From Candidatus Dormiibacter inghamiae (GTDB lineage Bacteria; Chloroflexota; Dormibacteria; Dormibacterales; Dormibacteraceae): a DNA stretch of 64,000 nt. The position numbers and the translations under genes were made by a program. This document shows, one piece after another, positions 1 through 64,000 of the stretch. Where the stretch lies: contig JAEKNQ010000028.1 of the NCBI GenBank assembly GCA_016464825.1, forward strand, positions 1 to 64,000. The letters are read 5' to 3'. The notes below the pieces were generated by a model. That model saw only the letters and a list, made by a program, of their open reading frames with translations. It was not told the origin of the DNA and ran no database searches. Every line of letters starts with the position of its first letter. Position 1 is the first letter of the stretch.

Positions 1-107
1 CCAAGAGCAGCCGGCCAAAGGGGGTGAGCATCGCTCTACGATGTGGCATAGAGAGCCTCCTGCGTGGGTGGGCGTCGACACCTCAACCCCACAGGATGGC
101 TCTCCTC

Positions 108-136
108 TTGTCAATAACCTATTTGAGCAGTACAAC
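108..136 (+). promoter_or_regulatory. Candidate promoter for eno
   Basis: TTGTCA at 108-113, a 17-base spacer, then TACAAC at 131-136. This resembles a sigma-70-type promoter (4-5 of 6 bases in each box) and would start transcription about 45 bases before the enolase ATG. The rest of bases 1-190 shows no gene that I can support. It is a pattern match only. Confidence 0.35.
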
Positions 137-178
137 TAGCCCGCGATTCCGGCGGCTACCCGTAGTGCCAGGCACTAG

Positions 179-1471
<1,293 letters not shown>

Positions 1472-1475
1472 ACAT

Positions 1476-1517
1476 TTGCGGGGAGGGGAAGGCAGGCCTG
1501 CCCCTCCAGCACCCCAC
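1476..1517. repeat. Dispersed 42-nt palindromic repeat, copy A
   Basis: This 42-nt segment begins five bases after the enolase stop. It aligns without gaps to 40171-40212 (33 of 42 positions identical by hand count). Its centre (GGCAGGCCTGCC) is self-complementary, so a transcript would fold into a GC-rich hairpin. Both copies sit between genes. It may act as an RNA stabiliser or terminator, or be a REP-like element. Confidence 0.5.
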
Positions 1518-1595
1518 GCGGGCGAGCGCCGACAACTGGCTCCCCCCCAGACAGCCGGAGCTGTACGAATCCGCGAACGCCTTGCGCGCGACTGT

Positions 1596-2792
1596 ATGAA
1601 TCGGACCAATCCGGACGACGAAGGCCGCCTGCGGCCGGAGACCCGTGTAGTGCACGGGGGTCGGCGCCCGGCGGCAGGCGAATCGCTGGCGCCCCCATTG
1701 GTCCAGGCCTCGGTTCAGGTCTTCGACAGCCTTGACGACTACGACGATGTGGCTTCCGGGCGCCGGCCGGGCCATCTCTACGGCCGCAACTCCAACGAAA
1801 ACGTAGCCAGCCTCGAGGCTGCCGTCGCGGACTTGGAGGGCGCGACTGCGGCTGTAGCCACTGCGTCGGGGATGGCCGCAATCCTCTGCACAGTACTGGC
1901 GCTCGCCTCAAGGCCGCGTCCACTCGTCGTCGATCGCGACGCCTACGGCGTCAGTCTGGCCCTTCTTCGCTCCGACCTGGAGCCGCTGGGCTATGAGATC
2001 CGGGAGGTTGACCTCGCCGACGAAGATGCGCTGAGGGCAGCGCTGCCCGGCGCCGTTGTGGTCATCTGCGAGACCGTCACCAATCCGCTGGCTCGCGTGA
2101 ACGATGTCCAACGCATCGCCGCGCTGGCAAGCGCCGAGGGGGTCGCAGTGGTGGTGGACAACACCTATGCCACGCCGCTGCTCTGCCGCCCGCTTGCCTG
2201 GGGGGCGACGGCTGTGGTGCACAGCGTCAGCAAATACCTGGCAGGACATTCCGACCTCATCGCGGGCGTCGTCTGCGCTGAGCACCAGCTGATCGACGCC
2301 GTGCGCCAGCGGGTCATCCGCACAGGAGGCTCGCTGGGTCCCTTCGAGGCCTGGCTGGCGCTGCGCGGCCTGCGCACACTGGCCCTGCGAGTGCCTCGAC
2401 AGAGCACCAATGCCTTGCGTTTGGCCGAGGGGCTCGCGAAGCTGCCCCAAGTCGAGCGAGTCTGGCATCCATCACTCTCTGGCCCTGGCGGGCACGGGGT
2501 CTGCGCGCGCCTGCTGCCCGATGGCACCGGCGGCATGTTCGCATTCGACCTGGTGGGCGGAAGGCCTGCCGTGCAGGCGATGCTGGATCGTCTGAGGCTT
2601 GTGCGTTTCGCAGCCAGCTTCGGGGGCGTCGAGACCACCATCTCCTACCCGGCGCTGGCCTCCCACCGTTCTCTCTCACTCGCTGAACAGATGAGCCGCG
2701 GTATCGGGCCGGGCACTGTGCGCGTTTCGGCAGGCATCGAGGCTGCCGACGACCTGCTGAGTGATTTCCGGCAGGCGTTGGGCAGCGGCTGA
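1596..2792 (+). CDS. Cys/Met metabolism PLP-dependent enzyme (cystathionine gamma-synthase/lyase family)
   Basis: PLP-dependent trans-sulfuration enzyme of about 398 residues, the usual family size. The internal aldimine lysine is in SVSKYLAGHSD. The motif YGRNSNENVASLE near the N-terminus and the DNTYATPLL and FGGVETT stretches are family hallmarks. An open frame runs back to 1476, but that part overlaps the hairpin repeat and is low-complexity, so I chose the ATG at 1596, which leads directly into the conserved RPETRVVHGG. Its place upstream of cysM suggests cysteine/homocysteine interconversion. The sequence alone does not separate gamma-synthase, gamma-lyase and methionine gamma-lyase. 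Confidence 0.88.
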   Translation: MNRTNPDDEGRLRPETRVVHGGRRPAAGESLAPPLVQASVQVFDSLDDYDDVASGRRPGHLYGRNSNENVASLEAAVADLEGATAAVATASGMAAILCTVLALASRPRPLVVDRDAYGVSLALLRSDLEPLGYEIREVDLADEDALRAALPGAVVVICETVTNPLARVNDVQRIAALASAEGVAVVVDNTYATPLLCRPLAWGATAVVHSVSKYLAGHSDLIAGVVCAEHQLIDAVRQRVIRTGGSLGPFEAWLALRGLRTLALRVPRQSTNALRLAEGLAKLPQVERVWHPSLSGPGGHGVCARLLPDGTGGMFAFDLVGGRPAVQAMLDRLRLVRFAASFGGVETTISYPALASHRSLSLAEQMSRGIGPGTVRVSAGIEAADDLLSDFRQALGSG

Positions 2793-2811
2793 ACCTGTCA
2801 TCGGCACCCTT

Positions 2812-3057
2812 GTGAACGTCTACACGGTCGTCCAGATGCTGGAGGTGCTGCTGTTCAGCCTGGTGCTGATCACCGGCCTGGTGCTGCACAGCCCCAGCCT
2901 GGTGCTGCTGGGAGCGGGGCTCCTGGCCGGCAAAGCCCTGCTCAACATCCTCGCCGTCGAAGGAGGCACTGTGCTGCGCCGGTCGGTAGTCGGCTACACC
3001 GCTGGCGGTCTCCTCGCCCTGGCCGGAGAACTGGTCATCCGGCTCGTCCGGGTTTAG
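2812..3057 (+). CDS. Small hydrophobic membrane protein, function unknown
   Basis: About 81 residues from a GTG at 2812. It contains two or three hydrophobic helices (MLEVLLFSLVLITGLVLH, then LVLLGAGLLAGKALLNIL, then VGYTAGGLLALAGELVI). The frame is open upstream to 2761, but that part overlaps the preceding gene. The GTG lies 20 bases after the upstream stop, and cysM starts 64 bases downstream, so it could be part of the same transcript. I do not recognise the family. A link to sulfur metabolism would be by position only. Confidence 0.55.
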   Translation: MNVYTVVQMLEVLLFSLVLITGLVLHSPSLVLLGAGLLAGKALLNILAVEGGTVLRRSVVGYTAGGLLALAGELVIRLVRV

Positions 3058-3121
3058 TGCGCTGAGACCGCACCGAAGGAACAGAGCGGGCGTCCGCCGG
3101 GTTTCCTGATCTGAAACATTT

Positions 3122-4039
3122 ATGCCAGTCAGGGCTCCCGACAAGCACACTTTGACCGACTTGGTGGGTAACACCCCACTTCTCCAGCTGCGGCTGTTCC
3201 AAGAACGCCGGCCGGGGGTCGAGGTATATGGGAAGGCGGAATGGTTCAATCCGGCCGGTTCAGTCAAGGACCGGGCTGCTCTGGCCATGCTCGAAGCCGG
3301 CGAAAGCTGCGGCGAGCTCACGCCCGATAAGACTGTCATCGATTCCACCTCCGGCAACACTGGCATCGCCTATGCGCTCTACGGGGCGGCCAAGGGTTAT
3401 CGGGTCCTGCTGGTCATGCCAGCCAACGTGAGCGAGGAGCGGAAGCTGCTGGTCCAAGCCTACGGCGCCCAGGTCGTCTTCTCCGACAGCATGGAGGGCT
3501 CGGATGGGGCAATCCGCCTGTGCCGGGAGCTGATTGCCGCTCAGCCCGAGCGTTTCTTCTACCCCGACCAGTACAACAACCCGGCCAACGCCCTGGCGCA
3601 TTACGAAGGCACGGCGCCCGAGATCCTGGCCCAAACCGACTCTCGCGTAACCCACTTCGTGGCCGGTCTGGGCACGACTGGCACATTCACCGGCACTGCC
3701 CGGCGGCTGAAGGAACACAACCCCAAGATCGTCACAGTGGCTGTGCAGCCCGAGGACGCCTTCCACGGCCTCGAAGGGTTGAAGCACCTGCCCAGCTCCA
3801 TAGTGCCGGCCATCTGGGATGAAAGCGTCGCGGATCATGTCTGGGGCGCCCCGACCGAACGCTCCTACGAGCTGGCGCGCCGGCTGGCGCGCAATGAGGG
3901 CATCCTGGTCGGCCACTCCTGCGGGGCGGCGCTCTGGGCGGTGGAGCGGTTGCTCGAGCAGCTGGAGACCGGCGTCGTCGTGACAGTCCTCCCCGACTCG
4001 GGCGACCGTTACCTCTCGACCGGCCTCTACCGCCTGTGA
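3122..4039 (+). CDS. cysM: Cysteine synthase, CysM type
   Basis: PLP-dependent fold-type II cysteine synthase of 305 residues. The PLP lysine is K49 in NPAGSVKDR, the phosphate/substrate loop is STSGNTG at about 75-81, and the GLGTTGT loop is near 180. The C-terminal YLSTGLY resembles the end of mycobacterial CysM, which uses O-phosphoserine and a sulfur-carrier protein. The downstream JAMM gene overlaps its stop codon (GTGA), which fits the CysM/Mec partnership. O-acetylserine sulfhydrylase or cystathionine beta-synthase activity cannot be excluded from sequence alone. No small ThiS-like carrier gene lies beside it. Confidence 0.9.
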   Translation: MPVRAPDKHTLTDLVGNTPLLQLRLFQERRPGVEVYGKAEWFNPAGSVKDRAALAMLEAGESCGELTPDKTVIDSTSGNTGIAYALYGAAKGYRVLLVMPANVSEERKLLVQAYGAQVVFSDSMEGSDGAIRLCRELIAAQPERFFYPDQYNNPANALAHYEGTAPEILAQTDSRVTHFVAGLGTTGTFTGTARRLKEHNPKIVTVAVQPEDAFHGLEGLKHLPSSIVPAIWDESVADHVWGAPTERSYELARRLARNEGILVGHSCGAALWAVERLLEQLETGVVVTVLPDSGDRYLSTGLYRL

Positions 4040-4446
4040 AGATCGACCGCGCGGCGCTGGACGAGATCCGGCGCCACGCGGAGGCGGGCTATCCGCATGA
4101 GATCTGCGGGCTGCTGGTCGCCGTCAAGGGCGCCTCGGTGATCTCTGAGACGCGGCCCATCAGGAATACGGTCGTCGACAGGGCCCGCGATCGCTACGAG
4201 CTTGACCCGATCGAGTACATCCGGGCCCAGAAGGAATGCGACGAGCGCGGTTTGGACGTGCTGGGCTACTACCACAGCCATCCCGATCACCCAGCCAAGG
4301 CATCCAGCACTGATGCTCAGCGCTCCTGGGCCGGTGCCTCCTACCTCATAGTCAGTTGTGTGAACGGGCGCTGTGTCGATCAGAACTCGTTCCGCGCCGA
4401 GCGCGACGGCGGTCCGCTGCGTCGGGAGGAGCTGATAGTCGCCTAG
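4036..4446 (+). CDS. JAMM/MPN+ metallopeptidase (Mec-like)
   Basis: A zinc isopeptidase-type protein of 136 residues with a complete JAMM site: E22, H80, H82, S90 and D93 (HxH-x7-S-x2-D). In mycobacteria the Mec protein of this family releases cysteine from the CysO-Cys adduct made by CysM. The gene starts with GTG inside the cysM stop (GTGA overlap), so the two are probably translated together. The partner carrier protein CysO is not seen in this window. Another JAMM role, such as processing of a different ubiquitin-like carrier, is possible. Confidence 0.87.
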   Translation: MKIDRAALDEIRRHAEAGYPHEICGLLVAVKGASVISETRPIRNTVVDRARDRYELDPIEYIRAQKECDERGLDVLGYYHSHPDHPAKASSTDAQRSWAGASYLIVSCVNGRCVDQNSFRAERDGGPLRREELIVA

Positions 4447-4482
4447 CAGGCTCCGCCGGCCGACGCCAACAGAGTAGATGTT

Positions 4483-4934
4483 GTGTCTTCAACCCAGGTC
4501 TCTCATCACATTCACGGCCCACGTTCAGCGGTGTATCGCGCGCTGCTCGATGCGGAGGCGATCGCGACCTGGAGGGTGCCGACCGGCATGACCAGCCACG
4601 TGCATGGGTTCGATGCCCGCGAAGGTGGCTCGTTCCGCATCTCGCTCACGTACGAGGCGCCGACCGGGACCGGCAAGACGGCCGCACATACCTCACACCT
4701 ATCACGGCCACTTCGTGAAGCTTGTGCCGAAACGAGCAAGTGGTCGAACTGCTGGAGTTCGAGACAACAGACTCCGAACGGCGCGGCGAGATAACGAGTA
4801 CCACGCGCTTTTTGATGCAGACGGTGGCACCGATGTAGTCGTTCTGCACGAAGGGACCCGGTGGCGTGTCCGCCACTGACAACCAGAGCGGCACGCGAAT
4901 GGCATTAGCGAATCTCGCCACCCTGGTTGAGGCG
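4483..4934 (+). pseudogene. Frameshifted AHSA1/SRPBCC-domain gene
   Basis: A GTG at 4483 opens a frame that matches the start of an AHSA1 (Hsp90 ATPase activator homolog, SRPBCC fold) protein, with HIHGPRSAVYRALLDAEAI. The similarity then moves through other frames: YHGHFVKLVP in frame 2 (about 4700-4729), NEQVVELLEFETTDSE in frame 3 (from 4731), DADGGTDVVVLHEG in frame 2 (near 4816), and NQSGTRMALANLATLVEA in frame 3 (about 4881-4934). Four or more frame changes within 450 bases mean that no full protein can be made. It is either a decayed gene or a poorly assembled stretch; the neighbours show no similar errors. Confidence 0.75.
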
Positions 4935-5104
4935 AACTCGCTGTCAATAGAGGTGCAAAGATGCAGGATCCAAAAAGGTCACCCCGACTGCCCTGCCAGG
5001 CGTTCCTGCCCGGAGCCACCAATTTCATTTCTGGGTGGAGTTCTCGGCCACATCAGGTGAGGAGGACCGCCTCCGCAGGTAGTGCGTCAGGCTGTGGTCG
5101 CGCG

Positions 5105-7012
5105 CTAGGAAGTTTGCCCTACCAAAGCCGTCACGGAAGGCTCCGCCTCGGCTCCCGCCAGCAACTCCAGCAAACGGCGGCTGTGCTCATACTCGGGAAT
5201 CGAAGCCATCGGGGGTCTCTCGTGATCGGCGATCTCCACCACCTCCAGGAAGAAGGGACCGTTGGCGTAGTGGATCAGCTTCATCGATCGGTTCACCTCT
5301 TCGACCAGGTGCATGCGGTGGCGGTCACCAAGCCGCTTCAGCGCCACCTGCATGATCGCAAAGGCCATTTTGGAGAGGTTCAGTAGCTCCTGGTTGCGAT
5401 GGATGCGGACGCCCAGGTCCGTCTGCGCGATGGTGTTCAGGCCGAAGTTCTCCAGCAGGTCGATCAGATGCCCGACCTCCACTCCATAGCCTGTGAAGAA
5501 GGGCAGCCGCTCCAGGACCTCGCGTCTGCCGGCGTACTCGCCCGACAGAGGCTGGACCACGCCCGAGAGTTCGGGATAGAAGAGGTTCAGCAGAGGCCTG
5601 GCCGCCAACTCGGTGACTCGGCCGCCGCCGGCAGTGCGCAGCTCACCCCCGAATTGGAGGGGTCGGCGGTAGAAGCCCTTGACGTAGCCGATCCGGGGAT
5701 CGGTGAGTAGTGGACCGACCGTGCCATAGACGAACTGGGGGTGGATGTTCGAGATGTCCGTGTCGCACCACGCCACTATGTCGCCCCTCACCTGGTAGAG
5801 GCTCTTCCACAGCGCCTCCCCCTTGCCCCGAAAGGCACCCAGCTCGGAAAGGATCTGGGGATGCTGATAAACCGGCACGCCCAGGGAGCGGACGATGTCT
5901 ATGGTTCCGTCATCGGAGCCGGAGTCGACCACCACTATCTCGTCCAGCAGAGGGTGGCGCTGCATCAGCGAGGTCTTCATCACCGTGACCACCTCGCGGA
6001 TCGTGCTGGCTTCATTCAGCGTGGGCAGCGCCAGGCTGATCGTGAGACCCTGTCGGCGCTTCAACTCCACCAGCCGCCGCACATCGCGAAACTCGCGCGA
6101 GTGGAACGTGTTCTCCGCGAACCAGCGATCGACGACAGCTGAGATGTCTTGGGGGCGGCGAAGCATGAGCGGGGTGGGGGCCTCGCTGTCGCTGATGGCC
6201 GGCAGCGCTTGCGGGCTCTTGGTCAGGATCACATAGCCGTGCAGCGCGTCGACCGCGCGCGCCAGGCGAGAACCCACCACCACATGGGTCCGGCTCACCT
6301 CGGCATAGGCGCCAAGGACCACAGCGCCGTACTTCTGGCCCTCGGCGATGATGGCCTCACTGGGGTTGCGTGAATCGACTTCGACCACCTGGCAGTCATG
6401 ACCCGATTCCCTGACCAGTTGGCGAAACTGGTGGGACTCGCGCTCCCGGCGGTCAGGCGAGTGCCTGCCGTCACGCACGTGCAGCACGGTCAGCGATTGC
6501 CGCCAGGCCGCAGCAATGGCAGCGGCCACACGAAGGGCGAGCTGGGCGCTGGGGCCACCCCTCACCGGCACCAGCACCCCGAGGGCGGCAGCGCTGTCTG
6601 GCTGGGCCGCCCGAACGAGCACGAGATCGCTGGGCGGGCTCTCCAACAGATCTGCGATGCTGGCCCTCATGGTCACGTCGGCGTCCGGCCAGTCCATCAC
6701 TATGAGGTCCGTCGAGTTCTCGTAGGCTGCCTCGCGAATGCCCTGGGCGACGGTGTTGGCGACCCTGACCTGCACGCCGAGGGTGCGGTGGCGGCGGCCC
6801 TGCAGCGCGCTGATCCGGCGCAGTAGCGCTCGGTAGCGCCGGGCCACTGTCACGTTCTCAGCCACTGGCCGGCCGAAGGGATGTGCGACCACGCCAAGCA
6901 TCTGGCCGCTTCCGTTCTCGCCTCGGAGCACCGCCTCAGCAACACCCAGCAGCTCGCCGGCTGAGCTTTCCCGAATGATGGGAATGAGCAGGCGCGGCCG
7001 CTTATCCGCCAA
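5105..7012 (-). CDS. gpgS: Fusion: tandem universal-stress domains + glucosyl-3-phosphoglycerate synthase
   Basis: 635 residues. Residues about 5-135 and 145-265 are two Usp-like Rossmann domains. Residues about 325-600 are a GT-A glycosyltransferase of the GpgS type, which transfers glucose from NDP-glucose to 3-phosphoglycerate as the first step to glucosylglycerate. Supporting motifs are SLALPTLNE at 326-334, DSGSDDGT at 363-370, the metal-binding DTD at 417-419, SGEYAGRRE near 490-498 and H538 in RIHRNQE. Free-standing GpgS proteins are about 300-330 residues long, so the Usp part is an addition. The TTG start overlaps the upstream GT4 stop by 11 bases, so it is the last gene of the debranching enzyme-GT4-gpgS operon. 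Confidence 0.88.
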   Translation of the reverse strand: MADKRPRLLIPIIRESSAGELLGVAEAVLRGENGSGQMLGVVAHPFGRPVAENVTVARRYRALLRRISALQGRRHRTLGVQVRVANTVAQGIREAAYENSTDLIVMDWPDADVTMRASIADLLESPPSDLVLVRAAQPDSAAALGVLVPVRGGPSAQLALRVAAAIAAAWRQSLTVLHVRDGRHSPDRRERESHQFRQLVRESGHDCQVVEVDSRNPSEAIIAEGQKYGAVVLGAYAEVSRTHVVVGSRLARAVDALHGYVILTKSPQALPAISDSEAPTPLMLRRPQDISAVVDRWFAENTFHSREFRDVRRLVELKRRQGLTISLALPTLNEASTIREVVTVMKTSLMQRHPLLDEIVVVDSGSDDGTIDIVRSLGVPVYQHPQILSELGAFRGKGEALWKSLYQVRGDIVAWCDTDISNIHPQFVYGTVGPLLTDPRIGYVKGFYRRPLQFGGELRTAGGGRVTELAARPLLNLFYPELSGVVQPLSGEYAGRREVLERLPFFTGYGVEVGHLIDLLENFGLNTIAQTDLGVRIHRNQELLNLSKMAFAIMQVALKRLGDRHRMHLVEEVNRSMKLIHYANGPFFLEVVEIADHERPPMASIPEYEHSRRLLELLAGAEAEPSVTALVGQTS

Positions 7013-8219
7013 GCACCTGCTCCATGACCTGCTCGGTGGCTCGCATCACCTTAGGCCAGGCGAAGGTTCGCAAGACGTTCCGGCGCAGCCCAGCGGAAGG
7101 GCTGCTCAGTGCTTGAGCCAACTTCTCCGCGACAACCTCAGCTGGGGCGAAGGGGGGGAAGGTGAAGTTGCCGGTGCCCGGTTCCCGCAGCACGGGCAGG
7201 TCCGCGCAGACCAGCGGCGCGCGGACCAGTGCGGCCTCCAAGATCGGCAGGCCAAAACCCTCTGACTCACTGGGCAGCAGGATCACGTCTGCCAGCCGGT
7301 AGAGCTCGAAGACATCCCCCTGGCTGACGGGATGCGGCGCCTCGGGCGGGGTCTGCTCATGCAGGAAGGAAACTACAGGCTCCAGCCCGAGCTGCGAGCG
7401 GAGTCTCTCCAGTTCTCGCCAATAGGCAAGGTTGTCGCCGGAATGCGGGCCCAGGGGCCCAGTGACCACCAGCCGGAGCTGGGGTTCGCGCCGGCGAAGG
7501 ACAGCCGCTGCCGCCAAGGCCAGCTCCAGGCGTTTGCGGCGAGTGATGCGAACCGGGACCAGGATCAGCGGATCCGCGTCGCTGAAGCCGGCCTCGGCCC
7601 CCAGCTGCAGCACGTGGCTACTGAGCGAGAAGACCTGGGCCGGATCGATACCGTTGGGCACCATGGGCACCTGATCAACCGGCAGGCCGAGCACCGAGCA
7701 GATCTCCCGCCGGCGCACCTCGGAGATGGCCACGTAGGTGGTCCGCTCCTGAGGAACCTGCAGCAGGGAGGTGGGCCAGCTCGGGCGCTGGTAAGCCGAA
7801 TAACGAGGATTCACCCAGGCGAGGTCGTGGGTCCAGGCCACCTTGGGCAGTCCCAAATCAGCCAGGGCTCCAGCGGCGGGAAGGTTGAACGGCATTGTCA
7901 TCACGTTGTGGACCAGCACGAGCTCGCGATCTGAGAGTCTTTCCGAGAGGACTGCCCGCAATCGCGCTTGGAGCTGACCGAACTCTTCGCCGACATCATC
8001 GCCGGCGGCCAGAGCTCGGGTCACCAATTCCACCTCCGGGTGGCGTGAGTCCAACTCCGGGATCAACTCGGCGTCACCGCGCCCGGCCAGCACTCTCACG
8101 TCGTGCCCCGCGGCGCGGAGGAGATCGGCCTGAGCGCCGAGGATGGCTTCCACGCCGCCGGTGACGGGCGGTGCCGTGTAATGCAGGAGCGCTATCCGAC
8201 GGTACGTCCGGCGGGTCAG
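7002..8219 (-). CDS. GT4-family glycosyltransferase with probable CTG start
   Basis: A GT-B (GT4) glycosyltransferase. The donor-binding region includes LVPVRITRRKRLELA, and the E-x7-E motif is in LLPSESEGFGLPILEA. The first canonical start is a GTG at 8153, but it would cut off IALLHYTAPPVTGG, the glycine loop that its paralogue at 31672-32946 keeps (LALLHYSAPPVTGG). Between that loop and the upstream in-frame stop at 8282-8280 there is no ATG, GTG or TTG. A CTG at 8219-8217 overlaps the debranching-enzyme stop as CTGA, and I use it as the start. The substrate is unknown; an alpha-glucosyl or mannosyl transferase in the same pathway as gpgS is likely. Confidence 0.88.
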   Translation of the reverse strand: MTRRTYRRIALLHYTAPPVTGGVEAILGAQADLLRAAGHDVRVLAGRGDAELIPELDSRHPEVELVTRALAAGDDVGEEFGQLQARLRAVLSERLSDRELVLVHNVMTMPFNLPAAGALADLGLPKVAWTHDLAWVNPRYSAYQRPSWPTSLLQVPQERTTYVAISEVRRREICSVLGLPVDQVPMVPNGIDPAQVFSLSSHVLQLGAEAGFSDADPLILVPVRITRRKRLELALAAAAVLRRREPQLRLVVTGPLGPHSGDNLAYWRELERLRSQLGLEPVVSFLHEQTPPEAPHPVSQGDVFELYRLADVILLPSESEGFGLPILEAALVRAPLVCADLPVLREPGTGNFTFPPFAPAEVVAEKLAQALSSPSAGLRRNVLRTFAWPKVMRATEQVMEQVLGG

Positions 8220-10333
8220 GCGGGTAGCTCCAGCCGCAGGCCCACCGGCTGCCGATCCACCTGGACCTGGACCTGTCCGTCAGCCTGGCGAACAGTGAAG
8301 TCCAGCTCCCCGTCGGCTACGCGCATGCCCTCCACGCGCAGCAGTTTGTAAAGCGACGAGGGCAGGGGGTCGATCTTGAGCTGCGCGGTCAGCGCACTCA
8401 CCTGCACGCCGGCCAGAGTCTGCAGGAAATGGAATAGAGCTCCCGCCCCCCAAGCCTGGGGGCTGCAGCTGACCAGGTACTCGCCTGGCCCTGTGCCGAA
8501 GCGGCCGTCCCGCGCAAAGCCACAGAAGAGTTCCGGCACCCGCTTGTCGGAGAACCGCATGCACGCATCCATCATTGACCGCGCAACGAGCTCCGTCGCA
8601 TCCCGGCGGCCGTAGCGACTCATGCCGACGGCGATGATCGAATTGTCGTGCGGCCAGATGGAGCCGTTGTGGTAGCTCATGGGGTTGTAGCCGGGCTCTT
8701 GAGCCGAGAGGGTGCGGACGCCCCAGCCGCTGAAGAGATCGGGTGCGAGCAGCCGATTGACCACCTGGTCCCCGCGCTGCGCTGTCGCGATCCGCGACCA
8801 AAGGCAGTGGCCGGGGTTGCTGGTGATCGACCTGACCTGCCGCTTCTCGCCATCCAACGCCTGCGCGTAGAAGCTCAAGTCGGGCATCCAGAAAGCTTCG
8901 TTGAAGCGCCTGAACAGCTCCTCCGCCTGGGCTTGCAGCTTGTCCGCCTCCTGACGGCGGCCCAGGTGGCGCAGGATTCGAGCCAAGCCTGCCTTGGCGT
9001 GGTAGACGTAGCCCTGGACCTCGACCAGCGCCGCCGGCAGGGATGCGAACTGGTCGCCGTCCATGAGCGAATTCATGGAGTCCTTCCAGCCCTGGTTCCG
9101 GACTCCCGCGCTGCCGTGCTGGGAGTACTCGACGAAACCATCCCCGTCGTGGTCGCCATAGCTGTCGATCCACTCCAAGGCTGCCGTCACGTTGGCGCGC
9201 AGCTCGTCAAAGAGGTCGGTGTTGCCTGTCCAATCGATGAGCTCGACGAGCAGGACCAGGAAGAGAGGGGTGGCGTCGACAGTGCCGTAGTAGGGCGTGT
9301 GGGGGACCTGCTTCAGGTTGGCCAGCTCCCCGAACCGCATCTCGTGCAGGATCTTTCCGGGCTCCTCCTCCCGGAAGTGGTTCACCTCGGTGCCCTGCCG
9401 GCGAGCCAGATAGCGCAGGCTGCCGAGGGCCAGGTCGGGGTTGAAGGCGAGGGTCTGAAAGGAGGTGATCAGCGCGTCGCGCCCGAAAGGGACCGCGTAC
9501 CAGGGCAGCCCCGCGGTGGGGAAGAGGCCTGTCGAGCGATCGTCGCAGAGGACGCGCAGGTCCTCTCGGTTGCGCCAGATCAGCTCTGAGTCGAGCACTT
9601 CGTTGTCGGTGCCGAAATGGGTGCAGGTCGCGTTCCAGCCGGCATAGGTGTGTTCGAGCGACTCCAGCGCCTCGTCGAAGTGGAAGCCGTCAGGCTCAGC
9701 CTCAGCGCCCAGCCGGGGCAGGATGTCCACCAGCAGAACGAAGCGCTCCTGAGCTGACAGCTCAAGCCGAAAGGTGGCAGCCTCGCCGATCTGACTGGGC
9801 ATGGGGTCAAAACAGATCTCCGTGCGGCGCTGGACCTGATCCAGTCCCAGATACGAATAACGCATGCCCTCAGCCGTGCGAGCGACAGGCTCACGCCGCC
9901 CCATCTCCTGGGGGCGGTGGTAGCCGCGGACTTCGAAGATATCGAGGAAGTCGGCAGCAAAGTTGAGCTGCAGCTCCACCTCGACGGGATGCGTGTTCCA
10001 GTTCTGCAGACCGATTCTCTCGTGCATCCCGTTGTGGACGAAACGCGTGCGCCTGATGCTGAGCGTTTGTTTGGGGATGTAGCCAGGTTGATCCGGTTCG
10101 CCGAGCGCCGGATTGACGAGTTGGAACGTGGCGACGTAGGCCCTGTCCACGCTGCTGGAGAGCAGGATCGGCCGGACGTCGTTGATTCGCAGCTCATAGA
10201 CGGAGAGGAAGCGGGTGTCGGACCTGTAGAGACCCATGCCGTCCTCGTTGTCGGCGGGGATGTCACCGTCCAGCTCGGAGGCGGCGAAGAGGTCGTTCTG
10301 CTTCAGGATGATCCGGTCTTCGAGCAAGGCCAC
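8216..10333 (-). CDS. Glycogen debranching-type amylo-alpha-1,6-glucosidase
   Basis: 705 residues from a GTG. The N-terminal part (about 1-220) is a GDE_N_bis-type beta domain (LKQNDLFAASELDGDIP, YRSDTRFLSVYELR). The C-terminal part is an alpha/alpha barrel with FGRDALITSFQTLAFNPDLALGS-like and SIWPHDNSIIAVG motifs, typical of amylo-alpha-1,6-glucosidases and related glucosylglycerate/trehalose-like hydrolases. It heads an operon with a GT4 enzyme and GpgS, so it may trim an alpha-glucan or a glucosylglycerate-linked oligosaccharide. The start lies only 21 bases from the divergent der start, so each promoter must lie within the other gene. The exact substrate is not settled. Confidence 0.88.
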   Translation of the reverse strand: MALLEDRIILKQNDLFAASELDGDIPADNEDGMGLYRSDTRFLSVYELRINDVRPILLSSSVDRAYVATFQLVNPALGEPDQPGYIPKQTLSIRRTRFVHNGMHERIGLQNWNTHPVEVELQLNFAADFLDIFEVRGYHRPQEMGRREPVARTAEGMRYSYLGLDQVQRRTEICFDPMPSQIGEAATFRLELSAQERFVLLVDILPRLGAEAEPDGFHFDEALESLEHTYAGWNATCTHFGTDNEVLDSELIWRNREDLRVLCDDRSTGLFPTAGLPWYAVPFGRDALITSFQTLAFNPDLALGSLRYLARRQGTEVNHFREEEPGKILHEMRFGELANLKQVPHTPYYGTVDATPLFLVLLVELIDWTGNTDLFDELRANVTAALEWIDSYGDHDGDGFVEYSQHGSAGVRNQGWKDSMNSLMDGDQFASLPAALVEVQGYVYHAKAGLARILRHLGRRQEADKLQAQAEELFRRFNEAFWMPDLSFYAQALDGEKRQVRSITSNPGHCLWSRIATAQRGDQVVNRLLAPDLFSGWGVRTLSAQEPGYNPMSYHNGSIWPHDNSIIAVGMSRYGRRDATELVARSMMDACMRFSDKRVPELFCGFARDGRFGTGPGEYLVSCSPQAWGAGALFHFLQTLAGVQVSALTAQLKIDPLPSSLYKLLRVEGMRVADGELDFTVRQADGQVQVQVDRQPVGLRLELPA

Positions 10334-10354
10334 GAATTGTAAGAATGCTTTGGC

Positions 10355-11665
10355 ATGGCGCGTCCTCTGATAGCTCTTGTCGGCCGCCCCAACACCGGCA
10401 AGTCCACTCTCTTCAACCGCCTCGTCGGCTGGCGAAAGGCGATAGTGGACAGCGTTCCGGGACTTACCCGCGACAGGCTATACGGCGTCACCGAGTGGCG
10501 AGGCCGAGAGTTCTCAGTGGTTGACACCGCCGGCTTGGGCCTGGATCAAAACGACGCCCAGGGCCAGACCCGGGTAGCCATCGAGGAGGCTCAGGTTCTG
10601 GTCTTCTTGCTCGACGTGCGGCAGGGATTGACGGCGATCGACCGGGACTTGGCCGACCTGCTGCGCAGGTCCGGCCGGAAGGTGCTCGTCGCCGCCAACA
10701 AGGCGGATGACCCTCGCCGCGAATACCTCCGCAGCGAGGTTTTGGAACTCGGCTTTCCGGAACCTGTGATGCTCTCCGGTCAGCACGGCATAGGCGTTGA
10801 CGACCTGCTGGACCGGGTGCTGGAGCTGCTGCCGCCTTTCCAAGCCGAGCCGGAGGGGGAGGAGGCGGCAGCCCGCCTGGCCATCATGGGCAGGCCGAAC
10901 GTCGGCAAGTCGTCGCTCCTGAACCACCTGCTGGGCGGCGAGCGCTCGCTGGTGTCGGAAAAGCCCGGCACCACGCGGGACCCGGTCGACACCGAGATCC
11001 GCTTCGACGGCCTGCCGGTCGTGCTGGTCGACACCGCAGGCATCCGGCGCCGGGCGGCGGCCCGTGATCGGCTTGAGCACTTCAGCCTGTTGCGGGGCAT
11101 CAAGGCCATGGAGCGCGCGGACGCTGTGCTGCTGGTGCTGGATGCAACCACCGGCGTCTTGAGCCAGGATCAGCACGTGGCCAGCTACGCGCTGGAGGCG
11201 GGCAAGGGCCTGGTTCTCGTCGTCAACAAGATCGACCTGCTGGAGAGAGGGGAGCGGAACCAGGCGGTCTGGCAGAAGCAGATGCTGCACGAGTTCAAGT
11301 TCGTCTCCCATGCTCCAGTGATCACGCTCTCGGCCAAGACCGGCCAGGGTGTGGCCAAGCTGCTGCCGACCGCGCTGGAGGTGGTCGGCCAGCGCCGCCT
11401 CCGGATCCCTACCAACGAGTTGAACCGGCTCCTGCGGGAGGCATTCGCCGAACGGCCGCCGCCCTCCTACCACGGTCGCCGGCTGAGCCTCAAGTATGCG
11501 ACCCAGGCCAACTCGGAGACCCCGACTGTGGTGCTTTTCGTGAATGACTCAGGCCTTGTCCACTTCTCCTACCGGCGCTACCTGGAGAACCGGCTCCGGC
11601 AGCGCTACGGCTTCGCTGGAAATCCAGTTCGCCTGGTCTTCCGGGCAGGCTCAGGTCGTGATTGA
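10355..11665 (+). CDS. der: Ribosome biogenesis GTPase Der (EngA)
   Basis: 436 residues with two GTPase domains in tandem, the diagnostic layout of Der, which assists 50S subunit maturation. The first P-loop is GRPNTGKST at about 10-18, with DTAGLG as G3 and NKADD as G4. The second P-loop is GRPNVGKSS at about 178-186, with DTAGIRRR and NKIDLLE. A KH-like domain ends the protein. The start MARPLIALVGRPN places the P-loop at the usual position. It is transcribed away from the debranching enzyme. Confidence 0.97.
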   Translation: MARPLIALVGRPNTGKSTLFNRLVGWRKAIVDSVPGLTRDRLYGVTEWRGREFSVVDTAGLGLDQNDAQGQTRVAIEEAQVLVFLLDVRQGLTAIDRDLADLLRRSGRKVLVAANKADDPRREYLRSEVLELGFPEPVMLSGQHGIGVDDLLDRVLELLPPFQAEPEGEEAAARLAIMGRPNVGKSSLLNHLLGGERSLVSEKPGTTRDPVDTEIRFDGLPVVLVDTAGIRRRAAARDRLEHFSLLRGIKAMERADAVLLVLDATTGVLSQDQHVASYALEAGKGLVLVVNKIDLLERGERNQAVWQKQMLHEFKFVSHAPVITLSAKTGQGVAKLLPTALEVVGQRRLRIPTNELNRLLREAFAERPPPSYHGRRLSLKYATQANSETPTVVLFVNDSGLVHFSYRRYLENRLRQRYGFAGNPVRLVFRAGSGRD

Positions 11666-11746
11666 GGGCTGCCTTTACAAAGAGTTCACGCCTGACACAC
11701 GCTTGGAAAGCCGATTGCGGTGCGTCTGGCCGCATGATTGATTGGC

Positions 11747-12451
11747 ATGTCAAGTCCCCCGGTGACTAAGCAGAAGGTCCTCATCGTCGACGATGAGGAA
11801 CACATCCTCGAGTTGGCGCGCCTCTATCTGGCCCGGGAGGGCTACCAGATCGAGGCCGTGCGAGACGGAGCCGACGCGCTGCGCAGGTTCGGTCAAGTCA
11901 AGCCGGACCTGGTGGTGCTCGACCTCATGCTGCCCAATGTGGACGGGTTGACAATCTGCAAGGAGATCAGGCGCCAGAGCCAGATCCCGATCATCATGCT
12001 GACTGCCAGGGACGACATCACCGAGAAGGTGGTAGGCCTGGAGGTGGGGGCGGATGACTACCTGACCAAGCCGTTCCACCCGAAGGAACTGGTGGCGCGG
12101 GCGAAAGCACTGGTGCGTCGGGCGCGGCTGGAGCCCGACCAGGTCAAGGTCATCCGCGCCGGCGGCCTGGAGGTGGATCTGGAGCGCCACGAGGTCCGCT
12201 GCAAGACCGCCCGGCTTCAGCTACGCCCGAAAGAGTTCGATCTGCTCGCGCTCCTGGCCCGCCATCCCGGTCGTGTTTTTCCCCGTAACGAACTGCTGGA
12301 AAGGGTTTGGGGATATGACTTTCCTGGCTATACCCGCACAGTCGACGTCCACGTCCAGCAGGTGCGGGAGAAGTTGACGGCCGCCGGCATCCGGGAGCCG
12401 GCCATCCAGACGGTGTGGGGCGTCGGTTACAAGCTGGAGCTGACAGAGTGA
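11747..12451 (+). CDS. OmpR/PhoB-family response regulator
   Basis: 234 residues from the ATG at 11747; an in-frame TTG at 11738 would add three residues. The receiver domain has the acidic pair D15-D16, the phospho-acceptor D59 (VVLDLMLPNVDG), the LTAR segment and the K in LTKPFHP. The C-terminal winged helix (LRPKEFDLLALLARHPGRVF, then VWGYDFPGYTRTVDVHV) is the OmpR DNA-binding domain. The histidine kinase follows after 13 bases, so the two form a pair. The signal and targets cannot be read from the sequence. Confidence 0.95.
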   Translation: MSSPPVTKQKVLIVDDEEHILELARLYLAREGYQIEAVRDGADALRRFGQVKPDLVVLDLMLPNVDGLTICKEIRRQSQIPIIMLTARDDITEKVVGLEVGADDYLTKPFHPKELVARAKALVRRARLEPDQVKVIRAGGLEVDLERHEVRCKTARLQLRPKEFDLLALLARHPGRVFPRNELLERVWGYDFPGYTRTVDVHVQQVREKLTAAGIREPAIQTVWGVGYKLELTE

Positions 12452-12464
12452 GCCGGCCCTGAGC

Positions 12465-13994
12465 TTGCGACTCCGCCTGCTGCTGGCCGCCGTGGGCATA
12501 GTGGCGGTGAGTCTGATCCTGAGCGGTGGACTCACCTGGGCATTTGTCAGCCGCCTGGAGGAGCAGACGGCCAGGGACCAGCTCGCGAAGAATGCGCTCC
12601 TCATCCGGCCTCAGATAGTCGGCCTCGACTGCGTCAGCCGCGTCAACAACAGGTGCACCGAGACAGTCGCTAGCGAGGACGAGTTTGCCGCCGTGGTCAA
12701 CGCCAGAGTCGCCTCGCTCAATCTGGACGGCGCCCGGCTGGTCCTGTTGGACCAGGTGCGCAATGGCGCGCGGCGGCCGGTGGGTGAGCCGTTCGTGATC
12801 TATGACAGCCAGTCTCAGCTGGGCGTCGGGGAGAAGATCCCGCTCGGCGCGGAAACCGTTGTTGCCGGACAGCGCGTGCGAGAAGGGACTGTCCCACTCG
12901 CCGATCGCAGTTATCTGGTGGTGGCCGCTCAGACGACGCAGAACCGCTTCGCCACCTGGATCCTGCTGGTCAGGCCGACCCAGGACATCGCTGCCCAGAC
13001 CACGCAGCAGCTGCTGCCCCGGCTGCTGCTGGCCGGCGCCGTCGGGTTGCTGGTGGCTCTGTTCGCGACAGTTCTGCTGGGCCGCATGTTCACCCGGCCG
13101 TTGCGCGAGCTGCAGGCCGGGGCAGAGGCGATAACTGCCGGCGACTACGGGCGCCGCGTAGATGTCTCTGGTCGGGACGAGATAGGCCTGGTCGGCCGCT
13201 CCTTCAACCGGATGGCGGAGGCGGTGGAGCGATCGCGTGCTCTGCAGCGAGACTTTCTGGCCAACGTATCTCACGAGCTGAAGACGCCGCTCACGAGTCT
13301 GATCGGCTTCAGCCAGGCGCTGACCGATGGCAGCCTTTCGAGCGAGAGCGATAAACAGCGCGCCGCCGCCATCCTGCACGAGGAGGCGGAGCGGGTCCTG
13401 CGCCTCTCCCAGGAGCTGCTGGATCTGGCCCGCGCCGAGTCCGGGCAAATGTCGCTCCAGACGACAGCTGTGGACCTGACGGGCCAGCTGCAGCAGGAGA
13501 TCGAGCTGGTCAGAAAGCGTGCCAACGCGCGCGAGCTGAAGCTGGAGCTGAGCGCGCCGGAAGGCCTGCCGCCGGCGCTGGCAGACCCCGAGCGCCTGCA
13601 TCAGATCCTTGACAACCTGCTCGACAACGCAGTGAAGTACGCACCTGCCAACACGGCTATAAGCGTGACTGCCGGCTGGTCTCCGGGGGTGGTGACAGTT
13701 GCCGTGAACAACCGCGTCGGAGCTCACGGGCCTGACCCAGCTCGCATGTTCGATCGTTTCTACCGCGCAGATCCCTCCCGCTCGTCGGGCGCGGGCGGCG
13801 TCGGCCTGGGGCTGGCTATCTCGCGTGAGCTGGCCCGCGCCCAAGGGGGTGACCTCAGCAGCGAACTGGCGGACGATGGGCAGCTCACCCTCACCCTGAC
13901 CTTGCCCTCGCGCGCGCCGGCTGCTATGCCGCGTGCCTTCTCGCCTCGACCGGCGCCTCGGGTCAAGCAGCCGATCAGGCCGCCTTCGGGCTGA
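12465..13994 (+). CDS. Membrane sensor histidine kinase
   Basis: 509 residues from a TTG. It has an N-terminal membrane helix (LLLAAVGIVAVSLILSGGLTW), an extracellular region of about 130 residues, a second helix (LLLAGAVGLLVALFATVLLG), a HAMP linker, a HisKA domain with H270 in VSHELKTPL, and a HATPase with NLLDNAVKYA (N box) and GVGLGLAIS (G2 box). It is the cognate kinase of the regulator just upstream. The extracellular part contains two cysteines (LDCVSRVNNRC), possibly a disulfide. The basic, proline-rich tail is short. No specific signal can be assigned. Confidence 0.94.
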   Translation: MRLRLLLAAVGIVAVSLILSGGLTWAFVSRLEEQTARDQLAKNALLIRPQIVGLDCVSRVNNRCTETVASEDEFAAVVNARVASLNLDGARLVLLDQVRNGARRPVGEPFVIYDSQSQLGVGEKIPLGAETVVAGQRVREGTVPLADRSYLVVAAQTTQNRFATWILLVRPTQDIAAQTTQQLLPRLLLAGAVGLLVALFATVLLGRMFTRPLRELQAGAEAITAGDYGRRVDVSGRDEIGLVGRSFNRMAEAVERSRALQRDFLANVSHELKTPLTSLIGFSQALTDGSLSSESDKQRAAAILHEEAERVLRLSQELLDLARAESGQMSLQTTAVDLTGQLQQEIELVRKRANARELKLELSAPEGLPPALADPERLHQILDNLLDNAVKYAPANTAISVTAGWSPGVVTVAVNNRVGAHGPDPARMFDRFYRADPSRSSGAGGVGLGLAISRELARAQGGDLSSELADDGQLTLTLTLPSRAPAAMPRAFSPRPAPRVKQPIRPPSG

Positions 13995-14113
13995 AGCCGG
14001 GAGGCGCTCGCGACCGAGCATCACGCCGACATCACCTCCTTGACTGCCCCAAAGGGTCGCAGAGGTGACTTAGGGGAACAAGCAACGGCGGCTCCATCGG
14101 CCCATCTCGGCTC

Positions 14114-14325
14114 GCGTATGTGACGGCCGCCAACGAGCTAATGGATTCCGCCCACTCAGTGTGGATCGACGTCCGCAGCCCAGCCGTCAGCCACCTCGCT
14201 GCCGATGTCGCGCAAGCAAGGGTGGATACTTCTACGTGAGCTATACGATCACGTTGACCGATCAGCGGGGCAATCCCGCGAATTCAGCTCCATCCAACGC
14301 GATCCCGTACACCCCTTGCGGTTGA
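14114..14325 (+). pseudogene. Possible remnant of a fibronectin-III-like gene
   Basis: The 433 bases between the kinase and the next gene (13995-14427) hold no intact gene. Two short stretches in different frames look like FN3 beta-strand ends: YVTAANELMDSAHSVWIDV from 14117 (frame 2) and YFYVSYTITLTDQ followed by NSAPSNAIPY from 14227, stopping at 14325 (frame 1). With a frame change between them, this looks like decayed coding sequence. The match is by eye and weak. Confidence 0.3.
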
Positions 14326-14427
14326 AAACTCAGAAGGGACCACGAGACACCCCGCGACTGGACCGAGCCCTTGCACCGGCAGGGAATCTGTGCGATCAGG
14401 CAGTTCAGTCCGAGCGGCCGGCCTCTG

Positions 14428-14850
14428 TCAGGCTGAGGCGACTTTCAGCAGCCACTCGAGCGCGCCGCGCAGATAGGGCCGCTCCAGCGGCTGGAGCTGG
14501 ATGCGGAGTTCGTCAGTGCCAGCGCCGGCGCCTGCCCAGCGCCACTTTCGCCGATCGGGGTGGAGCCAGTAGAGCCAGCCGCGCAGCGACCAGCGATCGA
14601 GCACGCAGTCACGCAGCTGCGTATCGTCCACGCACTGCCGGAGGAACCATTGAGGCAGCTCGGCCGGCCATTCACTCAGAGCGGGCCATTCACCACTGGA
14701 ATGGCGCAGAACCGGCTCCAGCACCTCGCGCATCCGCCCCAGCGTCGCAGCCCCTCGGCCCGGTACCGATGCTGTCAGCTCGTCCAATTGGGGTTCGCCA
14801 GGCACCAAGCCTCCGGAAAGTAGTCTCTCCAGTTCCTCGGCAGGGGTCAC
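14428..14850 (-). CDS. Hypothetical protein, tryptophan-rich C-terminal half
   Basis: 140 residues from a GTG. The C-terminal half is rich in Trp and charged residues (WFLRQCVDDTQLRDCVLDRW, then LYWLHPDRRKWRW) and ends in LERPYLRGALEWLLKVASA, which reads like a real globular protein. It lies 66 bases downstream of pdhC on the same strand. There is no signal peptide or membrane helix. I do not recognise the family, and no function is inferred. Confidence 0.5.
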   Translation of the reverse strand: MTPAEELERLLSGGLVPGEPQLDELTASVPGRGAATLGRMREVLEPVLRHSSGEWPALSEWPAELPQWFLRQCVDDTQLRDCVLDRWSLRGWLYWLHPDRRKWRWAGAGAGTDELRIQLQPLERPYLRGALEWLLKVASA

Positions 14851-14916
14851 GAGGTTCCGTCACAAGTGGGCCGGCCCACAGCGCCGGCGCTGCTATCACC
14901 GTGCCGCGCCAGTGCG

Positions 14917-16326
14917 CTACTCCTCGGGTGGGAGTACGAGGCTGATCGGGTTTTCGATCAGGCGCTTCAGCTCCGCCATGAACTGAGCGGCGGTGGCGCC
15001 GTAGAAGACCCGATGGTCGACCGACAGCGTCATGCGCATCACCTTGCCGGCGACCAGCTGCCCATTTCTGACCAGGGCCACATCCTTGATCGCGCCGACC
15101 GCCAGGATGGCCGACTCGGGCGGGTTGATGATGGCAGAGAACTCATCCACGCCGTACATGCCGAGGTTGGAGATGCTGAAGCTACCTCCTTCCAGGTCGC
15201 CCGCGCCAGGCTTGCCCGAGCGCGCCCGCTCGATCACCTGCCGCGTCTCGATCGAGATCTGGACCAGGTCCTTCCGATCGGCGTCGTGCACGACAGGCAC
15301 CAGCAGGCCCAGGCCCTCGCTGGGCGGTACCGCGAGCCCGATGCTGACTCCCCGCTTGCGTTCGAACCTGCCCTCGATCCAGGAACTGTTCACCTCAGGA
15401 AAGCGGGTTAGGACTATGGCGCAGGCGCGTGTCAAAAGATCGGTCATCGTGACCTTCTCTGCGCCTGGATAAGAGCTCTTCAGCTGCTCCCGAAGGCGAA
15501 CAGCTTCATCGACCTCCGCCTCGACGGTTACGTAGAAGTGAGGAACCGTCGTCTTCGACTGCGCCATCCGCTTCGCGATGGTCGCCTGCATGCGATTCGG
15601 CTCCACAGTCTCGCTACCTTCAACGGGACGGCGGGAAGGAGCTGCGGTCCGGGCCGGCGCCGCGGCAGCCGGCCGCGCCTGCGACTTGCCGGCCTGCTCC
15701 GCTGCGGCCACCACGTCTTCCTTGACGATCCGGCCCTCCGGGCCGCTGCCCTGGACTGAGCCGAGGTCGACGCCCATCTCCGAAGCGAGGCGGCGGGCGA
15801 GAGGGGAGGCCTTCGCCCCGCTCGCGTTTGCCGCCGCTTCTGGGCGCTGCCCCGCTGCGGCCTGCGCCTGGCTCGGCTCTGCCGAAGCCGCCTCAGGCTG
15901 GCTTCTAGCTTCAGGCTTGGGTTCTTTCTCCGGCTCTTCGGCTGGCGCCTCGGCCTGATCGGGCCCCGGCTCCTGCTCACCTGCCGCAACCTCATGCTCG
16001 GTGCCGTCCGCGCTGCTGCGCTGCCCGTCGCCACCATCTTGCGACTCGGCCGCCTGAGCCGCTTTCTCCTCCGGCTCCGCTGCGGCGGCTGCCGGCTCAC
16101 CGCCGATGCTGGCGATCTTCTCACCGACCGGGACGGCCTGACCTTTCTGGACTGCTATGTGGAGAACGCCGTCCGCCTCGGCCTCGATCTCGAAGCTGGC
16201 CTTGTCGGACTCGATCTCGGCCAGCGCCTCGCCCTTCTTCACCTCTGCGCCGTCCTGCTGCTTCCACTCCAGCACCGTGCCCTCCTCCATCGTGTCGGAG
16301 AGCTTGGGCATGTTGACGTCTGACAT
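14917..16326 (-). CDS. pdhC: Dihydrolipoamide acyltransferase (E2) of the pyruvate dehydrogenase complex
   Basis: 469 residues in the standard E2 order. A lipoyl domain carries the lipoylated K42 in EIESDKASFE. A long Ala/Glu/Pro-rich linker spans about 80-170. The peripheral subunit-binding domain (ASPLARRLASEMGVDLGSV, about 175-210) precedes the catalytic acyltransferase domain. The catalytic histidine is in DHRVFYG near the C-terminus; many E2 enzymes have DHRxxDG here, so the D-to-Y form is a variant. The gene follows pdhB by 12 bases. Acetyl transfer is favoured because E1 is of the pyruvate type, but a branched-chain complex is not fully excluded. Confidence 0.94.
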   Translation of the reverse strand: MSDVNMPKLSDTMEEGTVLEWKQQDGAEVKKGEALAEIESDKASFEIEAEADGVLHIAVQKGQAVPVGEKIASIGGEPAAAAAEPEEKAAQAAESQDGGDGQRSSADGTEHEVAAGEQEPGPDQAEAPAEEPEKEPKPEARSQPEAASAEPSQAQAAAGQRPEAAANASGAKASPLARRLASEMGVDLGSVQGSGPEGRIVKEDVVAAAEQAGKSQARPAAAAPARTAAPSRRPVEGSETVEPNRMQATIAKRMAQSKTTVPHFYVTVEAEVDEAVRLREQLKSSYPGAEKVTMTDLLTRACAIVLTRFPEVNSSWIEGRFERKRGVSIGLAVPPSEGLGLLVPVVHDADRKDLVQISIETRQVIERARSGKPGAGDLEGGSFSISNLGMYGVDEFSAIINPPESAILAVGAIKDVALVRNGQLVAGKVMRMTLSVDHRVFYGATAAQFMAELKRLIENPISLVLPPEE

Positions 16327-16338
16327 GGGTGTCTCCCG

Positions 16339-17331
16339 CTAGACTGCGGCGGACTGTTTGCCGACTGTGAGCAGGGCGTGGCGCACTATGTCATCGACAT
16401 TGGGGATCGAGGCTTTCTCCAAGCCCTTGTTGTAGGGCATGGGAACCTCGGCGCCGCCGAGCCGGTGGACAGGAGCGTCCAGGTCGTCGAAGCAGCGCTC
16501 CTGGATGCCGGCGGCGATCTCCGCCCCGACCCCGTAGGTGGGCCAGCCCTCCTCGACCACGAGGCAGCGCGACGTCCGCTTGACCGACTCGGTGATCGTC
16601 TCCCAGTCGATCGGCCGGATGCTGCGGAGGTCGATCACCTCAGCGTCCAGGTCCTCCTCCTCCAGCTTCTGGCCGGCCAGCGTCGCCAGGACCGATTGAC
16701 GGGAGACGCCGATGATCGTGAGATCCGAGCCTCGTCGGCGAACCGCCGCCTTCCCGAGGGGGGTTGTGTAGTCACCATCCGGCACCTCGCCGCGAAGGTT
16801 GTAAAGGCTCATGCTCTCCAGGAACATGACAGGGTTGTTGGTTCGGATCGCGGACTTGAGCAGACCCTTGCCATCCTCGGGGGTGGTCGGCGCCACCACT
16901 ATCAGACCCGGGATCAAGCCGTAGAGCACCTCGAAGCTGTGCGAGTGCTGGGAGGAAAGCTGATGACCGGCGCCACCCGGGAGGCGGATGACCAGCGGCA
17001 CGCTGACCTTGCCGCCGAACATATAGCGCACCTTGGCTGCATTGTTGACTATCTGGTCGTAGGCCAGGAGTGAGAAGTTGATGGTCATCATCTCCACCAC
17101 CGGCCGCAGCCCGCTCATCGCGGCGCCGATCGCGCAGCCGGCGATCACCTCTTCCGAGATGGGTGCGTCCACGACGCGGCGGGCGCCGTACTTGTCGATC
17201 AAGCCCTCGGTGACGCGGTAAGCGCCGCCGAAGACACCTATGTCCTCGCCGATGAGGAAGACGTCCTCGTCGCGCGCCATCTCCTCATCCAGGGCTTCCC
17301 TGAGCGCGTTGCGGAAAAGCTTCTCAGGCAT
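16339..17331 (-). CDS. pdhB: Pyruvate dehydrogenase E1 component, beta subunit
   Basis: 330 residues, a normal E1-beta length. The N-terminal EALDEEMARDEDVFLIGEDI and the GGAYRVTEGL motif bind thiamine pyrophosphate together with E1-alpha. The C-terminal transketolase-type domain includes LVVEEGWPTYGVGAEI. The ATG overlaps the end of the E3-E1-alpha gene by eight bases, so expression should be coupled with E1-alpha. It works with the fused E1-alpha and PdhC to turn pyruvate into acetyl-CoA. Confidence 0.95.
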   Translation of the reverse strand: MPEKLFRNALREALDEEMARDEDVFLIGEDIGVFGGAYRVTEGLIDKYGARRVVDAPISEEVIAGCAIGAAMSGLRPVVEMMTINFSLLAYDQIVNNAAKVRYMFGGKVSVPLVIRLPGGAGHQLSSQHSHSFEVLYGLIPGLIVVAPTTPEDGKGLLKSAIRTNNPVMFLESMSLYNLRGEVPDGDYTTPLGKAAVRRRGSDLTIIGVSRQSVLATLAGQKLEEEDLDAEVIDLRSIRPIDWETITESVKRTSRCLVVEEGWPTYGVGAEIAAGIQERCFDDLDAPVHRLGGAEVPMPYNKGLEKASIPNVDDIVRHALLTVGKQSAAV

Positions 17332-19840
17332 TGGTTCTCACTGTCTCGAATTCGTCGGTGTAGAGGTAGCGGAACAGCTCTTCCACCGGTGGGTTCGGGC
17401 TTTCATCAGCGAACTTGACGGCGGCGTCGACCTGCTCCTGCACCTCCTCGCGAACCTGGTTCAAGTCTTCCTCGGCGGCGATCTTGGCAGACGTCAAACG
17501 GTGTTCGAAAAGCCCTATCGGGTCGTTCTTGTTCCAGCGCGCCTTCTCCTCCGCGTCGCGGTACTTGTCAGGATCGACCACCGAGTGGCCCTTGAAGCGG
17601 TAGTTGACAGCCTCGATGAAGCGGGGCTCCAGGTCCTGCCGCGTCTTTTCGACCACCTCGGAAGTCTGGCGCAGCACTTCGAGCACGTCGTTGCCGTCAA
17701 CCCGAATCGACTCCATGTCGTAGGCGCAGGCTCTGCGGTAGATCTCAGACACGGCTGAAGCCCTGTCGACCGCGGTGCCCATGCCGTACTGGTTGTTGAT
17801 GCAGAACCAGACGACCGGCAGCTTGAACACCTTGGAAAAGTTGAGCGACTCGTGAAAGGCGCCGATGTTGGTGGCCCCATCGCCGAACATGCAGAAAGTG
17901 ACCTCGGGCGATTCGGCGTAGCGGCTGGCGAAGGCAGCGCCGACTGCCACCGGAAGATGACCGCCCACTATCCCATAGCCACCCATGAAACGAGCGTCGT
18001 AGTCGAAGATGTGCATGGAGCCGCCCCGTCCGTGGGCGACTCCGCCCTCTCGACCGAAGAGCTCGGCCATCACAGCCTTCGGGTCCAGGCCGCGGGCGAT
18101 CGCGTGGCCGTGCTCGCGGTAGCTCGTGTAGATGTAATCCTCAGGCCTGAGCGCCAGGATGCCGCCCACGACCGTCGCCTCCTCACCCAGGTTGAGGTGA
18201 CAGTAGCCGCCGATCTTGGCCCTCGTGTACTCGACCTGCGCCCGCTCCTCGAAGCGGCGGATCAGGTACATCAGCCGGTAGAGCTTCAGCAGCTCAGCCT
18301 TGTTTCGTTTTTTGAGTTCGAGCTTGGACTGGTCCACGCTTTGGCTAGCGGAAGCCCCGTTGCGGGAGGTGGCTGGCTTCGTCTCGGTCGTCTTCACAGT
18401 GCTGGACACCGGCTTCTCCTCCGTGCTGGCGCCGCCGGCGGCCGGAGCCGGGCGGCGGCGATTGGGGATTTCGATGGCGCGACCGTCGGCCGCCAGAGCA
18501 GCCTGGAGCAGCGATTCGGCCAGGGTCGGGTGGGCGTGCATGGTGAGGTCCAGCTCGTGCAGCTGGAGCCGCTGCTGCACTGCCAGGGTGGCTTCGGCAA
18601 CCACGTCGGTCACTCGCGGGCCCACCATGTGCACGCCCAAGACAGTTTCGTCAGTGGCGTCGAGGATCACCTTGATGGCGCCCTCGGTCTGGCCCAGCGT
18701 CATGGCGCGGCCAGAAGCCGCGAAGGGGAATTTGCCTACCTTGACCTGGTAGCCCTGTTCGCCGGCTTCCTTCTCGCCCAGTCCTACGTGGGCGATCTCA
18801 GGATCGGTGTAGATGCAGTTAGGCGCCGCGTGGTAATCCGGCGTGCGACCGGCGCCGGAGACAATGTTCTCGACAGCGCAGACCCCCTCGTAAGACGCGA
18901 CGTGCGCCAGCATGATGCCGCCTATCACGTCGCCGACCGCCCAGACACCGTCAGCGGAAGTGCGCAACTGCTCATCCACCTTGATCCTGCCTCTGTCAGT
19001 CTCCACACCGGCTGCCTCCAAGCCCAGCCCTTCGGTGTAGGGCACCCGGCCCGTGGCGCGCAGCACGACTTCGGAGTCGATCTGCTGCTTGTCGGCGCCG
19101 ACGCTGAAGCTGACGCTCCGGCCGCCCCTGGCTTGCTTGATAGCGTCGACCTTCGCATCTGTATGGATGGTTCCGCCCAGCCCCTGGAAGTGCTTGCGAT
19201 AGAGCCCAATCAGGTCGCTCTCGACGGAGGGCAGGATCTGCGGCAGCATCTCGATCACAGTTACTTTCGTGCCCAGCGCGGCATAGAGGGCGCCCCACTC
19301 CATGCCCACCACCCCGCCGCCGATCACAGTCATGCTCTCCGGCACTTGGCGAAGCTCGAGGATGCCGTCGGAGTCGACTGTCAGTTCGCCGCCGGGGACC
19401 GGCAGGCGGCTCGCCGCTGAGCCGGTGGCGATGACAGTGTTGCGGGCCATGTGGTCAGCGTCGTCGACCTTGAACTTGCCGCCCTTGACCAGTGTGGCGC
19501 CACCCTTGAGGACCGTTACACCGTTCGCTTTGAGGAGGCTGCCAACCCCGTTCACCAGTCCGTCGACCACCCTTTCCCGTCGCGCCTGAGCAGCCGGCAG
19601 GTCGAAGCGGACAGCTTCCGCGATTACCCCGAATTCGGCGCCCTGCTTGGTCACCGTATGGTACAGCTCGGACGACTGCAGCAGCGCCTTGGTCGGGATG
19701 CAACCCTTGACCAGGCAGGTGCCGCCGAGCCGCTCCTTCTCGACCAGGGCCACGCGGGCCCCGAGCTGGGCGGCGCGGATCGCCGCGACGTAACCTCCCG
19801 GACCGCCGCCGATCACGGCGACGTCAAAGCTTTCGGGCAC
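17324..19840 (-). CDS. Fusion: dihydrolipoamide dehydrogenase (E3) + pyruvate dehydrogenase E1 alpha
   Basis: 838 residues in one open frame from a GTG. Residues 1 to about 465 are a full dihydrolipoamide dehydrogenase, with FAD motif GGGPGGYVAAIRAAQLG, redox disulfide GGTCLVKGC, NAD motif GGGVVGMEWG and active-site HAHPTLAE. A linker of about 50 residues rich in Pro, Ala, Ser and Thr follows. Residues about 520-838 are E1-alpha, with TPP motif GDGATNIGAF ... INNQYG and the phosphorylation-loop-like YRFKGHSVVDPDKYR. E3 and E1-alpha are normally separate proteins. A strong Shine-Dalgarno and GTG at codon 478 could also yield a free E1-alpha of about 361 residues. With pdhB and pdhC downstream, three genes encode the whole complex. 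Confidence 0.93.
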   Translation of the reverse strand: MPESFDVAVIGGGPGGYVAAIRAAQLGARVALVEKERLGGTCLVKGCIPTKALLQSSELYHTVTKQGAEFGVIAEAVRFDLPAAQARRERVVDGLVNGVGSLLKANGVTVLKGGATLVKGGKFKVDDADHMARNTVIATGSAASRLPVPGGELTVDSDGILELRQVPESMTVIGGGVVGMEWGALYAALGTKVTVIEMLPQILPSVESDLIGLYRKHFQGLGGTIHTDAKVDAIKQARGGRSVSFSVGADKQQIDSEVVLRATGRVPYTEGLGLEAAGVETDRGRIKVDEQLRTSADGVWAVGDVIGGIMLAHVASYEGVCAVENIVSGAGRTPDYHAAPNCIYTDPEIAHVGLGEKEAGEQGYQVKVGKFPFAASGRAMTLGQTEGAIKVILDATDETVLGVHMVGPRVTDVVAEATLAVQQRLQLHELDLTMHAHPTLAESLLQAALAADGRAIEIPNRRRPAPAAGGASTEEKPVSSTVKTTETKPATSRNGASASQSVDQSKLELKKRNKAELLKLYRLMYLIRRFEERAQVEYTRAKIGGYCHLNLGEEATVVGGILALRPEDYIYTSYREHGHAIARGLDPKAVMAELFGREGGVAHGRGGSMHIFDYDARFMGGYGIVGGHLPVAVGAAFASRYAESPEVTFCMFGDGATNIGAFHESLNFSKVFKLPVVWFCINNQYGMGTAVDRASAVSEIYRRACAYDMESIRVDGNDVLEVLRQTSEVVEKTRQDLEPRFIEAVNYRFKGHSVVDPDKYRDAEEKARWNKNDPIGLFEHRLTSAKIAAEEDLNQVREEVQEQVDAAVKFADESPNPPVEELFRYLYTDEFETVRTNA
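18407..18422 (-). promoter_or_regulatory. Internal ribosome binding site and GTG within the E3-E1 alpha gene
   Basis: On the minus strand GGAGGAGA (18422-18415) lies a standard distance before an in-frame GTG at 18409-18407 (codon 478). Initiation here would produce E1-alpha of about 361 residues without E3, which is close to the normal E1-alpha size. The site falls in the linker, where the amino acid sequence is free to keep such a signal. Confidence 0.5.
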
Positions 19841-19873
19841 AGATATTCCTCATTCCCAAGGTTGCTATAGAAC

Positions 19874-21661
19874 TCAATTATGCCTGGGGGTCGGCTCGCG
19901 CCCATGCCCGCCGTTCGGCAGGTAGCGGTTGGTGATCGGCATCCGCCGATCTCGGCCGAAGGCCCGAGGCGTGATCTTGATACCGGGGGCCGCCTGGCGC
20001 CTCTTGTACTCGCTGGCGTCGACCAGCGCGATCGCGCGGCGAACCGTTTCCGCCGAGTGTCCTTGCGCCACCAGCTCCTCGAAGCTGCGATCGTCCTCCA
20101 CATAGGCCTGCAGGATCGGGTCCAGCTCTTCGTAGGGAGGCAGGCTGTCCGAATCCCTCTGACCCTGGCGGAGCTCGGCCGAGGGCGGCTTTTCAAGCAC
20201 TCGCCTGGGGATCACCTCAGGGCCGGCTGAGTTGCGGTACTTGCACAGCTCGTACACGAGCGTCTTCGGAATGTCCTTCAACACTGCGAAGCCGCCCGCC
20301 ATGTCTCCGTAGAGCGTGCAGTACCCGGTCGCCATCTCCGACTTGTTGCCGGTGGTGAGCACCATCCAGCCGAACTTGTTGGACAGCGCCATCAGCAGGT
20401 TGCCCCGCACGCGAGCCTGGACGTTCTCCTCCGCCAGGCCAGGCTTAAGCCCCTGGAAGACGTCGGCCAGCGCGGCCTCATAGGCGCGGCGGAGGTCGTC
20501 GATCGGCAGGCAGAAGGTCTCGAGGCCCAGACTGCGCGCCAGCACCTCGGCATCCTCGACACTCTCCGGCGACGTGTAAGCCGAGGGCAGCAGGACGCCT
20601 GTGACATTCTCCGCGCCCAGGGCGTCAGCGGCCACAGCGGCTGTGAGTGAGGAATCGATGCCACCGGAGAGACCGAGTAGCACCTTCTCAAAGGCCCCCG
20701 TCTTGCGCACATAATCGCGGGTGCCGCAAACCAGAGCCGCGTAGACTTCGGCCGGCCCGCTCAGAGGCTCAGCCAGCCGGGCGGTCAGCCGGGGTTCACT
20801 CCGCGCAGCCGCGGCGTCCGACACGATTATCTCCTCCACGGCGAGATCGATGTGAGCCGGCTGCGAGGCCTCCTTGCGCAGGCGGCTGTCGTGCAGGCGG
20901 CCGCCGAACACGCTGCCGAGCTCGAGGTCGGCAATCAGCAGCTCCTCTTCGAAACTGGCGGCGCGAGCCACTGTCCCGCCATGTGGAGCGAAGATGACGC
21001 TGTTGCCGTCGAAGACCAGCTCATCCTGGCCGCCCACCAGGTTGTTCCAGGCGAGGAAGGCACCTGAATCCATGGCTCGCGTCCTGATCATCGTCTCGCG
21101 CGCCTCGCGCTTGCCGTGGTGGTAGGGAGAGCCGTTGATGTTCACCAGCAGTTCTGCGCCGTGGGTTGCCTGGAGCGAGATGGGTCCCGTCGGGTACCAG
21201 GCGTCCTCGCAGATGGAGACGCCGATCCGAACGCCGCAGTATTCGAAGATCGGGCAGCGCCGGCCGCGCTGGAAGTAGCGCTCCTCGTCGAAGACGCCGT
21301 AATTGGGCAGGTAGACCTTGTGGTAGACACCAAAAAGCTCGCCCTCGGCTGCGAAGAAGGCGGCGTTGTGGAGGTCCAGGTCGCGATCAACGAAGCCACC
21401 GATCGCGGCGATGCCCTTGGTAGCGGCCACCACCTGGTCGCGCTGGGCCAGGTTGTCGCGGATGAACGCAGGCTTCAACAGCAGATCTTCGGGCGGGTAA
21501 CCGGTGAGGCAGAGCTCGGGAAAGACTATGAGGTCGCAGCTCTGGCTCTTGGCCCGTTCCATCCATTCGACCATGCGCCTGGCGTTTTGCTCCAGATCGC
21601 CCACAGTGGGGTTGATCTGCGCCAAGGCCACACGCAGAGGGCGCGCCAGCTCAACTTTCAT
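19874..21661 (-). CDS. nadE: Glutamine-dependent NAD+ synthetase
   Basis: 595 residues with two domains. The N-terminal carbon-nitrogen hydrolase (nitrilase) domain supplies ammonia from glutamine, with a Glu in VFPELCLTGYPPEDLL, a Lys in YHKVYLPNYG and the Cys in SICEDAWYP. The C-terminal NAD synthetase has the ATP pyrophosphatase P-loop LSGGIDSSLT. It amidates nicotinic acid adenine dinucleotide to NAD. The gene lies 33 bases upstream of the E3-E1 gene on the same strand and may share its transcript, which is plausible because E3 uses NAD. Confidence 0.95.
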   Translation of the reverse strand: MKVELARPLRVALAQINPTVGDLEQNARRMVEWMERAKSQSCDLIVFPELCLTGYPPEDLLLKPAFIRDNLAQRDQVVAATKGIAAIGGFVDRDLDLHNAAFFAAEGELFGVYHKVYLPNYGVFDEERYFQRGRRCPIFEYCGVRIGVSICEDAWYPTGPISLQATHGAELLVNINGSPYHHGKREARETMIRTRAMDSGAFLAWNNLVGGQDELVFDGNSVIFAPHGGTVARAASFEEELLIADLELGSVFGGRLHDSRLRKEASQPAHIDLAVEEIIVSDAAAARSEPRLTARLAEPLSGPAEVYAALVCGTRDYVRKTGAFEKVLLGLSGGIDSSLTAAVAADALGAENVTGVLLPSAYTSPESVEDAEVLARSLGLETFCLPIDDLRRAYEAALADVFQGLKPGLAEENVQARVRGNLLMALSNKFGWMVLTTGNKSEMATGYCTLYGDMAGGFAVLKDIPKTLVYELCKYRNSAGPEVIPRRVLEKPPSAELRQGQRDSDSLPPYEELDPILQAYVEDDRSFEELVAQGHSAETVRRAIALVDASEYKRRQAAPGIKITPRAFGRDRRMPITNRYLPNGGHGREPTPRHN

Positions 21662-21807
21662 CTGACCCTAATTGTGCCCCGCTGCCCCGGCCGGCACGCG
21701 ACCCGGCAGAGCGTTGGCGGCCGGAGCTGGACCCAGGTTGAGCCGCCGCGCGGCAGCACTCACCCAATTGCGGACCCGGCCTCGAGCCTGACTACGATGA
21801 AGTGACG

Positions 21808-21974
21808 ATGCGGGTGACGTTTGAAGACCACTGGCACGTGAAGGAGTGAAAGCGGCGACGGCGGACGAGCTCGTCGGTCTGCTCGGCCGACAGGGCGACG
21901 CGGAGCTCGTGGCCGGCGCCACGCAGAGTCTGAGCGCCACGCCAGGTGCCGACGCCGGGAACCATGCCGGCTGA
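21808..21974 (+). other. Two short overlapping ORFs upstream of pyrF (possible gene remnant)
   Basis: The 302 bases between the divergent nadE and pyrF starts hold no full gene. An ATG at 21808 opens a 13-codon ORF whose stop overlaps a GTG at 21846 (GTGA). The second ORF has 42 codons and ends at 21974, past the pyrF ATG. Its DELVGLLGRQGDAELVAGATQSL faintly resembles the start of CoxM-type FAD-binding subunits, so this may be a remnant. Alternatively the pair could form a translated leader for pyrF. No homology can be confirmed here. Confidence 0.25.
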
Positions 21975-22755
21975 GCCGCGCTTCTTTGAGCGACTGCGAC
22001 GAGCCGCCGCGAGCCGTCGGTCCCTTCTTTGTGTTGGGCTCGATCCGGACCCCGTTCGATTGCGGGGCGGCGCGTCAGGCGCTCTTGCTCACTGCAGCGA
22101 GGTGGTCCAGGCAACTCAGGAGCACGTCTGCTGCTACAAGCCCAACGCTGCGTTTTGGGAGCAGTACGGCGCCGACGGCCTGAAGGCTCTGGGCGAGCTG
22201 AGGCGGCGCATCCCCGAGGACATCCCTGTGCTCTATGACGCGAAGCGGGGCGACATCGACCACACGATGCGGGCCTACGCCAGCGCGATCTTCGAAGCCC
22301 TTGAGATGGACGCAGTGACCGCCCAACCCTATCTCGGCGGGGACTCCCTGCGCGAGCTGACCCAGCACCGGGCTCGGGGCGTCTACGTGGTCTGCCGCAC
22401 CTCGAATGCGGGCGCCGCGGATCTGCAGGAACAGGACACCGGCGGAGAGCCGCTGTATCTCCGGGTCGCCCGGCTGGCCCAGAGCCTGAACGAGTTCGAG
22501 AACGTGGGATTGGTGGTTGGCGCAACCGCGCCGGCTGAGATCGCGCGTGTGCGTCAGACCACGGCGCTGCCGTTTCTCATACCGGGGATAGGAGCCCAGG
22601 ACGGCGAGCTGGAGGCATCGGTCCGGGCCGCCTGGAACGGTGACGACGCGTCGTGCCTGATCAGCAGCAGCCGAGCGGTGCTCTACGCCGACGATCCCGG
22701 CGGAGCGGCAAGGCGGCTGAAGGATCAGATCAACGCAGTGCTGACAGAGCTGTGA
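21964..22755 (+). CDS. pyrF: Orotidine 5'-phosphate decarboxylase, type 2
   Basis: Final step of UMP synthesis. The protein has about 263 residues from the ATG at 21964; a GTG at 21946 would add six. LLCVGLDPDP near the N-terminus and the catalytic DAKRGDI, with its lysine between two aspartates, are type-2 PyrF signatures. QPYLGGDSL and PFLIPGIGAQDG complete the phosphate-binding barrel. The next gene starts inside its stop codon (GTGA). No other pyrimidine gene is adjacent. Confidence 0.93.
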   Translation: MPAEPRFFERLRRAAASRRSLLCVGLDPDPVRLRGGASGALAHCSEVVQATQEHVCCYKPNAAFWEQYGADGLKALGELRRRIPEDIPVLYDAKRGDIDHTMRAYASAIFEALEMDAVTAQPYLGGDSLRELTQHRARGVYVVCRTSNAGAADLQEQDTGGEPLYLRVARLAQSLNEFENVGLVVGATAPAEIARVRQTTALPFLIPGIGAQDGELEASVRAAWNGDDASCLISSSRAVLYADDPGGAARRLKDQINAVLTEL

Positions 22756-24023
22756 GTCAACGCGCTTCCACGCTGCTGCGGTTGGAGGGCCACATCATCG
22801 ACTCGATGATGCTGCCCCAGCTCATGGACATGGTCATGGACCTGGGCGGCTCGTTCGAGGTTCGCGAGCTGAAGGTCGGACAGCGGAACGACGATCCCTC
22901 GCTCTGCCGGATCGAGGTCTTTGCCGATCAGCCCCAGGTGTTGGACGAGATTGTGCGCCGAGCTCGCGATCTGGGGGCGCGGGCAGAGCACGACGAGCCC
23001 GTCGAGACCGCTCGGGTGCAGCAGGAGGGCGTCTACCCGGAGGGCTTCTACTCCACCAGCAACATGCCCACCTCAGTGCTCCTGGAGGGCGGCTGGGTGC
23101 GGGTGGCGAAACAGGAGATGGACTGCGCACTGGCGGTGGACCGCCAGCTGCGTAGGGCCTGGTGCATCCCCTTCTACGAAGCCAGGCCTGGACTGGATGT
23201 GGTCGTCGGCCACAGAGGGGTTCGGATCACTCCCCGCGAGCGCTCGCGCGACACCGAGATCTTCGGCTTCATGGCCAGCGAGGTCTCTTCTGAAAAGCCG
23301 AAAAACGTCCTGATCGGACAGATCGCGGCTGAGATGAAGGCTGTGCGGACCGCCGGCGGCCGGATCCTGGTAGTGGGTGGACCGGGCGTCGTGCACACGG
23401 GCGCCGGTCACTACCTTTCCCGGTTGATCGAGCTGGGCTACGTCCAGGTGCTCTTCGCCGGAAACGCCATAGCAGTGCACGATGTCGAAGCGGCGCTCTT
23501 CGGCACGGCGCTCGGGGTGAATCTGACGAGTGGCCTGGCGATCGAGCACGGCCACGAGCATCATATGCGGGCCATCAACCGGGTCCGTGCGGCCGGCAGC
23601 CTCGAGGCCATGGTGGAATCCGGGCAGCTCACCTCGGGCGTCATGAAGACAGCCATCGACAACGGGGTGGAGGTGGTCCTCGGTGGAAGTGTCCGAGACG
23701 ACGGCCCGCTGCCGGATGTGATCACCGAGATGGGGGAGGCTCAGCGCCGGATGCGGGGCGCCATCTGGCAGGGTGGCGACGACTTCGAGCCTGGGGTCCG
23801 GCTGGCTCTGATGCTCTCGACCATGCTTCACTCCATCGCGACAGGCAACATGCTGCCGGCGGCCGTACGCACAGTCTGCGTCGATATCAACCCGGCGGTT
23901 GTAACCAAGCTGGCCGATCGCGGAACCTGGCAATCGATAGGACTGGTCACCGACGTGGAGTCGTTCCTGCACGAGCTGGTTCGAGCCATCGAAGTTGGTC
24001 CGGCGGGAGAGGAGGCCAGATAG
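22752..24023 (+). CDS. Ornithine cyclodeaminase of the archaeal/LOR-SDH type (TIGR00300 family)
   Basis: About 423 residues from the GTG at 22752, which overlaps the pyrF stop (GTGA). The N-terminal strand STLLRLEGHIIDSMMLPQ and the C-terminal nucleotide-binding part (GRILVVGGPGVVHTGAG, then GNAIAVHDVEAALFGT) match the LOR/SDH conserved region seen in archaeal ornithine cyclodeaminase and the C-terminal half of cyanobacterial AgrE/ArgZ. Those enzymes convert ornithine to proline and ammonia. The arginine-degrading N-terminal domain of ArgZ is absent. An older name, LOR/SDH bifunctional enzyme, is not supported by function. The role here is inferred from family membership. Confidence 0.8.
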   Translation: MSQRASTLLRLEGHIIDSMMLPQLMDMVMDLGGSFEVRELKVGQRNDDPSLCRIEVFADQPQVLDEIVRRARDLGARAEHDEPVETARVQQEGVYPEGFYSTSNMPTSVLLEGGWVRVAKQEMDCALAVDRQLRRAWCIPFYEARPGLDVVVGHRGVRITPRERSRDTEIFGFMASEVSSEKPKNVLIGQIAAEMKAVRTAGGRILVVGGPGVVHTGAGHYLSRLIELGYVQVLFAGNAIAVHDVEAALFGTALGVNLTSGLAIEHGHEHHMRAINRVRAAGSLEAMVESGQLTSGVMKTAIDNGVEVVLGGSVRDDGPLPDVITEMGEAQRRMRGAIWQGGDDFEPGVRLALMLSTMLHSIATGNMLPAAVRTVCVDINPAVVTKLADRGTWQSIGLVTDVESFLHELVRAIEVGPAGEEAR

Positions 24024-24397
24024 CCAGGGTCTACGCTTTCATCGGCATCATCGCCGGCCTGCTCAGTGGGCTGCTTGGCGTCGGTGGGGGCTTCCTGATG
24101 GTGCCACTCCAGGTGATGCTGGCGCGGACCCGCCAGGTTGAGGCGACCGCCAATTCGCTCACCGCTATAGTGCCGATCTCCATCACCGGCATCCTGATCT
24201 ACTACTTCGGCGGGTTCCTCGGCCAGCGCGGCGCGCCCCAGGTGGATTTCCGCTTCGCCCTGCTGCTTGCCGCCGGCGGCGTTTTCGGGGCCTTCGTGGG
24301 GGCTCGGCTCACTTCGCGCATGCCTGACATATGGCTAGCCCGGGGGGTGGCGGTGGTCCTCGGCGCGGTGGGCGTGAAGCAGGTGCTCTTTCCTTGA
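24020..24397 (+). CDS. TauE/SafE-like permease, half-length protein 1, probable ATA start
   Basis: 125 residues if translation starts at ATA 24020-24022, which overlaps the upstream stop as ATAG. That start gives ARVYAFIGIIAGLLSGLLG followed by VGGG, the family's first helix and glycine motif. The first canonical start is the ATG at 24098, which would delete this helix. The protein has about four membrane segments and ends where the second half begins (TTGA overlap). Full-length TauE/SafE anion exporters have about 250 residues in two such repeats, so the two half-proteins may assemble into one transporter. The substrate is unknown. Confidence 0.75.
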   Translation: MARVYAFIGIIAGLLSGLLGVGGGFLMVPLQVMLARTRQVEATANSLTAIVPISITGILIYYFGGFLGQRGAPQVDFRFALLLAAGGVFGAFVGARLTSRMPDIWLARGVAVVLGAVGVKQVLFP

Positions 24398-24795
24398 GCG
24401 ATGTGCTGGCGGTGATCAGCGGGTTCGTGGTTGGCGTGGTCAGCGGGCTAATAGGCATAGGTGGGGGAGTCCTGCTGGTGCCGATCATGGTGATCGGCTT
24501 CAAGTTCGAGCAGCACCTGGCCCAGGGCACGTCGCTGGCCGCGATCCTGCCCACCTCGATAGTGGGCGCACTGACGCACTCCCGCAGCGGCAATGTCGCG
24601 CTGAAGCAGGCTCTCATCATGGGCGTGGCGGGAGCTCTGGTGGTGGTCTTTGGGGCCACCCTCGCTCTCTGGCTGCACGGTGAGGTGCTGGCGCGCCTGT
24701 TCGGCGCCTTCCTCCTCTTTTCCGCCTATCGGCTGTGGCCGCGCCGCCACAAAGTGCCCCAAACGCCTGTCGACGAGACCGGCGCTCAGGCCTGA
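24394..24795 (+). CDS. TauE/SafE-like permease, half-length protein 2
   Basis: 133 residues from a TTG that overlaps the upstream stop (TTGA). It repeats the family motif (VGVVSGLIGIGGGVLLVP at about 13-30) and the QGTSLAAILPTSIVGALTH stretch, followed by hydrophobic helices and a short polar tail. The frame is open back to 24331, but that part is glycine/arginine-rich and overlaps gene 1, so I prefer the TTG. With its partner it would make up one two-repeat permease. Confidence 0.8.
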   Translation: MSDVLAVISGFVVGVVSGLIGIGGGVLLVPIMVIGFKFEQHLAQGTSLAAILPTSIVGALTHSRSGNVALKQALIMGVAGALVVVFGATLALWLHGEVLARLFGAFLLFSAYRLWPRRHKVPQTPVDETGAQA

Positions 24796-24848
24796 ATCGT
24801 CCTACCAGCCTCCCAGCCCTCGGCGACAAGCAGGAGTAGTTACACTTG

Positions 24849-24876
24849 AACAGTACTGGTACGTACCAGTACTGTT
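24849..24876. promoter_or_regulatory. Perfect 28-bp palindrome, likely TetR operator
   Basis: Bases 24849-24876 form a perfect inverted repeat of two 14-base arms centred between 24862 and 24863 (core CTGGTACGTACCAG). It lies 27 bases upstream of the acyl-CoA dehydrogenase ATG and overlaps a possible TTGAAC/TACTGT promoter (24846-24851 and 24870-24875). The TetR-family gene just downstream of the dehydrogenase is the obvious candidate to bind it, giving acyl-CoA-responsive autoregulation. Confidence 0.8.
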
Positions 24877-24903
24877 TCCTGGCGGGACCGAACGAGGATT
24901 TGC

Positions 24904-26097
24904 ATGATCTCCTTTCAACTGACGGAAGAGCAGCGCGAAATGCGCGACTGGGTACACCAGTTCGCGGAGAAGGAGATCCGGCCGGTGGCGCCTCACTACG
25001 ACGAGACTGAGGAATTCCCCTGGGACGTGGTGCGAAAGGCCGCCGATCTCGGCATCTACTCGCCGGAGTTCATTTTCCAGGGCTTCCAGGACGAGACAGG
25101 CATCCTGCCGGCGATCGTGGCGGAGGAGCTGTGCTGGGGCTGCGCAGGTATCGCCCTGGCGATCCAGGGCACCGGGCTGCCGGTAGCCGCGATCTTCGCT
25201 CAGGGCACACCTGAGCAGATCGCAACCTGGATTCCCGCCTGTTACGGCAGCGCCCGCGAGCCTGCTCTGGGTGCGTTCTGCGCGACCGAGGCGGACGCCG
25301 GCTCAGACGTCGGCGCCTACAAGTCGCGAGCCGTGAAGCAGAACGGCGACTGGGTGCTGAACGGGCAAAAGGTGTTCATCACCAACGGTGGCATAGCTGA
25401 CGTCCACGTCGTGGTCGCCAGCGTGGACCCGGCGCTTGGCAGCCGCGGTCACGCCTCGTTCGTCGTCCCCAAGGCCACGCCCGGTCTGCGCCAGGGCAAG
25501 AAGGAAAAGAAGATGGGGATCCGCGCCTCGCATACAGCGGAGGTCCTGCTGGAGGACGTCCGAGTCCCGACCGACTGCCTGCTGGGCGGTGAAGATCGCT
25601 TGGAGGCCCGGCTGCAGCGCGCCCGGGAGGGTGTCTCCTCTCGCTCCAACGTAGCCATGAAGACCTTCGAGAGCACAAGGCCCATCGTCGGCGCCCAGGC
25701 CCTCGGTGTGGCTCGGGCGGCATTCGAGTTTGCACTGCGGTACGCGAAGGAGCGGAGGCAGTTCGGCCGGCCCCTGATCGACAACCAGGCCATCGCCTTC
25801 AAACTTGCTGACATGGCGCTGGAGATCGAGGCCGCTCGGGGACTCATCTGGCGCGCTCTCTGGGAGGGCAAGAACGAGGCTCGCTTCGAGCATGCCGAAG
25901 GCTCGATGGCCAAGCTCAAAGCGAGTGAGGTCGCCGTCAAGGTGACCGACGAGGCGATCCAGATCTGCGGCGGCTACGGCTACATTCGCGACTTTCCGGT
26001 CGAGAAATGGCACCGCGACGCCAAAATCTACACCATCTTCGAGGGGACCTCCGAGATTCAACGGGTGGTCATCAGCCGGACGCTGGCAGGGAACTGA
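24904..26097 (+). CDS. Acyl-CoA dehydrogenase
   Basis: 397 residues, the standard size. It has an N-terminal helical domain (FQLTEEQREMRDWVHQFAE), the FAD/substrate loop (FCATEADAGSDVGAYKSRA and WVLNGQKVFITNGG), and a C-terminal domain with RRQFGRPLIDNQAI. The catalytic glutamate is in IFEGTSEIQR near residue 383. It introduces the alpha-beta double bond in acyl-CoA with FAD, passing electrons to ETF. The gene is preceded by the 28-bp palindrome and followed after four bases by a TetR regulator. Chain-length specificity is unknown. Confidence 0.94.
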   Translation: MISFQLTEEQREMRDWVHQFAEKEIRPVAPHYDETEEFPWDVVRKAADLGIYSPEFIFQGFQDETGILPAIVAEELCWGCAGIALAIQGTGLPVAAIFAQGTPEQIATWIPACYGSAREPALGAFCATEADAGSDVGAYKSRAVKQNGDWVLNGQKVFITNGGIADVHVVVASVDPALGSRGHASFVVPKATPGLRQGKKEKKMGIRASHTAEVLLEDVRVPTDCLLGGEDRLEARLQRAREGVSSRSNVAMKTFESTRPIVGAQALGVARAAFEFALRYAKERRQFGRPLIDNQAIAFKLADMALEIEAARGLIWRALWEGKNEARFEHAEGSMAKLKASEVAVKVTDEAIQICGGYGYIRDFPVEKWHRDAKIYTIFEGTSEIQRVVISRTLAGN

Positions 26098-26101
26098 GAT
26101 A

Positions 26102-26764
26102 GTGCTCAGCGGCCGTGCCCCGGCCGCTCCGCGCCTCTCCCAACGGCGCCAGGACCGTCACGAGCGTCTGCTGGCTGCCGCCCTGGCACTCTTTGCGGGC
26201 CAGGGCTTCCATGAGACATCAGTGGACCAGGTGGTGGCCGCCGCCCGAACCTCGAAGAGCGCGTTCTACGCCAGCTTTGGCTGCAAAGAGCACTGCTTTC
26301 GCGTTCTCTTGGAGCAGGAGGGCGGCCAGCTCCTGGCGGCCGCCCAGGAAGCCGCGCTGCGGAGTGGGGGGGACCATCGGGCCAAGATCGAGGCAGGCAT
26401 TCACGGTTTCGTGGCCGCCTGTTTCCGGCGGGCGCCGGTCGCGCGACTGCTGCTTGTCGAATCGGTCGGTCTCGCTGCCGAGATCGAGACAGTGAGAACG
26501 AAGCTGCATGCCGCTTTCGCCGCGCTGGTCGAAGAGGAGGTGGGGCGCGGCCGAGCCGCAGGCGACTTCCAGGCGGTGGACGCCATCGTCTGGTCCCGAG
26601 CCGTGGTGGGAGCCGTCAACGAGGTTGTAGGAGCCGCGCTGAGGGAAGGAGGGACCGTCGACCCGGCCGGCCTGGCGGAGCAGCTGGGCCTGGTCTTCGG
26701 CAGTGGTGTTCGGAAGGGTGGTGAGCGGCAATCGGGCCTTGACAGCGAACGCATGTTCGTCTAA
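26102..26764 (+). CDS. TetR-family transcriptional regulator
   Basis: 220 residues from a GTG. The N-terminal helix-turn-helix runs ALALFAGQGFHETSVDQVV followed by AARTSKSAFYASFGCKEHCF, the TetR hallmark. The C-terminal ligand-binding domain is helical and divergent, as expected. The gene begins four bases after the acyl-CoA dehydrogenase, so both should be transcribed from the palindromic operator at 24849-24876. The likely ligand is an acyl-CoA, inferred from context only. Confidence 0.92.
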   Translation: MLSGRAPAAPRLSQRRQDRHERLLAAALALFAGQGFHETSVDQVVAAARTSKSAFYASFGCKEHCFRVLLEQEGGQLLAAAQEAALRSGGDHRAKIEAGIHGFVAACFRRAPVARLLLVESVGLAAEIETVRTKLHAAFAALVEEEVGRGRAAGDFQAVDAIVWSRAVVGAVNEVVGAALREGGTVDPAGLAEQLGLVFGSGVRKGGERQSGLDSERMFV

Positions 26765-26773
26765 GCTGAGAGC

Positions 26774-27181
26774 ATGCACACGTTGATGACCCAGCTTCGT
26801 TTGCAGCGACTGCTCCGGCTCCACGGCGAGCTGGCAGAGCGCCTGGCCGCACCGGGCACTGATCCGCGGCTGGCCTCGGCGGCGGTTCGCAAACTGCTGA
26901 AGGCAGTCGCCGATGTGCAGGAGTCGTGGCGAGCCGAAGTGGCGCGCGCGGGCACTGATCTCGGGCCGCTGCGCAGCCGCGTGACGCGGTCGATCAGCGA
27001 GCTGGCTGGCCCCTGCGTCAGCTTGGAACAGCCGGCTGCCGACCCGCTACAACTCGACGCTGACTTTCGTGAGTCGTGCGCCTCGCTGCTGCTGCTGCTC
27101 CGAGGCCTGGAGAGCACTCAGCCCGACACCCTGCGGGCCTGGTTGAAAGTGGCCGACACGCCTCTCAGGCGACCGGCCTGA
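26774..27181 (+). CDS. Hypothetical helical protein
   Basis: 135 residues from an ATG nine bases after the TetR gene. The composition is Leu, Ala and Arg rich with a heptad-like pattern (LRLQRLLRLHGELAERLA, VRKLLKAVADVQESW), suggesting a helical bundle. There is no signal peptide or membrane helix. I do not recognise the family. It could be co-transcribed with the regulator, but no role is assigned. Confidence 0.5.
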   Translation: MHTLMTQLRLQRLLRLHGELAERLAAPGTDPRLASAAVRKLLKAVADVQESWRAEVARAGTDLGPLRSRVTRSISELAGPCVSLEQPAADPLQLDADFRESCASLLLLLRGLESTQPDTLRAWLKVADTPLRRPA

Positions 27182-27616
27182 CGGCTCGGCGGTGCGGGAA
27201 CCGGTTCCGGCGCTGGCTGACAGGTCGAGCCGGACAGACGGCCGCGCCGGACCGCGCGGCTCTGACGCGGAGCGCAGCCCAGCCGGCGACCGGCCGTCGC
27301 CCGATCCACCCAAACTGCCAGGCTGGGCCCGAAAAGATCCCCGCGCTTCGCTGGCTTTCCAGCCAACGCGGCCACTGACCGCCGCTCTTCGGTCGGCTTC
27401 CGTCCAGTCGCGGACACACTCGGCCTCATTCGGGTGCTACGGTAAACGGTCATTATCGTTAGCAACCTGTCTCTCCGATTCGTGCTTGCTTCCGGTTCCG
27501 TTCCCCACCGCTGCCAATCTCGCTTTGCCGCCCGGCCGGGCGTGGTGCAGTGGGAACAGGTTCGGCGGCCCGGCGCCGCCGAAATGTAAGGCTCCGGCGA
27601 GAAAGCAAGCGCTGAC
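27182..27616. other. 435-base gap between convergent genes, no gene recognised
   Basis: Open frames here are GC-rich shadows without recognisable motifs. I see no tRNA, RNase P or tmRNA signature. The only structure that stands out is the hairpin at 27561-27583. Confidence 0.5.
27561..27583. terminator. Hairpin between convergent genes
   Basis: TTCGGCGG at 27561-27568 pairs with CCGCCGAA at 27576-27583 over a seven-base loop. It lies between the ends of two convergent genes, so it could stop transcription from either side, but no T-tract follows on either strand. Confidence 0.4.
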
Positions 27617-28192
27617 TTAGGTGCTTTCGATTCCTGCCGGGGCGTTGGCAGCCGCGTGCCCGCTGTAACGGAGCAGAAGGGAGCCGGCACGCGCCGCCCA
27701 AAGGCCGAGGCTGAGGAATAGGAAGTCGGCGGACAGGTCGTAAAGGAACCCATGCGGGCCCGAGTAGCCGGTGGCGCTGTACGGGTTGCTGCCGTAGCCC
27801 CCGCTGAAGGCGTTGCCGGTCAGCAGAGCCCGGGCGCCGAAGCGAAGGGCGATAGTGCCCAGCAGGATCAGGGCGAAGAGAACGCCTCCCTGCATCCAGA
27901 GGGCGCCGGTGCCGGGGTCGGTCCAAAACTTCATGGTCCTGATCAGATACCAGCCGACGGCCCCGCCAATCAGCAAAAACACAGGAGCCAGGAGCAGCGC
28001 CCAGGGATCAGAGAGGATGCGCGAGCCGGTGAAGGCGAGGCTGCTGCCCAGCAGCAGGACGATGATGAGGCCCGAAACAGCTATCCGCCCCGGCCGGACC
28101 GGCTGGGGCCGCATCCGCCGGCGAAGCCCGAGGCCCATGAAGAAGACCATCATCAGCAGGCCGATGATCTGGCTCTGCGCGGCACCGCTCAC
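27617..28192 (-). CDS. Polytopic membrane protein, function unknown
   Basis: 191 residues from a GTG, with about five hydrophobic segments: IIGLLMMVFFMGLGL, AVSGLIIVLLLGSSLAF, WALLLAPVFLLIGGAVGWYL, GGVLFALILLGTIAL and DFLFLSLGLWAARAGSLLL. The basic stretch RRRMRPQPVRPGR after helix 1 suggests a cytosolic loop. The arrangement vaguely recalls CcdC/DUF1453 proteins, but this is not certain. It has no clear operon partner. Confidence 0.65.
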   Translation of the reverse strand: MSGAAQSQIIGLLMMVFFMGLGLRRRMRPQPVRPGRIAVSGLIIVLLLGSSLAFTGSRILSDPWALLLAPVFLLIGGAVGWYLIRTMKFWTDPGTGALWMQGGVLFALILLGTIALRFGARALLTGNAFSGGYGSNPYSATGYSGPHGFLYDLSADFLFLSLGLWAARAGSLLLRYSGHAAANAPAGIEST

Positions 28193-28354
28193 AGGCCGAG
28201 TCTAATCACTGCCCACCGGGCCGCCAGCCACCCGAAGGCCGAAGGGCGCCCCTTCAGCGGTTCCGCGACAGTGCGCCACGAACGTCCAGAAGTGCGTCGG
28301 CGGAGGGGCCGCGGCGTCTTCTCCTCCCCCACTCTCGGGCGGTCCTCTCTCCTC

Positions 28355-28768
28355 TCAGCGGGCGACGAGGACCGGTCGGGAGGCGTGTCGGACGACTCGC
28401 TCCGAGACGGAGCCCATCAGGAATCGCTGGGCTCGGGAGACGCCCCGATGGCCGATGACTATCAGGTCGAAGCCTCCCTCGTCCGCCATGTCCAGGATCT
28501 CTTCGGCGGGCCGCCCCGCTCGCATCACAGTCTGACCTGTCACGCCCGCTTCCCTGAGCAGCGCAGTGGCTTCGTCCAGCTGAGTCTGGCGGACTGAGGA
28601 GTCCCCGGCGGGATCCTCGGCGTCGCGGATCCGGGGCGAGAGCTCCAATGCAGTTGCGACGCCGATCACCGTGACCGAGCCGTCAGCATCTCCCGCGGCA
28701 ATTCGCGAGGCCCATTCCACTGCCCGCCTGGATTCGACCGAGCCGTCATAACCTACCAAGATCTTCAT
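28355..28768 (-). CDS. Universal stress protein (UspA family)
   Basis: 137 residues with the single-domain Usp fold. It starts MKILVGYDGSVESRRAVEWA and ends with an ATP-binding type motif, GHRGVSRAQRFLMGSVS, followed by VVRHASRPVLV. These proteins bind ATP or AMP and help in stress survival; partners are unknown. It lies opposite the APC permease gene, whose start is 281 bases away. The Usp domains of the GpgS fusion in this window are more divergent. Confidence 0.92.
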   Translation of the reverse strand: MKILVGYDGSVESRRAVEWASRIAAGDADGSVTVIGVATALELSPRIRDAEDPAGDSSVRQTQLDEATALLREAGVTGQTVMRAGRPAEEILDMADEGGFDLIVIGHRGVSRAQRFLMGSVSERVVRHASRPVLVAR

Positions 28769-29049
28769 GGCTGCATCCCCTTCGGTGCGCCAGTCGTTCG
28801 GACAGGCGCGGTATTCGCTGCGAACTTCAACTTGCTTCGGCTCTGGCCCTCCATAAGCGCTGGGATGGGCGCTCGGTCGAGATGGATGACACGCTGCATC
28901 CCCTCGTGTACCATATTCGCACAGAGCAGGGGGCGGAAGGCGTCTTGGTCATTAGCCACAACAATGGCAGCGTGATCTTCCTGTCTTAGCCAGTGATTGT
29001 GGTGGCTGCGTAGCTGCAAGCTCGTGCAAGGTTTTTGGAGGGAGATCAC
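28769..29049. other. Divergent intergenic region between uspA and the APC permease
   Basis: These 281 bases must hold the promoters for both genes. Short frames exist on both strands (for example a 36-codon ORF on + starting at the ATG in GAGATGGATGAC and ending before 29000), but none shows a recognisable motif. GGAGGGAG just before 29050 is the permease Shine-Dalgarno. Confidence 0.35.
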
Positions 29050-30735
29050 ATGACCGTCACCTCTCAGCCCAGCGAGGCTCGGCCCGAGACGCAGCGGCGG
29101 ATGCGCCGCGAAATCGGTCCTATCGGCATTCTCTTCACCTCGGTCGGCATAGTCATCGGCTCCGGCTGGCTCTTCGGTGCGCTGAAGGGCGCCGAGATCG
29201 CGGGACCGGCCGCGCTTCTCTCCTGGCTGATCGGAGCGATTGCGATCCTGATTCTGGGCCTCAACTTGGCCGAGTTGGGCGGCATGTACGCGGTGGCCGG
29301 CGGTCTGGTTCGCTTCCCCCACTTTGCCTTCGGCAGCATGGTCGGCTTCGCCAGCGGCTGGTTTTTCTTCCTCGCCACTGTTACGGTGGCGCCGATCGAA
29401 ACCGAGGCCGCCCTCACCTACGCCTCGAACTTCATCCCGGGTCTGCTCCAGCCAGGCAGCAGCGGGAACCTGACCCTGCTCGGCCTGGGTGTGGCCGCGA
29501 TAGTCATGTTCCTCTTCACGATCCTCAACGTGGCAGGCGTGCGCTGGATGTCGGAGGTCAATAAATACGCCGTCTGGTGGAAGATAGCCATCCCCCTGCT
29601 GACGGTGATAGTGCTCGTGGTGGTCTCCTTTCACCCCGGGAACTTCACAGCCGGCGGCGGTTTCATCCCCCTGGGAGTCCAAGGCATCTTCATAGCCGTG
29701 TCGACCGGTGGGATAGTTTTCGCCTATACGGGCTTTGAGGGCGCTGTGTCGTTCGGCGCCGAGAGCCGGAATCCCGGCCGCGACATCCCTCTAGCGGTGA
29801 TCGGCTCAATGGCTATCGGTTTCATCATCTACATAGGGCTCCAGATTGCCTTCATCGCCGCTCTGCAGCCCTCCGCACTCAGCAAGGGGTGGTCGGCGCT
29901 GCAATTCAAAGGCAGCACTCTGGGGCCCTTCGCTGCACTCGCCGAAACGCTGGGATTGAGCTGGCTGGCGATTCTGCTTTACATCGACGCTGTGGTTTCG
30001 CCAGGCGGAACTGGTCTGCTGAGTCTGGCAGCCGCCGCCCGCACAATCTTCGCCCTGGCTCGAAACCGCTACATCCCAGACTTCTTCGCAGGGCTCACCA
30101 CCCGCGGCGTCCCACTGACAGCGATAGTGCTTTCGTTTGTGCTGGGCCTCTTTGTCTTCCTGCCCTTCCCCGGCTGGGGAGGACTGGTCGGCTTCATCTC
30201 CTCGGCTGCCGTCATCACCTATGCACTGGTTCCTCTTTCGGTGGGAGCGCTGCGCCTGCAGGAACCAGACAGGCCCCGGCCGTTTCGCCTGCCGGCCGCG
30301 TCGGTGCTGGCGCCACTGGGCTTCATAGTTGCCAACGAGCTCATCCTGTTCGCGAGCTTCGCGGTGGTTTGGAAGCTCATAGTCGCGATCCTCATCGGAT
30401 TCGCCCTGTTGGCGATCTCCCTGGCCACGACGCCTCGCGACCGGCGTCCATCGCTGGACTGGGACGGCGCCCGCTGGCTCTGGCCCTGGTTGATCGGGCT
30501 GCTCTTGATTTCCTTTCTCAGCTCGTTTGATTTGAAGAAGGCCGAAGTGCTCTTCGGCGTCAAGGTCCCCTTGGGCTGGTTGGGCTTCGGGGTCGATATG
30601 GCGGTGATGGCCATCTTCGCTGCCGTGATCTACTACCTGGCGATGAGGGTGCGCCTTGCTCCCGAGCGGGCGACGACGTACGTCCGAGAGCTGACGGCTG
30701 AAGAGGCGGAGCTGCCTAAGACGCCTGCTGCCTGA
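29050..30735 (+). CDS. APC-superfamily amino acid permease
   Basis: 561 residues with about 12 membrane helices. The first helix carries the unwound-helix motif GIVIGSGWLFG, typical of amino acid-polyamine-organocation transporters. FAYTGFEGAVSFGAESRNPGRDIP matches the helix 6 region. The start is the ATG at 29050, preceded by GGAGGGAG; a TTG at 29035 is in frame but lies before that Shine-Dalgarno. The amino acid transported is unknown. All ten ATA codons in this gene are followed by a G, an unusual pattern described under findings. Confidence 0.92.
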   Translation: MTVTSQPSEARPETQRRMRREIGPIGILFTSVGIVIGSGWLFGALKGAEIAGPAALLSWLIGAIAILILGLNLAELGGMYAVAGGLVRFPHFAFGSMVGFASGWFFFLATVTVAPIETEAALTYASNFIPGLLQPGSSGNLTLLGLGVAAIVMFLFTILNVAGVRWMSEVNKYAVWWKIAIPLLTVIVLVVVSFHPGNFTAGGGFIPLGVQGIFIAVSTGGIVFAYTGFEGAVSFGAESRNPGRDIPLAVIGSMAIGFIIYIGLQIAFIAALQPSALSKGWSALQFKGSTLGPFAALAETLGLSWLAILLYIDAVVSPGGTGLLSLAAAARTIFALARNRYIPDFFAGLTTRGVPLTAIVLSFVLGLFVFLPFPGWGGLVGFISSAAVITYALVPLSVGALRLQEPDRPRPFRLPAASVLAPLGFIVANELILFASFAVVWKLIVAILIGFALLAISLATTPRDRRPSLDWDGARWLWPWLIGLLLISFLSSFDLKKAEVLFGVKVPLGWLGFGVDMAVMAIFAAVIYYLAMRVRLAPERATTYVRELTAEEAELPKTPAA

Positions 30736-30799
30736 TACCGGCGAACTGCTCAGCGACAACTGACCGGCGGCGGGGCTGATCAGGCCAGCCGGGTTCCCG

Positions 30800-31252
30800 T
30801 CAGCGCCGGTCCTGGTCGCGGCGGTCACGCATGATGTCGAGAATGCCCCGGACCAGCAGGAACAGTCCCAACGCCAGAGCAAGCCAGACGATCCAGCCGG
30901 CCGCCTCAGCCAGGGGAGCACTGAGCCGCGGCATCAAGGTCTTGACAACGACTGCAAAGCCGATCATAGCCAGACCACCGAGGCCGGCACCCATGGCGTC
31001 GACATCAGCCTTCCCCTCCCCCTCCTGGCGCTCGACCATTGTCAGCGCGGCGGGCAGGATGGCCGGAAAGGCCAGGAAGAGGCCGCCGAAACGCTGACCG
31101 ACCAGGTCACCGGCGAGGCTGGCCACAATGGCGATGCCGGCCCCGAAGGCGAAGCGAAGCAGCAGCGGCTGCCAGGTCTGTTGCTTCAACTTCGACCAGT
31201 TGACCGCGACCTTCTCGAAGCGCTCCTCGGCAATCTCCTGCCTGACGCTCAT
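30800..31252 (-). CDS. Small membrane protein, DUF3147-like
   Basis: About 150 residues from the ATG at 31252, which overlaps the upstream gene's stop (ATGA). After a polar N-terminus (MSVRQEIAEERFEKVAVNWS) come four hydrophobic segments, such as LLLRFAFGAGIAIVASLAG, FGGLFLAFPAILPAALTMV and IVWLALALGLFLLVRG. FAGLFLAFPA-like and KTLMPR patterns resemble DUF3147 proteins. It is paired with a similar gene upstream, so the two may form a heteromer. The function is unknown. Confidence 0.7.
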   Translation of the reverse strand: MSVRQEIAEERFEKVAVNWSKLKQQTWQPLLLRFAFGAGIAIVASLAGDLVGQRFGGLFLAFPAILPAALTMVERQEGEGKADVDAMGAGLGGLAMIGFAVVVKTLMPRLSAPLAEAAGWIVWLALALGLFLLVRGILDIMRDRRDQDRR

Positions 31253-31596
31253 CCCGGCACCAGTAGATAGAGCAAGCCGGCAATTAGACCCCAGACCGCC
31301 CAGGAACCGGCGCAGGCCCCGAACGCTCCCCACCGCGGCAGAAGAACCGCAGCGGTCACTGTTGAGGCGACCAGGCCGACCGCACCCAGGATCATGCCCC
31401 CGGCTTCGCTTGCCGCTTTTGGCGGCTGGTTCAGGCCGGTCAGCAGCAGGCCGACTGTCGCGACGCTCGGGGCTCCCGCAAAAAGGCCGGCGAAGAACTG
31501 GGGCCGAAACATCGTGCTGAGTACGCTGATCACCACTACGAAGAGACCTGCCGCGACCGACTTGACAAGTACTTCGCTCCAGGGAATGCTGTGCAT
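31249..31596 (-). CDS. Small membrane protein, DUF3147-like (pair partner)
   Basis: 115 residues with four predicted helices: VAAGLFVVVISVLSTMF, FFAGLFAGAPSVATVGLLLTGL, AGGMILGAVGLVASTVTAAVLL and WAVWGLIAGLLYLLV. It shares the FAGLFAGAPS-type motif with its downstream neighbour and overlaps it by four bases (ATGA). The start lies 75 bases from the divergent GT4 gene in an AT-rich region that probably holds both promoters. The function is unknown. Confidence 0.72.
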   Translation of the reverse strand: MHSIPWSEVLVKSVAAGLFVVVISVLSTMFRPQFFAGLFAGAPSVATVGLLLTGLNQPPKAASEAGGMILGAVGLVASTVTAAVLLPRWGAFGACAGSWAVWGLIAGLLYLLVPG

Positions 31597-31671
31597 CTCA
31601 AACCCTTCTTTGATAGCAAGACTGTATGATTTGCTTCAGAAACTTAGGGAGCATATTTCCTGACCTTAACA

Positions 31672-32946
31672 ATGGACGACGCCTCCCAGCAGCCGCCTGA
31701 TTCGCTTTCGGGATTGCCCCCTAAGCCACGGCTGGCCCTGCTGCACTACAGCGCTCCACCGGTAACCGGCGGCGTTGAATCAGTGCTTGGGGAGCAGGCA
31801 GGCCGCCTTGCCGCCGCCGGCTACGACGTCCGCATGATCGCTGGGCGGGGGGACGGCGAGCTACTCCCAGAGTTGGACACCGCTCACCCCAGAGTCCGGC
31901 GCGTCTTCCGGGAGCTGCTGGCCGGGCGGGGCTCGGAGACCGAGTTCCGCGAGCTGAGCTCAACCATCGCCGGCCGCCTCCAACCGCTGCTGGCCGATCG
32001 TGACTGCGTGATAGTCCACAACGTGCTTTCGATGCCCTTCAACCTGCCGTTCACTGCTGCTCTCCTGGCCTCACGCCGCCGGCTTGTTGCGTGGGTCCAC
32101 GACGTGGTGATCCGAGACGACGACGGCTCCCCGGTCGAGAGCGTCAACTACCCTTTCAGTCTCATCAACCAGCGGCAACCGGGCGTGAGTTATGTGGCGA
32201 TCTCGGAGACCCGCCGGGAGGATCTGCGCCGGCTCTGGCGGGAGCCCGAAGCCGAGGCGGAGGTCGTCCCCAACGGCATCGACAGCCAGCGGTTTGCAGG
32301 GCTTTCGAGGAAGCTGATGGGGCTTCTCTCCCCGATTCCGGTGGACCGGGCTTGGCCACTCATTCTCATCCCACAGCGCGTGACCGAGAACAAGCGCATC
32401 GAGCTGGCTCTGGCGGCCGCGGCACAGCTGCGTCAGCGCCTGCCGGGGCTGACGGTGCTGGTCACCGGGCCGAGTGACCCGCATTCCCACCAGGGCGAGT
32501 TGCTCTCGCAGCTACTCCGTCGCCGGCAGGAGCTGGGCCTCAACGGAACAGTTCATTTTTTTGCCGAGCAGGCAGTTACTGGGCGAGCCCACCCGATCAA
32601 CACCGACGATATCGCGATGCTCTACCGCCTGAGCGATGCAGTCCTGCTGACAGGCAGAGCAGAAGGCTTCGGCCTGCCTTTGCTGGAGGCCGCCCTGGCC
32701 CGGGTGCCCGTCGTCTGTGCAGCGCTTCCCGTCTTCCAAGAGATCAGCGGCGGCGACATCTATCCCTTTCCGGTTTCCGGGGACCCCGCGTCAATCGCTG
32801 AGGCTCTACTCAAAGCATTGGACACAGTGGTCGCGCGCTCTCGCCGCCGCGTGCTCCAACGCTACTCCTGGCCGGTCATCATGGAGCAGCTGGAAGCTGT
32901 GATAGCCGGCGCGGTAGCCCCACGAGGCGTCGCCGCAGCTCCTTAG
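31672..32946 (+). CDS. GT4-family glycosyltransferase (paralogue of 7002-8219)
   Basis: 424 residues. Its N-terminus, LALLHYSAPPVTGGVESVLG, and its C-terminal donor site, TGRAEGFGLPLLEAALARVP, closely match the GT4 enzyme of the gpgS operon. It has a canonical ATG and an extra N-terminal tail of about 23 residues. It stands alone, divergent from the DUF3147-like pair. The paralogy suggests a related alpha-glycosyl transfer, perhaps acting on the same glucan. Donor and acceptor are not known. Confidence 0.9.
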   Translation: MDDASQQPPDSLSGLPPKPRLALLHYSAPPVTGGVESVLGEQAGRLAAAGYDVRMIAGRGDGELLPELDTAHPRVRRVFRELLAGRGSETEFRELSSTIAGRLQPLLADRDCVIVHNVLSMPFNLPFTAALLASRRRLVAWVHDVVIRDDDGSPVESVNYPFSLINQRQPGVSYVAISETRREDLRRLWREPEAEAEVVPNGIDSQRFAGLSRKLMGLLSPIPVDRAWPLILIPQRVTENKRIELALAAAAQLRQRLPGLTVLVTGPSDPHSHQGELLSQLLRRRQELGLNGTVHFFAEQAVTGRAHPINTDDIAMLYRLSDAVLLTGRAEGFGLPLLEAALARVPVVCAALPVFQEISGGDIYPFPVSGDPASIAEALLKALDTVVARSRRRVLQRYSWPVIMEQLEAVIAGAVAPRGVAAAP

Positions 32947-32975
32947 CCGCCTCGGCGCTGCCGCTCTTCTGCCAC

Positions 32976-33527
32976 TCAACTGCCCGGCCGTCGCGGTTGT
33001 GCGTTGCGGCTGCCGTAGCGCCGCTCCATCTCCTCTATCAGCCGCCGGCTGGCCGATTCCAAGTCAGGCGGCTCGGCCGCCTTCGCCTCCGTTGAGCTGC
33101 TCGGGCCGATCGGTCCCTGGCTCTCAGCCAGGTGAGGGCCAGCCCCCTCACCGAGAAAGGGCTGCGGGGGAGTCGCGGCCGGTGAGGCCTGGCCCGGTAC
33201 CGAACTGTTGGCGGTGCCAGTCGGTTGAGCGGCGGCGGCAGAGTCCGTCGACGTGCCACCTTCCGCTTCGGGGGTTGCCGGTTGACCGGTCTCCACTGTG
33301 GGAAGGTGACCGGCCATCGTGCTAATCGCGCGTGCGCTGTGCTCCGGCGCTGGCGCGATCTCAGTGGAGGTCGGAGAGGCAGTTGTGGCGGTCGGCTGCG
33401 GATCGGGTGGAAAAGTCTGAGATGGGAACGGCCCCCGCACCCCACCCCACCGAGAGGCCAGCCAGCCAGCCGGAATTCCAATCACGAGCCCGCCGACCAG
33501 GCCCAGCAGCAACCACGTCAAAGCCAT
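32976..33527 (-). CDS. Membrane-anchored low-complexity protein
   Basis: 183 residues. One N-terminal membrane anchor (WLLLGLVGGLVIGIPAGWLA) is followed by a long stretch rich in Pro, Thr, Ser and Ala (about 35-150) and a charged C-terminal helix (DLESASRRLIEEMERRYG). Such proteins are often cell-surface or wall-spanning. The preceding glutaredoxin-like gene ends 21 bases upstream on the same strand. I do not recognise a family. Confidence 0.6.
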   Translation of the reverse strand: MALTWLLLGLVGGLVIGIPAGWLASRWGGVRGPFPSQTFPPDPQPTATTASPTSTEIAPAPEHSARAISTMAGHLPTVETGQPATPEAEGGTSTDSAAAAQPTGTANSSVPGQASPAATPPQPFLGEGAGPHLAESQGPIGPSSSTEAKAAEPPDLESASRRLIEEMERRYGSRNAQPRRPGS

Positions 33528-33548
33528 GCCGTCCAGGATAGATCGGGC

Positions 33549-33773
33549 TCAGCCGCGCGCCAGGAGTGAGCGCAGCGAGGCCTCGGTCAGGCGTCCCTCC
33601 CCCACCACCCGACCGTCGATCAGCAGCACCGGCACCCGGAAGTCATATAGCCTGAACAGTTCAGGATCAGCATCGACGTCGAGCTCTTCAACCGCGGTGC
33701 CAAGCGAACGCAGCGCGGCAGCTGCCTCGCTGCATAGGTGACAGTCCTTCCGGCCCACGAGCTGCGCTCGCAT
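33549..33773 (-). CDS. Glutaredoxin-like thiol protein
   Basis: 74 residues with a thioredoxin-fold start, AQLVGRKDCHLCSEAAAAL, holding a CxxC pair at C11 and C14. The cis-proline is in FRVPVLLIDGRVV. The size fits the DUF836/glutaredoxin-like family, which probably exchanges disulfides in the cytosol. It starts opposite no other gene, and its upstream region (33774-33874) is short. Confidence 0.85.
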   Translation of the reverse strand: MRAQLVGRKDCHLCSEAAAALRSLGTAVEELDVDADPELFRLYDFRVPVLLIDGRVVGEGRLTEASLRSLLARG

Positions 33774-33874
33774 CGAGGAGAGCGTAAGGCACCGGAGCTG
33801 GGCCGCCTGTCAATGGTGGTACGAGGCAGGCGTGCGTTGAGACGGAATCCGCAGTCAGGGGAGACCGGCCGAGC

Positions 33875-34189
33875 TCAGCTGCTGGGCAGCTTCAGCCGCT
33901 GACCTGGGTGCAGCGAAGGACCGGAAAGCGAGTTGTCGTGCTCGATCTCACCCACCTTGACCCGGGTGTCGCTCTGGGGATAGTGCTCAGCCGCGATGCT
34001 CCAGACGGTGTCCCCCGGCTGGACGGTGACCGTCTCATAGGCCGTCGGCGCGCCGCCGAGGGCCGAGCGGGCCAAACCAAAGGCGAGCAGACAGAAGACC
34101 GCGAGACCGATGGCCAAGCGGCGAACCTGACTCGTGTGGCGCGGGCGTGGTCTCTTCAACAGTGCGTGGTCGGAAGCTGGCGCGTACAT
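33875..34189 (-). CDS. LysM-domain membrane protein, likely SOS cell-division suppressor (YneA/ChiZ-like)
   Basis: 104 residues. It has a basic cytosolic tail, one membrane helix (LAIGLAVFCLLAFGLARSA) and a C-terminal LysM domain (VTVQPGDTVWSIAAEHYP ... SLHPGQRLKLPSS) that binds peptidoglycan. The gene is divergent from lexA, the same place as yneA in Bacillus and Rv2719c/ChiZ in mycobacteria, which halt division during SOS. Two LexA boxes lie between the genes. The sequence is short and not specific enough to name it, so the role is inferred from domain and position. Confidence 0.8.
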   Translation of the reverse strand: MYAPASDHALLKRPRPRHTSQVRRLAIGLAVFCLLAFGLARSALGGAPTAYETVTVQPGDTVWSIAAEHYPQSDTRVKVGEIEHDNSLSGPSLHPGQRLKLPSS

Positions 34190-34207
34190 CTGTTCGTCTC
34201 AGTATAA

Positions 34208-34221
34208 CGAACACTCGTTCG
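34208..34221. promoter_or_regulatory. LexA box 1 (lexA/LysM intergenic)
   Basis: CGAACACTCGTTCG, an exact match to the Gram-positive SOS operator CGAAC-N4-GTTCG. It lies 19 bases from the start of the LysM gene and about 110 bases from lexA, so it should control the LysM gene directly. Confidence 0.88.
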
Positions 34222-34238
34222 CTAAGGACTGTGAGTGC

Positions 34239-34252
34239 CGAACAAAGGTTTG
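34239..34252. promoter_or_regulatory. LexA box 2 (lexA/LysM intergenic)
   Basis: CGAACAAAGGTTTG, one base from a perfect CGAAC-N4-GTTCG and allowed by the Bacillus consensus (GTTYG). Its centre is 31 bases from that of box 1, about three helical turns, so two LexA dimers could sit on the same face. It is the box nearer lexA. Confidence 0.75.
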
Positions 34253-34331
34253 CTTTCAGCACCGAAAGCTGCTAGGATGGCTCCAGCCGGGGAGGCCGGC
34301 GGCGCTAGATCAACTCAACGAGGTAGCCAGC

Positions 34332-34946
34332 GTGAACGAACCACCAGTCAGCGAACGGCAGGAAAAGATCCTGACCTACATCAGGCAGGTAACCCGCACC
34401 CGCAACTATCCGCCCAGCGTCCGGGAGATCGGGGAGGCGGTTGGCCTCTCCTCCAGCTCCACAGTGCACAACCACTTGAACCAGCTCGAGCGGCGCGGCC
34501 TCATCCGCCGCGATGCCAGCAAGTCGAGAACCGTGCAGCTCGTCGCGGAGGCTCCGCAGGAGGAGCAGCGGCGCAACGCCATAGCTCTGCCGATAGTAGG
34601 CAATGTGGCGGCCGGGGTGCCAATCCTGGCCGAACAGAACATCGAGGACCATGTTCTGCTCTCACCCGGCCTGGCCCAGGAGGGCTGGTTCGCCCTCCGC
34701 GTTCGGGGCGATTCCATGATCAACGCAGGCATTCTGCCCCAAGATCTGGTGATAGTGAAGCCGCAGATGGATGCGCCTGACGGAACGATCATCGTGGCTC
34801 TGGTCGAGGACGAAGCCACAGTCAAGCGCTTGGATCGGTCGCGGGGTCGAGTTCGGCTGCTCGCCGAGAACGACGCTTACGCGCCCATCGAACCCGGCCA
34901 CGTGGAGATGGTCGGAGCGGTAAAGGGGGTGGTCCGAACCTACTGA
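34332..34946 (+). CDS. lexA: SOS repressor LexA
   Basis: 204 residues from the GTG at 34332. The N-terminal winged helix (RQEKILTYIRQVTRTRNYPP, SSSTVHNHLNQLERRG) binds SOS boxes. The autoprotease domain has the Ala94-Gly95 cleavage site (NVAAGVP), S128 in RGDSMI and K165 in EATVKRL. RecA filaments trigger self-cleavage. LexA boxes lie upstream of lexA and of recA in this window, so autoregulation is expected. Confidence 0.96.
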   Translation: MNEPPVSERQEKILTYIRQVTRTRNYPPSVREIGEAVGLSSSSTVHNHLNQLERRGLIRRDASKSRTVQLVAEAPQEEQRRNAIALPIVGNVAAGVPILAEQNIEDHVLLSPGLAQEGWFALRVRGDSMINAGILPQDLVIVKPQMDAPDGTIIVALVEDEATVKRLDRSRGRVRLLAENDAYAPIEPGHVEMVGAVKGVVRTY

Positions 34947-34974
34947 GCGGCAGCGGCGAGGGTTCTCGGGCAGT

Positions 34975-35805
34975 TCAGGTGGCGACCCCGTGCTCGCGAA
35001 GCGCGTCGTTGAGAGACACCTTCTCGTCAGTCCTGGCGCTGCGCCAGCCGATGATGAGCCCGGTCGCCACCTGGTAGTCGCCCGCCGGAAACCGTTTGGC
35101 CCGACTTCCAGGTATGACTATTGCGCGCGGCGGGACCTCGCCCCTGTGCTCGATAGGTTCACCGCTGGTGACGTCGATGATGGGCGTGGTCGCTGTCAGG
35201 ACCACGTGCGCGCCCAGCACGGCGCCCTCTCGGACCAGCACGCCTTCGGTGACTATGGAGCGAGAGCCTATGAAGCAGTTGTCCTCGACGATCACCGGTC
35301 TGGCTTGGAGCGGCTCCAGCACCCCACCGATGCCCACCCCGCCGGCGAGATGAACGCCCGCTCCTACCTGAGCGCACGAACCGACGGTGGCCCAGGTGTC
35401 GACCATGGTGCCGCTGCCGACGTGGGCGCCAATGTTGACATAGCTGGGCATCAGAATCACACCCTCCGCCAGATGGCTACCGTAGCGGGCTACCGCCGGC
35501 GGCACCACGCGTACGCCAGCCTCCACCAAGCCGGCTTTCAGAGGAATCTTGTCGCGATAGTGAAACGGGCCCACGTCGATGGTCTCCATCTGGCGCAGCC
35601 GGAAGTAGAGCAGGATCGCCTTCTTCACCCACTCGTTGACCTGCCAGCCTTCGGCTCTGGGTTCCGCGCTGCGCACGCGGCCGCCGTCCAGCTCGGCAAT
35701 CGTCAACTCAACGGCTTCGGCGTCCATCTCGCCTGACTCGAAGGCGGCGTCGACGCGCTGCCGGAGGATCTCGGTAGGCAGTGTCTGCTCGCCCGACCGC
35801 GCCAT
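34975..35805 (-). CDS. dapD: 2,3,4,5-tetrahydropyridine-2,6-dicarboxylate N-succinyltransferase
   Basis: 276 residues from the ATG at 35805, one base after the dapC stop. The C-terminal half is a left-handed beta-helix made of hexapeptide repeats (VNIGAHVGSGTMVDTWATVG, then GVGIGGVLEPLQ and NCFIGSRSIVTEGV). FHYRDKIPLK and PPRAIVIPGS are typical of DapD. It makes N-succinyl-2-amino-6-ketopimelate in the succinylase branch of DAP and lysine synthesis. It is the last gene of the miaA-hflX-dapE-dapC-dapD run. Confidence 0.94.
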   Translation of the reverse strand: MARSGEQTLPTEILRQRVDAAFESGEMDAEAVELTIAELDGGRVRSAEPRAEGWQVNEWVKKAILLYFRLRQMETIDVGPFHYRDKIPLKAGLVEAGVRVVPPAVARYGSHLAEGVILMPSYVNIGAHVGSGTMVDTWATVGSCAQVGAGVHLAGGVGIGGVLEPLQARPVIVEDNCFIGSRSIVTEGVLVREGAVLGAHVVLTATTPIIDVTSGEPIEHRGEVPPRAIVIPGSRAKRFPAGDYQVATGLIIGWRSARTDEKVSLNDALREHGVAT

Positions 35806-35806
35806 C

Positions 35807-36955
35807 TCAGAGCACCTCGGCCAGGATCTCGACAGCGCGTTGGCACTCAACCAAGGTGGGCACCAGCGCCAGGCGGAAGTAGCCCTCACCGGAGGCGCCG
35901 AAGAATGAACCCGGCGCCACCACCACACCCTGCTCTAACAGACGCGCCGCAAACGCCTCGGCCGTCTGCTCGCCGGGCACGCGGCACCAGAGGTAGAAGG
36001 TGGCCTCCTTGCCGACGACCTCCACCCCGCGGTCGCTGAAGAGCTCCAAGAACAGCTCCCGCTTGGCTGCGTAGGCGGCCCGCATGCGAACGACGTGTTC
36101 TTCTTGGGCCAGGGCTCGGATGGTAGCCCGCTGGATGAATTCGGGTACAGCCACGCCGGCCAGCGGCCGCCAGAAGTTGTAGCCCTGGACCAGCTCGGCC
36201 GGGGCGGCCAGCCAGCCGCTGCGATATCCAGTCATCGATGAGCGCTTGCTCTGGGTGTTGAACACGCAGATGCGGGAGCGGTCGTGCGACTGGAGCGCGG
36301 ACACGGGCGGGGCGCCGAAGTAGATCTCGCTGTAGGCCTCGTCAGAGGCGATCAGGAAGTCTCGCTCGACGGCGAGACGGGTGAGGCTTTCATAGAAATC
36401 GAGCGAGGCCAGAGCAGCCGTTGGATTGTTCGGATAGTTGACCCAGACGATGCCAACCCTTTCCCACTCCGGGTCAGGCAGCTCGCTGAAATCGGGCAAG
36501 AAGCGGTTCTCATCGCGGAGAGGCAGCTTCAGCACCCGCGCTCCAGCCAGTAGGGCCGCGCGTTCGTAGATCGGATAGCAGGGCTCACAGATCACCACCG
36601 TGTCCTTGCCACTGCTCTTGTCCAACGCGATGAAGGGCAGGCTGAACACAGCTTCCTTGCTACCTAGGGTGGGCATGATCTCGCGGCGGGGCTCCAACTG
36701 GACGCCGTAGCGGCGAGCCAGCCAGGCCGCTATCGCCTCCTTCAGCTCGGGCAGCCCTGTCGCCTTGGGGTAGGTCGAACGTTCTTCGACCGCGTCGATG
36801 AGGGCCTGGCGGATGGCCGCGTCCGTGGGCTCATGGGGGTCGCCGACGCTGAAGTCAATCAAAATCAGGCCGCGGTCATGTGCCCGCTGCCGAGCCTTGT
36901 CCAAGGCCAGGAAGGGATAGGGCCGCATGCCTGTGAGGACTGGGTTCAGCCGCAT
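35807..36955 (-). CDS. dapC: Class I/II aminotransferase, probable succinyldiaminopimelate aminotransferase
   Basis: 382 residues of PLP fold type I. The PLP lysine is in NTQSKRSSMTGYRSGWL, with the NYPNNPTA motif and SDEAYSEIYF upstream and the substrate arginine in GYFRLALV at the C-terminus. It lies between dapE and dapD, so it should catalyse the transamination between them, although class I aminotransferases are hard to tell apart by sequence. The ATG overlaps the dapE gene end by ten bases. Confidence 0.9.
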   Translation of the reverse strand: MRLNPVLTGMRPYPFLALDKARQRAHDRGLILIDFSVGDPHEPTDAAIRQALIDAVEERSTYPKATGLPELKEAIAAWLARRYGVQLEPRREIMPTLGSKEAVFSLPFIALDKSSGKDTVVICEPCYPIYERAALLAGARVLKLPLRDENRFLPDFSELPDPEWERVGIVWVNYPNNPTAALASLDFYESLTRLAVERDFLIASDEAYSEIYFGAPPVSALQSHDRSRICVFNTQSKRSSMTGYRSGWLAAPAELVQGYNFWRPLAGVAVPEFIQRATIRALAQEEHVVRMRAAYAAKRELFLELFSDRGVEVVGKEATFYLWCRVPGEQTAEAFAARLLEQGVVVAPGSFFGASGEGYFRLALVPTLVECQRAVEILAEVL

Positions 36956-38007
36956 ATGTACTCGCGGAGGATCGAGAGGCTCGTGCCCAGCGCCTCGATG
37001 CTCACCCTCTCATCGCGCCGGTGGGCGAGGCCGGGGTCGCCAGGGCCGAAGTTGATGGCATCCACGCCTTGGGCAGCGAACTCCGCCACGGGCGTCCAGG
37101 CCTGCTTGGGTTCGAGGGAGAGACCGCGTGTGTCGCGCAAGCGCTGGAGCAAAGGATTTCGCAAGTTGACAGCAGCGCCGGGCGCGTTGCTGCTTATAGT
37201 CAGCTCTCCGGCCGGACCCACCAGCTCGCGCAGCCGCGCCTCAGCTTCGGCCGGAGTCCGGTTGCCCGCAAAGCGGAAATTCAGTCCCGAGACGCAGCTG
37301 TCGGGCACCACGTTGCCGGCCACGCCGCCGCGGATCTCCGTCACGCTGACCACCTCGCGGAATTCGAGCCCGTCCAGCACGACTGCCTGAGGCTCGAGCT
37401 CGGCCAGCCTCCGCAGCCCACGCACCGCCTCGTGGATGGCATTGCGACCGAGCCAGGGTCGGGCTGAGTGCGCGGCCACTCCGGCGAAGGACAGCTCGGC
37501 CATTATGTTGCCCAGGCAGCCCGCCTGGAGCTGATTGGCAGTCGGCTCCATGACCAGAGCCAGCTGGGCTGTGAGAATTGCCGGGCAGCTGCGAAAGAGA
37601 CCTGACAGCACGCTCTCCGCCAGCGCCACCTCTTCCCGGCCGAAGATCACGAAGAGCGGGTTGAGCCGGCGCGCAGTGCCCGCGGCGAGCTCGGCCGCCA
37701 GCGCGAGCATCACTGCGAGGGCGCCCTTCATATCAGCCGCGCCCAGTCCAAAAACCTCGCCGGCCTCTATCCTCCCCGGCAGGTTGCCCTGCTCGGGCAC
37801 TGTGTCCGAATGGCCGGCCAGCACCACGTCCGGCTGGCCGCCGAGGCCGAAGACTATCGCGTCCGCCTGTCTGTGCACCACCTCGAGGCCGTCCCGGGCG
37901 GCAACCTGCTGCGCTATCCACCCGGTCACCTCCTGCTCCTCACGGCTGACCGAGGGAATGTTGATCAGCGAGAGCAGAAGTTCGGCGAGCTGCCTGGGCG
38001 GCGTCAA
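36946..38007 (-). CDS. dapE: Succinyl-diaminopimelate desuccinylase (M20 peptidase family)
   Basis: 353 residues from a TTG at 38007 that overlaps the hflX stop (TTGA). The frame is open further upstream to 38274, but that part is arginine-rich and inside hflX. Zinc-ligand motifs are GHSDTVP, GAADMKGALAV and the FGREEVA glutamates, with the dimerisation insert SARPWLGRNAIHEA. In this operon it should release succinate to give LL-diaminopimelate. ArgE-like or other M20 specificities are possible, but the dapCD neighbours favour DapE. Confidence 0.9.
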   Translation of the reverse strand: MTPPRQLAELLLSLINIPSVSREEQEVTGWIAQQVAARDGLEVVHRQADAIVFGLGGQPDVVLAGHSDTVPEQGNLPGRIEAGEVFGLGAADMKGALAVMLALAAELAAGTARRLNPLFVIFGREEVALAESVLSGLFRSCPAILTAQLALVMEPTANQLQAGCLGNIMAELSFAGVAAHSARPWLGRNAIHEAVRGLRRLAELEPQAVVLDGLEFREVVSVTEIRGGVAGNVVPDSCVSGLNFRFAGNRTPAEAEARLRELVGPAGELTISSNAPGAAVNLRNPLLQRLRDTRGLSLEPKQAWTPVAEFAAQGVDAINFGPGDPGLAHRRDERVSIEALGTSLSILREYICG

Positions 38008-39278
38008 ACCAGCAGATAGCTCTGGAAGCGATGAAGCGCAGCGCGCGGCGCGCGGCCCAGCGCGCGCGTTCCAGCCGGCGTGTACTCGGTGCGCTCCACG
38101 CCGCCGACGGCGCGAAGCTCGCGCAGCACGCTCTCCCGGCCGTAGGGCACCAGCAGCTGCAAAGGGACCATGTCGCCCTCCGCGAGCGTGTGCAGGGCGG
38201 CGCCCAGCTGCTGCAGCCCACGCTGCTGGAGCGCCGAGATCGGCACCACGTTCGCGTAGCGATCGCTGAACCACTGCCTGACCCGGCGCAGGCCGGCTGG
38301 ACCAAGCAGATCGACCTTGTTCACAGCCACCACCCGCGGCTTGGCCGCCGCGCCGAGCTCGACCAGAACCTCGTCGACAGCCTCAGCCTGCTCCTGGGCG
38401 GCCGGGCTCGAGCCATCCACCACCTGCAGCACTGCGTCGGCGTAGGTCACCTCCTCCAGCGTGGCTCGGAAAGCGGCGACCAGGTCGGTGGGCAGCTTCT
38501 GGATGAAGCCGACGGTATCAGTGACCAACACTTCCCGCCCGCCCGGCAGCGCCAGTCGCCGGGTAGTCGGGTCGAGCGTAGCGAAAAGCTGGTTTTCCGC
38601 CCGCACCCTGGCTCCTGTGAGGGCGTTGAGCAGGGTCGACTTGCCGGAATTCGTGTAGCCCACTATGGCTATCGTGTCGATCTCGGAACGGTGCCGGCTG
38701 GCGCGTTGCTGCTGCCGCTGGCCGCGGACCTGCTCCAGCTCGCGGTCCAGGTCCTTCAGCCGCTTGCGAATACGCCGGCGCTCGACCTCGATCTGCTGCT
38801 CACCAGGACCGCCGCGCGTGCCGATGCCGCCTCCTTGGCGGTGGTAGTCCCAGGCGCCGATCAGGCGCGGCAGCAGGTGGTGAAGCTGCGCCGACTCCAC
38901 CTGCAGGCGTCCCTCGCGGGTCCGGGCGTGCTGGGCGAAGATGTCGAGGATGAGCTCAGTCCTATCCACGACACGAGTCTCCAGCTCCCGCTCCAGGTTG
39001 CGCTGCTGGCGCGGGCTCAGGTCCTCGTTGCAGATGACCAGGTCGTAGCCCAACTCGGCTCTACGCTCCTTGATCTCGACCACTTTGCCGCTGCCGACAA
39101 AGAGCGCCGGTTCCACCTGCTGGCGCCGCTGCACGTCAGTCGCGATCACTTCGCCGCCAGCTGTGCGGGTCAGCTCGGCCAGCTCCAGCATCTGCTCCTG
39201 CGTTCGCTCCAGCCGCTCGCCGGGCAGGACGACCCCGAGCAGGTAGGCCCGTTCCGGGCGGGCTTGAGTCTCGATCAA
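38004..39278 (-). CDS. hflX: Ribosome-associated GTPase HflX
   Basis: 424 residues. The N-terminal HflX domain (RAYLLGVVLPGE, GSGKVVEIKERRAELG, RVVDRTELILDIFAQHA) leads through a coiled-coil (RRIRKRLKDLDRELEQVR) to the GTPase domain with P-loop GYTNSGKST, DTVGFI and NKVD. It splits stalled ribosomes in stress. The ATG overlaps the miaA stop (ATGA), the classical miaA-hflX order, and its own stop overlaps the dapE start. Confidence 0.95.
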   Translation of the reverse strand: MIETQARPERAYLLGVVLPGERLERTQEQMLELAELTRTAGGEVIATDVQRRQQVEPALFVGSGKVVEIKERRAELGYDLVICNEDLSPRQQRNLERELETRVVDRTELILDIFAQHARTREGRLQVESAQLHHLLPRLIGAWDYHRQGGGIGTRGGPGEQQIEVERRRIRKRLKDLDRELEQVRGQRQQQRASRHRSEIDTIAIVGYTNSGKSTLLNALTGARVRAENQLFATLDPTTRRLALPGGREVLVTDTVGFIQKLPTDLVAAFRATLEEVTYADAVLQVVDGSSPAAQEQAEAVDEVLVELGAAAKPRVVAVNKVDLLGPAGLRRVRQWFSDRYANVVPISALQQRGLQQLGAALHTLAEGDMVPLQLLVPYGRESVLRELRAVGGVERTEYTPAGTRALGRAPRAALHRFQSYLLV

Positions 39279-40180
39279 ATCAGCGTTTCTCTTAAGTACG
39301 CCAGAATACCTGGCACAGGGTCGGACTCCGCCATAAACCAGCGGATCCGGCTATCTCTGCGCAGCCAGCGCAGCTGGCGGCGAGCGTAGCGCCGGTTGGC
39401 CAGGTTCATTGCCGGCTCCAATTCAGCCTCAGGCAGGTCGCCCTGCAGGTGCGCGACCGCCTGGGCGTAACCGATGCCGGTCAGCACCGGCGCCTGGGGC
39501 GCCACGCCGGCCTTCAGCGCCGCTCGCGTCTCCTGGACCAAGCCGCGCTCCAGCTGCCGCCGCGAGCGCTCTGCCAACCGGGCATCGATGGTCGCCAAGG
39601 ACGCTGTGAGTCCGATCCGGAGCGGGCGCCAAACGGGCGGCGTGCGGGTGCGGGTGCGAGCCAGCGGCGGTCCCACCGCTTCCAACACCTCGATCGCCCG
39701 GATAAGACGGACGGGATTGCGGAGGTCGACATTCGCCTCCGGGTCGAGGCGGCGCAGCAACGCGTCCAGCTTCTCGAGCGGCATGCCCTCCAGCCGGCGG
39801 CGCAGCGCCGGATCGGGTGGCACACCGGAGAGCGAAAAGCCGTCCGTCAGCGCGTCGGCCCAGAGCATGCTGCCGCCCTCCACAATGGGCAGGGGGCCGC
39901 GGCCGGCTACCTCGGCGATAGTGGCTCCGGCCAGCTGCACGAAGTCCTTGACCGAGAAGACTCCGCGCGGGTCCGCCATCCCGACAAGATGGTGGTGCAC
40001 TCGGCGCAGGTTCTCCTGGCTTGGCTTGTTGGTGGCGATGTCCAGCTGGTCGTAGACCTGGCGCGAGTCGCAGACGATGATCTCAGCCTCCAGCTCCCGC
40101 GCGATCCTGAAGGCTGCCTCGCTCTTGCCAACCCCTGTGGGGCCCAGCAGCACCGGAACCGTGAGCCGGCTTGTGGGCAA
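39275..40180 (-). CDS. miaA: tRNA dimethylallyltransferase MiaA
   Basis: About 301 residues from a TTG at 40180. The P-loop is LGPTGVGKSEAAFRIA, followed by DSRQVYDQLDIATNKPS and RNPVRLIRAIEVLE, all family hallmarks. It adds dimethylallyl to A37 of UNN-reading tRNAs, which MiaB (same block) then methylthiolates. The start is uncertain: an upstream ATG at 40252 would add 24 residues from the dispersed-repeat region, and a GTG nine codons downstream of the TTG would begin almost at the P-loop. The 7-bp hairpin of the repeat lies directly before the TTG. Confidence 0.92.
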   Translation of the reverse strand: MPTSRLTVPVLLGPTGVGKSEAAFRIARELEAEIIVCDSRQVYDQLDIATNKPSQENLRRVHHHLVGMADPRGVFSVKDFVQLAGATIAEVAGRGPLPIVEGGSMLWADALTDGFSLSGVPPDPALRRRLEGMPLEKLDALLRRLDPEANVDLRNPVRLIRAIEVLEAVGPPLARTRTRTPPVWRPLRIGLTASLATIDARLAERSRRQLERGLVQETRAALKAGVAPQAPVLTGIGYAQAVAHLQGDLPEAELEPAMNLANRRYARRQLRWLRRDSRIRWFMAESDPVPGILAYLRETLI

Positions 40181-40212
40181 GGGGAGGCAGTCCTCCCCTT
40201 CCAAAACCCCAC
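40171..40212. repeat. Dispersed 42-nt palindromic repeat, copy B
   Basis: It aligns without gaps to 1476-1517 (33 of 42 identical). GGGGAGG (40181-40187) pairs with CCTCCCC (40192-40198) over a four-base loop. On the minus strand this hairpin ends right at the probable miaA TTG and hides the only Shine-Dalgarno-like sequence, so it may affect miaA translation. Confidence 0.5.
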
Positions 40213-40299
40213 CCTGTAGTGAAAAACCCACATGTCCTCCGAAGCTGGACACTTTAGCTGAAGCCCGCTTGTCGGCGACTACCGCCGACGCTGACTTCC

Positions 40300-40318
40300 G
40301 GCCGGGATGAACCCGGCC
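40300..40318 (-). terminator. GC hairpin downstream of mutL
   Basis: GGCCGGG (40300-40306) and CCCGGCC (40312-40318) form a 7-bp stem with an ATGAA loop, between the mutL stop and miaA. No T-tract follows. The remaining 235 bases of the gap hold no gene that I recognise and probably include a miaA promoter. Confidence 0.4.
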
Positions 40319-40487
40319 TATCGACCTTTCGAAGTGGCGACGGGAGATAAGGCTCCCCTGTCAAAACACCACTCTTTTAGTAACTGATCGATGCCTCGTC
40401 CGTTACCGGGCAACTCGGGCAGGCTACTCCCACAGCGGTCTGGCGACGATTCGCGACTCAGCGCCATGGTGTGGAGACTCACCCGCC

Positions 40488-42143
40488 TCAGTAGTTACGC
40501 CGGAAGTGCCGCTTCAGCTGCGGCCAGTCGAGCAGGAGGCGTGTCGGGCGCCCGTGCGGGCAGGTGATCGACTCTTCGGCTTGCTCGAGCTCTTCCAGGA
40601 GCCGACGCTGCTCGACAGGCTCCAGGCGGTCGCCAAAGCGCACGGCGGAGTGGCAGGCGAGCGAGGCCGCCGCATTCTCCAAGGCAGCCTGAGGCAGCGA
40701 CCGAGCCAGCGTTTGGAGGAGGTCTGAAAGCGCATCGCGGGCCCGCGCGGCGGGAGTCGCCAGGGGCGCGGCCCGCAGCTTCACCGTCTGAGGTCCGAAC
40801 TCCTCCAGTTCGAAGCCGAGCGCGGCCAGCCAATCGCGATGGTCGCTGGCTGCCGCCGTCTGGGCGGGCTCCAGCTCCACAGTCTCCGGCAGCAGGAGGG
40901 CCTGGCTGGCCCCGGAGCCTGCCCGAAGCTGGGCCAAGAAGCGGTTGTAGAGCACTCGCTCATGCGCGGCATGCTGGTCGACCAGCACTATCCCCTCCGC
41001 AGATTCGGCCACCAGGTAGGCGTCCTGCACCTGGCCCAGGGGCCTGAGTGGACCTTCGGCTCGTGGCGCGGCCGGGAAGGCCTCCCCCAGCACTGAGTCA
41101 AGACCGGCAAAAGCGGGTGCGCTGCGCACCTGCGGTGTCCGCCAGGGAGAGCCTGCCGTCGACGGCGCCTCAGCCACGTGATAAGGCTGGCTGCCGTTGA
41201 GAGCAGCTCTGATCGCTCGCTGCAGCCGGCCGAAGATGACGCGATCGTCTCGAAAGCGCACCTCCCGTTTGGCCGGATGGACGTTGACGTCGAGCTCGCT
41301 GGGCGGCACTGTCAGCGCCAATACGGTGATCGGATAGCGGCCGCGCTCCAACCGGCCGAGGTAGCACTCCTCCACCGCGTAGCCGAGCGCCCGGGACGCT
41401 ATGGGGCGCCGGTTCACAGCCAGCAGGAGCCCGTCACGGCTGCCCCTGTGCAGCCGTGGCTGAGAGGTCAGGCCGCGGATCCCCTCTGCTTCCACGGGCA
41501 TCAGCTCCGCCGCCACTGCGCTGCCCAGCACGGCGGCGGCGGCGGCCGTCGCGTCACCGCGGCCAGGCGTCCTCAAGCCCAGGCGACCTTCGTTGGCGTA
41601 CTCAAAGCGCACCTCCGGGTAGAGCAGCGCATACGCCTGCACCACCTTCAGGCAAGCTGCCAATTCGGTGGCGTCGCTCTTCAGGAATCGCAGTCGGGCA
41701 GGCGTGTTGGCGAAGAGGTCGCGGACTTCAAGTGCGGTTCCCGGAACTGGCACCGCAGCCGTGCTCTCCACGACCTCGCCGGCCAGCAGCCGGATGCGGC
41801 GGCCCCGGCTGCGGCATTCCACGTCGGCAACGGCTGCCAGGCTGGCCAGCGCTTCGCCGCGGAAACCCAAACTGGAGATGGCCTCCAGGTCAGCCAGGCT
41901 TCTTACCTTGCTGGTGGCGTGGCGCTGGAAGGCAAGCTCTAACTCTTCGGCGGGGATTCCCGCGCCGTCATCCACCACCCGGATCAGCGTGCGGCCGGCA
42001 CCTCGCACCTCTATGCCGAGCCGGCGCGACCCGGCATCGAGCGCGTTCTCGATCAGCTCCTTCAGGGCTGACGCCGGCCGCTCCACCACCTCACCGGCGG
42101 CGATTGCGTCGGCGACCTGCTGCGGCAGGCGGCGGATGGTCAT
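40488..42143 (-). CDS. mutL: DNA mismatch repair protein MutL
   Basis: 551 residues. The N-terminal GHKL ATPase has IAAGEVVERPASALKELIEN, DDGAGIP and GFRGEALASLA. The C-terminal dimerisation domain keeps CPHGRPT and the end FRRNY, found in endonuclease-type MutL. In the metal motif DQHA-x2-E-x4-E the last Glu is Asn (DQHAAHERVLYN). The ATG overlaps the mutS stop (ATGA), so the two are translated together. It links MutS recognition to strand incision. Whether the nuclease is active with this change is not known. Confidence 0.95.
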   Translation of the reverse strand: MTIRRLPQQVADAIAAGEVVERPASALKELIENALDAGSRRLGIEVRGAGRTLIRVVDDGAGIPAEELELAFQRHATSKVRSLADLEAISSLGFRGEALASLAAVADVECRSRGRRIRLLAGEVVESTAAVPVPGTALEVRDLFANTPARLRFLKSDATELAACLKVVQAYALLYPEVRFEYANEGRLGLRTPGRGDATAAAAAVLGSAVAAELMPVEAEGIRGLTSQPRLHRGSRDGLLLAVNRRPIASRALGYAVEECYLGRLERGRYPITVLALTVPPSELDVNVHPAKREVRFRDDRVIFGRLQRAIRAALNGSQPYHVAEAPSTAGSPWRTPQVRSAPAFAGLDSVLGEAFPAAPRAEGPLRPLGQVQDAYLVAESAEGIVLVDQHAAHERVLYNRFLAQLRAGSGASQALLLPETVELEPAQTAAASDHRDWLAALGFELEEFGPQTVKLRAAPLATPAARARDALSDLLQTLARSLPQAALENAAASLACHSAVRFGDRLEPVEQRRLLEELEQAEESITCPHGRPTRLLLDWPQLKRHFRRNY

Positions 42144-44623
42144 GTCAGGCCGCGAAGCTCGTACAGCTTGCGCAGAGCCTCCAAGGGGCTGAGCTGATCC
42201 AGCTCGATCGCGGCCAGCTCGCGGCGCAGTTCGGCCTCCCCGGGCTGCAGGTCAAGCCCCAGCTGCTGCGCGGCGGGCTCCAGGGGTCGGTGGCTCTCCA
42301 GCTCAGCCAGGATCTGCCGGGCCCTGGCGATCAGGTGTGGCGGTAAGCCCGCCAGCGCCGCGACATGAATTCCGTACGAACGGTCGGCGCCGCCGGGGAC
42401 TACCTTATGCAGGAAGCTGACCTGGTTCCCTTCTTCGGCAACCTCCACCCGCTCGTTGCGCACTCTCGGCAGCCGCTCGGCCAGCGTTGTGAGCTCGTGA
42501 TAGTGGGTGGCGAAGAGAGTCCGGCAGTGGAGCCGGGGGTTGTCATGCAGGTACTCGACCACAGCCTGGGCGATGGAGACGCCGTCGTAGGTGGAGGTGC
42601 CCCTCCCCACCTCGTCCAGCACCAGCAGGGATGCGGGCGTGGCGTGGTTCAGGATGTTCGCCGTCTCGGTCATCTCGACCATAAAGGTCGACATGCCGCC
42701 CGCCAGGTCGTCGTGGGCGCCGACCCTTGTGAAGATGCGGTCGACCAGGCCGATGCGGGCCGAGCGAGCAGGGACGAAGCTGCCGCACTGGGCCAGCAGG
42801 ACGATCAGTGCCACCTGGCGCAGGTAGGTGGACTTGCCGGCCATATTGGGGCCTGTCAGCACCACCATGTCGCCTCTCTCGGGCTCCAGGTGGGTGTCGT
42901 TGGCGACGAAGTTGCCGGCGCCAACGGAGCGCTCGACGAGTGGGTGCCGCCCTCCACTGATAACCAGCTCCCGGCCGCTGGAGATCAGCGGTCGCACCCA
43001 GTCGCAGTCGGCCGCGGTCGCCGCGAGGCTCACCAGAGCATCGAGTTGGCCGATCGCCGCAGCGGTGCCGAGCAGCTCTCCGCTTACGGCGGCAATGCTT
43101 CGGCCGAGTTCTGCGAGAATCTCCTGCTCCCGTGCCGCGCGATCCTGGTCGGCGTTCAGCACCACTGCTTCGCGCTCCTTCAGCTCGGGAGTTATGTAGC
43201 GCTCGCCGCCGGTCAAGGTCTGCTTGCGGATGTAATGCTCGGGCACGCCCGGGGCCTGGCTGTGGCTGACCTCCAGGTAGTAGCCGAAGACACGGTTGTA
43301 GCCGACCTTGAGCGACCTGATGCCAGTGCGCTCGCGCTCGCCCGCTTCCAGACCGGCGAGCCACTCCCGCGCCGAAGCGGAGGCCGAGGCGATTGCGTCC
43401 AACTGCGCGTCGTAGCCCGGCCGGACGGCCCCCGCCGCGTTCACCTGAGCCGGTGGATCTTCGACCAGCGCTCGGCCCAGCAAGGCCACGAGCTCGGGCT
43501 GCTCAGTCAGATCTGCGGCCAGCTGGCGGAGCAGAAGCGCGCTCCCGGCCCCTGCGTGGACCTTCGCCGCCGGTAGGGCCGCTAAGGCGCGGCAGAGCTG
43601 CCCGAGCTCGCGGGGCGTGGCCAGCCCGCTCGCAGCCCGACTCGCCAGGCGCTCCAGGTCGCCCAGCCGTCGCAGGGCGGCTTCGAGCTCCAGGCGTTCG
43701 GCATCGGTCAGCTCGGCCACTGCGCTGAGCCGAAGCTCGATCGCCTCGGGGTCGCGGAGCGGCGCCCAGAGCCAGCGGCGCAGGCTCCTGGCGCCGACAG
43801 GGGTGACGCAGCGGCAGCAGAGCTCGAACAGCGCACCCACCTCAAGGTTGCGCACGGTGACCGCGTCCAGCTGCATACTGGCGTCGATCGAGCGTGTGCT
43901 GATGCGCAGGCTGCGCGGATCGAGAGGCACCCGGTTGTGTTCCAGATACTCCAGCAGGACGCCTGCCGCGCCGACCGCCAGCGGCGCGCCCTCGGCCCCG
44001 ATCGAAGCCAGGAAGTGGACGCCCAACAGCGTCCGCAGCCGGTGCTGGCCCCGCGCCGGGTCAAATCGATAGCGCTCGACATCGGGCGGGCTGAGCAGCT
44101 CGGCCGCTTGAAGCCGGTCCAGCTCAGCTGCGAGACCTGTGGTGGGCAGCTGGCAGAGCTGCATCTCTGCGGTGGAGACGTCGCAGGCGGCCAGGCCTGA
44201 CTCATCGCCGCTGCTCCAGGCGGCGACGAGCCAGTTTGACTTGGCGGGATCGAGGTAGACCTCGTCCAGCACCGTGCCGGGCGTAAGAACGCGCGTCACC
44301 TCGCGCGCCACCAGCTTGCCGCTCATCGGTGGCTCAGTCTGATCGCAGATCGCGACCTTCCGACCTGCTTTGAGAAGCCGGCCCACGTAGCTCTGCCAGG
44401 CGTGATGCGGCACGCCGCACATGGGGGTGCGGCCGTCTTTGGCCGGCCGAGAAGTCAGCGTGATGCCGAGGAGCGGCGCCGCCTCCTTGGCGTCATCGAA
44501 GAAGATCTCGTAGAAGTCGCCCATCCGGAAGAGCAAGATGGCGTCGGGGTGGGCCGCTTTGGCCGACCAGTACTGGCGCATGGCCGGCGTTTCACCGCCT
44601 GGCCGTTTCAGGTCAAGAGACAA
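42140..44623 (-). CDS. mutS: DNA mismatch recognition protein MutS
   Basis: 827 residues from a TTG, 11 bases into the end of miaB. The mismatch-reading F-x-E is in FRMGDFYEIF. The ABC ATPase has Walker A GPNMAGKSTYLRQ, the Walker B/signature region (VEMTETANILNHA, LVLDEVGRGTSTYDG) and the His loop ATHYHELT. An alternative start is the internal ATG of MRQYWSAK, 14 residues in. It is followed by mutL. Confidence 0.96.
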   Translation of the reverse strand: MSLDLKRPGGETPAMRQYWSAKAAHPDAILLFRMGDFYEIFFDDAKEAAPLLGITLTSRPAKDGRTPMCGVPHHAWQSYVGRLLKAGRKVAICDQTEPPMSGKLVAREVTRVLTPGTVLDEVYLDPAKSNWLVAAWSSGDESGLAACDVSTAEMQLCQLPTTGLAAELDRLQAAELLSPPDVERYRFDPARGQHRLRTLLGVHFLASIGAEGAPLAVGAAGVLLEYLEHNRVPLDPRSLRISTRSIDASMQLDAVTVRNLEVGALFELCCRCVTPVGARSLRRWLWAPLRDPEAIELRLSAVAELTDAERLELEAALRRLGDLERLASRAASGLATPRELGQLCRALAALPAAKVHAGAGSALLLRQLAADLTEQPELVALLGRALVEDPPAQVNAAGAVRPGYDAQLDAIASASASAREWLAGLEAGERERTGIRSLKVGYNRVFGYYLEVSHSQAPGVPEHYIRKQTLTGGERYITPELKEREAVVLNADQDRAAREQEILAELGRSIAAVSGELLGTAAAIGQLDALVSLAATAADCDWVRPLISSGRELVISGGRHPLVERSVGAGNFVANDTHLEPERGDMVVLTGPNMAGKSTYLRQVALIVLLAQCGSFVPARSARIGLVDRIFTRVGAHDDLAGGMSTFMVEMTETANILNHATPASLLVLDEVGRGTSTYDGVSIAQAVVEYLHDNPRLHCRTLFATHYHELTTLAERLPRVRNERVEVAEEGNQVSFLHKVVPGGADRSYGIHVAALAGLPPHLIARARQILAELESHRPLEPAAQQLGLDLQPGEAELRRELAAIELDQLSPLEALRKLYELRGLT

Positions 44624-45914
44624 TTGGGCCGGCCAGATGACCCGGCGTGGCCGCTGTGACGCTGACGGCGACCAGTTCTCCCGGCTGGACCCGTGAGCGC
44701 AGAACTGTCACGCGCTTGCCCTGGCGGTTTCGCCCGTAGGGCCGGCCGAGCTGGTCACAGCCTTCAATCAGCACCTCAGCTGTGCGACCTAGCCAACGCG
44801 CCGTACGGCGGGCAGCGATCTCGCGCTGAAGCTGAAGCAGGTCGTTGATTCGGCGCCGCTTCACTTCGGCAGGCACGTCGTCGGGCCACTTCTCCCCCGC
44901 GTGGGTGCCGGGCCTGGGCGAGTACTGAGCGACATGAACGACGTCGAACTCCACTTCCTGCAGGAGCCGGCGGGTGTTGAGAAACGCCTCCTCAGTCTCG
45001 CCCGGGAAGCCGACGATGACGTCTGTATAGAGGCCCAGGTCGGGCATCAGGCGGCGGGCCTCGTTCACGATCGCCAGATAGTGCCGCAGCTGGTAGCCGC
45101 GCGCCATCCGGCGCAGGATCAGGTCGTCACCTGACTGCACAGGCAGCTGAAGCTCGTGGGCGACTTTCGGGTTGGCTGCCATCACCTTCAGCAGCTCCGG
45201 CTCCAGGTCCTGCGGATGCGAGGTCATGAAACGCACGCGCAGCAGTCCCTCTATCTCGCTCACCGCGCTGACCAGAGCCGCCAGCCCGCCGCCGGTCGCT
45301 GGATCGTGATAGTCGTCGACGTTCTGGCCGAGCAGGATGACCTCCCGAGCGCCCTGCTGTACGGCCTGGTGACATTCCTTCACCACCTTGACCAGAGGCT
45401 GGTGAACCTCACGGCCGCGCACTTTGGGCACTATGCAGAACGTGCAGTTGTGATCGCAGCCCTGGATCACGTTGACGTAATGGCTGACCAGGGTGCGTCC
45501 CGCCGCGGGCAGCGGCTCGCCCTGGGCCCAGTCGTACCTTGCCTCCAGATCGCGCAGGAAAGGATCGTAATCGCCGATCGGCACCACTGCATCCAGGTGC
45601 GCGAAACGCGACAGGAGGGCGTTTCCTTCCTTCCCTACCAGGCAGCCCGTGAGCGCGATGGTGCGCTCGGGGCTCTTCCAGCTGCGGAGCTCGTGAAGCT
45701 TGGAGTACACCTTCTCCTCGCTCGCCTGGCGCACTACGCAGGTGTTGAGGACAACTATGTCAGCCCGCTCCAGGTCGGGGGCCTCGACGTAGCCAGCCGC
45801 CAGGAGACGGCGCGAGAGGCTCTCGGAATCCGCCAGGTTCATCTGGCAGCCGATGGTCCAGACGTGGAAACTGCGGGAGCCGGCTTTGGCCGGCCCGGGC
45901 AGCGGACCCGACAG
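44613..45914 (-). CDS. miaB: tRNA-2-methylthio-N6-dimethylallyladenosine synthase MiaB, probable near-cognate start
   Basis: A radical SAM methylthiotransferase of about 433 residues from a CTG at 45914. The auxiliary cluster needs three cysteines: here the first is in HVWTIGCQMN, the second in NTCVVR and the third in GCLVG. The radical SAM cluster is GCDHNCTFC, and a TRAM domain ends the protein. The first canonical start is the ATG in GCQMN (45842), which would remove the first cysteine. No ATG, GTG or TTG lies between it and the spoVS stop in the same frame. CTG 45914 has GAGG eight bases before it, the best of several near-cognate options (CTG 45902, ATT and ATC upstream). Confidence 0.9.
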   Translation of the reverse strand: MSGPLPGPAKAGSRSFHVWTIGCQMNLADSESLSRRLLAAGYVEAPDLERADIVVLNTCVVRQASEEKVYSKLHELRSWKSPERTIALTGCLVGKEGNALLSRFAHLDAVVPIGDYDPFLRDLEARYDWAQGEPLPAAGRTLVSHYVNVIQGCDHNCTFCIVPKVRGREVHQPLVKVVKECHQAVQQGAREVILLGQNVDDYHDPATGGGLAALVSAVSEIEGLLRVRFMTSHPQDLEPELLKVMAANPKVAHELQLPVQSGDDLILRRMARGYQLRHYLAIVNEARRLMPDLGLYTDVIVGFPGETEEAFLNTRRLLQEVEFDVVHVAQYSPRPGTHAGEKWPDDVPAEVKRRRINDLLQLQREIAARRTARWLGRTAEVLIEGCDQLGRPYGRNRQGKRVTVLRSRVQPGELVAVSVTAATPGHLAGPIVS

Positions 45915-45959
45915 CTCTCGCGCCTCACCAATAACGGGCAGCGGGATCTGAGCCGTGGG

Positions 45960-46244
45960 CTAACGCACCTCCACCAAGAGGCGGATACCTGTTCGCTCCT
46001 CGCCATCGATCGAGATGTCGATGAAGGAGGGGATGCAGACTATCTCGATTCCACCGGGAGCTACGTACCCGCGCGAGATGGCTATGGCCTTGACCGCCTG
46101 GTTGATGGCTCCGGCGCCAATGGCCTGGACCTCGACCTTGCCCTTGCTGCGGATCACGCCGGCGATCGCGCCGGCGACGGCGACCGGTTTGGAGCCGGCC
46201 GAGACTTTGAGCACCTCGATCTCTGCCCGGCCCTGACCTGTCAT
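45960..46244 (-). CDS. spoVS: Stage V sporulation protein S homologue
   Basis: 94 residues from the ATG at 46244; a further start at 46265 would overlap ymdB. The protein is almost entirely the SpoVS motif: VLKVSAGSKPVAVAGAIAGV, VQAIGAGAINQAVKAIAI, then CIPSFIDISIDGEERTG. SpoVS folds like Alba and may bind nucleic acid. It is found in many non-sporulating phyla beside rny and ymdB, as here. A sporulation role should not be assumed. Confidence 0.94.
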   Translation of the reverse strand: MTGQGRAEIEVLKVSAGSKPVAVAGAIAGVIRSKGKVEVQAIGAGAINQAVKAIAISRGYVAPGGIEIVCIPSFIDISIDGEERTGIRLLVEVR

Positions 46245-46258
46245 TGCTGCAACGCTCC

Positions 46259-47053
46259 CTAACAAAGGTGTTCTCGATCGATTCGCTGGATGGACACGGC
46301 GCGGCCCGTGAGCCTGCTAATGGTAACCAGTACTGAATTGAAAGTCACAACTCCATCCGCCGCCTCGAATCGATGCGGCAGGCCCGTGAGGAAGCGGCGG
46401 AGAGCGGATTCCTTGTCGGCTCCGATCACTGAGTCGCGGGGTCCCACCATGCCGACGTCAGTCACGTAGGCGGTGCCACCGGGCAGAACGCGATGATCAG
46501 CGGTCGGCACGTGAGTGTGAGTGCCGACCACAGCGCTCGCGCGACCGTCCAGGTGCCAGCCGAAAGCCTGCTTCTCCGAGGTCGCCTCGGCGTGGAAGTC
46601 GCAGAAGATCACGTCCACGTCGGGATGGGCTGCCAAGATCTCGTCAGCGGCGCGGAAGGGGTCGTCCAGTGGTGGCATGAAGATCCTGCCCTGCAGGTTC
46701 ATGACCAGCACCTTCAGGCCCGCTGCCTCGATCACCAGGCAGCCGATCCCCGGAGCGCCGGGAGGATAGTTGTAGGGGCGCAGCAGGTTGGGCTCGTCCT
46801 CTATTTCGGCCAAGAAAGTCTTCTGATCCCACACGTGATTGCCTGTGGTCAGCACATCCGCGCCGGCCTGGCGGAGTTCTTGGGCAAGTTTGCCGGTGAG
46901 GCCATGGCCAGCCGCAGCGTTCTCGCCGTTGACCACTGTCAGGTCCGGCTTGAATTCGGCCTTCACCTGGGGCAGGAGTTCTGCCAGTGTCTCGCGGCCG
47001 GCGCGGCCGTAGACGTCGGCCACAAAGAGCAGCTGGAAATGGGGATCGGACAC
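46259..47053 (-). CDS. ymdB: YmdB-type metallophosphoesterase (TIGR00282)
   Basis: 264 residues from a GTG. Metal-binding motifs are LFVADVYGRAGRE, NGENAAAGHGL, TTGNHVWDQ, DFHAEATSEK and GTHTHVPTAD. The Bacillus homologue hydrolyses 2',3'-cyclic nucleotides and influences biofilm and motility. It lies between rny and spoVS, the usual arrangement. The divergent thioesterase starts 46 bases away. Confidence 0.94.
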   Translation of the reverse strand: MSDPHFQLLFVADVYGRAGRETLAELLPQVKAEFKPDLTVVNGENAAAGHGLTGKLAQELRQAGADVLTTGNHVWDQKTFLAEIEDEPNLLRPYNYPPGAPGIGCLVIEAAGLKVLVMNLQGRIFMPPLDDPFRAADEILAAHPDVDVIFCDFHAEATSEKQAFGWHLDGRASAVVGTHTHVPTADHRVLPGGTAYVTDVGMVGPRDSVIGADKESALRRFLTGLPHRFEAADGVVTFNSVLVTISRLTGRAVSIQRIDREHLC

Positions 47054-47099
47054 GACTGCCCAGTATCACCCCGAAAACTACGCCGCCACTACTGACGGG

Positions 47100-47543
47100 G
47101 TGACCTCGGATAGCGTTGCGGGGGTGAGTGGAGCTGAGGACGCCGACCTGTTGGCGCTGATGCCGTTCGCAGTCGGCGTCGGCGTCGAACTCGAGATGGC
47201 GACAGCCGAACTGGTCACCGGGCGGCTGGCCTGGTCGGCGGACCGATGCACAGCTGGCGGCATGCTCCACGGCGGCGCCCTCATGACCTTGGCGGATTCG
47301 GTCGGGGCGATCTGCGCCTACCTGAATCTACCGTCTGGAGCCACCACTTCCACGCTGTCGTCCTCAACGGCGTTCCTGCGGGCCGTGCGTCGCGGTCACG
47401 CGCGGGCGACCGCTCTCCCGCTGCACATCGGGCGGACGTCCATCGTCGTCCAGGTCCAAGTCCGCGACGACCACGACCGACCTGTCGCTCAGGTCATCCA
47501 GACCCAGGCGATCCGTGCCAGCAGGCCATCCGAGTCAACTTGA
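47100..47543 (+). CDS. PaaI-family hotdog thioesterase
   Basis: 147 residues from a GTG at 47100 (another GTG at 47124 would give 139). The hotdog helix motif HGGALMTLADSVGAICAYL carries the conserved HGG and an acidic catalytic residue. FLRAVRRGHARATA and SIVVQVQVRDDHDR form the following strands. It probably hydrolyses acyl-CoA thioesters, perhaps aromatic ones. It faces rny end to end, with a strong terminator between. Confidence 0.88.
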   Translation: MTSDSVAGVSGAEDADLLALMPFAVGVGVELEMATAELVTGRLAWSADRCTAGGMLHGGALMTLADSVGAICAYLNLPSGATTSTLSSSTAFLRAVRRGHARATALPLHIGRTSIVVQVQVRDDHDRPVAQVIQTQAIRASRPSEST

Positions 47544-47617
47544 TGCTCCGCGACCCTTCGCCACCTTCGTCCGCTACTTGATGCTGACGACGACGACCTC
47601 AGCTTGGTGACCTCGAC

Positions 47618-47647
47618 AAAAAAAGGGAGCCCAGCGAGGGCTCCCTT
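47618..47647 (-). terminator. Rho-independent terminator of rny
   Basis: GGGAGCCC (47625-47632) pairs with GGGCTCCC (47638-47645) over an AGCGA loop, extended by two A-T pairs. On the minus strand the hairpin is followed by a run of seven T. It lies 37 bases after the rny stop, so it ends the recA-recX-rny direction of transcription and leaves ymdB to its own promoter or read-through. Confidence 0.9.
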
Positions 47648-47684
47648 GTTGAATGGCTCACTCAATGCGCTCGAACGTACTCGG

Positions 47685-49238
47685 TTACTTGGCGTACTCG
47701 GTGGCCCGCGTCTCGCGCACCACTGTCACCCGGATCTGGCCCGGATAGCTGAGCTCACTCTCGATGCGCTTGGCGATGTCGCGGGCCATGTGCTGGGCGT
47801 TCGCGTCGTCGATCTGCTCCGGCCTGACGATGATTCGCACCTCGCGGCCGGCCTGAATGGCGAACGACTGCTGCACTCCGCGAAAGGAGTTGGCGATCTC
47901 CTCCAACTTCTCCAGCCTCTTCACGTAGGCGTCGAGAGTCTCCCGTCGCGCCCCGGGCCGGGCAGCAGATATGGCATCCGCCGCGATCAGCAGCTGGGCC
48001 TCCAGGCTGTGAGGCTCCTCGTCGTAGTGGTGGGCCCTGACGGCGTGTACGACAGCCGCTGGGACCCCGTGGCGCTGGATCAGGTCGGCCCCGATAACAG
48101 CATGCGAGCCCTCGATCTCGTGATCGATGGCCTTGCCGATGTCGTGGAGCAAGCCTGCCATCTTGGCCAACTTGACATCTGCCCCGATCTCCGCCGCCAT
48201 CATGGCGGCCAGATGGGCCACCTCCTTGGAGTGGTTCAGAACCTGCTGCCCGTAGCTGGTTCGAAAGCGAAGCATGCCCAAGTGTCTCACGACCTCGGGG
48301 TGGAGACCCTGCATCCCGATCTCCAGCACGGCTGCCTCGCCTTCCTCCTTGACCCGCTGATCGACCTCGACCTTGGCCTTGGCCACCACCTCTTCGATTC
48401 GGGCTGGATGGATCCGGCCGTCCACTATGAGCTTGTTGAGAGCCGTCCGGGCCACCTCGCGGCGGATCGGATTGAAACCACTCAACACTATGGCTTCAGG
48501 CGTGTCGTCGATGATGAAGTCGATTCCTGTCGCTTGTTGAAGAGCACGGATGTTGCGCCCTTCGCGGCCGATGATGCGGCCCTTGATCTCCTCGTTCGGC
48601 AACGGCAGCACCGAAACCGACGACTCCGCCGTCTGGTCCGCCGCTATTCGCTGGATGGCTTCGGTCACAATCACTCTTGCGCGCCGATCGGAATCGTCGC
48701 GAGCGGCCAACTCGGCGTCCCGCACGCGCCGTGCCGTCTCGTTGCGCAGCTCCTGCTCGACGCGGTCGAGCACTATTGCCTGCGCTTCCTGCCGGGAAAG
48801 GCCGGCCACCCGCTCCAGCTCCACCAGCTGCTGCCTGGTGGCCGCTTCCAGTTCCGCCCTTGCGTCGTCAAGGGCGTGCTCCTTGTCGGAGATCCTTTGC
48901 TCCCTTCGCTCCACCTCGCCGAGGCGGCGCTCGAGGTTCTCCTCCTTCTGATGCAGACGGCGCTGCTCCTGCTGGGCCTGAGCCCTGATCTCGCGCGCCT
49001 CCTGCTCCGAGGCGGTTCGGATCCGCACGGCCTCTTCCTTGGCTTCGAGCAGACGCGCCTTTGCGTCGTTCTCCGCCTCGGCCTGCCTCTGCTGAAGTGC
49101 CTTCATGCGCGCCTCGTAGTCGACGAGGTCGGCCTGCTGCTTCGTCCTGAAGCCTGACCGCTGGAGGAGGTAGACGATGCCCCCCGCCAGGACCGCTGTG
49201 ATCACCACCGCCAAGAACAAAACGATGTAGTTAGACAT
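47685..49238 (-). CDS. rny: Ribonuclease Y
   Basis: 517 residues. An N-terminal membrane helix ([21 protein letters not shown]) anchors it. A long coiled coil of Glu, Arg and Ala spans about 40-200. The KH domain ([18 protein letters not shown]) binds RNA, and the HD domain ([21 protein letters not shown]) is the endonuclease. It starts RNA decay at the membrane. PNPase and RNase J are encoded in the same window, so a full degradosome-like set is present. Confidence 0.96.
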
Positions 49239-49278
49239 TGGCTTGGTTCACCTCTTGGTTTATTCGGTTGTAAAGGTG

Positions 49279-49312
49279 CTGATCCCCCAGCGGGGCGAAG
49301 CCCTGGGGTCAG
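49279..49312 (-). other. Imperfect hairpin between recX and rny
   Basis: On the minus strand CTGACCCCAG (49312-49303) pairs with CTGGGGGATCAG (49290-49279) with one bulge, around a smaller GGGC/GCCC stem. It lies in the 186-base gap, so it may be a recX terminator or part of the rny leader. There is no T-tract. Confidence 0.35.
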
Positions 49313-49424
49313 AACAGATACAGAACTCGCAACCAGACTTCTGGATGCCTAAACCAAATATTCTAAGCGGCGCGGGGGGAACCGGCGGCGCACAAGCGCT
49401 GAGGGACCCGCAGCTGGGCCCGCT

Positions 49425-49886
49425 TCAGTCGCCGGCGTTCTCGTCCGTGCAGCGCTCCGCCAGGAGTCTGCGGACCTGCGAGGGAGCGAAACCCCGCCGC
49501 TGGAGCCGGCCGGCAAGCCGCTGCTGCTGCAGGCCAGGTGCCGACTCGATCAGATGACGCGCGGCGGCCGCCTCGACTTGCTCACTCAACTCAGCCAGCG
49601 CCTGCGCCGTCACCTCGCGGGAGATGCCCCGCGAGATCAGCTCCTGCGCGATGAGAGCGCGGCCGCGCGCCTGCGAGCGGCGGCGAACCAGGCTGCGAGC
49701 CACCTCCAGGTCATCCAGGTACCCTGACACCTGAAGCTGAGCCAGAGCGGCCTCCACTTCCTCCGCCAAGCACCCGCGCTGCAACAACTTGCGGCGCAGC
49801 TCCTCCTCCCCGTGGGCTCTCAAGGCCAGCAGCCGGACGGCCACCTCCTGGGGATCAGGCGCTGGGGCAGGCCTGGGGGATGCCAC
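49425..49886 (-). CDS. recX: Regulatory protein RecX
   Basis: About 153 residues from the GTG at 49886, ten bases after the recA stop. It is built of three-helix repeats (RLLALRAHGEEELRRKLLQRG, LQVSGYLDDLEVARSLVRRR, GLQQQRLAGRLQRRGFAPSQV). RecX binds RecA filaments and limits recombination. The same frame is open back to 50240, but that part is the recA shadow with a strongly basic translation. Confidence 0.88.
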   Translation of the reverse strand: MASPRPAPAPDPQEVAVRLLALRAHGEEELRRKLLQRGCLAEEVEAALAQLQVSGYLDDLEVARSLVRRRSQARGRALIAQELISRGISREVTAQALAELSEQVEAAAARHLIESAPGLQQQRLAGRLQRRGFAPSQVRRLLAERCTDENAGD

Positions 49887-49896
49887 GCCTGAGGGC

Positions 49897-50982
49897 CTAG
49901 ACCGGGGCGACTGTCGCCTCCGCCGCCCGAATGGCGGCCGACGTCCGCAGCGGCGCTGAGACCTGAGTGGCCGCCTTTTCCCGCACCTTGGCATCCATCT
50001 CGCTGGAGAGCGTGGGGTTCTCGCGCAGATAATTGCGCACGTTCTCGCGGCCCTGGCCCAAGCGGGCCTCGCCGTAGGACATCCAAGTGCCGCTCTTCTC
50101 GATGATCCCGTATTCGACTGCCGCGTCGATGAGGGCGCCTTCCCGCGAGATGCCTTCGTTGAAGAGGATGTCGAACTCGGCCAGCCGAAAAGGCGGGGCG
50201 ACCTTGTTCTTGACCACCTTGACCTTGACCCGGTTGCCAATGCTGTCCAGGCCGCTCTTGATCGACTCCACTCGGCGGATGTCGAGCCGGATCGATGAGT
50301 AGAACTTCAGCGCCCGGCCGCCCGGCTGGATCTCTGGGTTGCCGAACATGATGCCTACCTTTTCCCGCAGCTGGTTCAGGAAGATGACAGTGCAGTTCGA
50401 CTTCGAGATGGCGGCTGTCAGCTTGCGCAGCGCCTGCGACATGAGCCGGGCCTGGAGGCCGACATGGCTGTCGCCCATCTCGCCCTCGATCTCAGCTTTG
50501 GGCACCAGGGCTGCCACTGAGTCAATGACTATCACGTCGACGGCTCCGCTCCTGACCAGCACCTCGACGATCTCCAAAGCTTGCTCACCGGTGTCAGGCT
50601 GGCTGATCAGCAGCTCGTCGATGTTGACCCCGATGCGGGAGGCGTAGAGCGGGTCAAGCGCGTGCTCGGCATCGACGAAGGCGGCTGTGCCCCCCTGCTT
50701 CTGCGCCTCTGCCACAACGTGGAGTGCGACTGTGGTCTTGCCGGCCGATTCCGGGCCGTAGATCTCCACCACCCGGCCCCGGGGCATGCCGCCGACGCCG
50801 AGCGCCAGATCCAGGGGAAGGGCGCCGGTGGGAATGACTGAGACGTCCCGACCTTCATGGACCTCGCCCAGCTTCATGATGGCGCCCTTGCCATAGCTGC
50901 GCTCGATCTGCTGGATGGCTGTGCCGAGGGCTTTTTCCTTTTCCATGCTGCGGCGGTCCTCCTGTGCTGATGTTGGGTTCAT
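49897..50982 (-). CDS. recA: Recombinase RecA
   Basis: 361 residues. Walker A is [14 protein letters not shown], with [15 protein letters not shown] as Walker B, and loop 1 and loop 2 ([44 protein letters not shown]) in the core. It forms filaments on single-stranded DNA and triggers LexA self-cleavage. A LexA box lies at 51076-51089, 94 bases upstream. The ATG at 50982 is used; an ATG 12 codons in is also possible. No intein is present. Confidence 0.97.
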
Positions 50983-51075
50983 TGTCGGTGGCTGCGAAAA
51001 GTTCAGGGTGAAGTCTGGGTTGCCGCCGCGCCCGCGTCAAACCTCTTTACAGGGCGGCTGATAATCGCCATGATA

Positions 51076-51089
51076 CGAACAGGCGTTCG
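51076..51089. promoter_or_regulatory. LexA box upstream of recA
   Basis: CGAACAGGCGTTCG, an exact match to CGAAC-N4-GTTCG, in the 136-base gap before recA. It has the same form as the boxes at lexA, which supports a shared SOS regulon. Confidence 0.88.
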
Positions 51090-51118
51090 GAATTGCAAGG
51101 GCTAGAGGTGCCGCACCT

Positions 51119-52204
51119 CTATGTGCTGGCAGTGCTCGGTCCCTCCTGGAGCCGGCGGAGGAGGAGTTCCAACGCCTCGGACACCGCCTGCCGACGATTC
51201 CGCCAACGGTCCCCCGAGAACTGAAAACAGCGCCCTTCCCCGCCGCCCTGGTCGGCCAGCCAGATGTAGGTGAGCCCGACCGGCTTGCCGGTGCCATCCG
51301 AGTCAGGCCCGGAGAGACCTGTGATGGCGACGCCCAGATCTGCTGCCAGCTGCCGCCGCACGCTCTCCGCCATCGCCTGCGCGACTTCTGCGCTGACCGC
51401 GCCGGGATCCTCCAGCAGCCTGCCGGGCACCTGCAGCAGGTGCTCTTTGACCTCATTGGTGTAGGAGATGATGCCGCCTTTGAAAAAGTCGCTGCTGCCT
51501 GGACAGTCCGTGAAGGTGGCCGCCAGCAGACCACCTGTACAGGACTCGGCGACCGCCAGCTTCCAGTCCTGACGGGCGAGCAGCTCGTGAATGGTGACGA
51601 CCCGGGGGTCGACCTGCTGCCCTGCGCTGGGAGCGCCGCCGCCGGGAACGGCTTCTGGGCGCGCCCGGAAATGCGGCCTCAGGACCACGTGCCGGAACCG
51701 CCAGAGGTAGTCCACGCCACTCGCCACTGTGAAGACAACTGCGAAGGCGACGGCCGCCAGCGCCAGCCAGCGCAGCTCCGGATAGGGCCGCTGCAGGATC
51801 AGCAGCAGCACTGCCAGGACCTGCGAGATTGTCTTCGTCTTTCCGAACGGCGTCGCCGAGATGACATGCCCCTGGCTGGCTGAGAGGGAGCGCAGGACGG
51901 TGATCAAGAGCTCGCGGCTGAAGATCACCATCACCACCCAAACGCTCAGTTCACCTTCTTGGACCAGGACTATCAAGACGGAGAGAATGAACAGCTTGTC
52001 GGCCAGGGGGTCGAGAAACTTGCCAAGCTCCGTGACCTGATTGCGGCTGCGGGCAAGGTTCCCGTCCAGCGTGTCGGTGAGCGAGGCGAGAACGAACAGG
52101 GCGGCGGCAGCCTGATCGTGATACGGAAAGCGCAGCATGAGCAGCGCCATGAGCAGCGGGATCGTCGCCAAGCGCGCCAGGGTGAGCAGGTTAGGCAGGT
52201 TCAC
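51119..52204 (-). CDS. Fusion: phosphatidylglycerophosphate synthase PgsA + CinA C-terminal amidase
   Basis: 361 residues from a GTG. Residues 1 to about 185 are a CDP-alcohol phosphatidyltransferase with the full motif DG-x2-AR-x8-G-x3-D-x3-D (DTLDGNLARSRNQVTELG, then KFLDPLADK) and several membrane helices; it makes phosphatidylglycerophosphate. Residues about 205-355 are a CinA C-terminal (PncC) domain with AVAESCTGGLLAA, GGIISYTNEVK and ITGLSGP, which deamidates nicotinamide mononucleotide. A linker of about 20 residues joins them. The genes are often adjacent in other bacteria; the single polypeptide is unusual. It lies upstream of recA. Confidence 0.9.
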   Translation of the reverse strand: MNLPNLLTLARLATIPLLMALLMLRFPYHDQAAAALFVLASLTDTLDGNLARSRNQVTELGKFLDPLADKLFILSVLIVLVQEGELSVWVVMVIFSRELLITVLRSLSASQGHVISATPFGKTKTISQVLAVLLLILQRPYPELRWLALAAVAFAVVFTVASGVDYLWRFRHVVLRPHFRARPEAVPGGGAPSAGQQVDPRVVTIHELLARQDWKLAVAESCTGGLLAATFTDCPGSSDFFKGGIISYTNEVKEHLLQVPGRLLEDPGAVSAEVAQAMAESVRRQLAADLGVAITGLSGPDSDGTGKPVGLTYIWLADQGGGEGRCFQFSGDRWRNRRQAVSEALELLLRRLQEGPSTAST

Positions 52205-52333
52205 CGATTCCGACTCTAGTGGAGAGTAACAGCCAAGCGTAGAGCCCCCGGCGTCCCAGACGGGCGGGGCGCCCTCCAGCGGCTGACGCGGGGCCTGACC
52301 GGCGGCCGGTAGCGGCCGCGACCCGTCGCTGGC

Positions 52334-54607
52334 TCAGCCCTCGAGGCCCAGGCGTTCCAGCAGTTCGTCCACATCGGGCAGGTTCATCAGAACCTCGCGC
52401 GACTTGCTCCCCTGATAGGCCCCGATCACGCGATGCTCGGCCAGCTGATCGACTATCCGGCCGGCCCGGGAGTAGCCGACGTTGAACTTGCGCTGCACCA
52501 GGGAGACCGAGGCTCCACCCTCGGCGGCGACCGCCCGGGCCGCCCGCGCGAACAGTGGATCAAGGCGCCGGCCGGACTCGCCCTCGCCGGGAAGCGGAGG
52601 CGCCGCTCCGCCGTCCAGGACCTCCTCGATGAATCGGGGCTCACCCTGCGCCTGCCAGAAGCCGATGACGCTCTCCAGCTCCTGATCGGAGAGAAAGGCG
52701 CCCTGGATGCGCGTCGGCTTGCCGGCGTCGACCGGCTGGTACAGCATGTCCCCGCGGCCGAGCAGCTTTTCGGCGCCGACCGAGTCCAGGATGACCCGGC
52801 TGTCCACCTGGGAGCTCACCGCAAAGGCGATCCTCGAGGGCACGTTGGCCTTGATCAGGCCGGTGATGATGTCGGTGGAGGGCCGCTGCGTGGCGATGAT
52901 GAGGTGGATGCCGACCGCCCGGGCCAGCTGAGCGATCCGGCAGATCAGCTCCTCGATCTCTCCCGCCGCCACCATCATGAGGTCGGCCAGCTCGTCGATG
53001 ACGATCACCACGTAGGGGAGTGGGCGGGCATGCTGCTGCGCCGCCCTGTCGTTGTAGGCGCCGATGTTGCGCATGCCCTGGGCGGAGAGCAGCTTGTAGC
53101 GGCGGTCCATCTCCGCCACCGCCCAGCGCAGAGCAGCGGCCGCCTGGTGCGATTCGACGATCACCGGCACCGCCAGATGAGGCAGCCCGTTGTAACCGGA
53201 GAGCTCAACCCGCTTGGGATCGATCATCACCAGCCGCAGGCGCTCGGGCGTGCAGCGCAGCAGGAGGCTGGTGATCAGAACATTAATGCAGACGCTCTTC
53301 CCCTGACCGGTGGCGCCCGCGATGAGCAGGTGAGGCAATCGGGTCAGGTCGCCGGTGATCGGCTGGCCTGAAACGTCGTTGCCCAAGGCCAGGGCCATCT
53401 GATGGGAGCCGGCCGCGAACGCGGGCGACTCGACCACCTCGCGGAGGGAGACCAGCGAAGCCGAGCGGTTGGGCACTTCCAGGCCGACCGCGGATTTCCC
53501 AGGGATCGGCGCCTCGATCCGGAGAGGGGCCGCCGCCAACGCCAGTGAAAGGTCGTTCTGGAGAGCGACTATGCGCTTCACAGCGACGCCGGCGGCCGGC
53601 TGCAGCTCGTACTGGGTGACCGCAGGGCCGGAGTTCACTCCTATCACGCGCGCCTGAACGCCGAAGGTGGCGAGTGTGCCCTCGATCAGGCGGACGTTCC
53701 GCTTTATCTCTTCTTGCATGCGCTCCTTGCGCGCCACGAGCGTGTCCAAGAGCGTGAGCGGTGGCAGCTTCCAGTCAATCTCAGGCAGCTCATCCTCTGG
53801 TTCCGCCACCACCCGAAAAGCCTGCCGCTCACCGGCCGCTTCCTGCCCCGGCTGAAAGAGTGGGGGGCCTGGCAAAGTGGCGGCGGCGCCGGTGCCCGTG
53901 GGCCGCCAGTCTGCCTCAGGCAGCGGCCGGAGGATCTCCTCCAGGTTCGGCTCGGCTGCCACCAGAGCTGGTGTTGCCGCCTTTTGGGGCCCCCGCTTGG
54001 CAGCGGCATGGGGGCGAGCGACCAGCTCTTCCAGCCGCCTGCGCTCGGCGTAGGCGCGCCGGCCGCCGCGAGCCGCCGCGAGCATGATGCCGCCGGGGCT
54101 GAGGCGAAAGGCGAGAACCAACCCGAGCAGAAGCGCCAGCAGCAGCAGGAGAAGAGCGCCCGGACCGCCGCCCAGGCTGCTCAGCGGCCGCTCGATCAGC
54201 CGGCCTGCCGCTCCACCGGCCGGTGCTGAGGCAAGGCTGAGCAGACCCAGGCAGGCGAGGGCCGCCGCCCCGGCTGCCAGCGGCGGCAGCGGCCCGACCG
54301 GCGGTGGGCGAGGCCAGATCAGGTAGACGCTCAAGGCGAGCACGCCCACTGTGGGCAGGAGCCAGCCGTAACCGAAGCCGGCAAAGAGCAGGTGGCGCAG
54401 GTTGGTGAGCACTGGACCGCCCGCATAGACCATGGCAAGCAGACTCAACAGGCCCAGGAAGAGGAGGAGGATGCCGCTGCCTTCGCGAATCTGGGCAGGC
54501 GTGAGCTGGGGCATTCGCCGCGTGCGGGCGCCACCGCGGGGACGAGCCGAGCGGTTGGTCCTTGAACCAAGGCGTGGGCGTGAGGTACGAACTGTGCTGC
54601 GACGCAT
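52334..54607 (-). CDS. ftsK: DNA translocase FtsK/SpoIIIE
   Basis: 757 residues. The N-terminus has a basic stretch and about four membrane helices (ILLLFLGLLSLLAMVYAGG to LLLLLLALLLGLVLAF), then a short linker. The motor domain has Walker A AGATGQGKSVCIN and Walker B VIVIDELADLM. The gamma winged helix is SVSLVQRKFNVGYSRAGRI. It pumps DNA at the division septum. An internal ATG (54514) would drop the first 31 basic residues. The gene follows rnj by 92 bases. Confidence 0.95.
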   Translation of the reverse strand: MRRSTVRTSRPRLGSRTNRSARPRGGARTRRMPQLTPAQIREGSGILLLFLGLLSLLAMVYAGGPVLTNLRHLLFAGFGYGWLLPTVGVLALSVYLIWPRPPPVGPLPPLAAGAAALACLGLLSLASAPAGGAAGRLIERPLSSLGGGPGALLLLLLALLLGLVLAFRLSPGGIMLAAARGGRRAYAERRRLEELVARPHAAAKRGPQKAATPALVAAEPNLEEILRPLPEADWRPTGTGAAATLPGPPLFQPGQEAAGERQAFRVVAEPEDELPEIDWKLPPLTLLDTLVARKERMQEEIKRNVRLIEGTLATFGVQARVIGVNSGPAVTQYELQPAAGVAVKRIVALQNDLSLALAAAPLRIEAPIPGKSAVGLEVPNRSASLVSLREVVESPAFAAGSHQMALALGNDVSGQPITGDLTRLPHLLIAGATGQGKSVCINVLITSLLLRCTPERLRLVMIDPKRVELSGYNGLPHLAVPVIVESHQAAAALRWAVAEMDRRYKLLSAQGMRNIGAYNDRAAQQHARPLPYVVIVIDELADLMMVAAGEIEELICRIAQLARAVGIHLIIATQRPSTDIITGLIKANVPSRIAFAVSSQVDSRVILDSVGAEKLLGRGDMLYQPVDAGKPTRIQGAFLSDQELESVIGFWQAQGEPRFIEEVLDGGAAPPLPGEGESGRRLDPLFARAARAVAAEGGASVSLVQRKFNVGYSRAGRIVDQLAEHRVIGAYQGSKSREVLMNLPDVDELLERLGLEG

Positions 54608-54699
54608 GGAGAAACTTGGAGGATCGGCCCTCAGCGCGGATTATAGGCTTCGCCCGCCACGGCGGCTTCGGTGCGGCTCCTGGCCAGTGGTACAGGCCA

Positions 54700-56346
54700 C
54701 TAAACCTCGGTGACGAGCGGCACCACCATGGGCCGGCGCCCTGTCTTTTTCCAGAGCAGCTGCGAGACGGCGTCATGGACCGCCTCCTGCAGCAACGAGC
54801 GGTCCGGCCGCCGCCCGGCCCGTGCGACGGCGGCGGCCACCGCCCGAGTTGCCTCCTCCTGCAGGTCAGCTTCAGGGCCGCTGGCGATGAAGCCGCGTGA
54901 GGTTACCTCGGGGCCCAGCCGGATGGCGCCGGTATCTCGGTCGACGCCAACAGTGGCCACCACCAGGCCATCCGCGGCAAGATGCTGGCGGTCGCGGAGG
55001 ACCGCCTGGCCGACATCGCCGATGCCCAGGCCGTCCACGTAAACCAAACCCGACACGTTTTCGGCTGTCTTCTTCAGCCCTTCCGGGGTGACCTCGATGA
55101 CATTCCCATCCTCGGCCAGGAAGACTCGCTCCTTCGGGATGCCTGTGGCAACCGCCAGCTCCGCATGGTGGTGGAGCTGGCGATACTCACCGTGGACCGG
55201 CACGAAGAACCGCGGCCGAACTAGCTCGATCAATTGGCGCAGCTCGTCGCGATAGGCATGACCGGAGACGTGAACGTGGCCTACCTCAGAGTAGAAGACG
55301 CGTTCGGCGCCGTTGCGGTACAGGTTGTTGATGGTCCGGTTGACCAGCCGCTCGTTGCCTGGGATGGGCCGCGCCGACAGGATCACCCAGTCGCCGGACC
55401 TGACGTTGACGACGGGGTGCTTCTGCGCTGCGAAACGAGCCAGAGCCGAAAGCGGCTCACCCTGGCTACCGGCGGTGAGCAGTACGAGTCGCGGATCGTC
55501 GCCTGCCTTCTCCAGCTTGACGGTCAGGTTCTCCGGAACCTCGAGGTGGCCGAGTTCGCGCGCCACCTGAAAGGCGTTGCGCAGGCTGCGGCCGGCCACG
55601 GCCACCCGGCGGCCGTGCTCGGCCGCCAGCCGGACAGCCAGCTGGATCCGATGGATGTTGGAGGCGAAGGAGGCGACCACAATCCGGCCGGGGGCTTCAG
55701 TGAAGATCCGCTCGAACTCGGGCACCAGATCCCGCTCGGAGCCGCTGTGGCCCTCTCGCTCGGCGTTCGTAGAGTCGCTGAGCATCAGGAGCACGCCCTG
55801 CTCGCCCAAGCGGCGGAAACGCTCTAGGTCTGTGGCTCGGCCGTAGGGCGGATCCGCCTCCAGCTTGAAATCGCTCGTGTAGAGCAACCGCCCAATAGGG
55901 GTCTCGATGATCAACGCCGCGGCGTCCGGGATGCTGTGGCTGACGGCAACCGTCTCGATGCTGAAGGGACCGAGCCGGACCCGATCTCCCAGCCGCACTT
56001 CGCGGAGGTCGCTCTCGCGGAGAATTCGGTGCTCGCGGAGCCGCGATTTGGCCAGCCCCAGCGTCAGCGGCGTGCCGAAGACCGGCACGTTAAGCCGCTT
56101 CAGGAGGAAGGGCAGACCGCCTATGTGGTCCTCGTGACCGTGGCTCAGGAAGATGCCATGGACCTTCCGACCGGCTTGGAGCAGGTAGCTCGGGTCAGGC
56201 AGAACAAGGTCCACGCCGGGCATCTCGTCCTGGCCGAACATGAGACCTGCGTCGATGACAACCAGGTCGTTCTCCCACTCCAGCGCCCACATGTTGAGCC
56301 CTACCTCGCCCAGTCCGCCCAGCGGCACGTACTTCAAAGCCGGCAA
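54700..56346 (-). CDS. rnj: Ribonuclease J
   Basis: About 548 residues from the TTG at 56346, which has GGAG six bases before it. The frame is open up to 56487, but that part overlaps the udg gene and is arginine-rich. The metallo-beta-lactamase site is SHGHEDHIGGLPF, followed by the beta-CASP domain (SDSTNAEREGHSGSE, TAGSQGEPLSAL, HVSGHAYRDELRQLI). It has both 5' exonuclease and endonuclease activity on RNA. The C-terminal domain is complete. Confidence 0.94.
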   Translation of the reverse strand: MPALKYVPLGGLGEVGLNMWALEWENDLVVIDAGLMFGQDEMPGVDLVLPDPSYLLQAGRKVHGIFLSHGHEDHIGGLPFLLKRLNVPVFGTPLTLGLAKSRLREHRILRESDLREVRLGDRVRLGPFSIETVAVSHSIPDAAALIIETPIGRLLYTSDFKLEADPPYGRATDLERFRRLGEQGVLLMLSDSTNAEREGHSGSERDLVPEFERIFTEAPGRIVVASFASNIHRIQLAVRLAAEHGRRVAVAGRSLRNAFQVARELGHLEVPENLTVKLEKAGDDPRLVLLTAGSQGEPLSALARFAAQKHPVVNVRSGDWVILSARPIPGNERLVNRTINNLYRNGAERVFYSEVGHVHVSGHAYRDELRQLIELVRPRFFVPVHGEYRQLHHHAELAVATGIPKERVFLAEDGNVIEVTPEGLKKTAENVSGLVYVDGLGIGDVGQAVLRDRQHLAADGLVVATVGVDRDTGAIRLGPEVTSRGFIASGPEADLQEEATRAVAAAVARAGRRPDRSLLQEAVHDAVSQLLWKKTGRRPMVVPLVTEV

Positions 56347-56356
56347 GACAACTCCG

Positions 56357-57034
56357 CTAGAGCAGCCGCAGCTGCGCCGGCTCAAGTGAGCCGGCGGGCC
56401 GGGGCAGCGGCGCTGGGCCAGGCGTCGGGGGATGATCCGAAGGGGTCGCCTCCAGGTTCTCCCGAGCGCGACTCGCGAAGCTGTCAAGATGTGCGCGGAC
56501 CCGCTCGAAGTCTCGCTGCAGATCCGCCAACAGAGAGCCGTTGTGAAGGGCCGCCGCCGGGTGGTAGCAGGGCATGAAACCGACTCCCGAGCGCTCGAAG
56601 AACTGACCGTGCACGCGCGAGATCGAGCCGACGCCGGGCAGCATCTGCTGCAGCGCGTGCCGGCCCAGGATCAGAACCGCCTTCGGCCTGACCAGTTTGA
56701 ACTGGCGGCGCAGATAGGGCAGGCAGGTCTCAGCCTCCAGCGGCAGGGGGTCGCGGTTCTGGGGCGGCCGGCACTTGACGACGTTGGTGATGAAGACCTG
56801 CGAGCGGTCCAGGCCGATTTGAGCCAGCAGTTTGTCCAACAGCTGGCCCGCGGCGCCCACGAAGGGCTTGCCCTGAAGGTCCTCGTTGAACCCCGGGCCT
56901 TCCCCCACTACCATGATCTCGGCCGGCGCCGGCCCGGTGCCTGGGACAGCGTTGGTCCGCGTCGTATGAAGCTGGCAGAGCGTGCAGACCCGAATCTGGG
57001 CATGGAGCGCCTCCAGCCCTTCGGCTGCGATCAG
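56357..57034 (-). CDS. udg: Uracil-DNA glycosylase, family 4 (Fe-S), probable CTG start
   Basis: 225 residues from the CTG at 57034, which overlaps the dapA stop as CTGA. The four cluster cysteines are C17 and C20 (RVCTLCQLH), C88 (VVKCRPPQNR) and C104 (AETCLPYL). The active-site motif is GEGPGFNEDLQGKPFVG, with CYHPAAALHN near the C-terminus. The first canonical start, ATG 56914, would remove the CxxC pair. Between the upstream in-frame TGA (near 57110) and that ATG there is no ATG, GTG or TTG. Removal of uracil from DNA is the expected activity. The proline-rich tail is likely disordered. Confidence 0.92.
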   Translation of the reverse strand: MIAAEGLEALHAQIRVCTLCQLHTTRTNAVPGTGPAPAEIMVVGEGPGFNEDLQGKPFVGAAGQLLDKLLAQIGLDRSQVFITNVVKCRPPQNRDPLPLEAETCLPYLRRQFKLVRPKAVLILGRHALQQMLPGVGSISRVHGQFFERSGVGFMPCYHPAAALHNGSLLADLQRDFERVRAHLDSFASRARENLEATPSDHPPTPGPAPLPRPAGSLEPAQLRLL

Positions 57035-57951
57035 CTGCTCAGCCCCGATGTGGCGGCAATCCCAGCGCGAAAGCTGATCAGATCTCCAGCCAGCGCCACC
57101 GCCTCGCTCAGGCGCTCAGCGGCCGCTGCATCCAGCGGTGTCAGAGGCAGCCGAAAGGGGCCGGCGGGGAAGCCCAATTGGTTCATGGCTGTCTTGAGCG
57201 GGATGGGGTTGGCGGCGATGCTCATGAGGGCGTTGATGAGGGGCTGCAGCCGCTGCGCGAGCGCCGCCGCCTCAGCGGGTCGCCCTTCGAGATGAGCCTG
57301 GATCATTCGCTGGAAGGCACGGCCGGCCAAGTGGCCACTGACCGAGATGACGCCGTAGCCGCCCACTGCCAGCAGCGGCAGTGTGAAACCGTCGTCGCCC
57401 GACCAGACTCGAAAGCTCTCCGAGGCTCCGGCGCAGACCATCGTCATCTGCTCGATGTTTCCGCTCGCCTCTTTCACGCCGATGACGCCCGCCAGAGAGC
57501 CGCAGCGAAGCGTCGTCTCGGCTGTCATGTTGACTGCCGTCCGGCCCTGGATGTTGTACATGATTACGGGCCCCACTTCGGCGATCGCCCGGAAGTGCTG
57601 GAACATGCCTTCCTGAGTGGGCTTGTTGTAGTAGGGCACAACTGCCAGCAGGGCGTCTGCCCCGGCGGCCATCGCCTGCTCGGACAGGTGGATCGAATGG
57701 CGCGTGTCGTTGGTCCCGGTCCCGGCCACCACCTGGGCAGTGGGTACCGCCTCCTTCACAGCTCGAATCAGCTGCAGCTTCTCAGCATCACTGAGCGTCG
57801 GCGCCTCGCCTGTAGTCCCGGCCAGCACCAGGCCGTCAGACCCATCTCCGACAACCAGCCGGGCCAGGTGCTGAGCAGCTTCATGGTTGACTTCGCCGTC
57901 TTCGTGGAACGGCGTGAGCATGGCCGTCAGCAGCCTTCCCACGTGAGCCAT
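57031..57951 (-). CDS. dapA: 4-hydroxy-tetrahydrodipicolinate synthase
   Basis: 306 residues with the aldolase barrel. The Schiff-base lysine is in GVKEASGN, the catalytic tyrosine in MYNIQGRT, and the GGxGT-like AGTTGEAPTLS near residue 45 binds pyruvate. It starts the DAP/lysine branch from aspartate semialdehyde. It lies three bases after asd, and its stop overlaps the CTG of udg. Confidence 0.95.
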   Translation of the reverse strand: MAHVGRLLTAMLTPFHEDGEVNHEAAQHLARLVVGDGSDGLVLAGTTGEAPTLSDAEKLQLIRAVKEAVPTAQVVAGTGTNDTRHSIHLSEQAMAAGADALLAVVPYYNKPTQEGMFQHFRAIAEVGPVIMYNIQGRTAVNMTAETTLRCGSLAGVIGVKEASGNIEQMTMVCAGASESFRVWSGDDGFTLPLLAVGGYGVISVSGHLAGRAFQRMIQAHLEGRPAEAAALAQRLQPLINALMSIAANPIPLKTAMNQLGFPAGPFRLPLTPLDAAAAERLSEAVALAGDLISFRAGIAATSGLSS

Positions 57952-57954
57952 GCC

Positions 57955-58977
57955 TCAGATCACTCCCAGCTGGCGGCCGCACTCGGCCACCTGGACCGCG
58001 TTCAAAGCGGCACCCTTACGCAAGTTGTCGGAGACCACCCAGAGCGCCAGTCCGCGGCTGCCTGAGAGGTCGTTGCGGATGCGACCGACGTAGACCTCGT
58101 CCTTGCCCGCCACGCTGGCCGGCGTGGGATAGAGCTTGGCGGCGGGGTCATCCTCGACTATGACGCCGGGCGCCGTGCCGAGCAGGGTTCGCGCCTCCTC
58201 AGCCGTCAGCATGCGCTCCGTATCCACGAACACCGATTCAGCGTGGCCGATCGGAACCGGGACCCTGACGCAGGTGGCGGCGAGGGGAAGGTTGGGCTCG
58301 TGCAAGATTTTGCGCGTCTCGTGCGCCAGCTTCATCTCCTCCTCGTTGTAGCCCTCGGGCTCGATCGACCAGCCGCCCGGCACGACGTTGTAGGCCAGCT
58401 GCTGGGGATAGACGATGGCAGCGGGCTCGCGGCCCTCGGCGATGGCTCGGGTCTGGTCCGCCAATTCCATGACCAGCGCCCGGCCCGCGCCAGAAGCCGA
58501 CTGATAGGTGGAGACGTGTACCCGCGCCAGCCCGGCTTCCCGCCGCAGCGGCTCCAGCACCACAGTCAGCGGGATGGTGCAGCAGTTCGGGTTGGCGACA
58601 ATGCCCTCGGTCTGCCTCAAGTCCTCCGGGTTGACCTCGGGCACCACCAGCGGTACGTTCTCCCGCAGCCGCCAGGCGGAGCTGTTGTCGACCACGAGGG
58701 CTCCCGACTCGACTGCCGTCGGCGCGTACATGAGCGAGATGTCGGAACCCGCGCTGAACAGCGCTAAGTCCACCCCCCGGAAGGAATCTTCCGCCAGCGG
58801 TTCAACCGGGACCTGGTGGTCACCGCAGCGCACTTCCAGGCCGGCCGAGCGCTCGCTGGCCAGAGCCTTGAGGCGGCTGATCGGAAAGCGGCGCTGGTCC
58901 AGAACCTTGAACATCTCCTGGCCGACTACACCTGTGGCGCCAACGACGGCGACGGTGAGCGCTCGCGACGCTGCCAT
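57955..58977 (-). CDS. asd: Aspartate-semialdehyde dehydrogenase
   Basis: 340 residues. The Rossmann motif is VGATGVVGQEMFKVL, the catalytic cysteine is in ANPNCCTIPL, and the substrate-binding TYQSASGAG and VPVPIGHAES segments follow. It makes aspartate semialdehyde for lysine, threonine and methionine. Together with dapA and dapB it forms a compact block. Confidence 0.96.
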   Translation of the reverse strand: MAASRALTVAVVGATGVVGQEMFKVLDQRRFPISRLKALASERSAGLEVRCGDHQVPVEPLAEDSFRGVDLALFSAGSDISLMYAPTAVESGALVVDNSSAWRLRENVPLVVPEVNPEDLRQTEGIVANPNCCTIPLTVVLEPLRREAGLARVHVSTYQSASGAGRALVMELADQTRAIAEGREPAAIVYPQQLAYNVVPGGWSIEPEGYNEEEMKLAHETRKILHEPNLPLAATCVRVPVPIGHAESVFVDTERMLTAEEARTLLGTAPGVIVEDDPAAKLYPTPASVAGKDEVYVGRIRNDLSGSRGLALWVVSDNLRKGAALNAVQVAECGRQLGVI

Positions 58978-59073
58978 GAGCGCTAGAGTCTACCGCCGGT
59001 CAGCCTGGGCGACCCGCCTGGGAATCAGTCTGATGCTTGCAACCGCTCCAGTCAGGCCAGCCAGTTGGTTCCG

Positions 59074-59811
59074 TTAGTCTGGCAGGCCGAGAAGTGGCTC
59101 CAGGCCACGGTAGAAGCGCTGCTCGGCGGCTATTCTGCGCACGGCGAGCAGCACTCCTGGACCATAGGCATCGCGGCTGTAGAGGCGGTGCTCGATGGTG
59201 AGGGTTTGGCCGGCCAACCCGAAGAGGATCTCCTGCTCGGCCATCACTCCCTGCAGGCGGAGCGAGTGGACGCCCACTCCTCCCAACTCCCCCCCGCGCG
59301 CCTCCGGGAGCGCCACCTTCTCCGGTCGACGATAGCTGAACGAACCCGCCGCCGCCAGGCGCTTGGCAGTGGCCAGGGCCGTGGCCGAGGGCGCGTCGAG
59401 CTTGCGATCGTGGTGCGTCTCCACCACCTCGGCCCCCTCGAAGAACTGAGCCGCGCGCTCGGCCAGCCACATCATCACCGCGGCGCCCACCGCGAAGTTA
59501 GGGATGACGCCTCCACCCAGGCCGGCTTCCGCGCAGCCAGCCTCCAGCTCCGCCACAGCGCCGTCGGAGAGACCGCTGGTTCCGATGAGTGGAGCCGCCC
59601 CCGCAGCCAGCGCCGCCTTGCCATTGGCCACGGCTACGCCGGGGAGGCTGAAGTCGACCATCACCTCCGGGCGCCACTCGGCCAGCCGCTCGGCCAGATC
59701 GTCCCCTCGTCCACAGCCCCCTACGTAGTCGACGTCAGCCGCCGCGTTGAGCGCTGTCGCCACGGCGCTGCCGGCGCGACCCCTGTGGCCGCTCAGCAGC
59801 ACCTTGATCAT
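59074..59811 (-). CDS. dapB: 4-hydroxy-tetrahydrodipicolinate reductase
   Basis: 245 residues. The nucleotide-binding motif is SGHRGRAGSAV, with the catalytic-lysine motif VETHHDRKLDAPSATA and GTSGLSD. It reduces the DapA product with NAD(P)H. It lies between pnp (18 bases away) and asd on the same strand. Confidence 0.95.
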   Translation of the reverse strand: MIKVLLSGHRGRAGSAVATALNAAADVDYVGGCGRGDDLAERLAEWRPEVMVDFSLPGVAVANGKAALAAGAAPLIGTSGLSDGAVAELEAGCAEAGLGGGVIPNFAVGAAVMMWLAERAAQFFEGAEVVETHHDRKLDAPSATALATAKRLAAAGSFSYRRPEKVALPEARGGELGGVGVHSLRLQGVMAEQEILFGLAGQTLTIEHRLYSRDAYGPGVLLAVRRIAAEQRFYRGLEPLLGLPD

Positions 59812-59829
59812 CGCTGACTTAGACCGGTC

Positions 59830-62052
59830 TCAGCGGCGGCGGTCGCCGCCCCGGCCGCCCCGGAAGCCGCCGCTGCGCTCCCTCGGTTCGTAGGTCTCGG
59901 CCGGGCGGGCGAGAGCCTCAGCCATCCGCTCGCGGTCGATCTTCTCATCGATCGGCAGCCCCTCGCGGGTCAGCTCCTCGATAGCTGCCTGCCGGCTCAG
60001 GTTCAGCCGGCCCTGGCTGTCAATCTCGGACGCCTTGACCATGATCTCATCGCCTAGGTTGGCGACCTCCTCCACCCGCTCGACGCGGTGGTCGGTGAGC
60101 TTGGAGACGTGCACCAGCCCATCCTGGTTGGGCAGAACCTCGACAAAGGCGCCGAAGGGCATGATGCGAACCACCTTGCCCCGATAGATCTTGCCCACCT
60201 CGACCTCGTCCGTCAGGCCTTTGACCCAGTCGATCGCTCGCCGGGCTCCGTCCTGATCCGAGGAGGCGATGAAGACCCTGCCGTCGTCCTCGACGTCGAT
60301 CTGCACGCCAGTCTCTTCCACTATCTTCCGGATCACCTTGCCGCCGGGACCGATGATGTCCCGGATCTTGTCAGGGTTGATCTGCAGCGTGGTGATTCGG
60401 GGTGAGTACTCGCTCATCTCCTTGCGCGGCTCGGGGATGACGTCAAGCATCTTCTGCAGCACGTGCAGGCGGGCGGCGCGGGCCTGCTCCAGGGCCTCGG
60501 CCATCATCTGCCGGGAGAGCCCCTTGATCTTGATGTCCATCTGCAGGGCGGTGATACCATCCTTGGTCCCCGCCACCTTGAAGTCCATATCGCCCAGCGC
60601 GTCCTCGACCCCCTGGATGTCGGTCAGGATGGCGTAGCGACCCTCGCGGGTGACGAGGCCCATCGCGATGCCAGCCACCGGTGCCGTGAGCGGGACGCCG
60701 GCATCCATGAGGGCCAGGGTGGAGCCACAGACCGATGCCATGGAGGTCGAGCCGTTGGAGGAAAGGATCTCTGAGACCAGCCGCATGGTGTAAGGCCAGT
60801 CGTCCAGCGAGGGCAGCACTGGCAGCAGCGCCCGCTCCGCCAGGGCGCCATGACCGATCTCCCGCCGGCCGGGGCTGCGCAGCGGTTTCGCTTCGCCGAC
60901 CGAATAGGGCGGCATGTTGTAGTGATGCATGTACCGCTTGGAGACCTCAAGGCCAAGACCGTCGATCTTTTGGGCGTCGCCCATGGTGCCCAGGGTGAGA
61001 ATGGTCAACGCCTGGGTCTGGCCGCGCCTGAACATGCCCGAACCATGAGTGCGAGGAAGGACCCCGACCTGGACGGTGATGTCGCGAACGTCCTTGGTCC
61101 CGCGGCCGTCCACCCGCACGCCTTCTTCGATCACCCGCTGGCGGACCCGGTCCTTCACCTTCTTCTCGAAGATCGCGTCTAGCTGGCCTGAGTCGTCAGG
61201 CCAGCGCTCGGCCAGCGCGGCCTTGGTGTCGGCCTTGAGGGTGGCCAGCTGCAGTTCCCGGTCGGCCTTGTCGGGGTTGTAACAGGCCTGGTCCAAGCGA
61301 CCCGCGATGAACTCGCCCACCGCTTCCACCTGGGTCTGATCGAAGCTCGGCGAGGTGAACTCGCGCTTCGGCTTACCCATCTCAGCGCGCAGCTCCTCGA
61401 TCGCCTGGCAGATGACGCCGATGGCCTGGTGAGCCATCTCCAGCGCATCGACCACTATCTGCTCGCTGACGCCCTTGGCGCCAGCCTCGACCATGAGGAT
61501 GGCGTCCTTGGTGCCGGCCACCACCAGATCCAGCTCTGACCTATCCATGTCGGTGAGCTTGGGATTGACCACTACCTGGCCGTCCAGGTACCCCATCCGA
61601 ACCGCTCCCACGGGACCCAGGAAGGGAATGTCGGAGATGGTCAGGGCGGCGGACGCGCCGTTGATGGCCAGGGTCGCGGGGTCGTTCACCTGGTCGGTCG
61701 AGAGGACAGTCGACATGACCTGCACGTCATGGCGGAAGCCGTCAGGAAACAGGGGCCGCAGGGGCCGGTCCGTCAGTCGAGAGTTGAGAATCGCCTGCTC
61801 GCTCGGTCGCCCCTCGCGGCGCATGAACGCCCCCGGGATCCGGCCGACCGCGTAGTGCTTCTCCTCGTAGTCACAGGTGAGCGGGAAAAAATCGATCCCG
61901 GGCCTTGGCTCTCGCGACATTGTCGCGGTGCTGAGGATGACTGTGTCGCCGTCCTTGATCAGGACCCCGCCGTTGGCCTGCTCGGCCATGGTGCCAGAAC
62001 TCAGGCTGAGCTTACGCCCGGCCAGTTCAAATGATTTCGTGACTTCAGCCAC
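59830..62052 (-). CDS. pnp: Polyribonucleotide nucleotidyltransferase (PNPase)
   Basis: 740 residues from a GTG. Two RNase PH domains (FPLTCDYEEKHYAVGRIPG; EILSSNGSTSMASVCG) flank a helical domain, followed by KH (INPDKIRDIIGPGGKVIRKI) and S1 (GKIYRGKVVRIMPFGAFVEVL) domains. The C-terminal tail is Arg/Gly rich. It degrades RNA from the 3' end using phosphate. The Shine-Dalgarno GGAGGT is inside a hairpin (62058-62073), consistent with autoregulation as in other pnp genes. Confidence 0.96.
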   Translation of the reverse strand: MAEVTKSFELAGRKLSLSSGTMAEQANGGVLIKDGDTVILSTATMSREPRPGIDFFPLTCDYEEKHYAVGRIPGAFMRREGRPSEQAILNSRLTDRPLRPLFPDGFRHDVQVMSTVLSTDQVNDPATLAINGASAALTISDIPFLGPVGAVRMGYLDGQVVVNPKLTDMDRSELDLVVAGTKDAILMVEAGAKGVSEQIVVDALEMAHQAIGVICQAIEELRAEMGKPKREFTSPSFDQTQVEAVGEFIAGRLDQACYNPDKADRELQLATLKADTKAALAERWPDDSGQLDAIFEKKVKDRVRQRVIEEGVRVDGRGTKDVRDITVQVGVLPRTHGSGMFRRGQTQALTILTLGTMGDAQKIDGLGLEVSKRYMHHYNMPPYSVGEAKPLRSPGRREIGHGALAERALLPVLPSLDDWPYTMRLVSEILSSNGSTSMASVCGSTLALMDAGVPLTAPVAGIAMGLVTREGRYAILTDIQGVEDALGDMDFKVAGTKDGITALQMDIKIKGLSRQMMAEALEQARAARLHVLQKMLDVIPEPRKEMSEYSPRITTLQINPDKIRDIIGPGGKVIRKIVEETGVQIDVEDDGRVFIASSDQDGARRAIDWVKGLTDEVEVGKIYRGKVVRIMPFGAFVEVLPNQDGLVHVSKLTDHRVERVEEVANLGDEIMVKASEIDSQGRLNLSRQAAIEELTREGLPIDEKIDRERMAEALARPAETYEPRERSGGFRGGRGGDRRR

Positions 62053-62057
62053 GTTGT

Positions 62058-62141
62058 ACCTCCATAGGGAGGTCAGGGACCTTGCAACCGGCTGCGACCT
62101 GAGGAAACCCGCTGTCGCGGCAGGGTGCCAGGGGCCTGACC
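62058..62141 (-). promoter_or_regulatory. pnp leader with two mutually exclusive helices
   Basis: On the minus strand ACCTCC (62073-62068) can pair with the Shine-Dalgarno GGAGGT (62063-62058) over a four-base loop, five bases from the GTG. The same anti-Shine-Dalgarno bases are part of CCTGACC (62077-62071), which can instead pair with GGTCAGG upstream (62141-62135). Forming the long helix would free the Shine-Dalgarno. Control by PNPase digestion of the upstream strand is a natural model. Confidence 0.55.
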
Positions 62142-62156
62142 CCCAACAAATATTGT

Positions 62157-62174
62157 GGGCGGGTCTTCCCGCCC
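62157..62174 (-). terminator. Hairpin after rpsO
   Basis: GGGCGGG and CCCGCCC (62157-62163 and 62168-62174) form a 7-bp stem six bases after the rpsO stop. An AT-rich stretch (ACAATATTTGTT) follows on the minus strand. It may partly stop transcription or protect the 3' end of the rpsO message, leaving some read-through to pnp. Confidence 0.55.
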
Positions 62175-62180
62175 GTTCTC

Positions 62181-62450
62181 CTATCGCCTGATACCCAACT
62201 TCGAGATCAGAGCGCGGTAGCGCTCGACGTCGTTGCGGCCCAGGTAGTTCAGCAGGCGACGCCGCTTGCCGACCAGGAGAAGAAGGCCGCGTCGGGAGTG
62301 ATGGTCCTTCTGATTGACCTTCAGGTGCTCAGTGAGCTGCTTGATGCGCTCTGAGAAGATGGCAACCTGAACTTCTGGCGAGCCTGTGTCTGAGTCGTGG
62401 AGCCGATGCTCTCCGACAAGCCTTTCCTTGACTGCGCTATCTACTGCCAA
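62181..62450 (-). CDS. rpsO: 30S ribosomal protein S15
   Basis: 89 residues from a TTG, the standard length. [41 protein letters not shown] and [19 protein letters not shown] are S15 hallmarks. It binds the central domain of 16S rRNA. The rpsO-pnp order is conserved across bacteria. It starts 35 bases after xylH, so it probably has its own promoter inside that gene. Confidence 0.97.
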
Positions 62451-62485
62451 ACCGAAAGATTAGTCTACCGAAAGGTTGGGGCGGT

Positions 62486-63709
62486 CTACGCCTTGCCTGA
62501 CGCCTGCCGACCGTGCCGGGCGACGCCGTCGATGGTCACCGCCGCGAGCAGAACCGCACCCGTGATGACGAACTTGATCGACGCCGGCAGTCCCAGCAGG
62601 TCCATCCCGTTCGAGATCGAGATGATCACCAACGCGCCGGTGACAGCCGACCAGACGGAGCCCCGGCCGCCGAACAGCGAGGTACCGCCGATCACGGCTG
62701 CTGCGATGACGTTCAGCAGCAGGTCCGAGCCACCGGACGACTGATTGACGGCGAGCAGCCGTGACGCGGCCAGAACCCCGCCGCACGCCGCCATGACGCC
62801 GGCCAGCGCGAAGACGGCGACGCGGATGCCGTTCACGGATATGCCTGCGCGGCGTGCGGCCTCCGGGCTACCGCCAACCGCCATGATGTAGCGCCCGAAC
62901 CGGGTTCGCCGAACCAGGAAGTCGAATCCGACGGCGAATCCGAGCAGAATGAGCAGCGCCAGGGGCACGCCGAGGTAGCCGTTCAGCACCACCAGAGCCG
63001 CAGCGACCAGGATTACGAGAACTATCAGCCCCGCCAGCCAGGCGCCGATGGGACCGACGTCCAAGTCGGCGGCCCGGCGCCGGCGCCGGGTCAAGAGCCC
63101 GCTGCCGGCGAACGCCAGAATCACAACCACACCCACCGCCCACCCTGCCCAATCGGGCAGATAGGTGCCGGCCAGGGCGTCGATGGTGGTATCCGGGAGG
63201 TTGAGCGTCCCGGTGGAGCCCAGGACCAGCAGCAGGGCGCCCTGCCACGCCAACAGTCCCGCCAGCGTGACCACGAACGAGGGGATGCGCAGCCGGCTGA
63301 ACCAGAAGCCCTGGACGAGTCCGATGGCGCCGCCCGCCGCGATGGCGCTCGCGATCGCCAGCCATGCCGGCAGCCCGTGCTTCACGTTCAGGACTGCCAT
63401 GATGCCGGCGCAGAGCCCGCTGACCTGTCCCACCGACAGGTCGATCTCCCCCAGCAGCAGGACCAGCACTATGCCAACCGAGATGGTTCCGGTCGCGGCC
63501 GTCTGAGTCGCCAGGTTGGTCAGGTTGCGTGGCGTCAGGAAGTTGGGGTTCAGGAACCAAAAGATCGCCCAGATCAGGATGAGGCCGACGATGACCGGCA
63601 GGGAGCCGACGTCTCCCTCCCGAAGGCGGCGCACGCGGCTCGTGAGCCAGCCGCCAACACCAGTCGTGGCCTCGGCGCCTGCGGGTTGCGGCTGAACGGC
63701 AGTGCTCAG
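62486..63709 (-). CDS. xylH: Sugar ABC transporter permease (XylH/RbsC type), probable CTG start
   Basis: About 407 residues from the CTG at 63709, which overlaps the upstream ATPase stop as CTGA and gives STAVQPQPAG. About ten membrane helices follow, with LLLGEIDLSVGQVSGL and IGGTSLFGGRGSVWSAVTGALV, the branched-chain/ribose permease signature. The long loop between helices fits XylH. Another option is a GTG in SRVRRLREGD, about 26 codons in, which would still keep all helices. It imports a sugar together with the partial ATPase gene upstream. Confidence 0.9.
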   Translation of the reverse strand: MSTAVQPQPAGAEATTGVGGWLTSRVRRLREGDVGSLPVIVGLILIWAIFWFLNPNFLTPRNLTNLATQTAATGTISVGIVLVLLLGEIDLSVGQVSGLCAGIMAVLNVKHGLPAWLAIASAIAAGGAIGLVQGFWFSRLRIPSFVVTLAGLLAWQGALLLVLGSTGTLNLPDTTIDALAGTYLPDWAGWAVGVVVILAFAGSGLLTRRRRRAADLDVGPIGAWLAGLIVLVILVAAALVVLNGYLGVPLALLILLGFAVGFDFLVRRTRFGRYIMAVGGSPEAARRAGISVNGIRVAVFALAGVMAACGGVLAASRLLAVNQSSGGSDLLLNVIAAAVIGGTSLFGGRGSVWSAVTGALVIISISNGMDLLGLPASIKFVITGAVLLAAVTIDGVARHGRQASGKA

Positions 63710-64000
63710 GCGAGGTCCTCCGCTGAAGCGTCGCTCGCTCGTAGCTTGCCGAACTCGGCGCCCGTGATGGCGCCCACCACCTCCTCCCGGCTCGCCGCCT
63801 TGACGTCGAACGTCGCCACTCGCCGGCCGAGGCGCATCACCACTATGCGGTCGCACACCTCGAACACGTCGGCCATGTTATGGCTGATCACCACCACTCC
63901 CAGGCCCCGCTCGCGCAGGCGCAGGATCAAGTCGAGGACCTGGCGCGTCTGCGCGACGCCGAGCGCCGCGGTGGGCTCGTCGAGGAGAACTATCTTGGCG
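63706..64000 (-). CDS. xylG: Sugar ABC transporter ATP-binding protein, partial (XylG type)
   Basis: The gene runs off the right edge. The visible C-terminal 97 codons include Walker B IVLLDEPTAALG, the H-loop VVVISHNMADVFEVCD and a tail of the XylG/RbsA kind (FDVKAASREEVVGAITGAE). It powers the permease at 62486-63709. The stop overlaps the permease's probable CTG. The N-terminal domain lies outside the window. Confidence 0.92.
   Translation of the reverse strand, partial: AKIVLLDEPTAALGVAQTRQVLDLILRLRERGLGVVVISHNMADVFEVCDRIVVMRLGRRVATFDVKAASREEVVGAITGAEFGKLRASDASAEDLA

Follow-up and report, generated by a model that had tools for sequence, protein, structure and literature searches.

Near-cognate start codons in bacteria are usually regarded as rare oddities, one reason being that gene finders accept only ATG, GTG and TTG. 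The infC gene starts at ATT in E. coli and, as stated in a study of Streptomyces, at ATC in that genus (PMC5472188). In its account of Streptomyces sigR, the same study describes a GTC start that is repressed by initiation factor 3 (IF3) and is replaced by GTT in 2 of 34 species (PMC5472188). Ribosome profiling of Caulobacter crescentus, in the figures given for mapped starts, makes CTG the commonest start outside ATG, GTG and TTG and attributes approximately 1% of starts to near-cognate codons (PMC4117421). Stop-start overlaps (AUGA, UAAUG) and termination-reinitiation are treated in a review whose passage on overlaps concerns mainly eukaryotes and their viruses (PMC5972666).

The window analysed here is a stretch of 64,000 nucleotides from a metagenome-assembled genome (MAG) of the Dormibacterota, belonging to a family of uncultured soil bacteria. 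It is part of a sample of 784 kb and 705 genes, approximately one quarter of the genome, in which twelve genes (1.7%) have a homology-supported near-cognate start. It is likely that this family starts 1-2% of its genes at such codons by ordinary Shine-Dalgarno (SD)-guided initiation. Like infC as described, these genes combine an SD with an IF3-discriminated codon conserved across relatives, and infC of the family itself starts at ATC or ATA; unlike the infC type, eleven further genes are concerned in about one quarter of the genome, and infC of a sister family starts at ACG. The replacement of one weak codon by another in a conserved start recalls the reported case of sigR, with CTG, ATA and GTA alternating in miaB, but sigR is one experimentally proven regulatory gene, whereas here many housekeeping genes are involved, known from sequence alone. 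CTG is the commonest start outside ATG, GTG and TTG, as reported for Caulobacter; our 1.7% derives from homology instead of ribosome profiling, with conservation or exchange among orthologues in addition. As in the stop-start overlaps of the review, the start codon may lie one base ahead of the stop, with CTG, ATA or GTA in place of ATG. Compared with infC, sigR and Caulobacter, the conservation, the codon exchange and the somewhat higher frequency appear to be new.

The initial annotation had listed five window genes without a satisfactory ATG, GTG or TTG start, four of them with a CTG or ATA overlapping the upstream stop in the manner of ordinary 4-base overlaps elsewhere in the window. The letters agree: CTGA at 8219, 57034 and 63709 (all minus strand) and ATAG at 24020 (plus strand), next to ordinary overlaps at 4036..4039 (plus strand, GTGA), 22752 (GTGA), 24394 (TTGA) and 38007 (minus strand, TTGA). 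When the five proteins were aligned to profiles and relatives, homology extended upstream of the first canonical codon in four. The gene of a GT4-like glycosyltransferase (GT; 7002..8219, minus strand) has its CTG at 8219-8217, overlapping the upstream TGA, and its first canonical codon, GTG, at 8153. Position 1 of NCBIfam MSMEG_0565 corresponds to residue 8 (E 1.7e-20, below the curated cut-off), the canonical codon being residue 23; the Pfam Glyco_transf_4 match begins only at residue 21. The junction reads CTGA in all nine family loci that share an upstream ORF of about 500 codons (this locus included, one partial locus and paralogues left out), and no ATG, GTG or TTG lies within 30 codons of the LHYTAP motif in six of the nine. 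A TauE/SafE half-transporter gene (24020..24397, plus strand) would start at ATA 24020-24022, which overlaps the upstream TAG, ahead of ATG 24098. Its Pfam TauE match covers residues 5-120, the canonical codon is residue 27, and a start there would cost the protein its first hydrophobic segment; ATAG after a long upstream gene is also found at loci L114 and L115.

The gene of a family-4 uracil-DNA glycosylase (UDG; 56357..57034, minus strand) carries CTG 57034-57032 over the upstream TGA and a first canonical ATG at 56914 (residue 41), the use of which would drop the CTLC cysteines; TIGR00758 (above cut-off) matches from residue 17 and NF040953 (below cut-off) from residue 8. In 19 of 30 UDG loci there is no ATG, GTG or TTG within 40 codons ahead of the motif. 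Seven of these 19 are without CTG too, so that their start would fall on AAG or CTT, and CTG as the sole rule for UDG relatives was rejected. The claim of an unsatisfactory start stands for GT, TauE, MiaB and UDG and is doubtful for the fifth gene, an ABC sugar permease (62486..63709, minus strand, CTGA at 63709): since its profile matches begin only at residue 39 (GguB) or 63 (Pfam), homology leaves its start undecided, and GTG at codon 26 is plausible.

The miaB gene (44613..45914, minus strand), already named as the one of the five without a stop overlap, reads CTGT at 45914 and its CTG therefore overlaps no stop. It may start at CTG 45914-45912 or at an in-frame ATT at 45932-45930, the only codons available before the motif. 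The first canonical ATG, 45842, is the Met of GCQMN, and a start there would remove the Cys of TIGCQMN from MiaB; position 2 of TIGR00089 (above cut-off) is residue 16. Among usable Dormibacteria loci, 24 of 29 have no ATG, GTG or TTG within 25 codons of the motif and five do, versus 0 of 48 other loci without one (Fisher p 2e-15). The family junction reads CTGA in 14 of the 29 loci, ATAA in seven and GTAA in three and is absent in five, and ATGA, GTGA or TTGA occurs in none of the 24 loci with a frame-matched junction. At three loci (L147, L156, L171) the motif follows the overlap only after 33-47 codons, and the overlap may not be the start there. Sister families f2-f4 (20 stretches and L274) were left uncounted, as the protein seems longer there.

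SD-like signals precede several of these codons. GGAG (8228..8231, minus strand; anti-SD duplex -5.6 kcal/mol) lies ahead of the GT CTG and is found in eight of nine family loci, and GGAG also stands a few bases ahead of most family miaB junctions; TGAGG precedes the miaB CTG of the window (45923..45927, minus strand; -7.4 kcal/mol). AGGAGG, four bases ahead of the TauE ATA (24010..24015, plus strand; -12.0 kcal/mol), forms the strongest duplex of the eleven near-cognate starts scored. Using medians and rank tests, a comparison that holds at group level, these eleven differ from random sites (median -6.1 versus -3.35; MWU p 0.005) and resemble 85 canonical junctions (MWU p 0.49). Weak signals are seen at rdgB (-4.0), prmC (-3.0) and the L241 methyltransferase (-2.8).

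For the whole sample, a case was called supported when the family-profile match begins at least nine residues ahead of the first ATG, GTG or TTG. Besides the four window genes, profile searches yielded TreY, TsaD, KsgA, RdgB, a HAD protein, RluB-like, SuhB-like and IF3. The screen itself missed the window miaB, which was taken from the initial annotation, so the like-for-like figure against controls is 11 of 705. Outside the twelve remain prmC (profile begins at residue 11-14, canonical codon at residue 15) and the L241 methyltransferase and L240 ABC protein (match only 5-7 residues ahead); including the latter two gives 14, a figure used in one Fisher test. A bifunctional-nuclease gene at L004 has a CTG start by its look, but the Pfam match stops short of the tip. 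The share of genes flagged as start-less is higher in two family members (30 of 868) than in six other sets (13 of 1074; p 0.001). An Azospirillum brasilense control, where the gene caller settled on wrong frames (51 of 136 genes flagged), was discarded and no result from it used.

The survey of CTGA junctions against expectation that had been proposed shows an excess: counting frame-matched downstream genes that lack a canonical start between codons -15 and +6 in the 784 kb, 15 of 168 C-TGA stops versus 3 of 149 (C/G/T)TA stops qualify (one-sided Fisher p = 0.006). The bare count is insufficient and was rejected as evidence, as 17 of 47 CTGA junctions read CTGATG, so that an ordinary ATG follows at once, others have ATG a few codons on, and Sinorhizobium meliloti pSymB, a control, has four 'strict' frame-matched CTGA junctions with ATG 9-15 codons on. 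It is homology, not junction count, that sets the cases apart.

Could the lineage merely share a general looseness of GTG-rich, high-GC bacteria that has been overlooked? We consider this rather unlikely. In its favour, the shares of mapped starts given for Caulobacter (0.7% for CTG, 0.25% for other near-cognates; PMC4117421) are of the same order as 1.7%, and sister family f3 behaves likewise in infC, ksgA and one tsaD locus. However, supported near-cognate starts are scarce in the controls taken: the same screen on high-GC controls gave 0 or 1 of 581 genes, the one being a transposase, and a nearby canonical codon is present at each of the 48 miaB loci from outside the group. In the description of M. 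tuberculosis initiation sites, CTG, ATT and ATC are not enriched (PMC9094748).

Concerning other orthologues, conservation is only partial. A canonical codon is near the motif in 15 of 25 tsaD, 20 of 24 usable rdgB and 21 of 26 ksgA family loci and missing in the remaining ten, four and five, respectively; rdgB at L344 is without CTG as well. In ksgA, at least 16 of 26 loci read GTGA, ATGA or TTGA 23-26 codons ahead of the motif, and L375 and L377 read CTGA at -26. Orthologous starts thus appear to exchange codons, both in ksgA and, among CTGA, ATAA and GTAA, in miaB. The start overlaps a stop in GT, TauE, UDG, TreY, TsaD, KsgA and HAD and in 24 of 29 family miaB loci. It does not in rdgB, infC and miaB of the source genome, which lie 2, 5 and 15 codons past an in-frame stop, so coupling is not needed. 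In the claim that near-cognate starts serve translation coupling, the part on the starts agrees with homology in four of the five genes and with further cases in the genome and the family; the overlap is not required.

These in-frame stops bear on the idea that the downstream protein is an extension of the upstream one, produced when the ribosome slips at the overlapping stop. The downstream frame is indeed open across the junction in the overlap cases, and the pSymB control gene of similar look encodes an HTH_21- and rve-domain transposase, presumably an IS3-type OrfB made by frameshifting. But for rdgB and infC the stop excludes read-in from upstream, and in-frame stops lie shortly ahead in source-genome miaB and of the sole candidate codons of L301 tsaD too; SDs stand at start distance ahead of several near-cognate codons, and the matching ksgA site is ATGA, GTGA or TTGA in relatives. 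Frameshifting or fusion is accordingly very improbable as a general explanation, if conceivable for single overlap genes. Equally improbable is the view that translation begins at the downstream canonical codon and that the homology ahead of it is a relic. The permease is compatible with it, and N-terminal tips change fast: comparing seven genes with a sister genome, 14 synonymous and 22 nonsynonymous codon changes fall between near-cognate and canonical codon, 58 and 19 after it. The tips are under weak constraint between sister genomes, hence this pattern does not fix the exact start codon and is weak as support for near-cognate starts. Against vestigial homology, the canonical start would delete the MiaB GCQMN Cys, UDG CTLC, RdgB ATGN and KsgA SLGQN, all kept in relatives, and the HAD DLDGT motif, as read in the source genome. 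Although MAGs or metagenome assemblies supply both the genome and its named relatives, sequencing or assembly errors masking canonical codons are a negligible prospect, since independent assemblies from other species show these codons again (miaB, GT, infC).

Under SD-guided near-cognate initiation, CTG above all, also ATA and ATC, and ACG in a sister family, would serve as starts with an ordinary fMet initiator tRNA and SD. Many such codons overlap the upstream stop (CTGA, ATAA, ATAG), and a terminating or SD-held ribosome would already lie over the codon, so that a weak codon would be enough. From the sequences we infer translation from these codons with fMet, a role for reinitiation and, as IF3 discriminates against such codons, low and IF3-sensitive protein levels. 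Gene finders limited to ATG, GTG and TTG would truncate the proteins with upstream homology, as had been foreseen. From orthologue comparison alone, 1-2% of the genes in this lineage would use near-cognate starts, some of them kept family-wide. If so, protein models of this soil group would be truncated at conserved, in part active-site, residues, start-codon statistics from annotations would be biased, and Dormibacterota would allow a natural experiment on the reasons why weak starts persist and on their possible co-regulation by IF3.

The earlier suggestion that IF3, the initiator tRNA or the 16S rRNA might be unusual found no support. A reading by eye shows a GGG/CCC anticodon stem and a C1:A72 mismatch in the initiator tRNA, which rejects an altered form, and finds no second tRNA with the initiator stem in the genome's tRNA list. 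The 16S rRNA keeps G1338, A1339 and the anti-SD, and loss of RsmI was rejected given its presence in 45 of 46 genomes. IF3 is full length; its single oddity is Arg116 to Gln (E. coli numbering) in 21 of 23 family loci scored, for which we know of no effect here. Inspection of infC, also proposed, showed that all 24 family loci read start it at ATC or ATA and lack a canonical codon close to the motif; these weak starts speak for intact IF3 discrimination. That Dormibacteria keep IF3-discriminated starts as a deliberate regulon, in which enzymes of RNA maturation and repair are prominent (MiaB, TsaD, KsgA, pseudouridine synthase, RdgB, UDG, IF3), is a doubtful further step, suggested by the lack of ATGA, GTGA or TTGA among the 24 frame-matched miaB junctions. 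The codon would then drift among CTG, ATA, GTA, ATC and ACG but stay weak, and the IF3 level would set the joint output of the genes. In a sister family, infC starts at ACG in six of six loci.

The source genome is a Dormibacterota MAG of 3.09 Mb in 64 contigs. At the junctions of the window, the sequence carries four putative near-cognate start codons overlapping the upstream stop and the CTG of a fifth gene, miaB, exactly where the initial annotation had placed them. According to NCBIfam and Pfam, the five genes encode a GT4-like glycosyltransferase (7002-8219, minus strand), a TauE half-transporter (24020-24397, plus strand), MiaB (44613-45914, minus strand; its closest named relative, at 93%, is from Candidatus Dormiibacter spiritus), a family-4 uracil-DNA glycosylase (UDG; 56357-57034, minus strand) and a sugar ABC permease (62486-63709, minus strand). 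The earliest NCBIfam or Pfam match precedes the first canonical codon (ATG, GTG or TTG) in the glycosyltransferase (residue 8 versus 23), TauE (5 versus 27), MiaB (16 versus 25) and UDG (8 versus 41). Both residue-8 matches lie under the curated cut-off of their models; the UDG model above its cut-off begins at residue 17, and the Pfam domain of the glycosyltransferase begins only at residue 21, so that orthologues carry the case for the latter. With the canonical codon as start, MiaB would lack the Cys in TIGCQMN and UDG both Cys in CTLC, residues that act as cluster ligands. In the permease the profile match (from residue 39) lies downstream of the GTG (residue 26) and homology fits either start. 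As judged from sequence comparison, near-cognate initiation is probable in four of these genes and in the lineage as a whole. The TauE/SafE exporter is split in the window into two adjoining half-size genes (24020-24397 and 24403-24795), the second of which also matches the first. A paralogue of the glycosyltransferase with the putative CTG start, 46% identical to it, is located at 31729-32904 and has ordinary ATG and TTG candidates.

Orthologous miaB loci were divided by identity to the query (>60% versus <60%). Three partial loci among the 32 Dormibacteria-like ones were left out; in 21 of the remaining 29, a canonical codon is absent over 60 codons or as far as an in-frame stop, in three one lies only at 26-60 codons and in five within 25 codons, two of these five (L146, L152) showing GTG-ATG where the start would be expected. 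A canonical codon within 25 codons is present in 48/48 other loci. Upstream genes in the family mostly terminate in ...GTGGAGAGTCG or similar, followed by CTGA (14 loci), ATAA (7) or GTAA (3; none of them in 5), and in three loci (L147, L156, L171) the overlap lies 33-47 codons from the motif. In place of this junction, the source genome and its sister genome show a CTG farther downstream, accompanied by a Shine-Dalgarno (SD)-like stretch of its own. None of the 24 loci having a junction reads ATGA, GTGA or TTGA, which suggests that the weakness of the putative start may itself be kept. CTGA stands at the junction of the glycosyltransferase gene in 9/9 family loci that share its upstream gene, source genome included, and in three of these a canonical codon is nearby as well. 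For tauE, no canonical codon lies in the 26 codons leading up to the motif in 22 of 30 loci. ATA is found repeatedly but is replaced by GTA in L122, L123 and L125, and ATAG behind an upstream gene of >400 codons is found only in the source genome, L114 and L115. UDG lacks a canonical codon within 40 codons in 19/30 loci, 7 of which also lack CTG. Between in-frame stop and CxxC, many of the UDG loci L088-L112 contain no ATG, GTG or TTG and 7 no CTG; AAG is widely kept in this stretch, with GTG in its position in L100 and L102.

Drifting starts were also found in tsaD, rdgB and ksgA. No canonical codon is present in 10/25 family loci of tsaD (within 34 codons), 4/24 usable loci of rdgB and 5/26 of ksgA; outside the family the counts are 1/5, 0/5 and 3/4, the last all from the sister family f3. 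At least 16 of the 26 ksgA loci have GTGA, ATGA or TTGA as the junction 23-26 codons before the motif, L375 and L377 have CTGA there, and the source genus has CTGA at -11. Since rdgB of the source genome reads TAG-ACC-GGG-CTG, there is no read-in from upstream. In another genome (G007), the 34 codons preceding the conserved motif of rdgB (L344) include none of ATG, GTG, TTG, CTG, ATA, ATT and ATC.

For infC, 30 loci were fetched out of 45 genomes with a match, and a canonical codon is in reach in none of the 30. All 24 family loci carry ATC (17) or ATA (7) with AGG before the start, and the six f3 loci (L408-L413) carry ACG behind GGAGG. In ksgA, f3 keeps ACG-CCG in 4/4 loci, on one reading an ACG start. 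The trait is thus not limited to one family. IF3 is of full length and retains Arg99 and Lys110; of the 23 family loci scored, 21 have Gln at residue 116 (E. coli numbering, Arg in E. coli). In the scored set L384-L413, this residue is Ser in 6/6 f3 loci. Because infC keeps a weak start in the 30 loci read, IF3 discrimination is probably intact, and the near-cognate genes would therefore be candidates for IF3 control.

Genes were called with a codon model in 784 kb of the source genome, equal to a quarter of its length. On a conservative definition, a gene counted as start-less if its first canonical codon was preceded by at least 10 codons and 8 bits of coding signal; this applied to 24 of the 705 genes whose 5' side is complete, versus 6/163 in the family member G006, 2/168, 3/186 and 1/139 in other Dormibacteria families, 3/212 on S. 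meliloti pSymB, 1/191 on the C. metallidurans chromid and 3/178 in Streptomyces. Together with frame-matched noncanonical junctions, 35 genes were flagged in the source genome, 10 in G006, 10 in the sister families, 8 on pSymB, 2 in Cupriavidus and 5 in Streptomyces. Homology searches covered 25 of the 35 (plus miaB and one MerR gene, both unflagged), 8 of the 10 in G006 and every flagged gene of the other sets. Profile matches starting at least 9 residues before the first canonical codon were obtained for 12 genes of the source genome (GT, TauE, MiaB, UDG, TreY, TsaD, KsgA, HAD, RdgB, RluB-like, SuhB-like and IF3). Among the 581 genes of the three non-Dormibacteria controls, a transposase with HTH_21 and rve domains, presumably an IS3-type frameshift product, was the sole gene to pass. 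Without miaB, a gene that escaped the screen, 11/705 compares with 0 or 1/581 (Fisher p 0.0014 or 0.016). An M1 and an S11 peptidase pass in G006, where an MFS protein falls one residue short and miaB was flagged but outside the search; the sister families yielded a single, weak case (L280), with its match beginning 6 residues upstream. The figure of 1.7% (12 of 705) is therefore to be read as a provisional minimum rather than a full census.

Substitutions in the N-terminal tips speak in part against the near-cognate starts. Between source and sister genome, the codons that differ upstream of the first canonical one in seven genes number 14 synonymous and 22 nonsynonymous (58 and 19 downstream of it), and third positions account for 20 of 42 changes. 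UDG is in favour; ksgA, rdgB and miaB are against or unclear. What points to the start codon is thus its position, the homology and the SD rather than constraint on the tip.

Earlier work describes ATT and ATC starts of infC and, for Streptomyces sigR, a GTC start (GTT in 2/34 species) with proven IF3 repression (PMC5472188), as well as in vitro discrimination against CUG (PMC11497404); reinitiation is treated in PMC5972666. In M. tuberculosis, CTG, ATT and ATC are without enrichment (PMC9094748). Caulobacter profiling assigns 0.7% of mapped starts to CTG and 0.25% to others (PMC4117421); the frequency in the source genome is below twice this value, by a different method. Among the matches listed from the open-access literature, none reported near-cognate starts in Dormibacterota. 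A general looseness common to GTG-rich, high-GC bacteria, by which this lineage would not be special, draws some weight from how near 1.7% lies to the Caulobacter value, and we consider it unlikely, at about one chance in four. What is new here, to judge from the alignments, is the conservation and exchange of the putative start codons more than their frequency. An unusual IF3, initiator tRNA or 16S rRNA, considered in the initial annotation, found no support: the initiator tRNA is standard, as are the anti-SD and the residues G1338 and A1339, and IF3 is complete.

The simplest reading would be ordinary initiation on weak codons, aided by the SD and often by the ribosome that ends the preceding gene. 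SD strength at 11 near-cognate starts is about that at 85 canonical 4-base junctions and exceeds that at random sites; rdgB, prmC and the L241 methyltransferase have weak SDs. RsmI is present in 45/46 genomes. A tRNA-Sec gene (anticodon tca) was found in the source genome (L012, 441-540).
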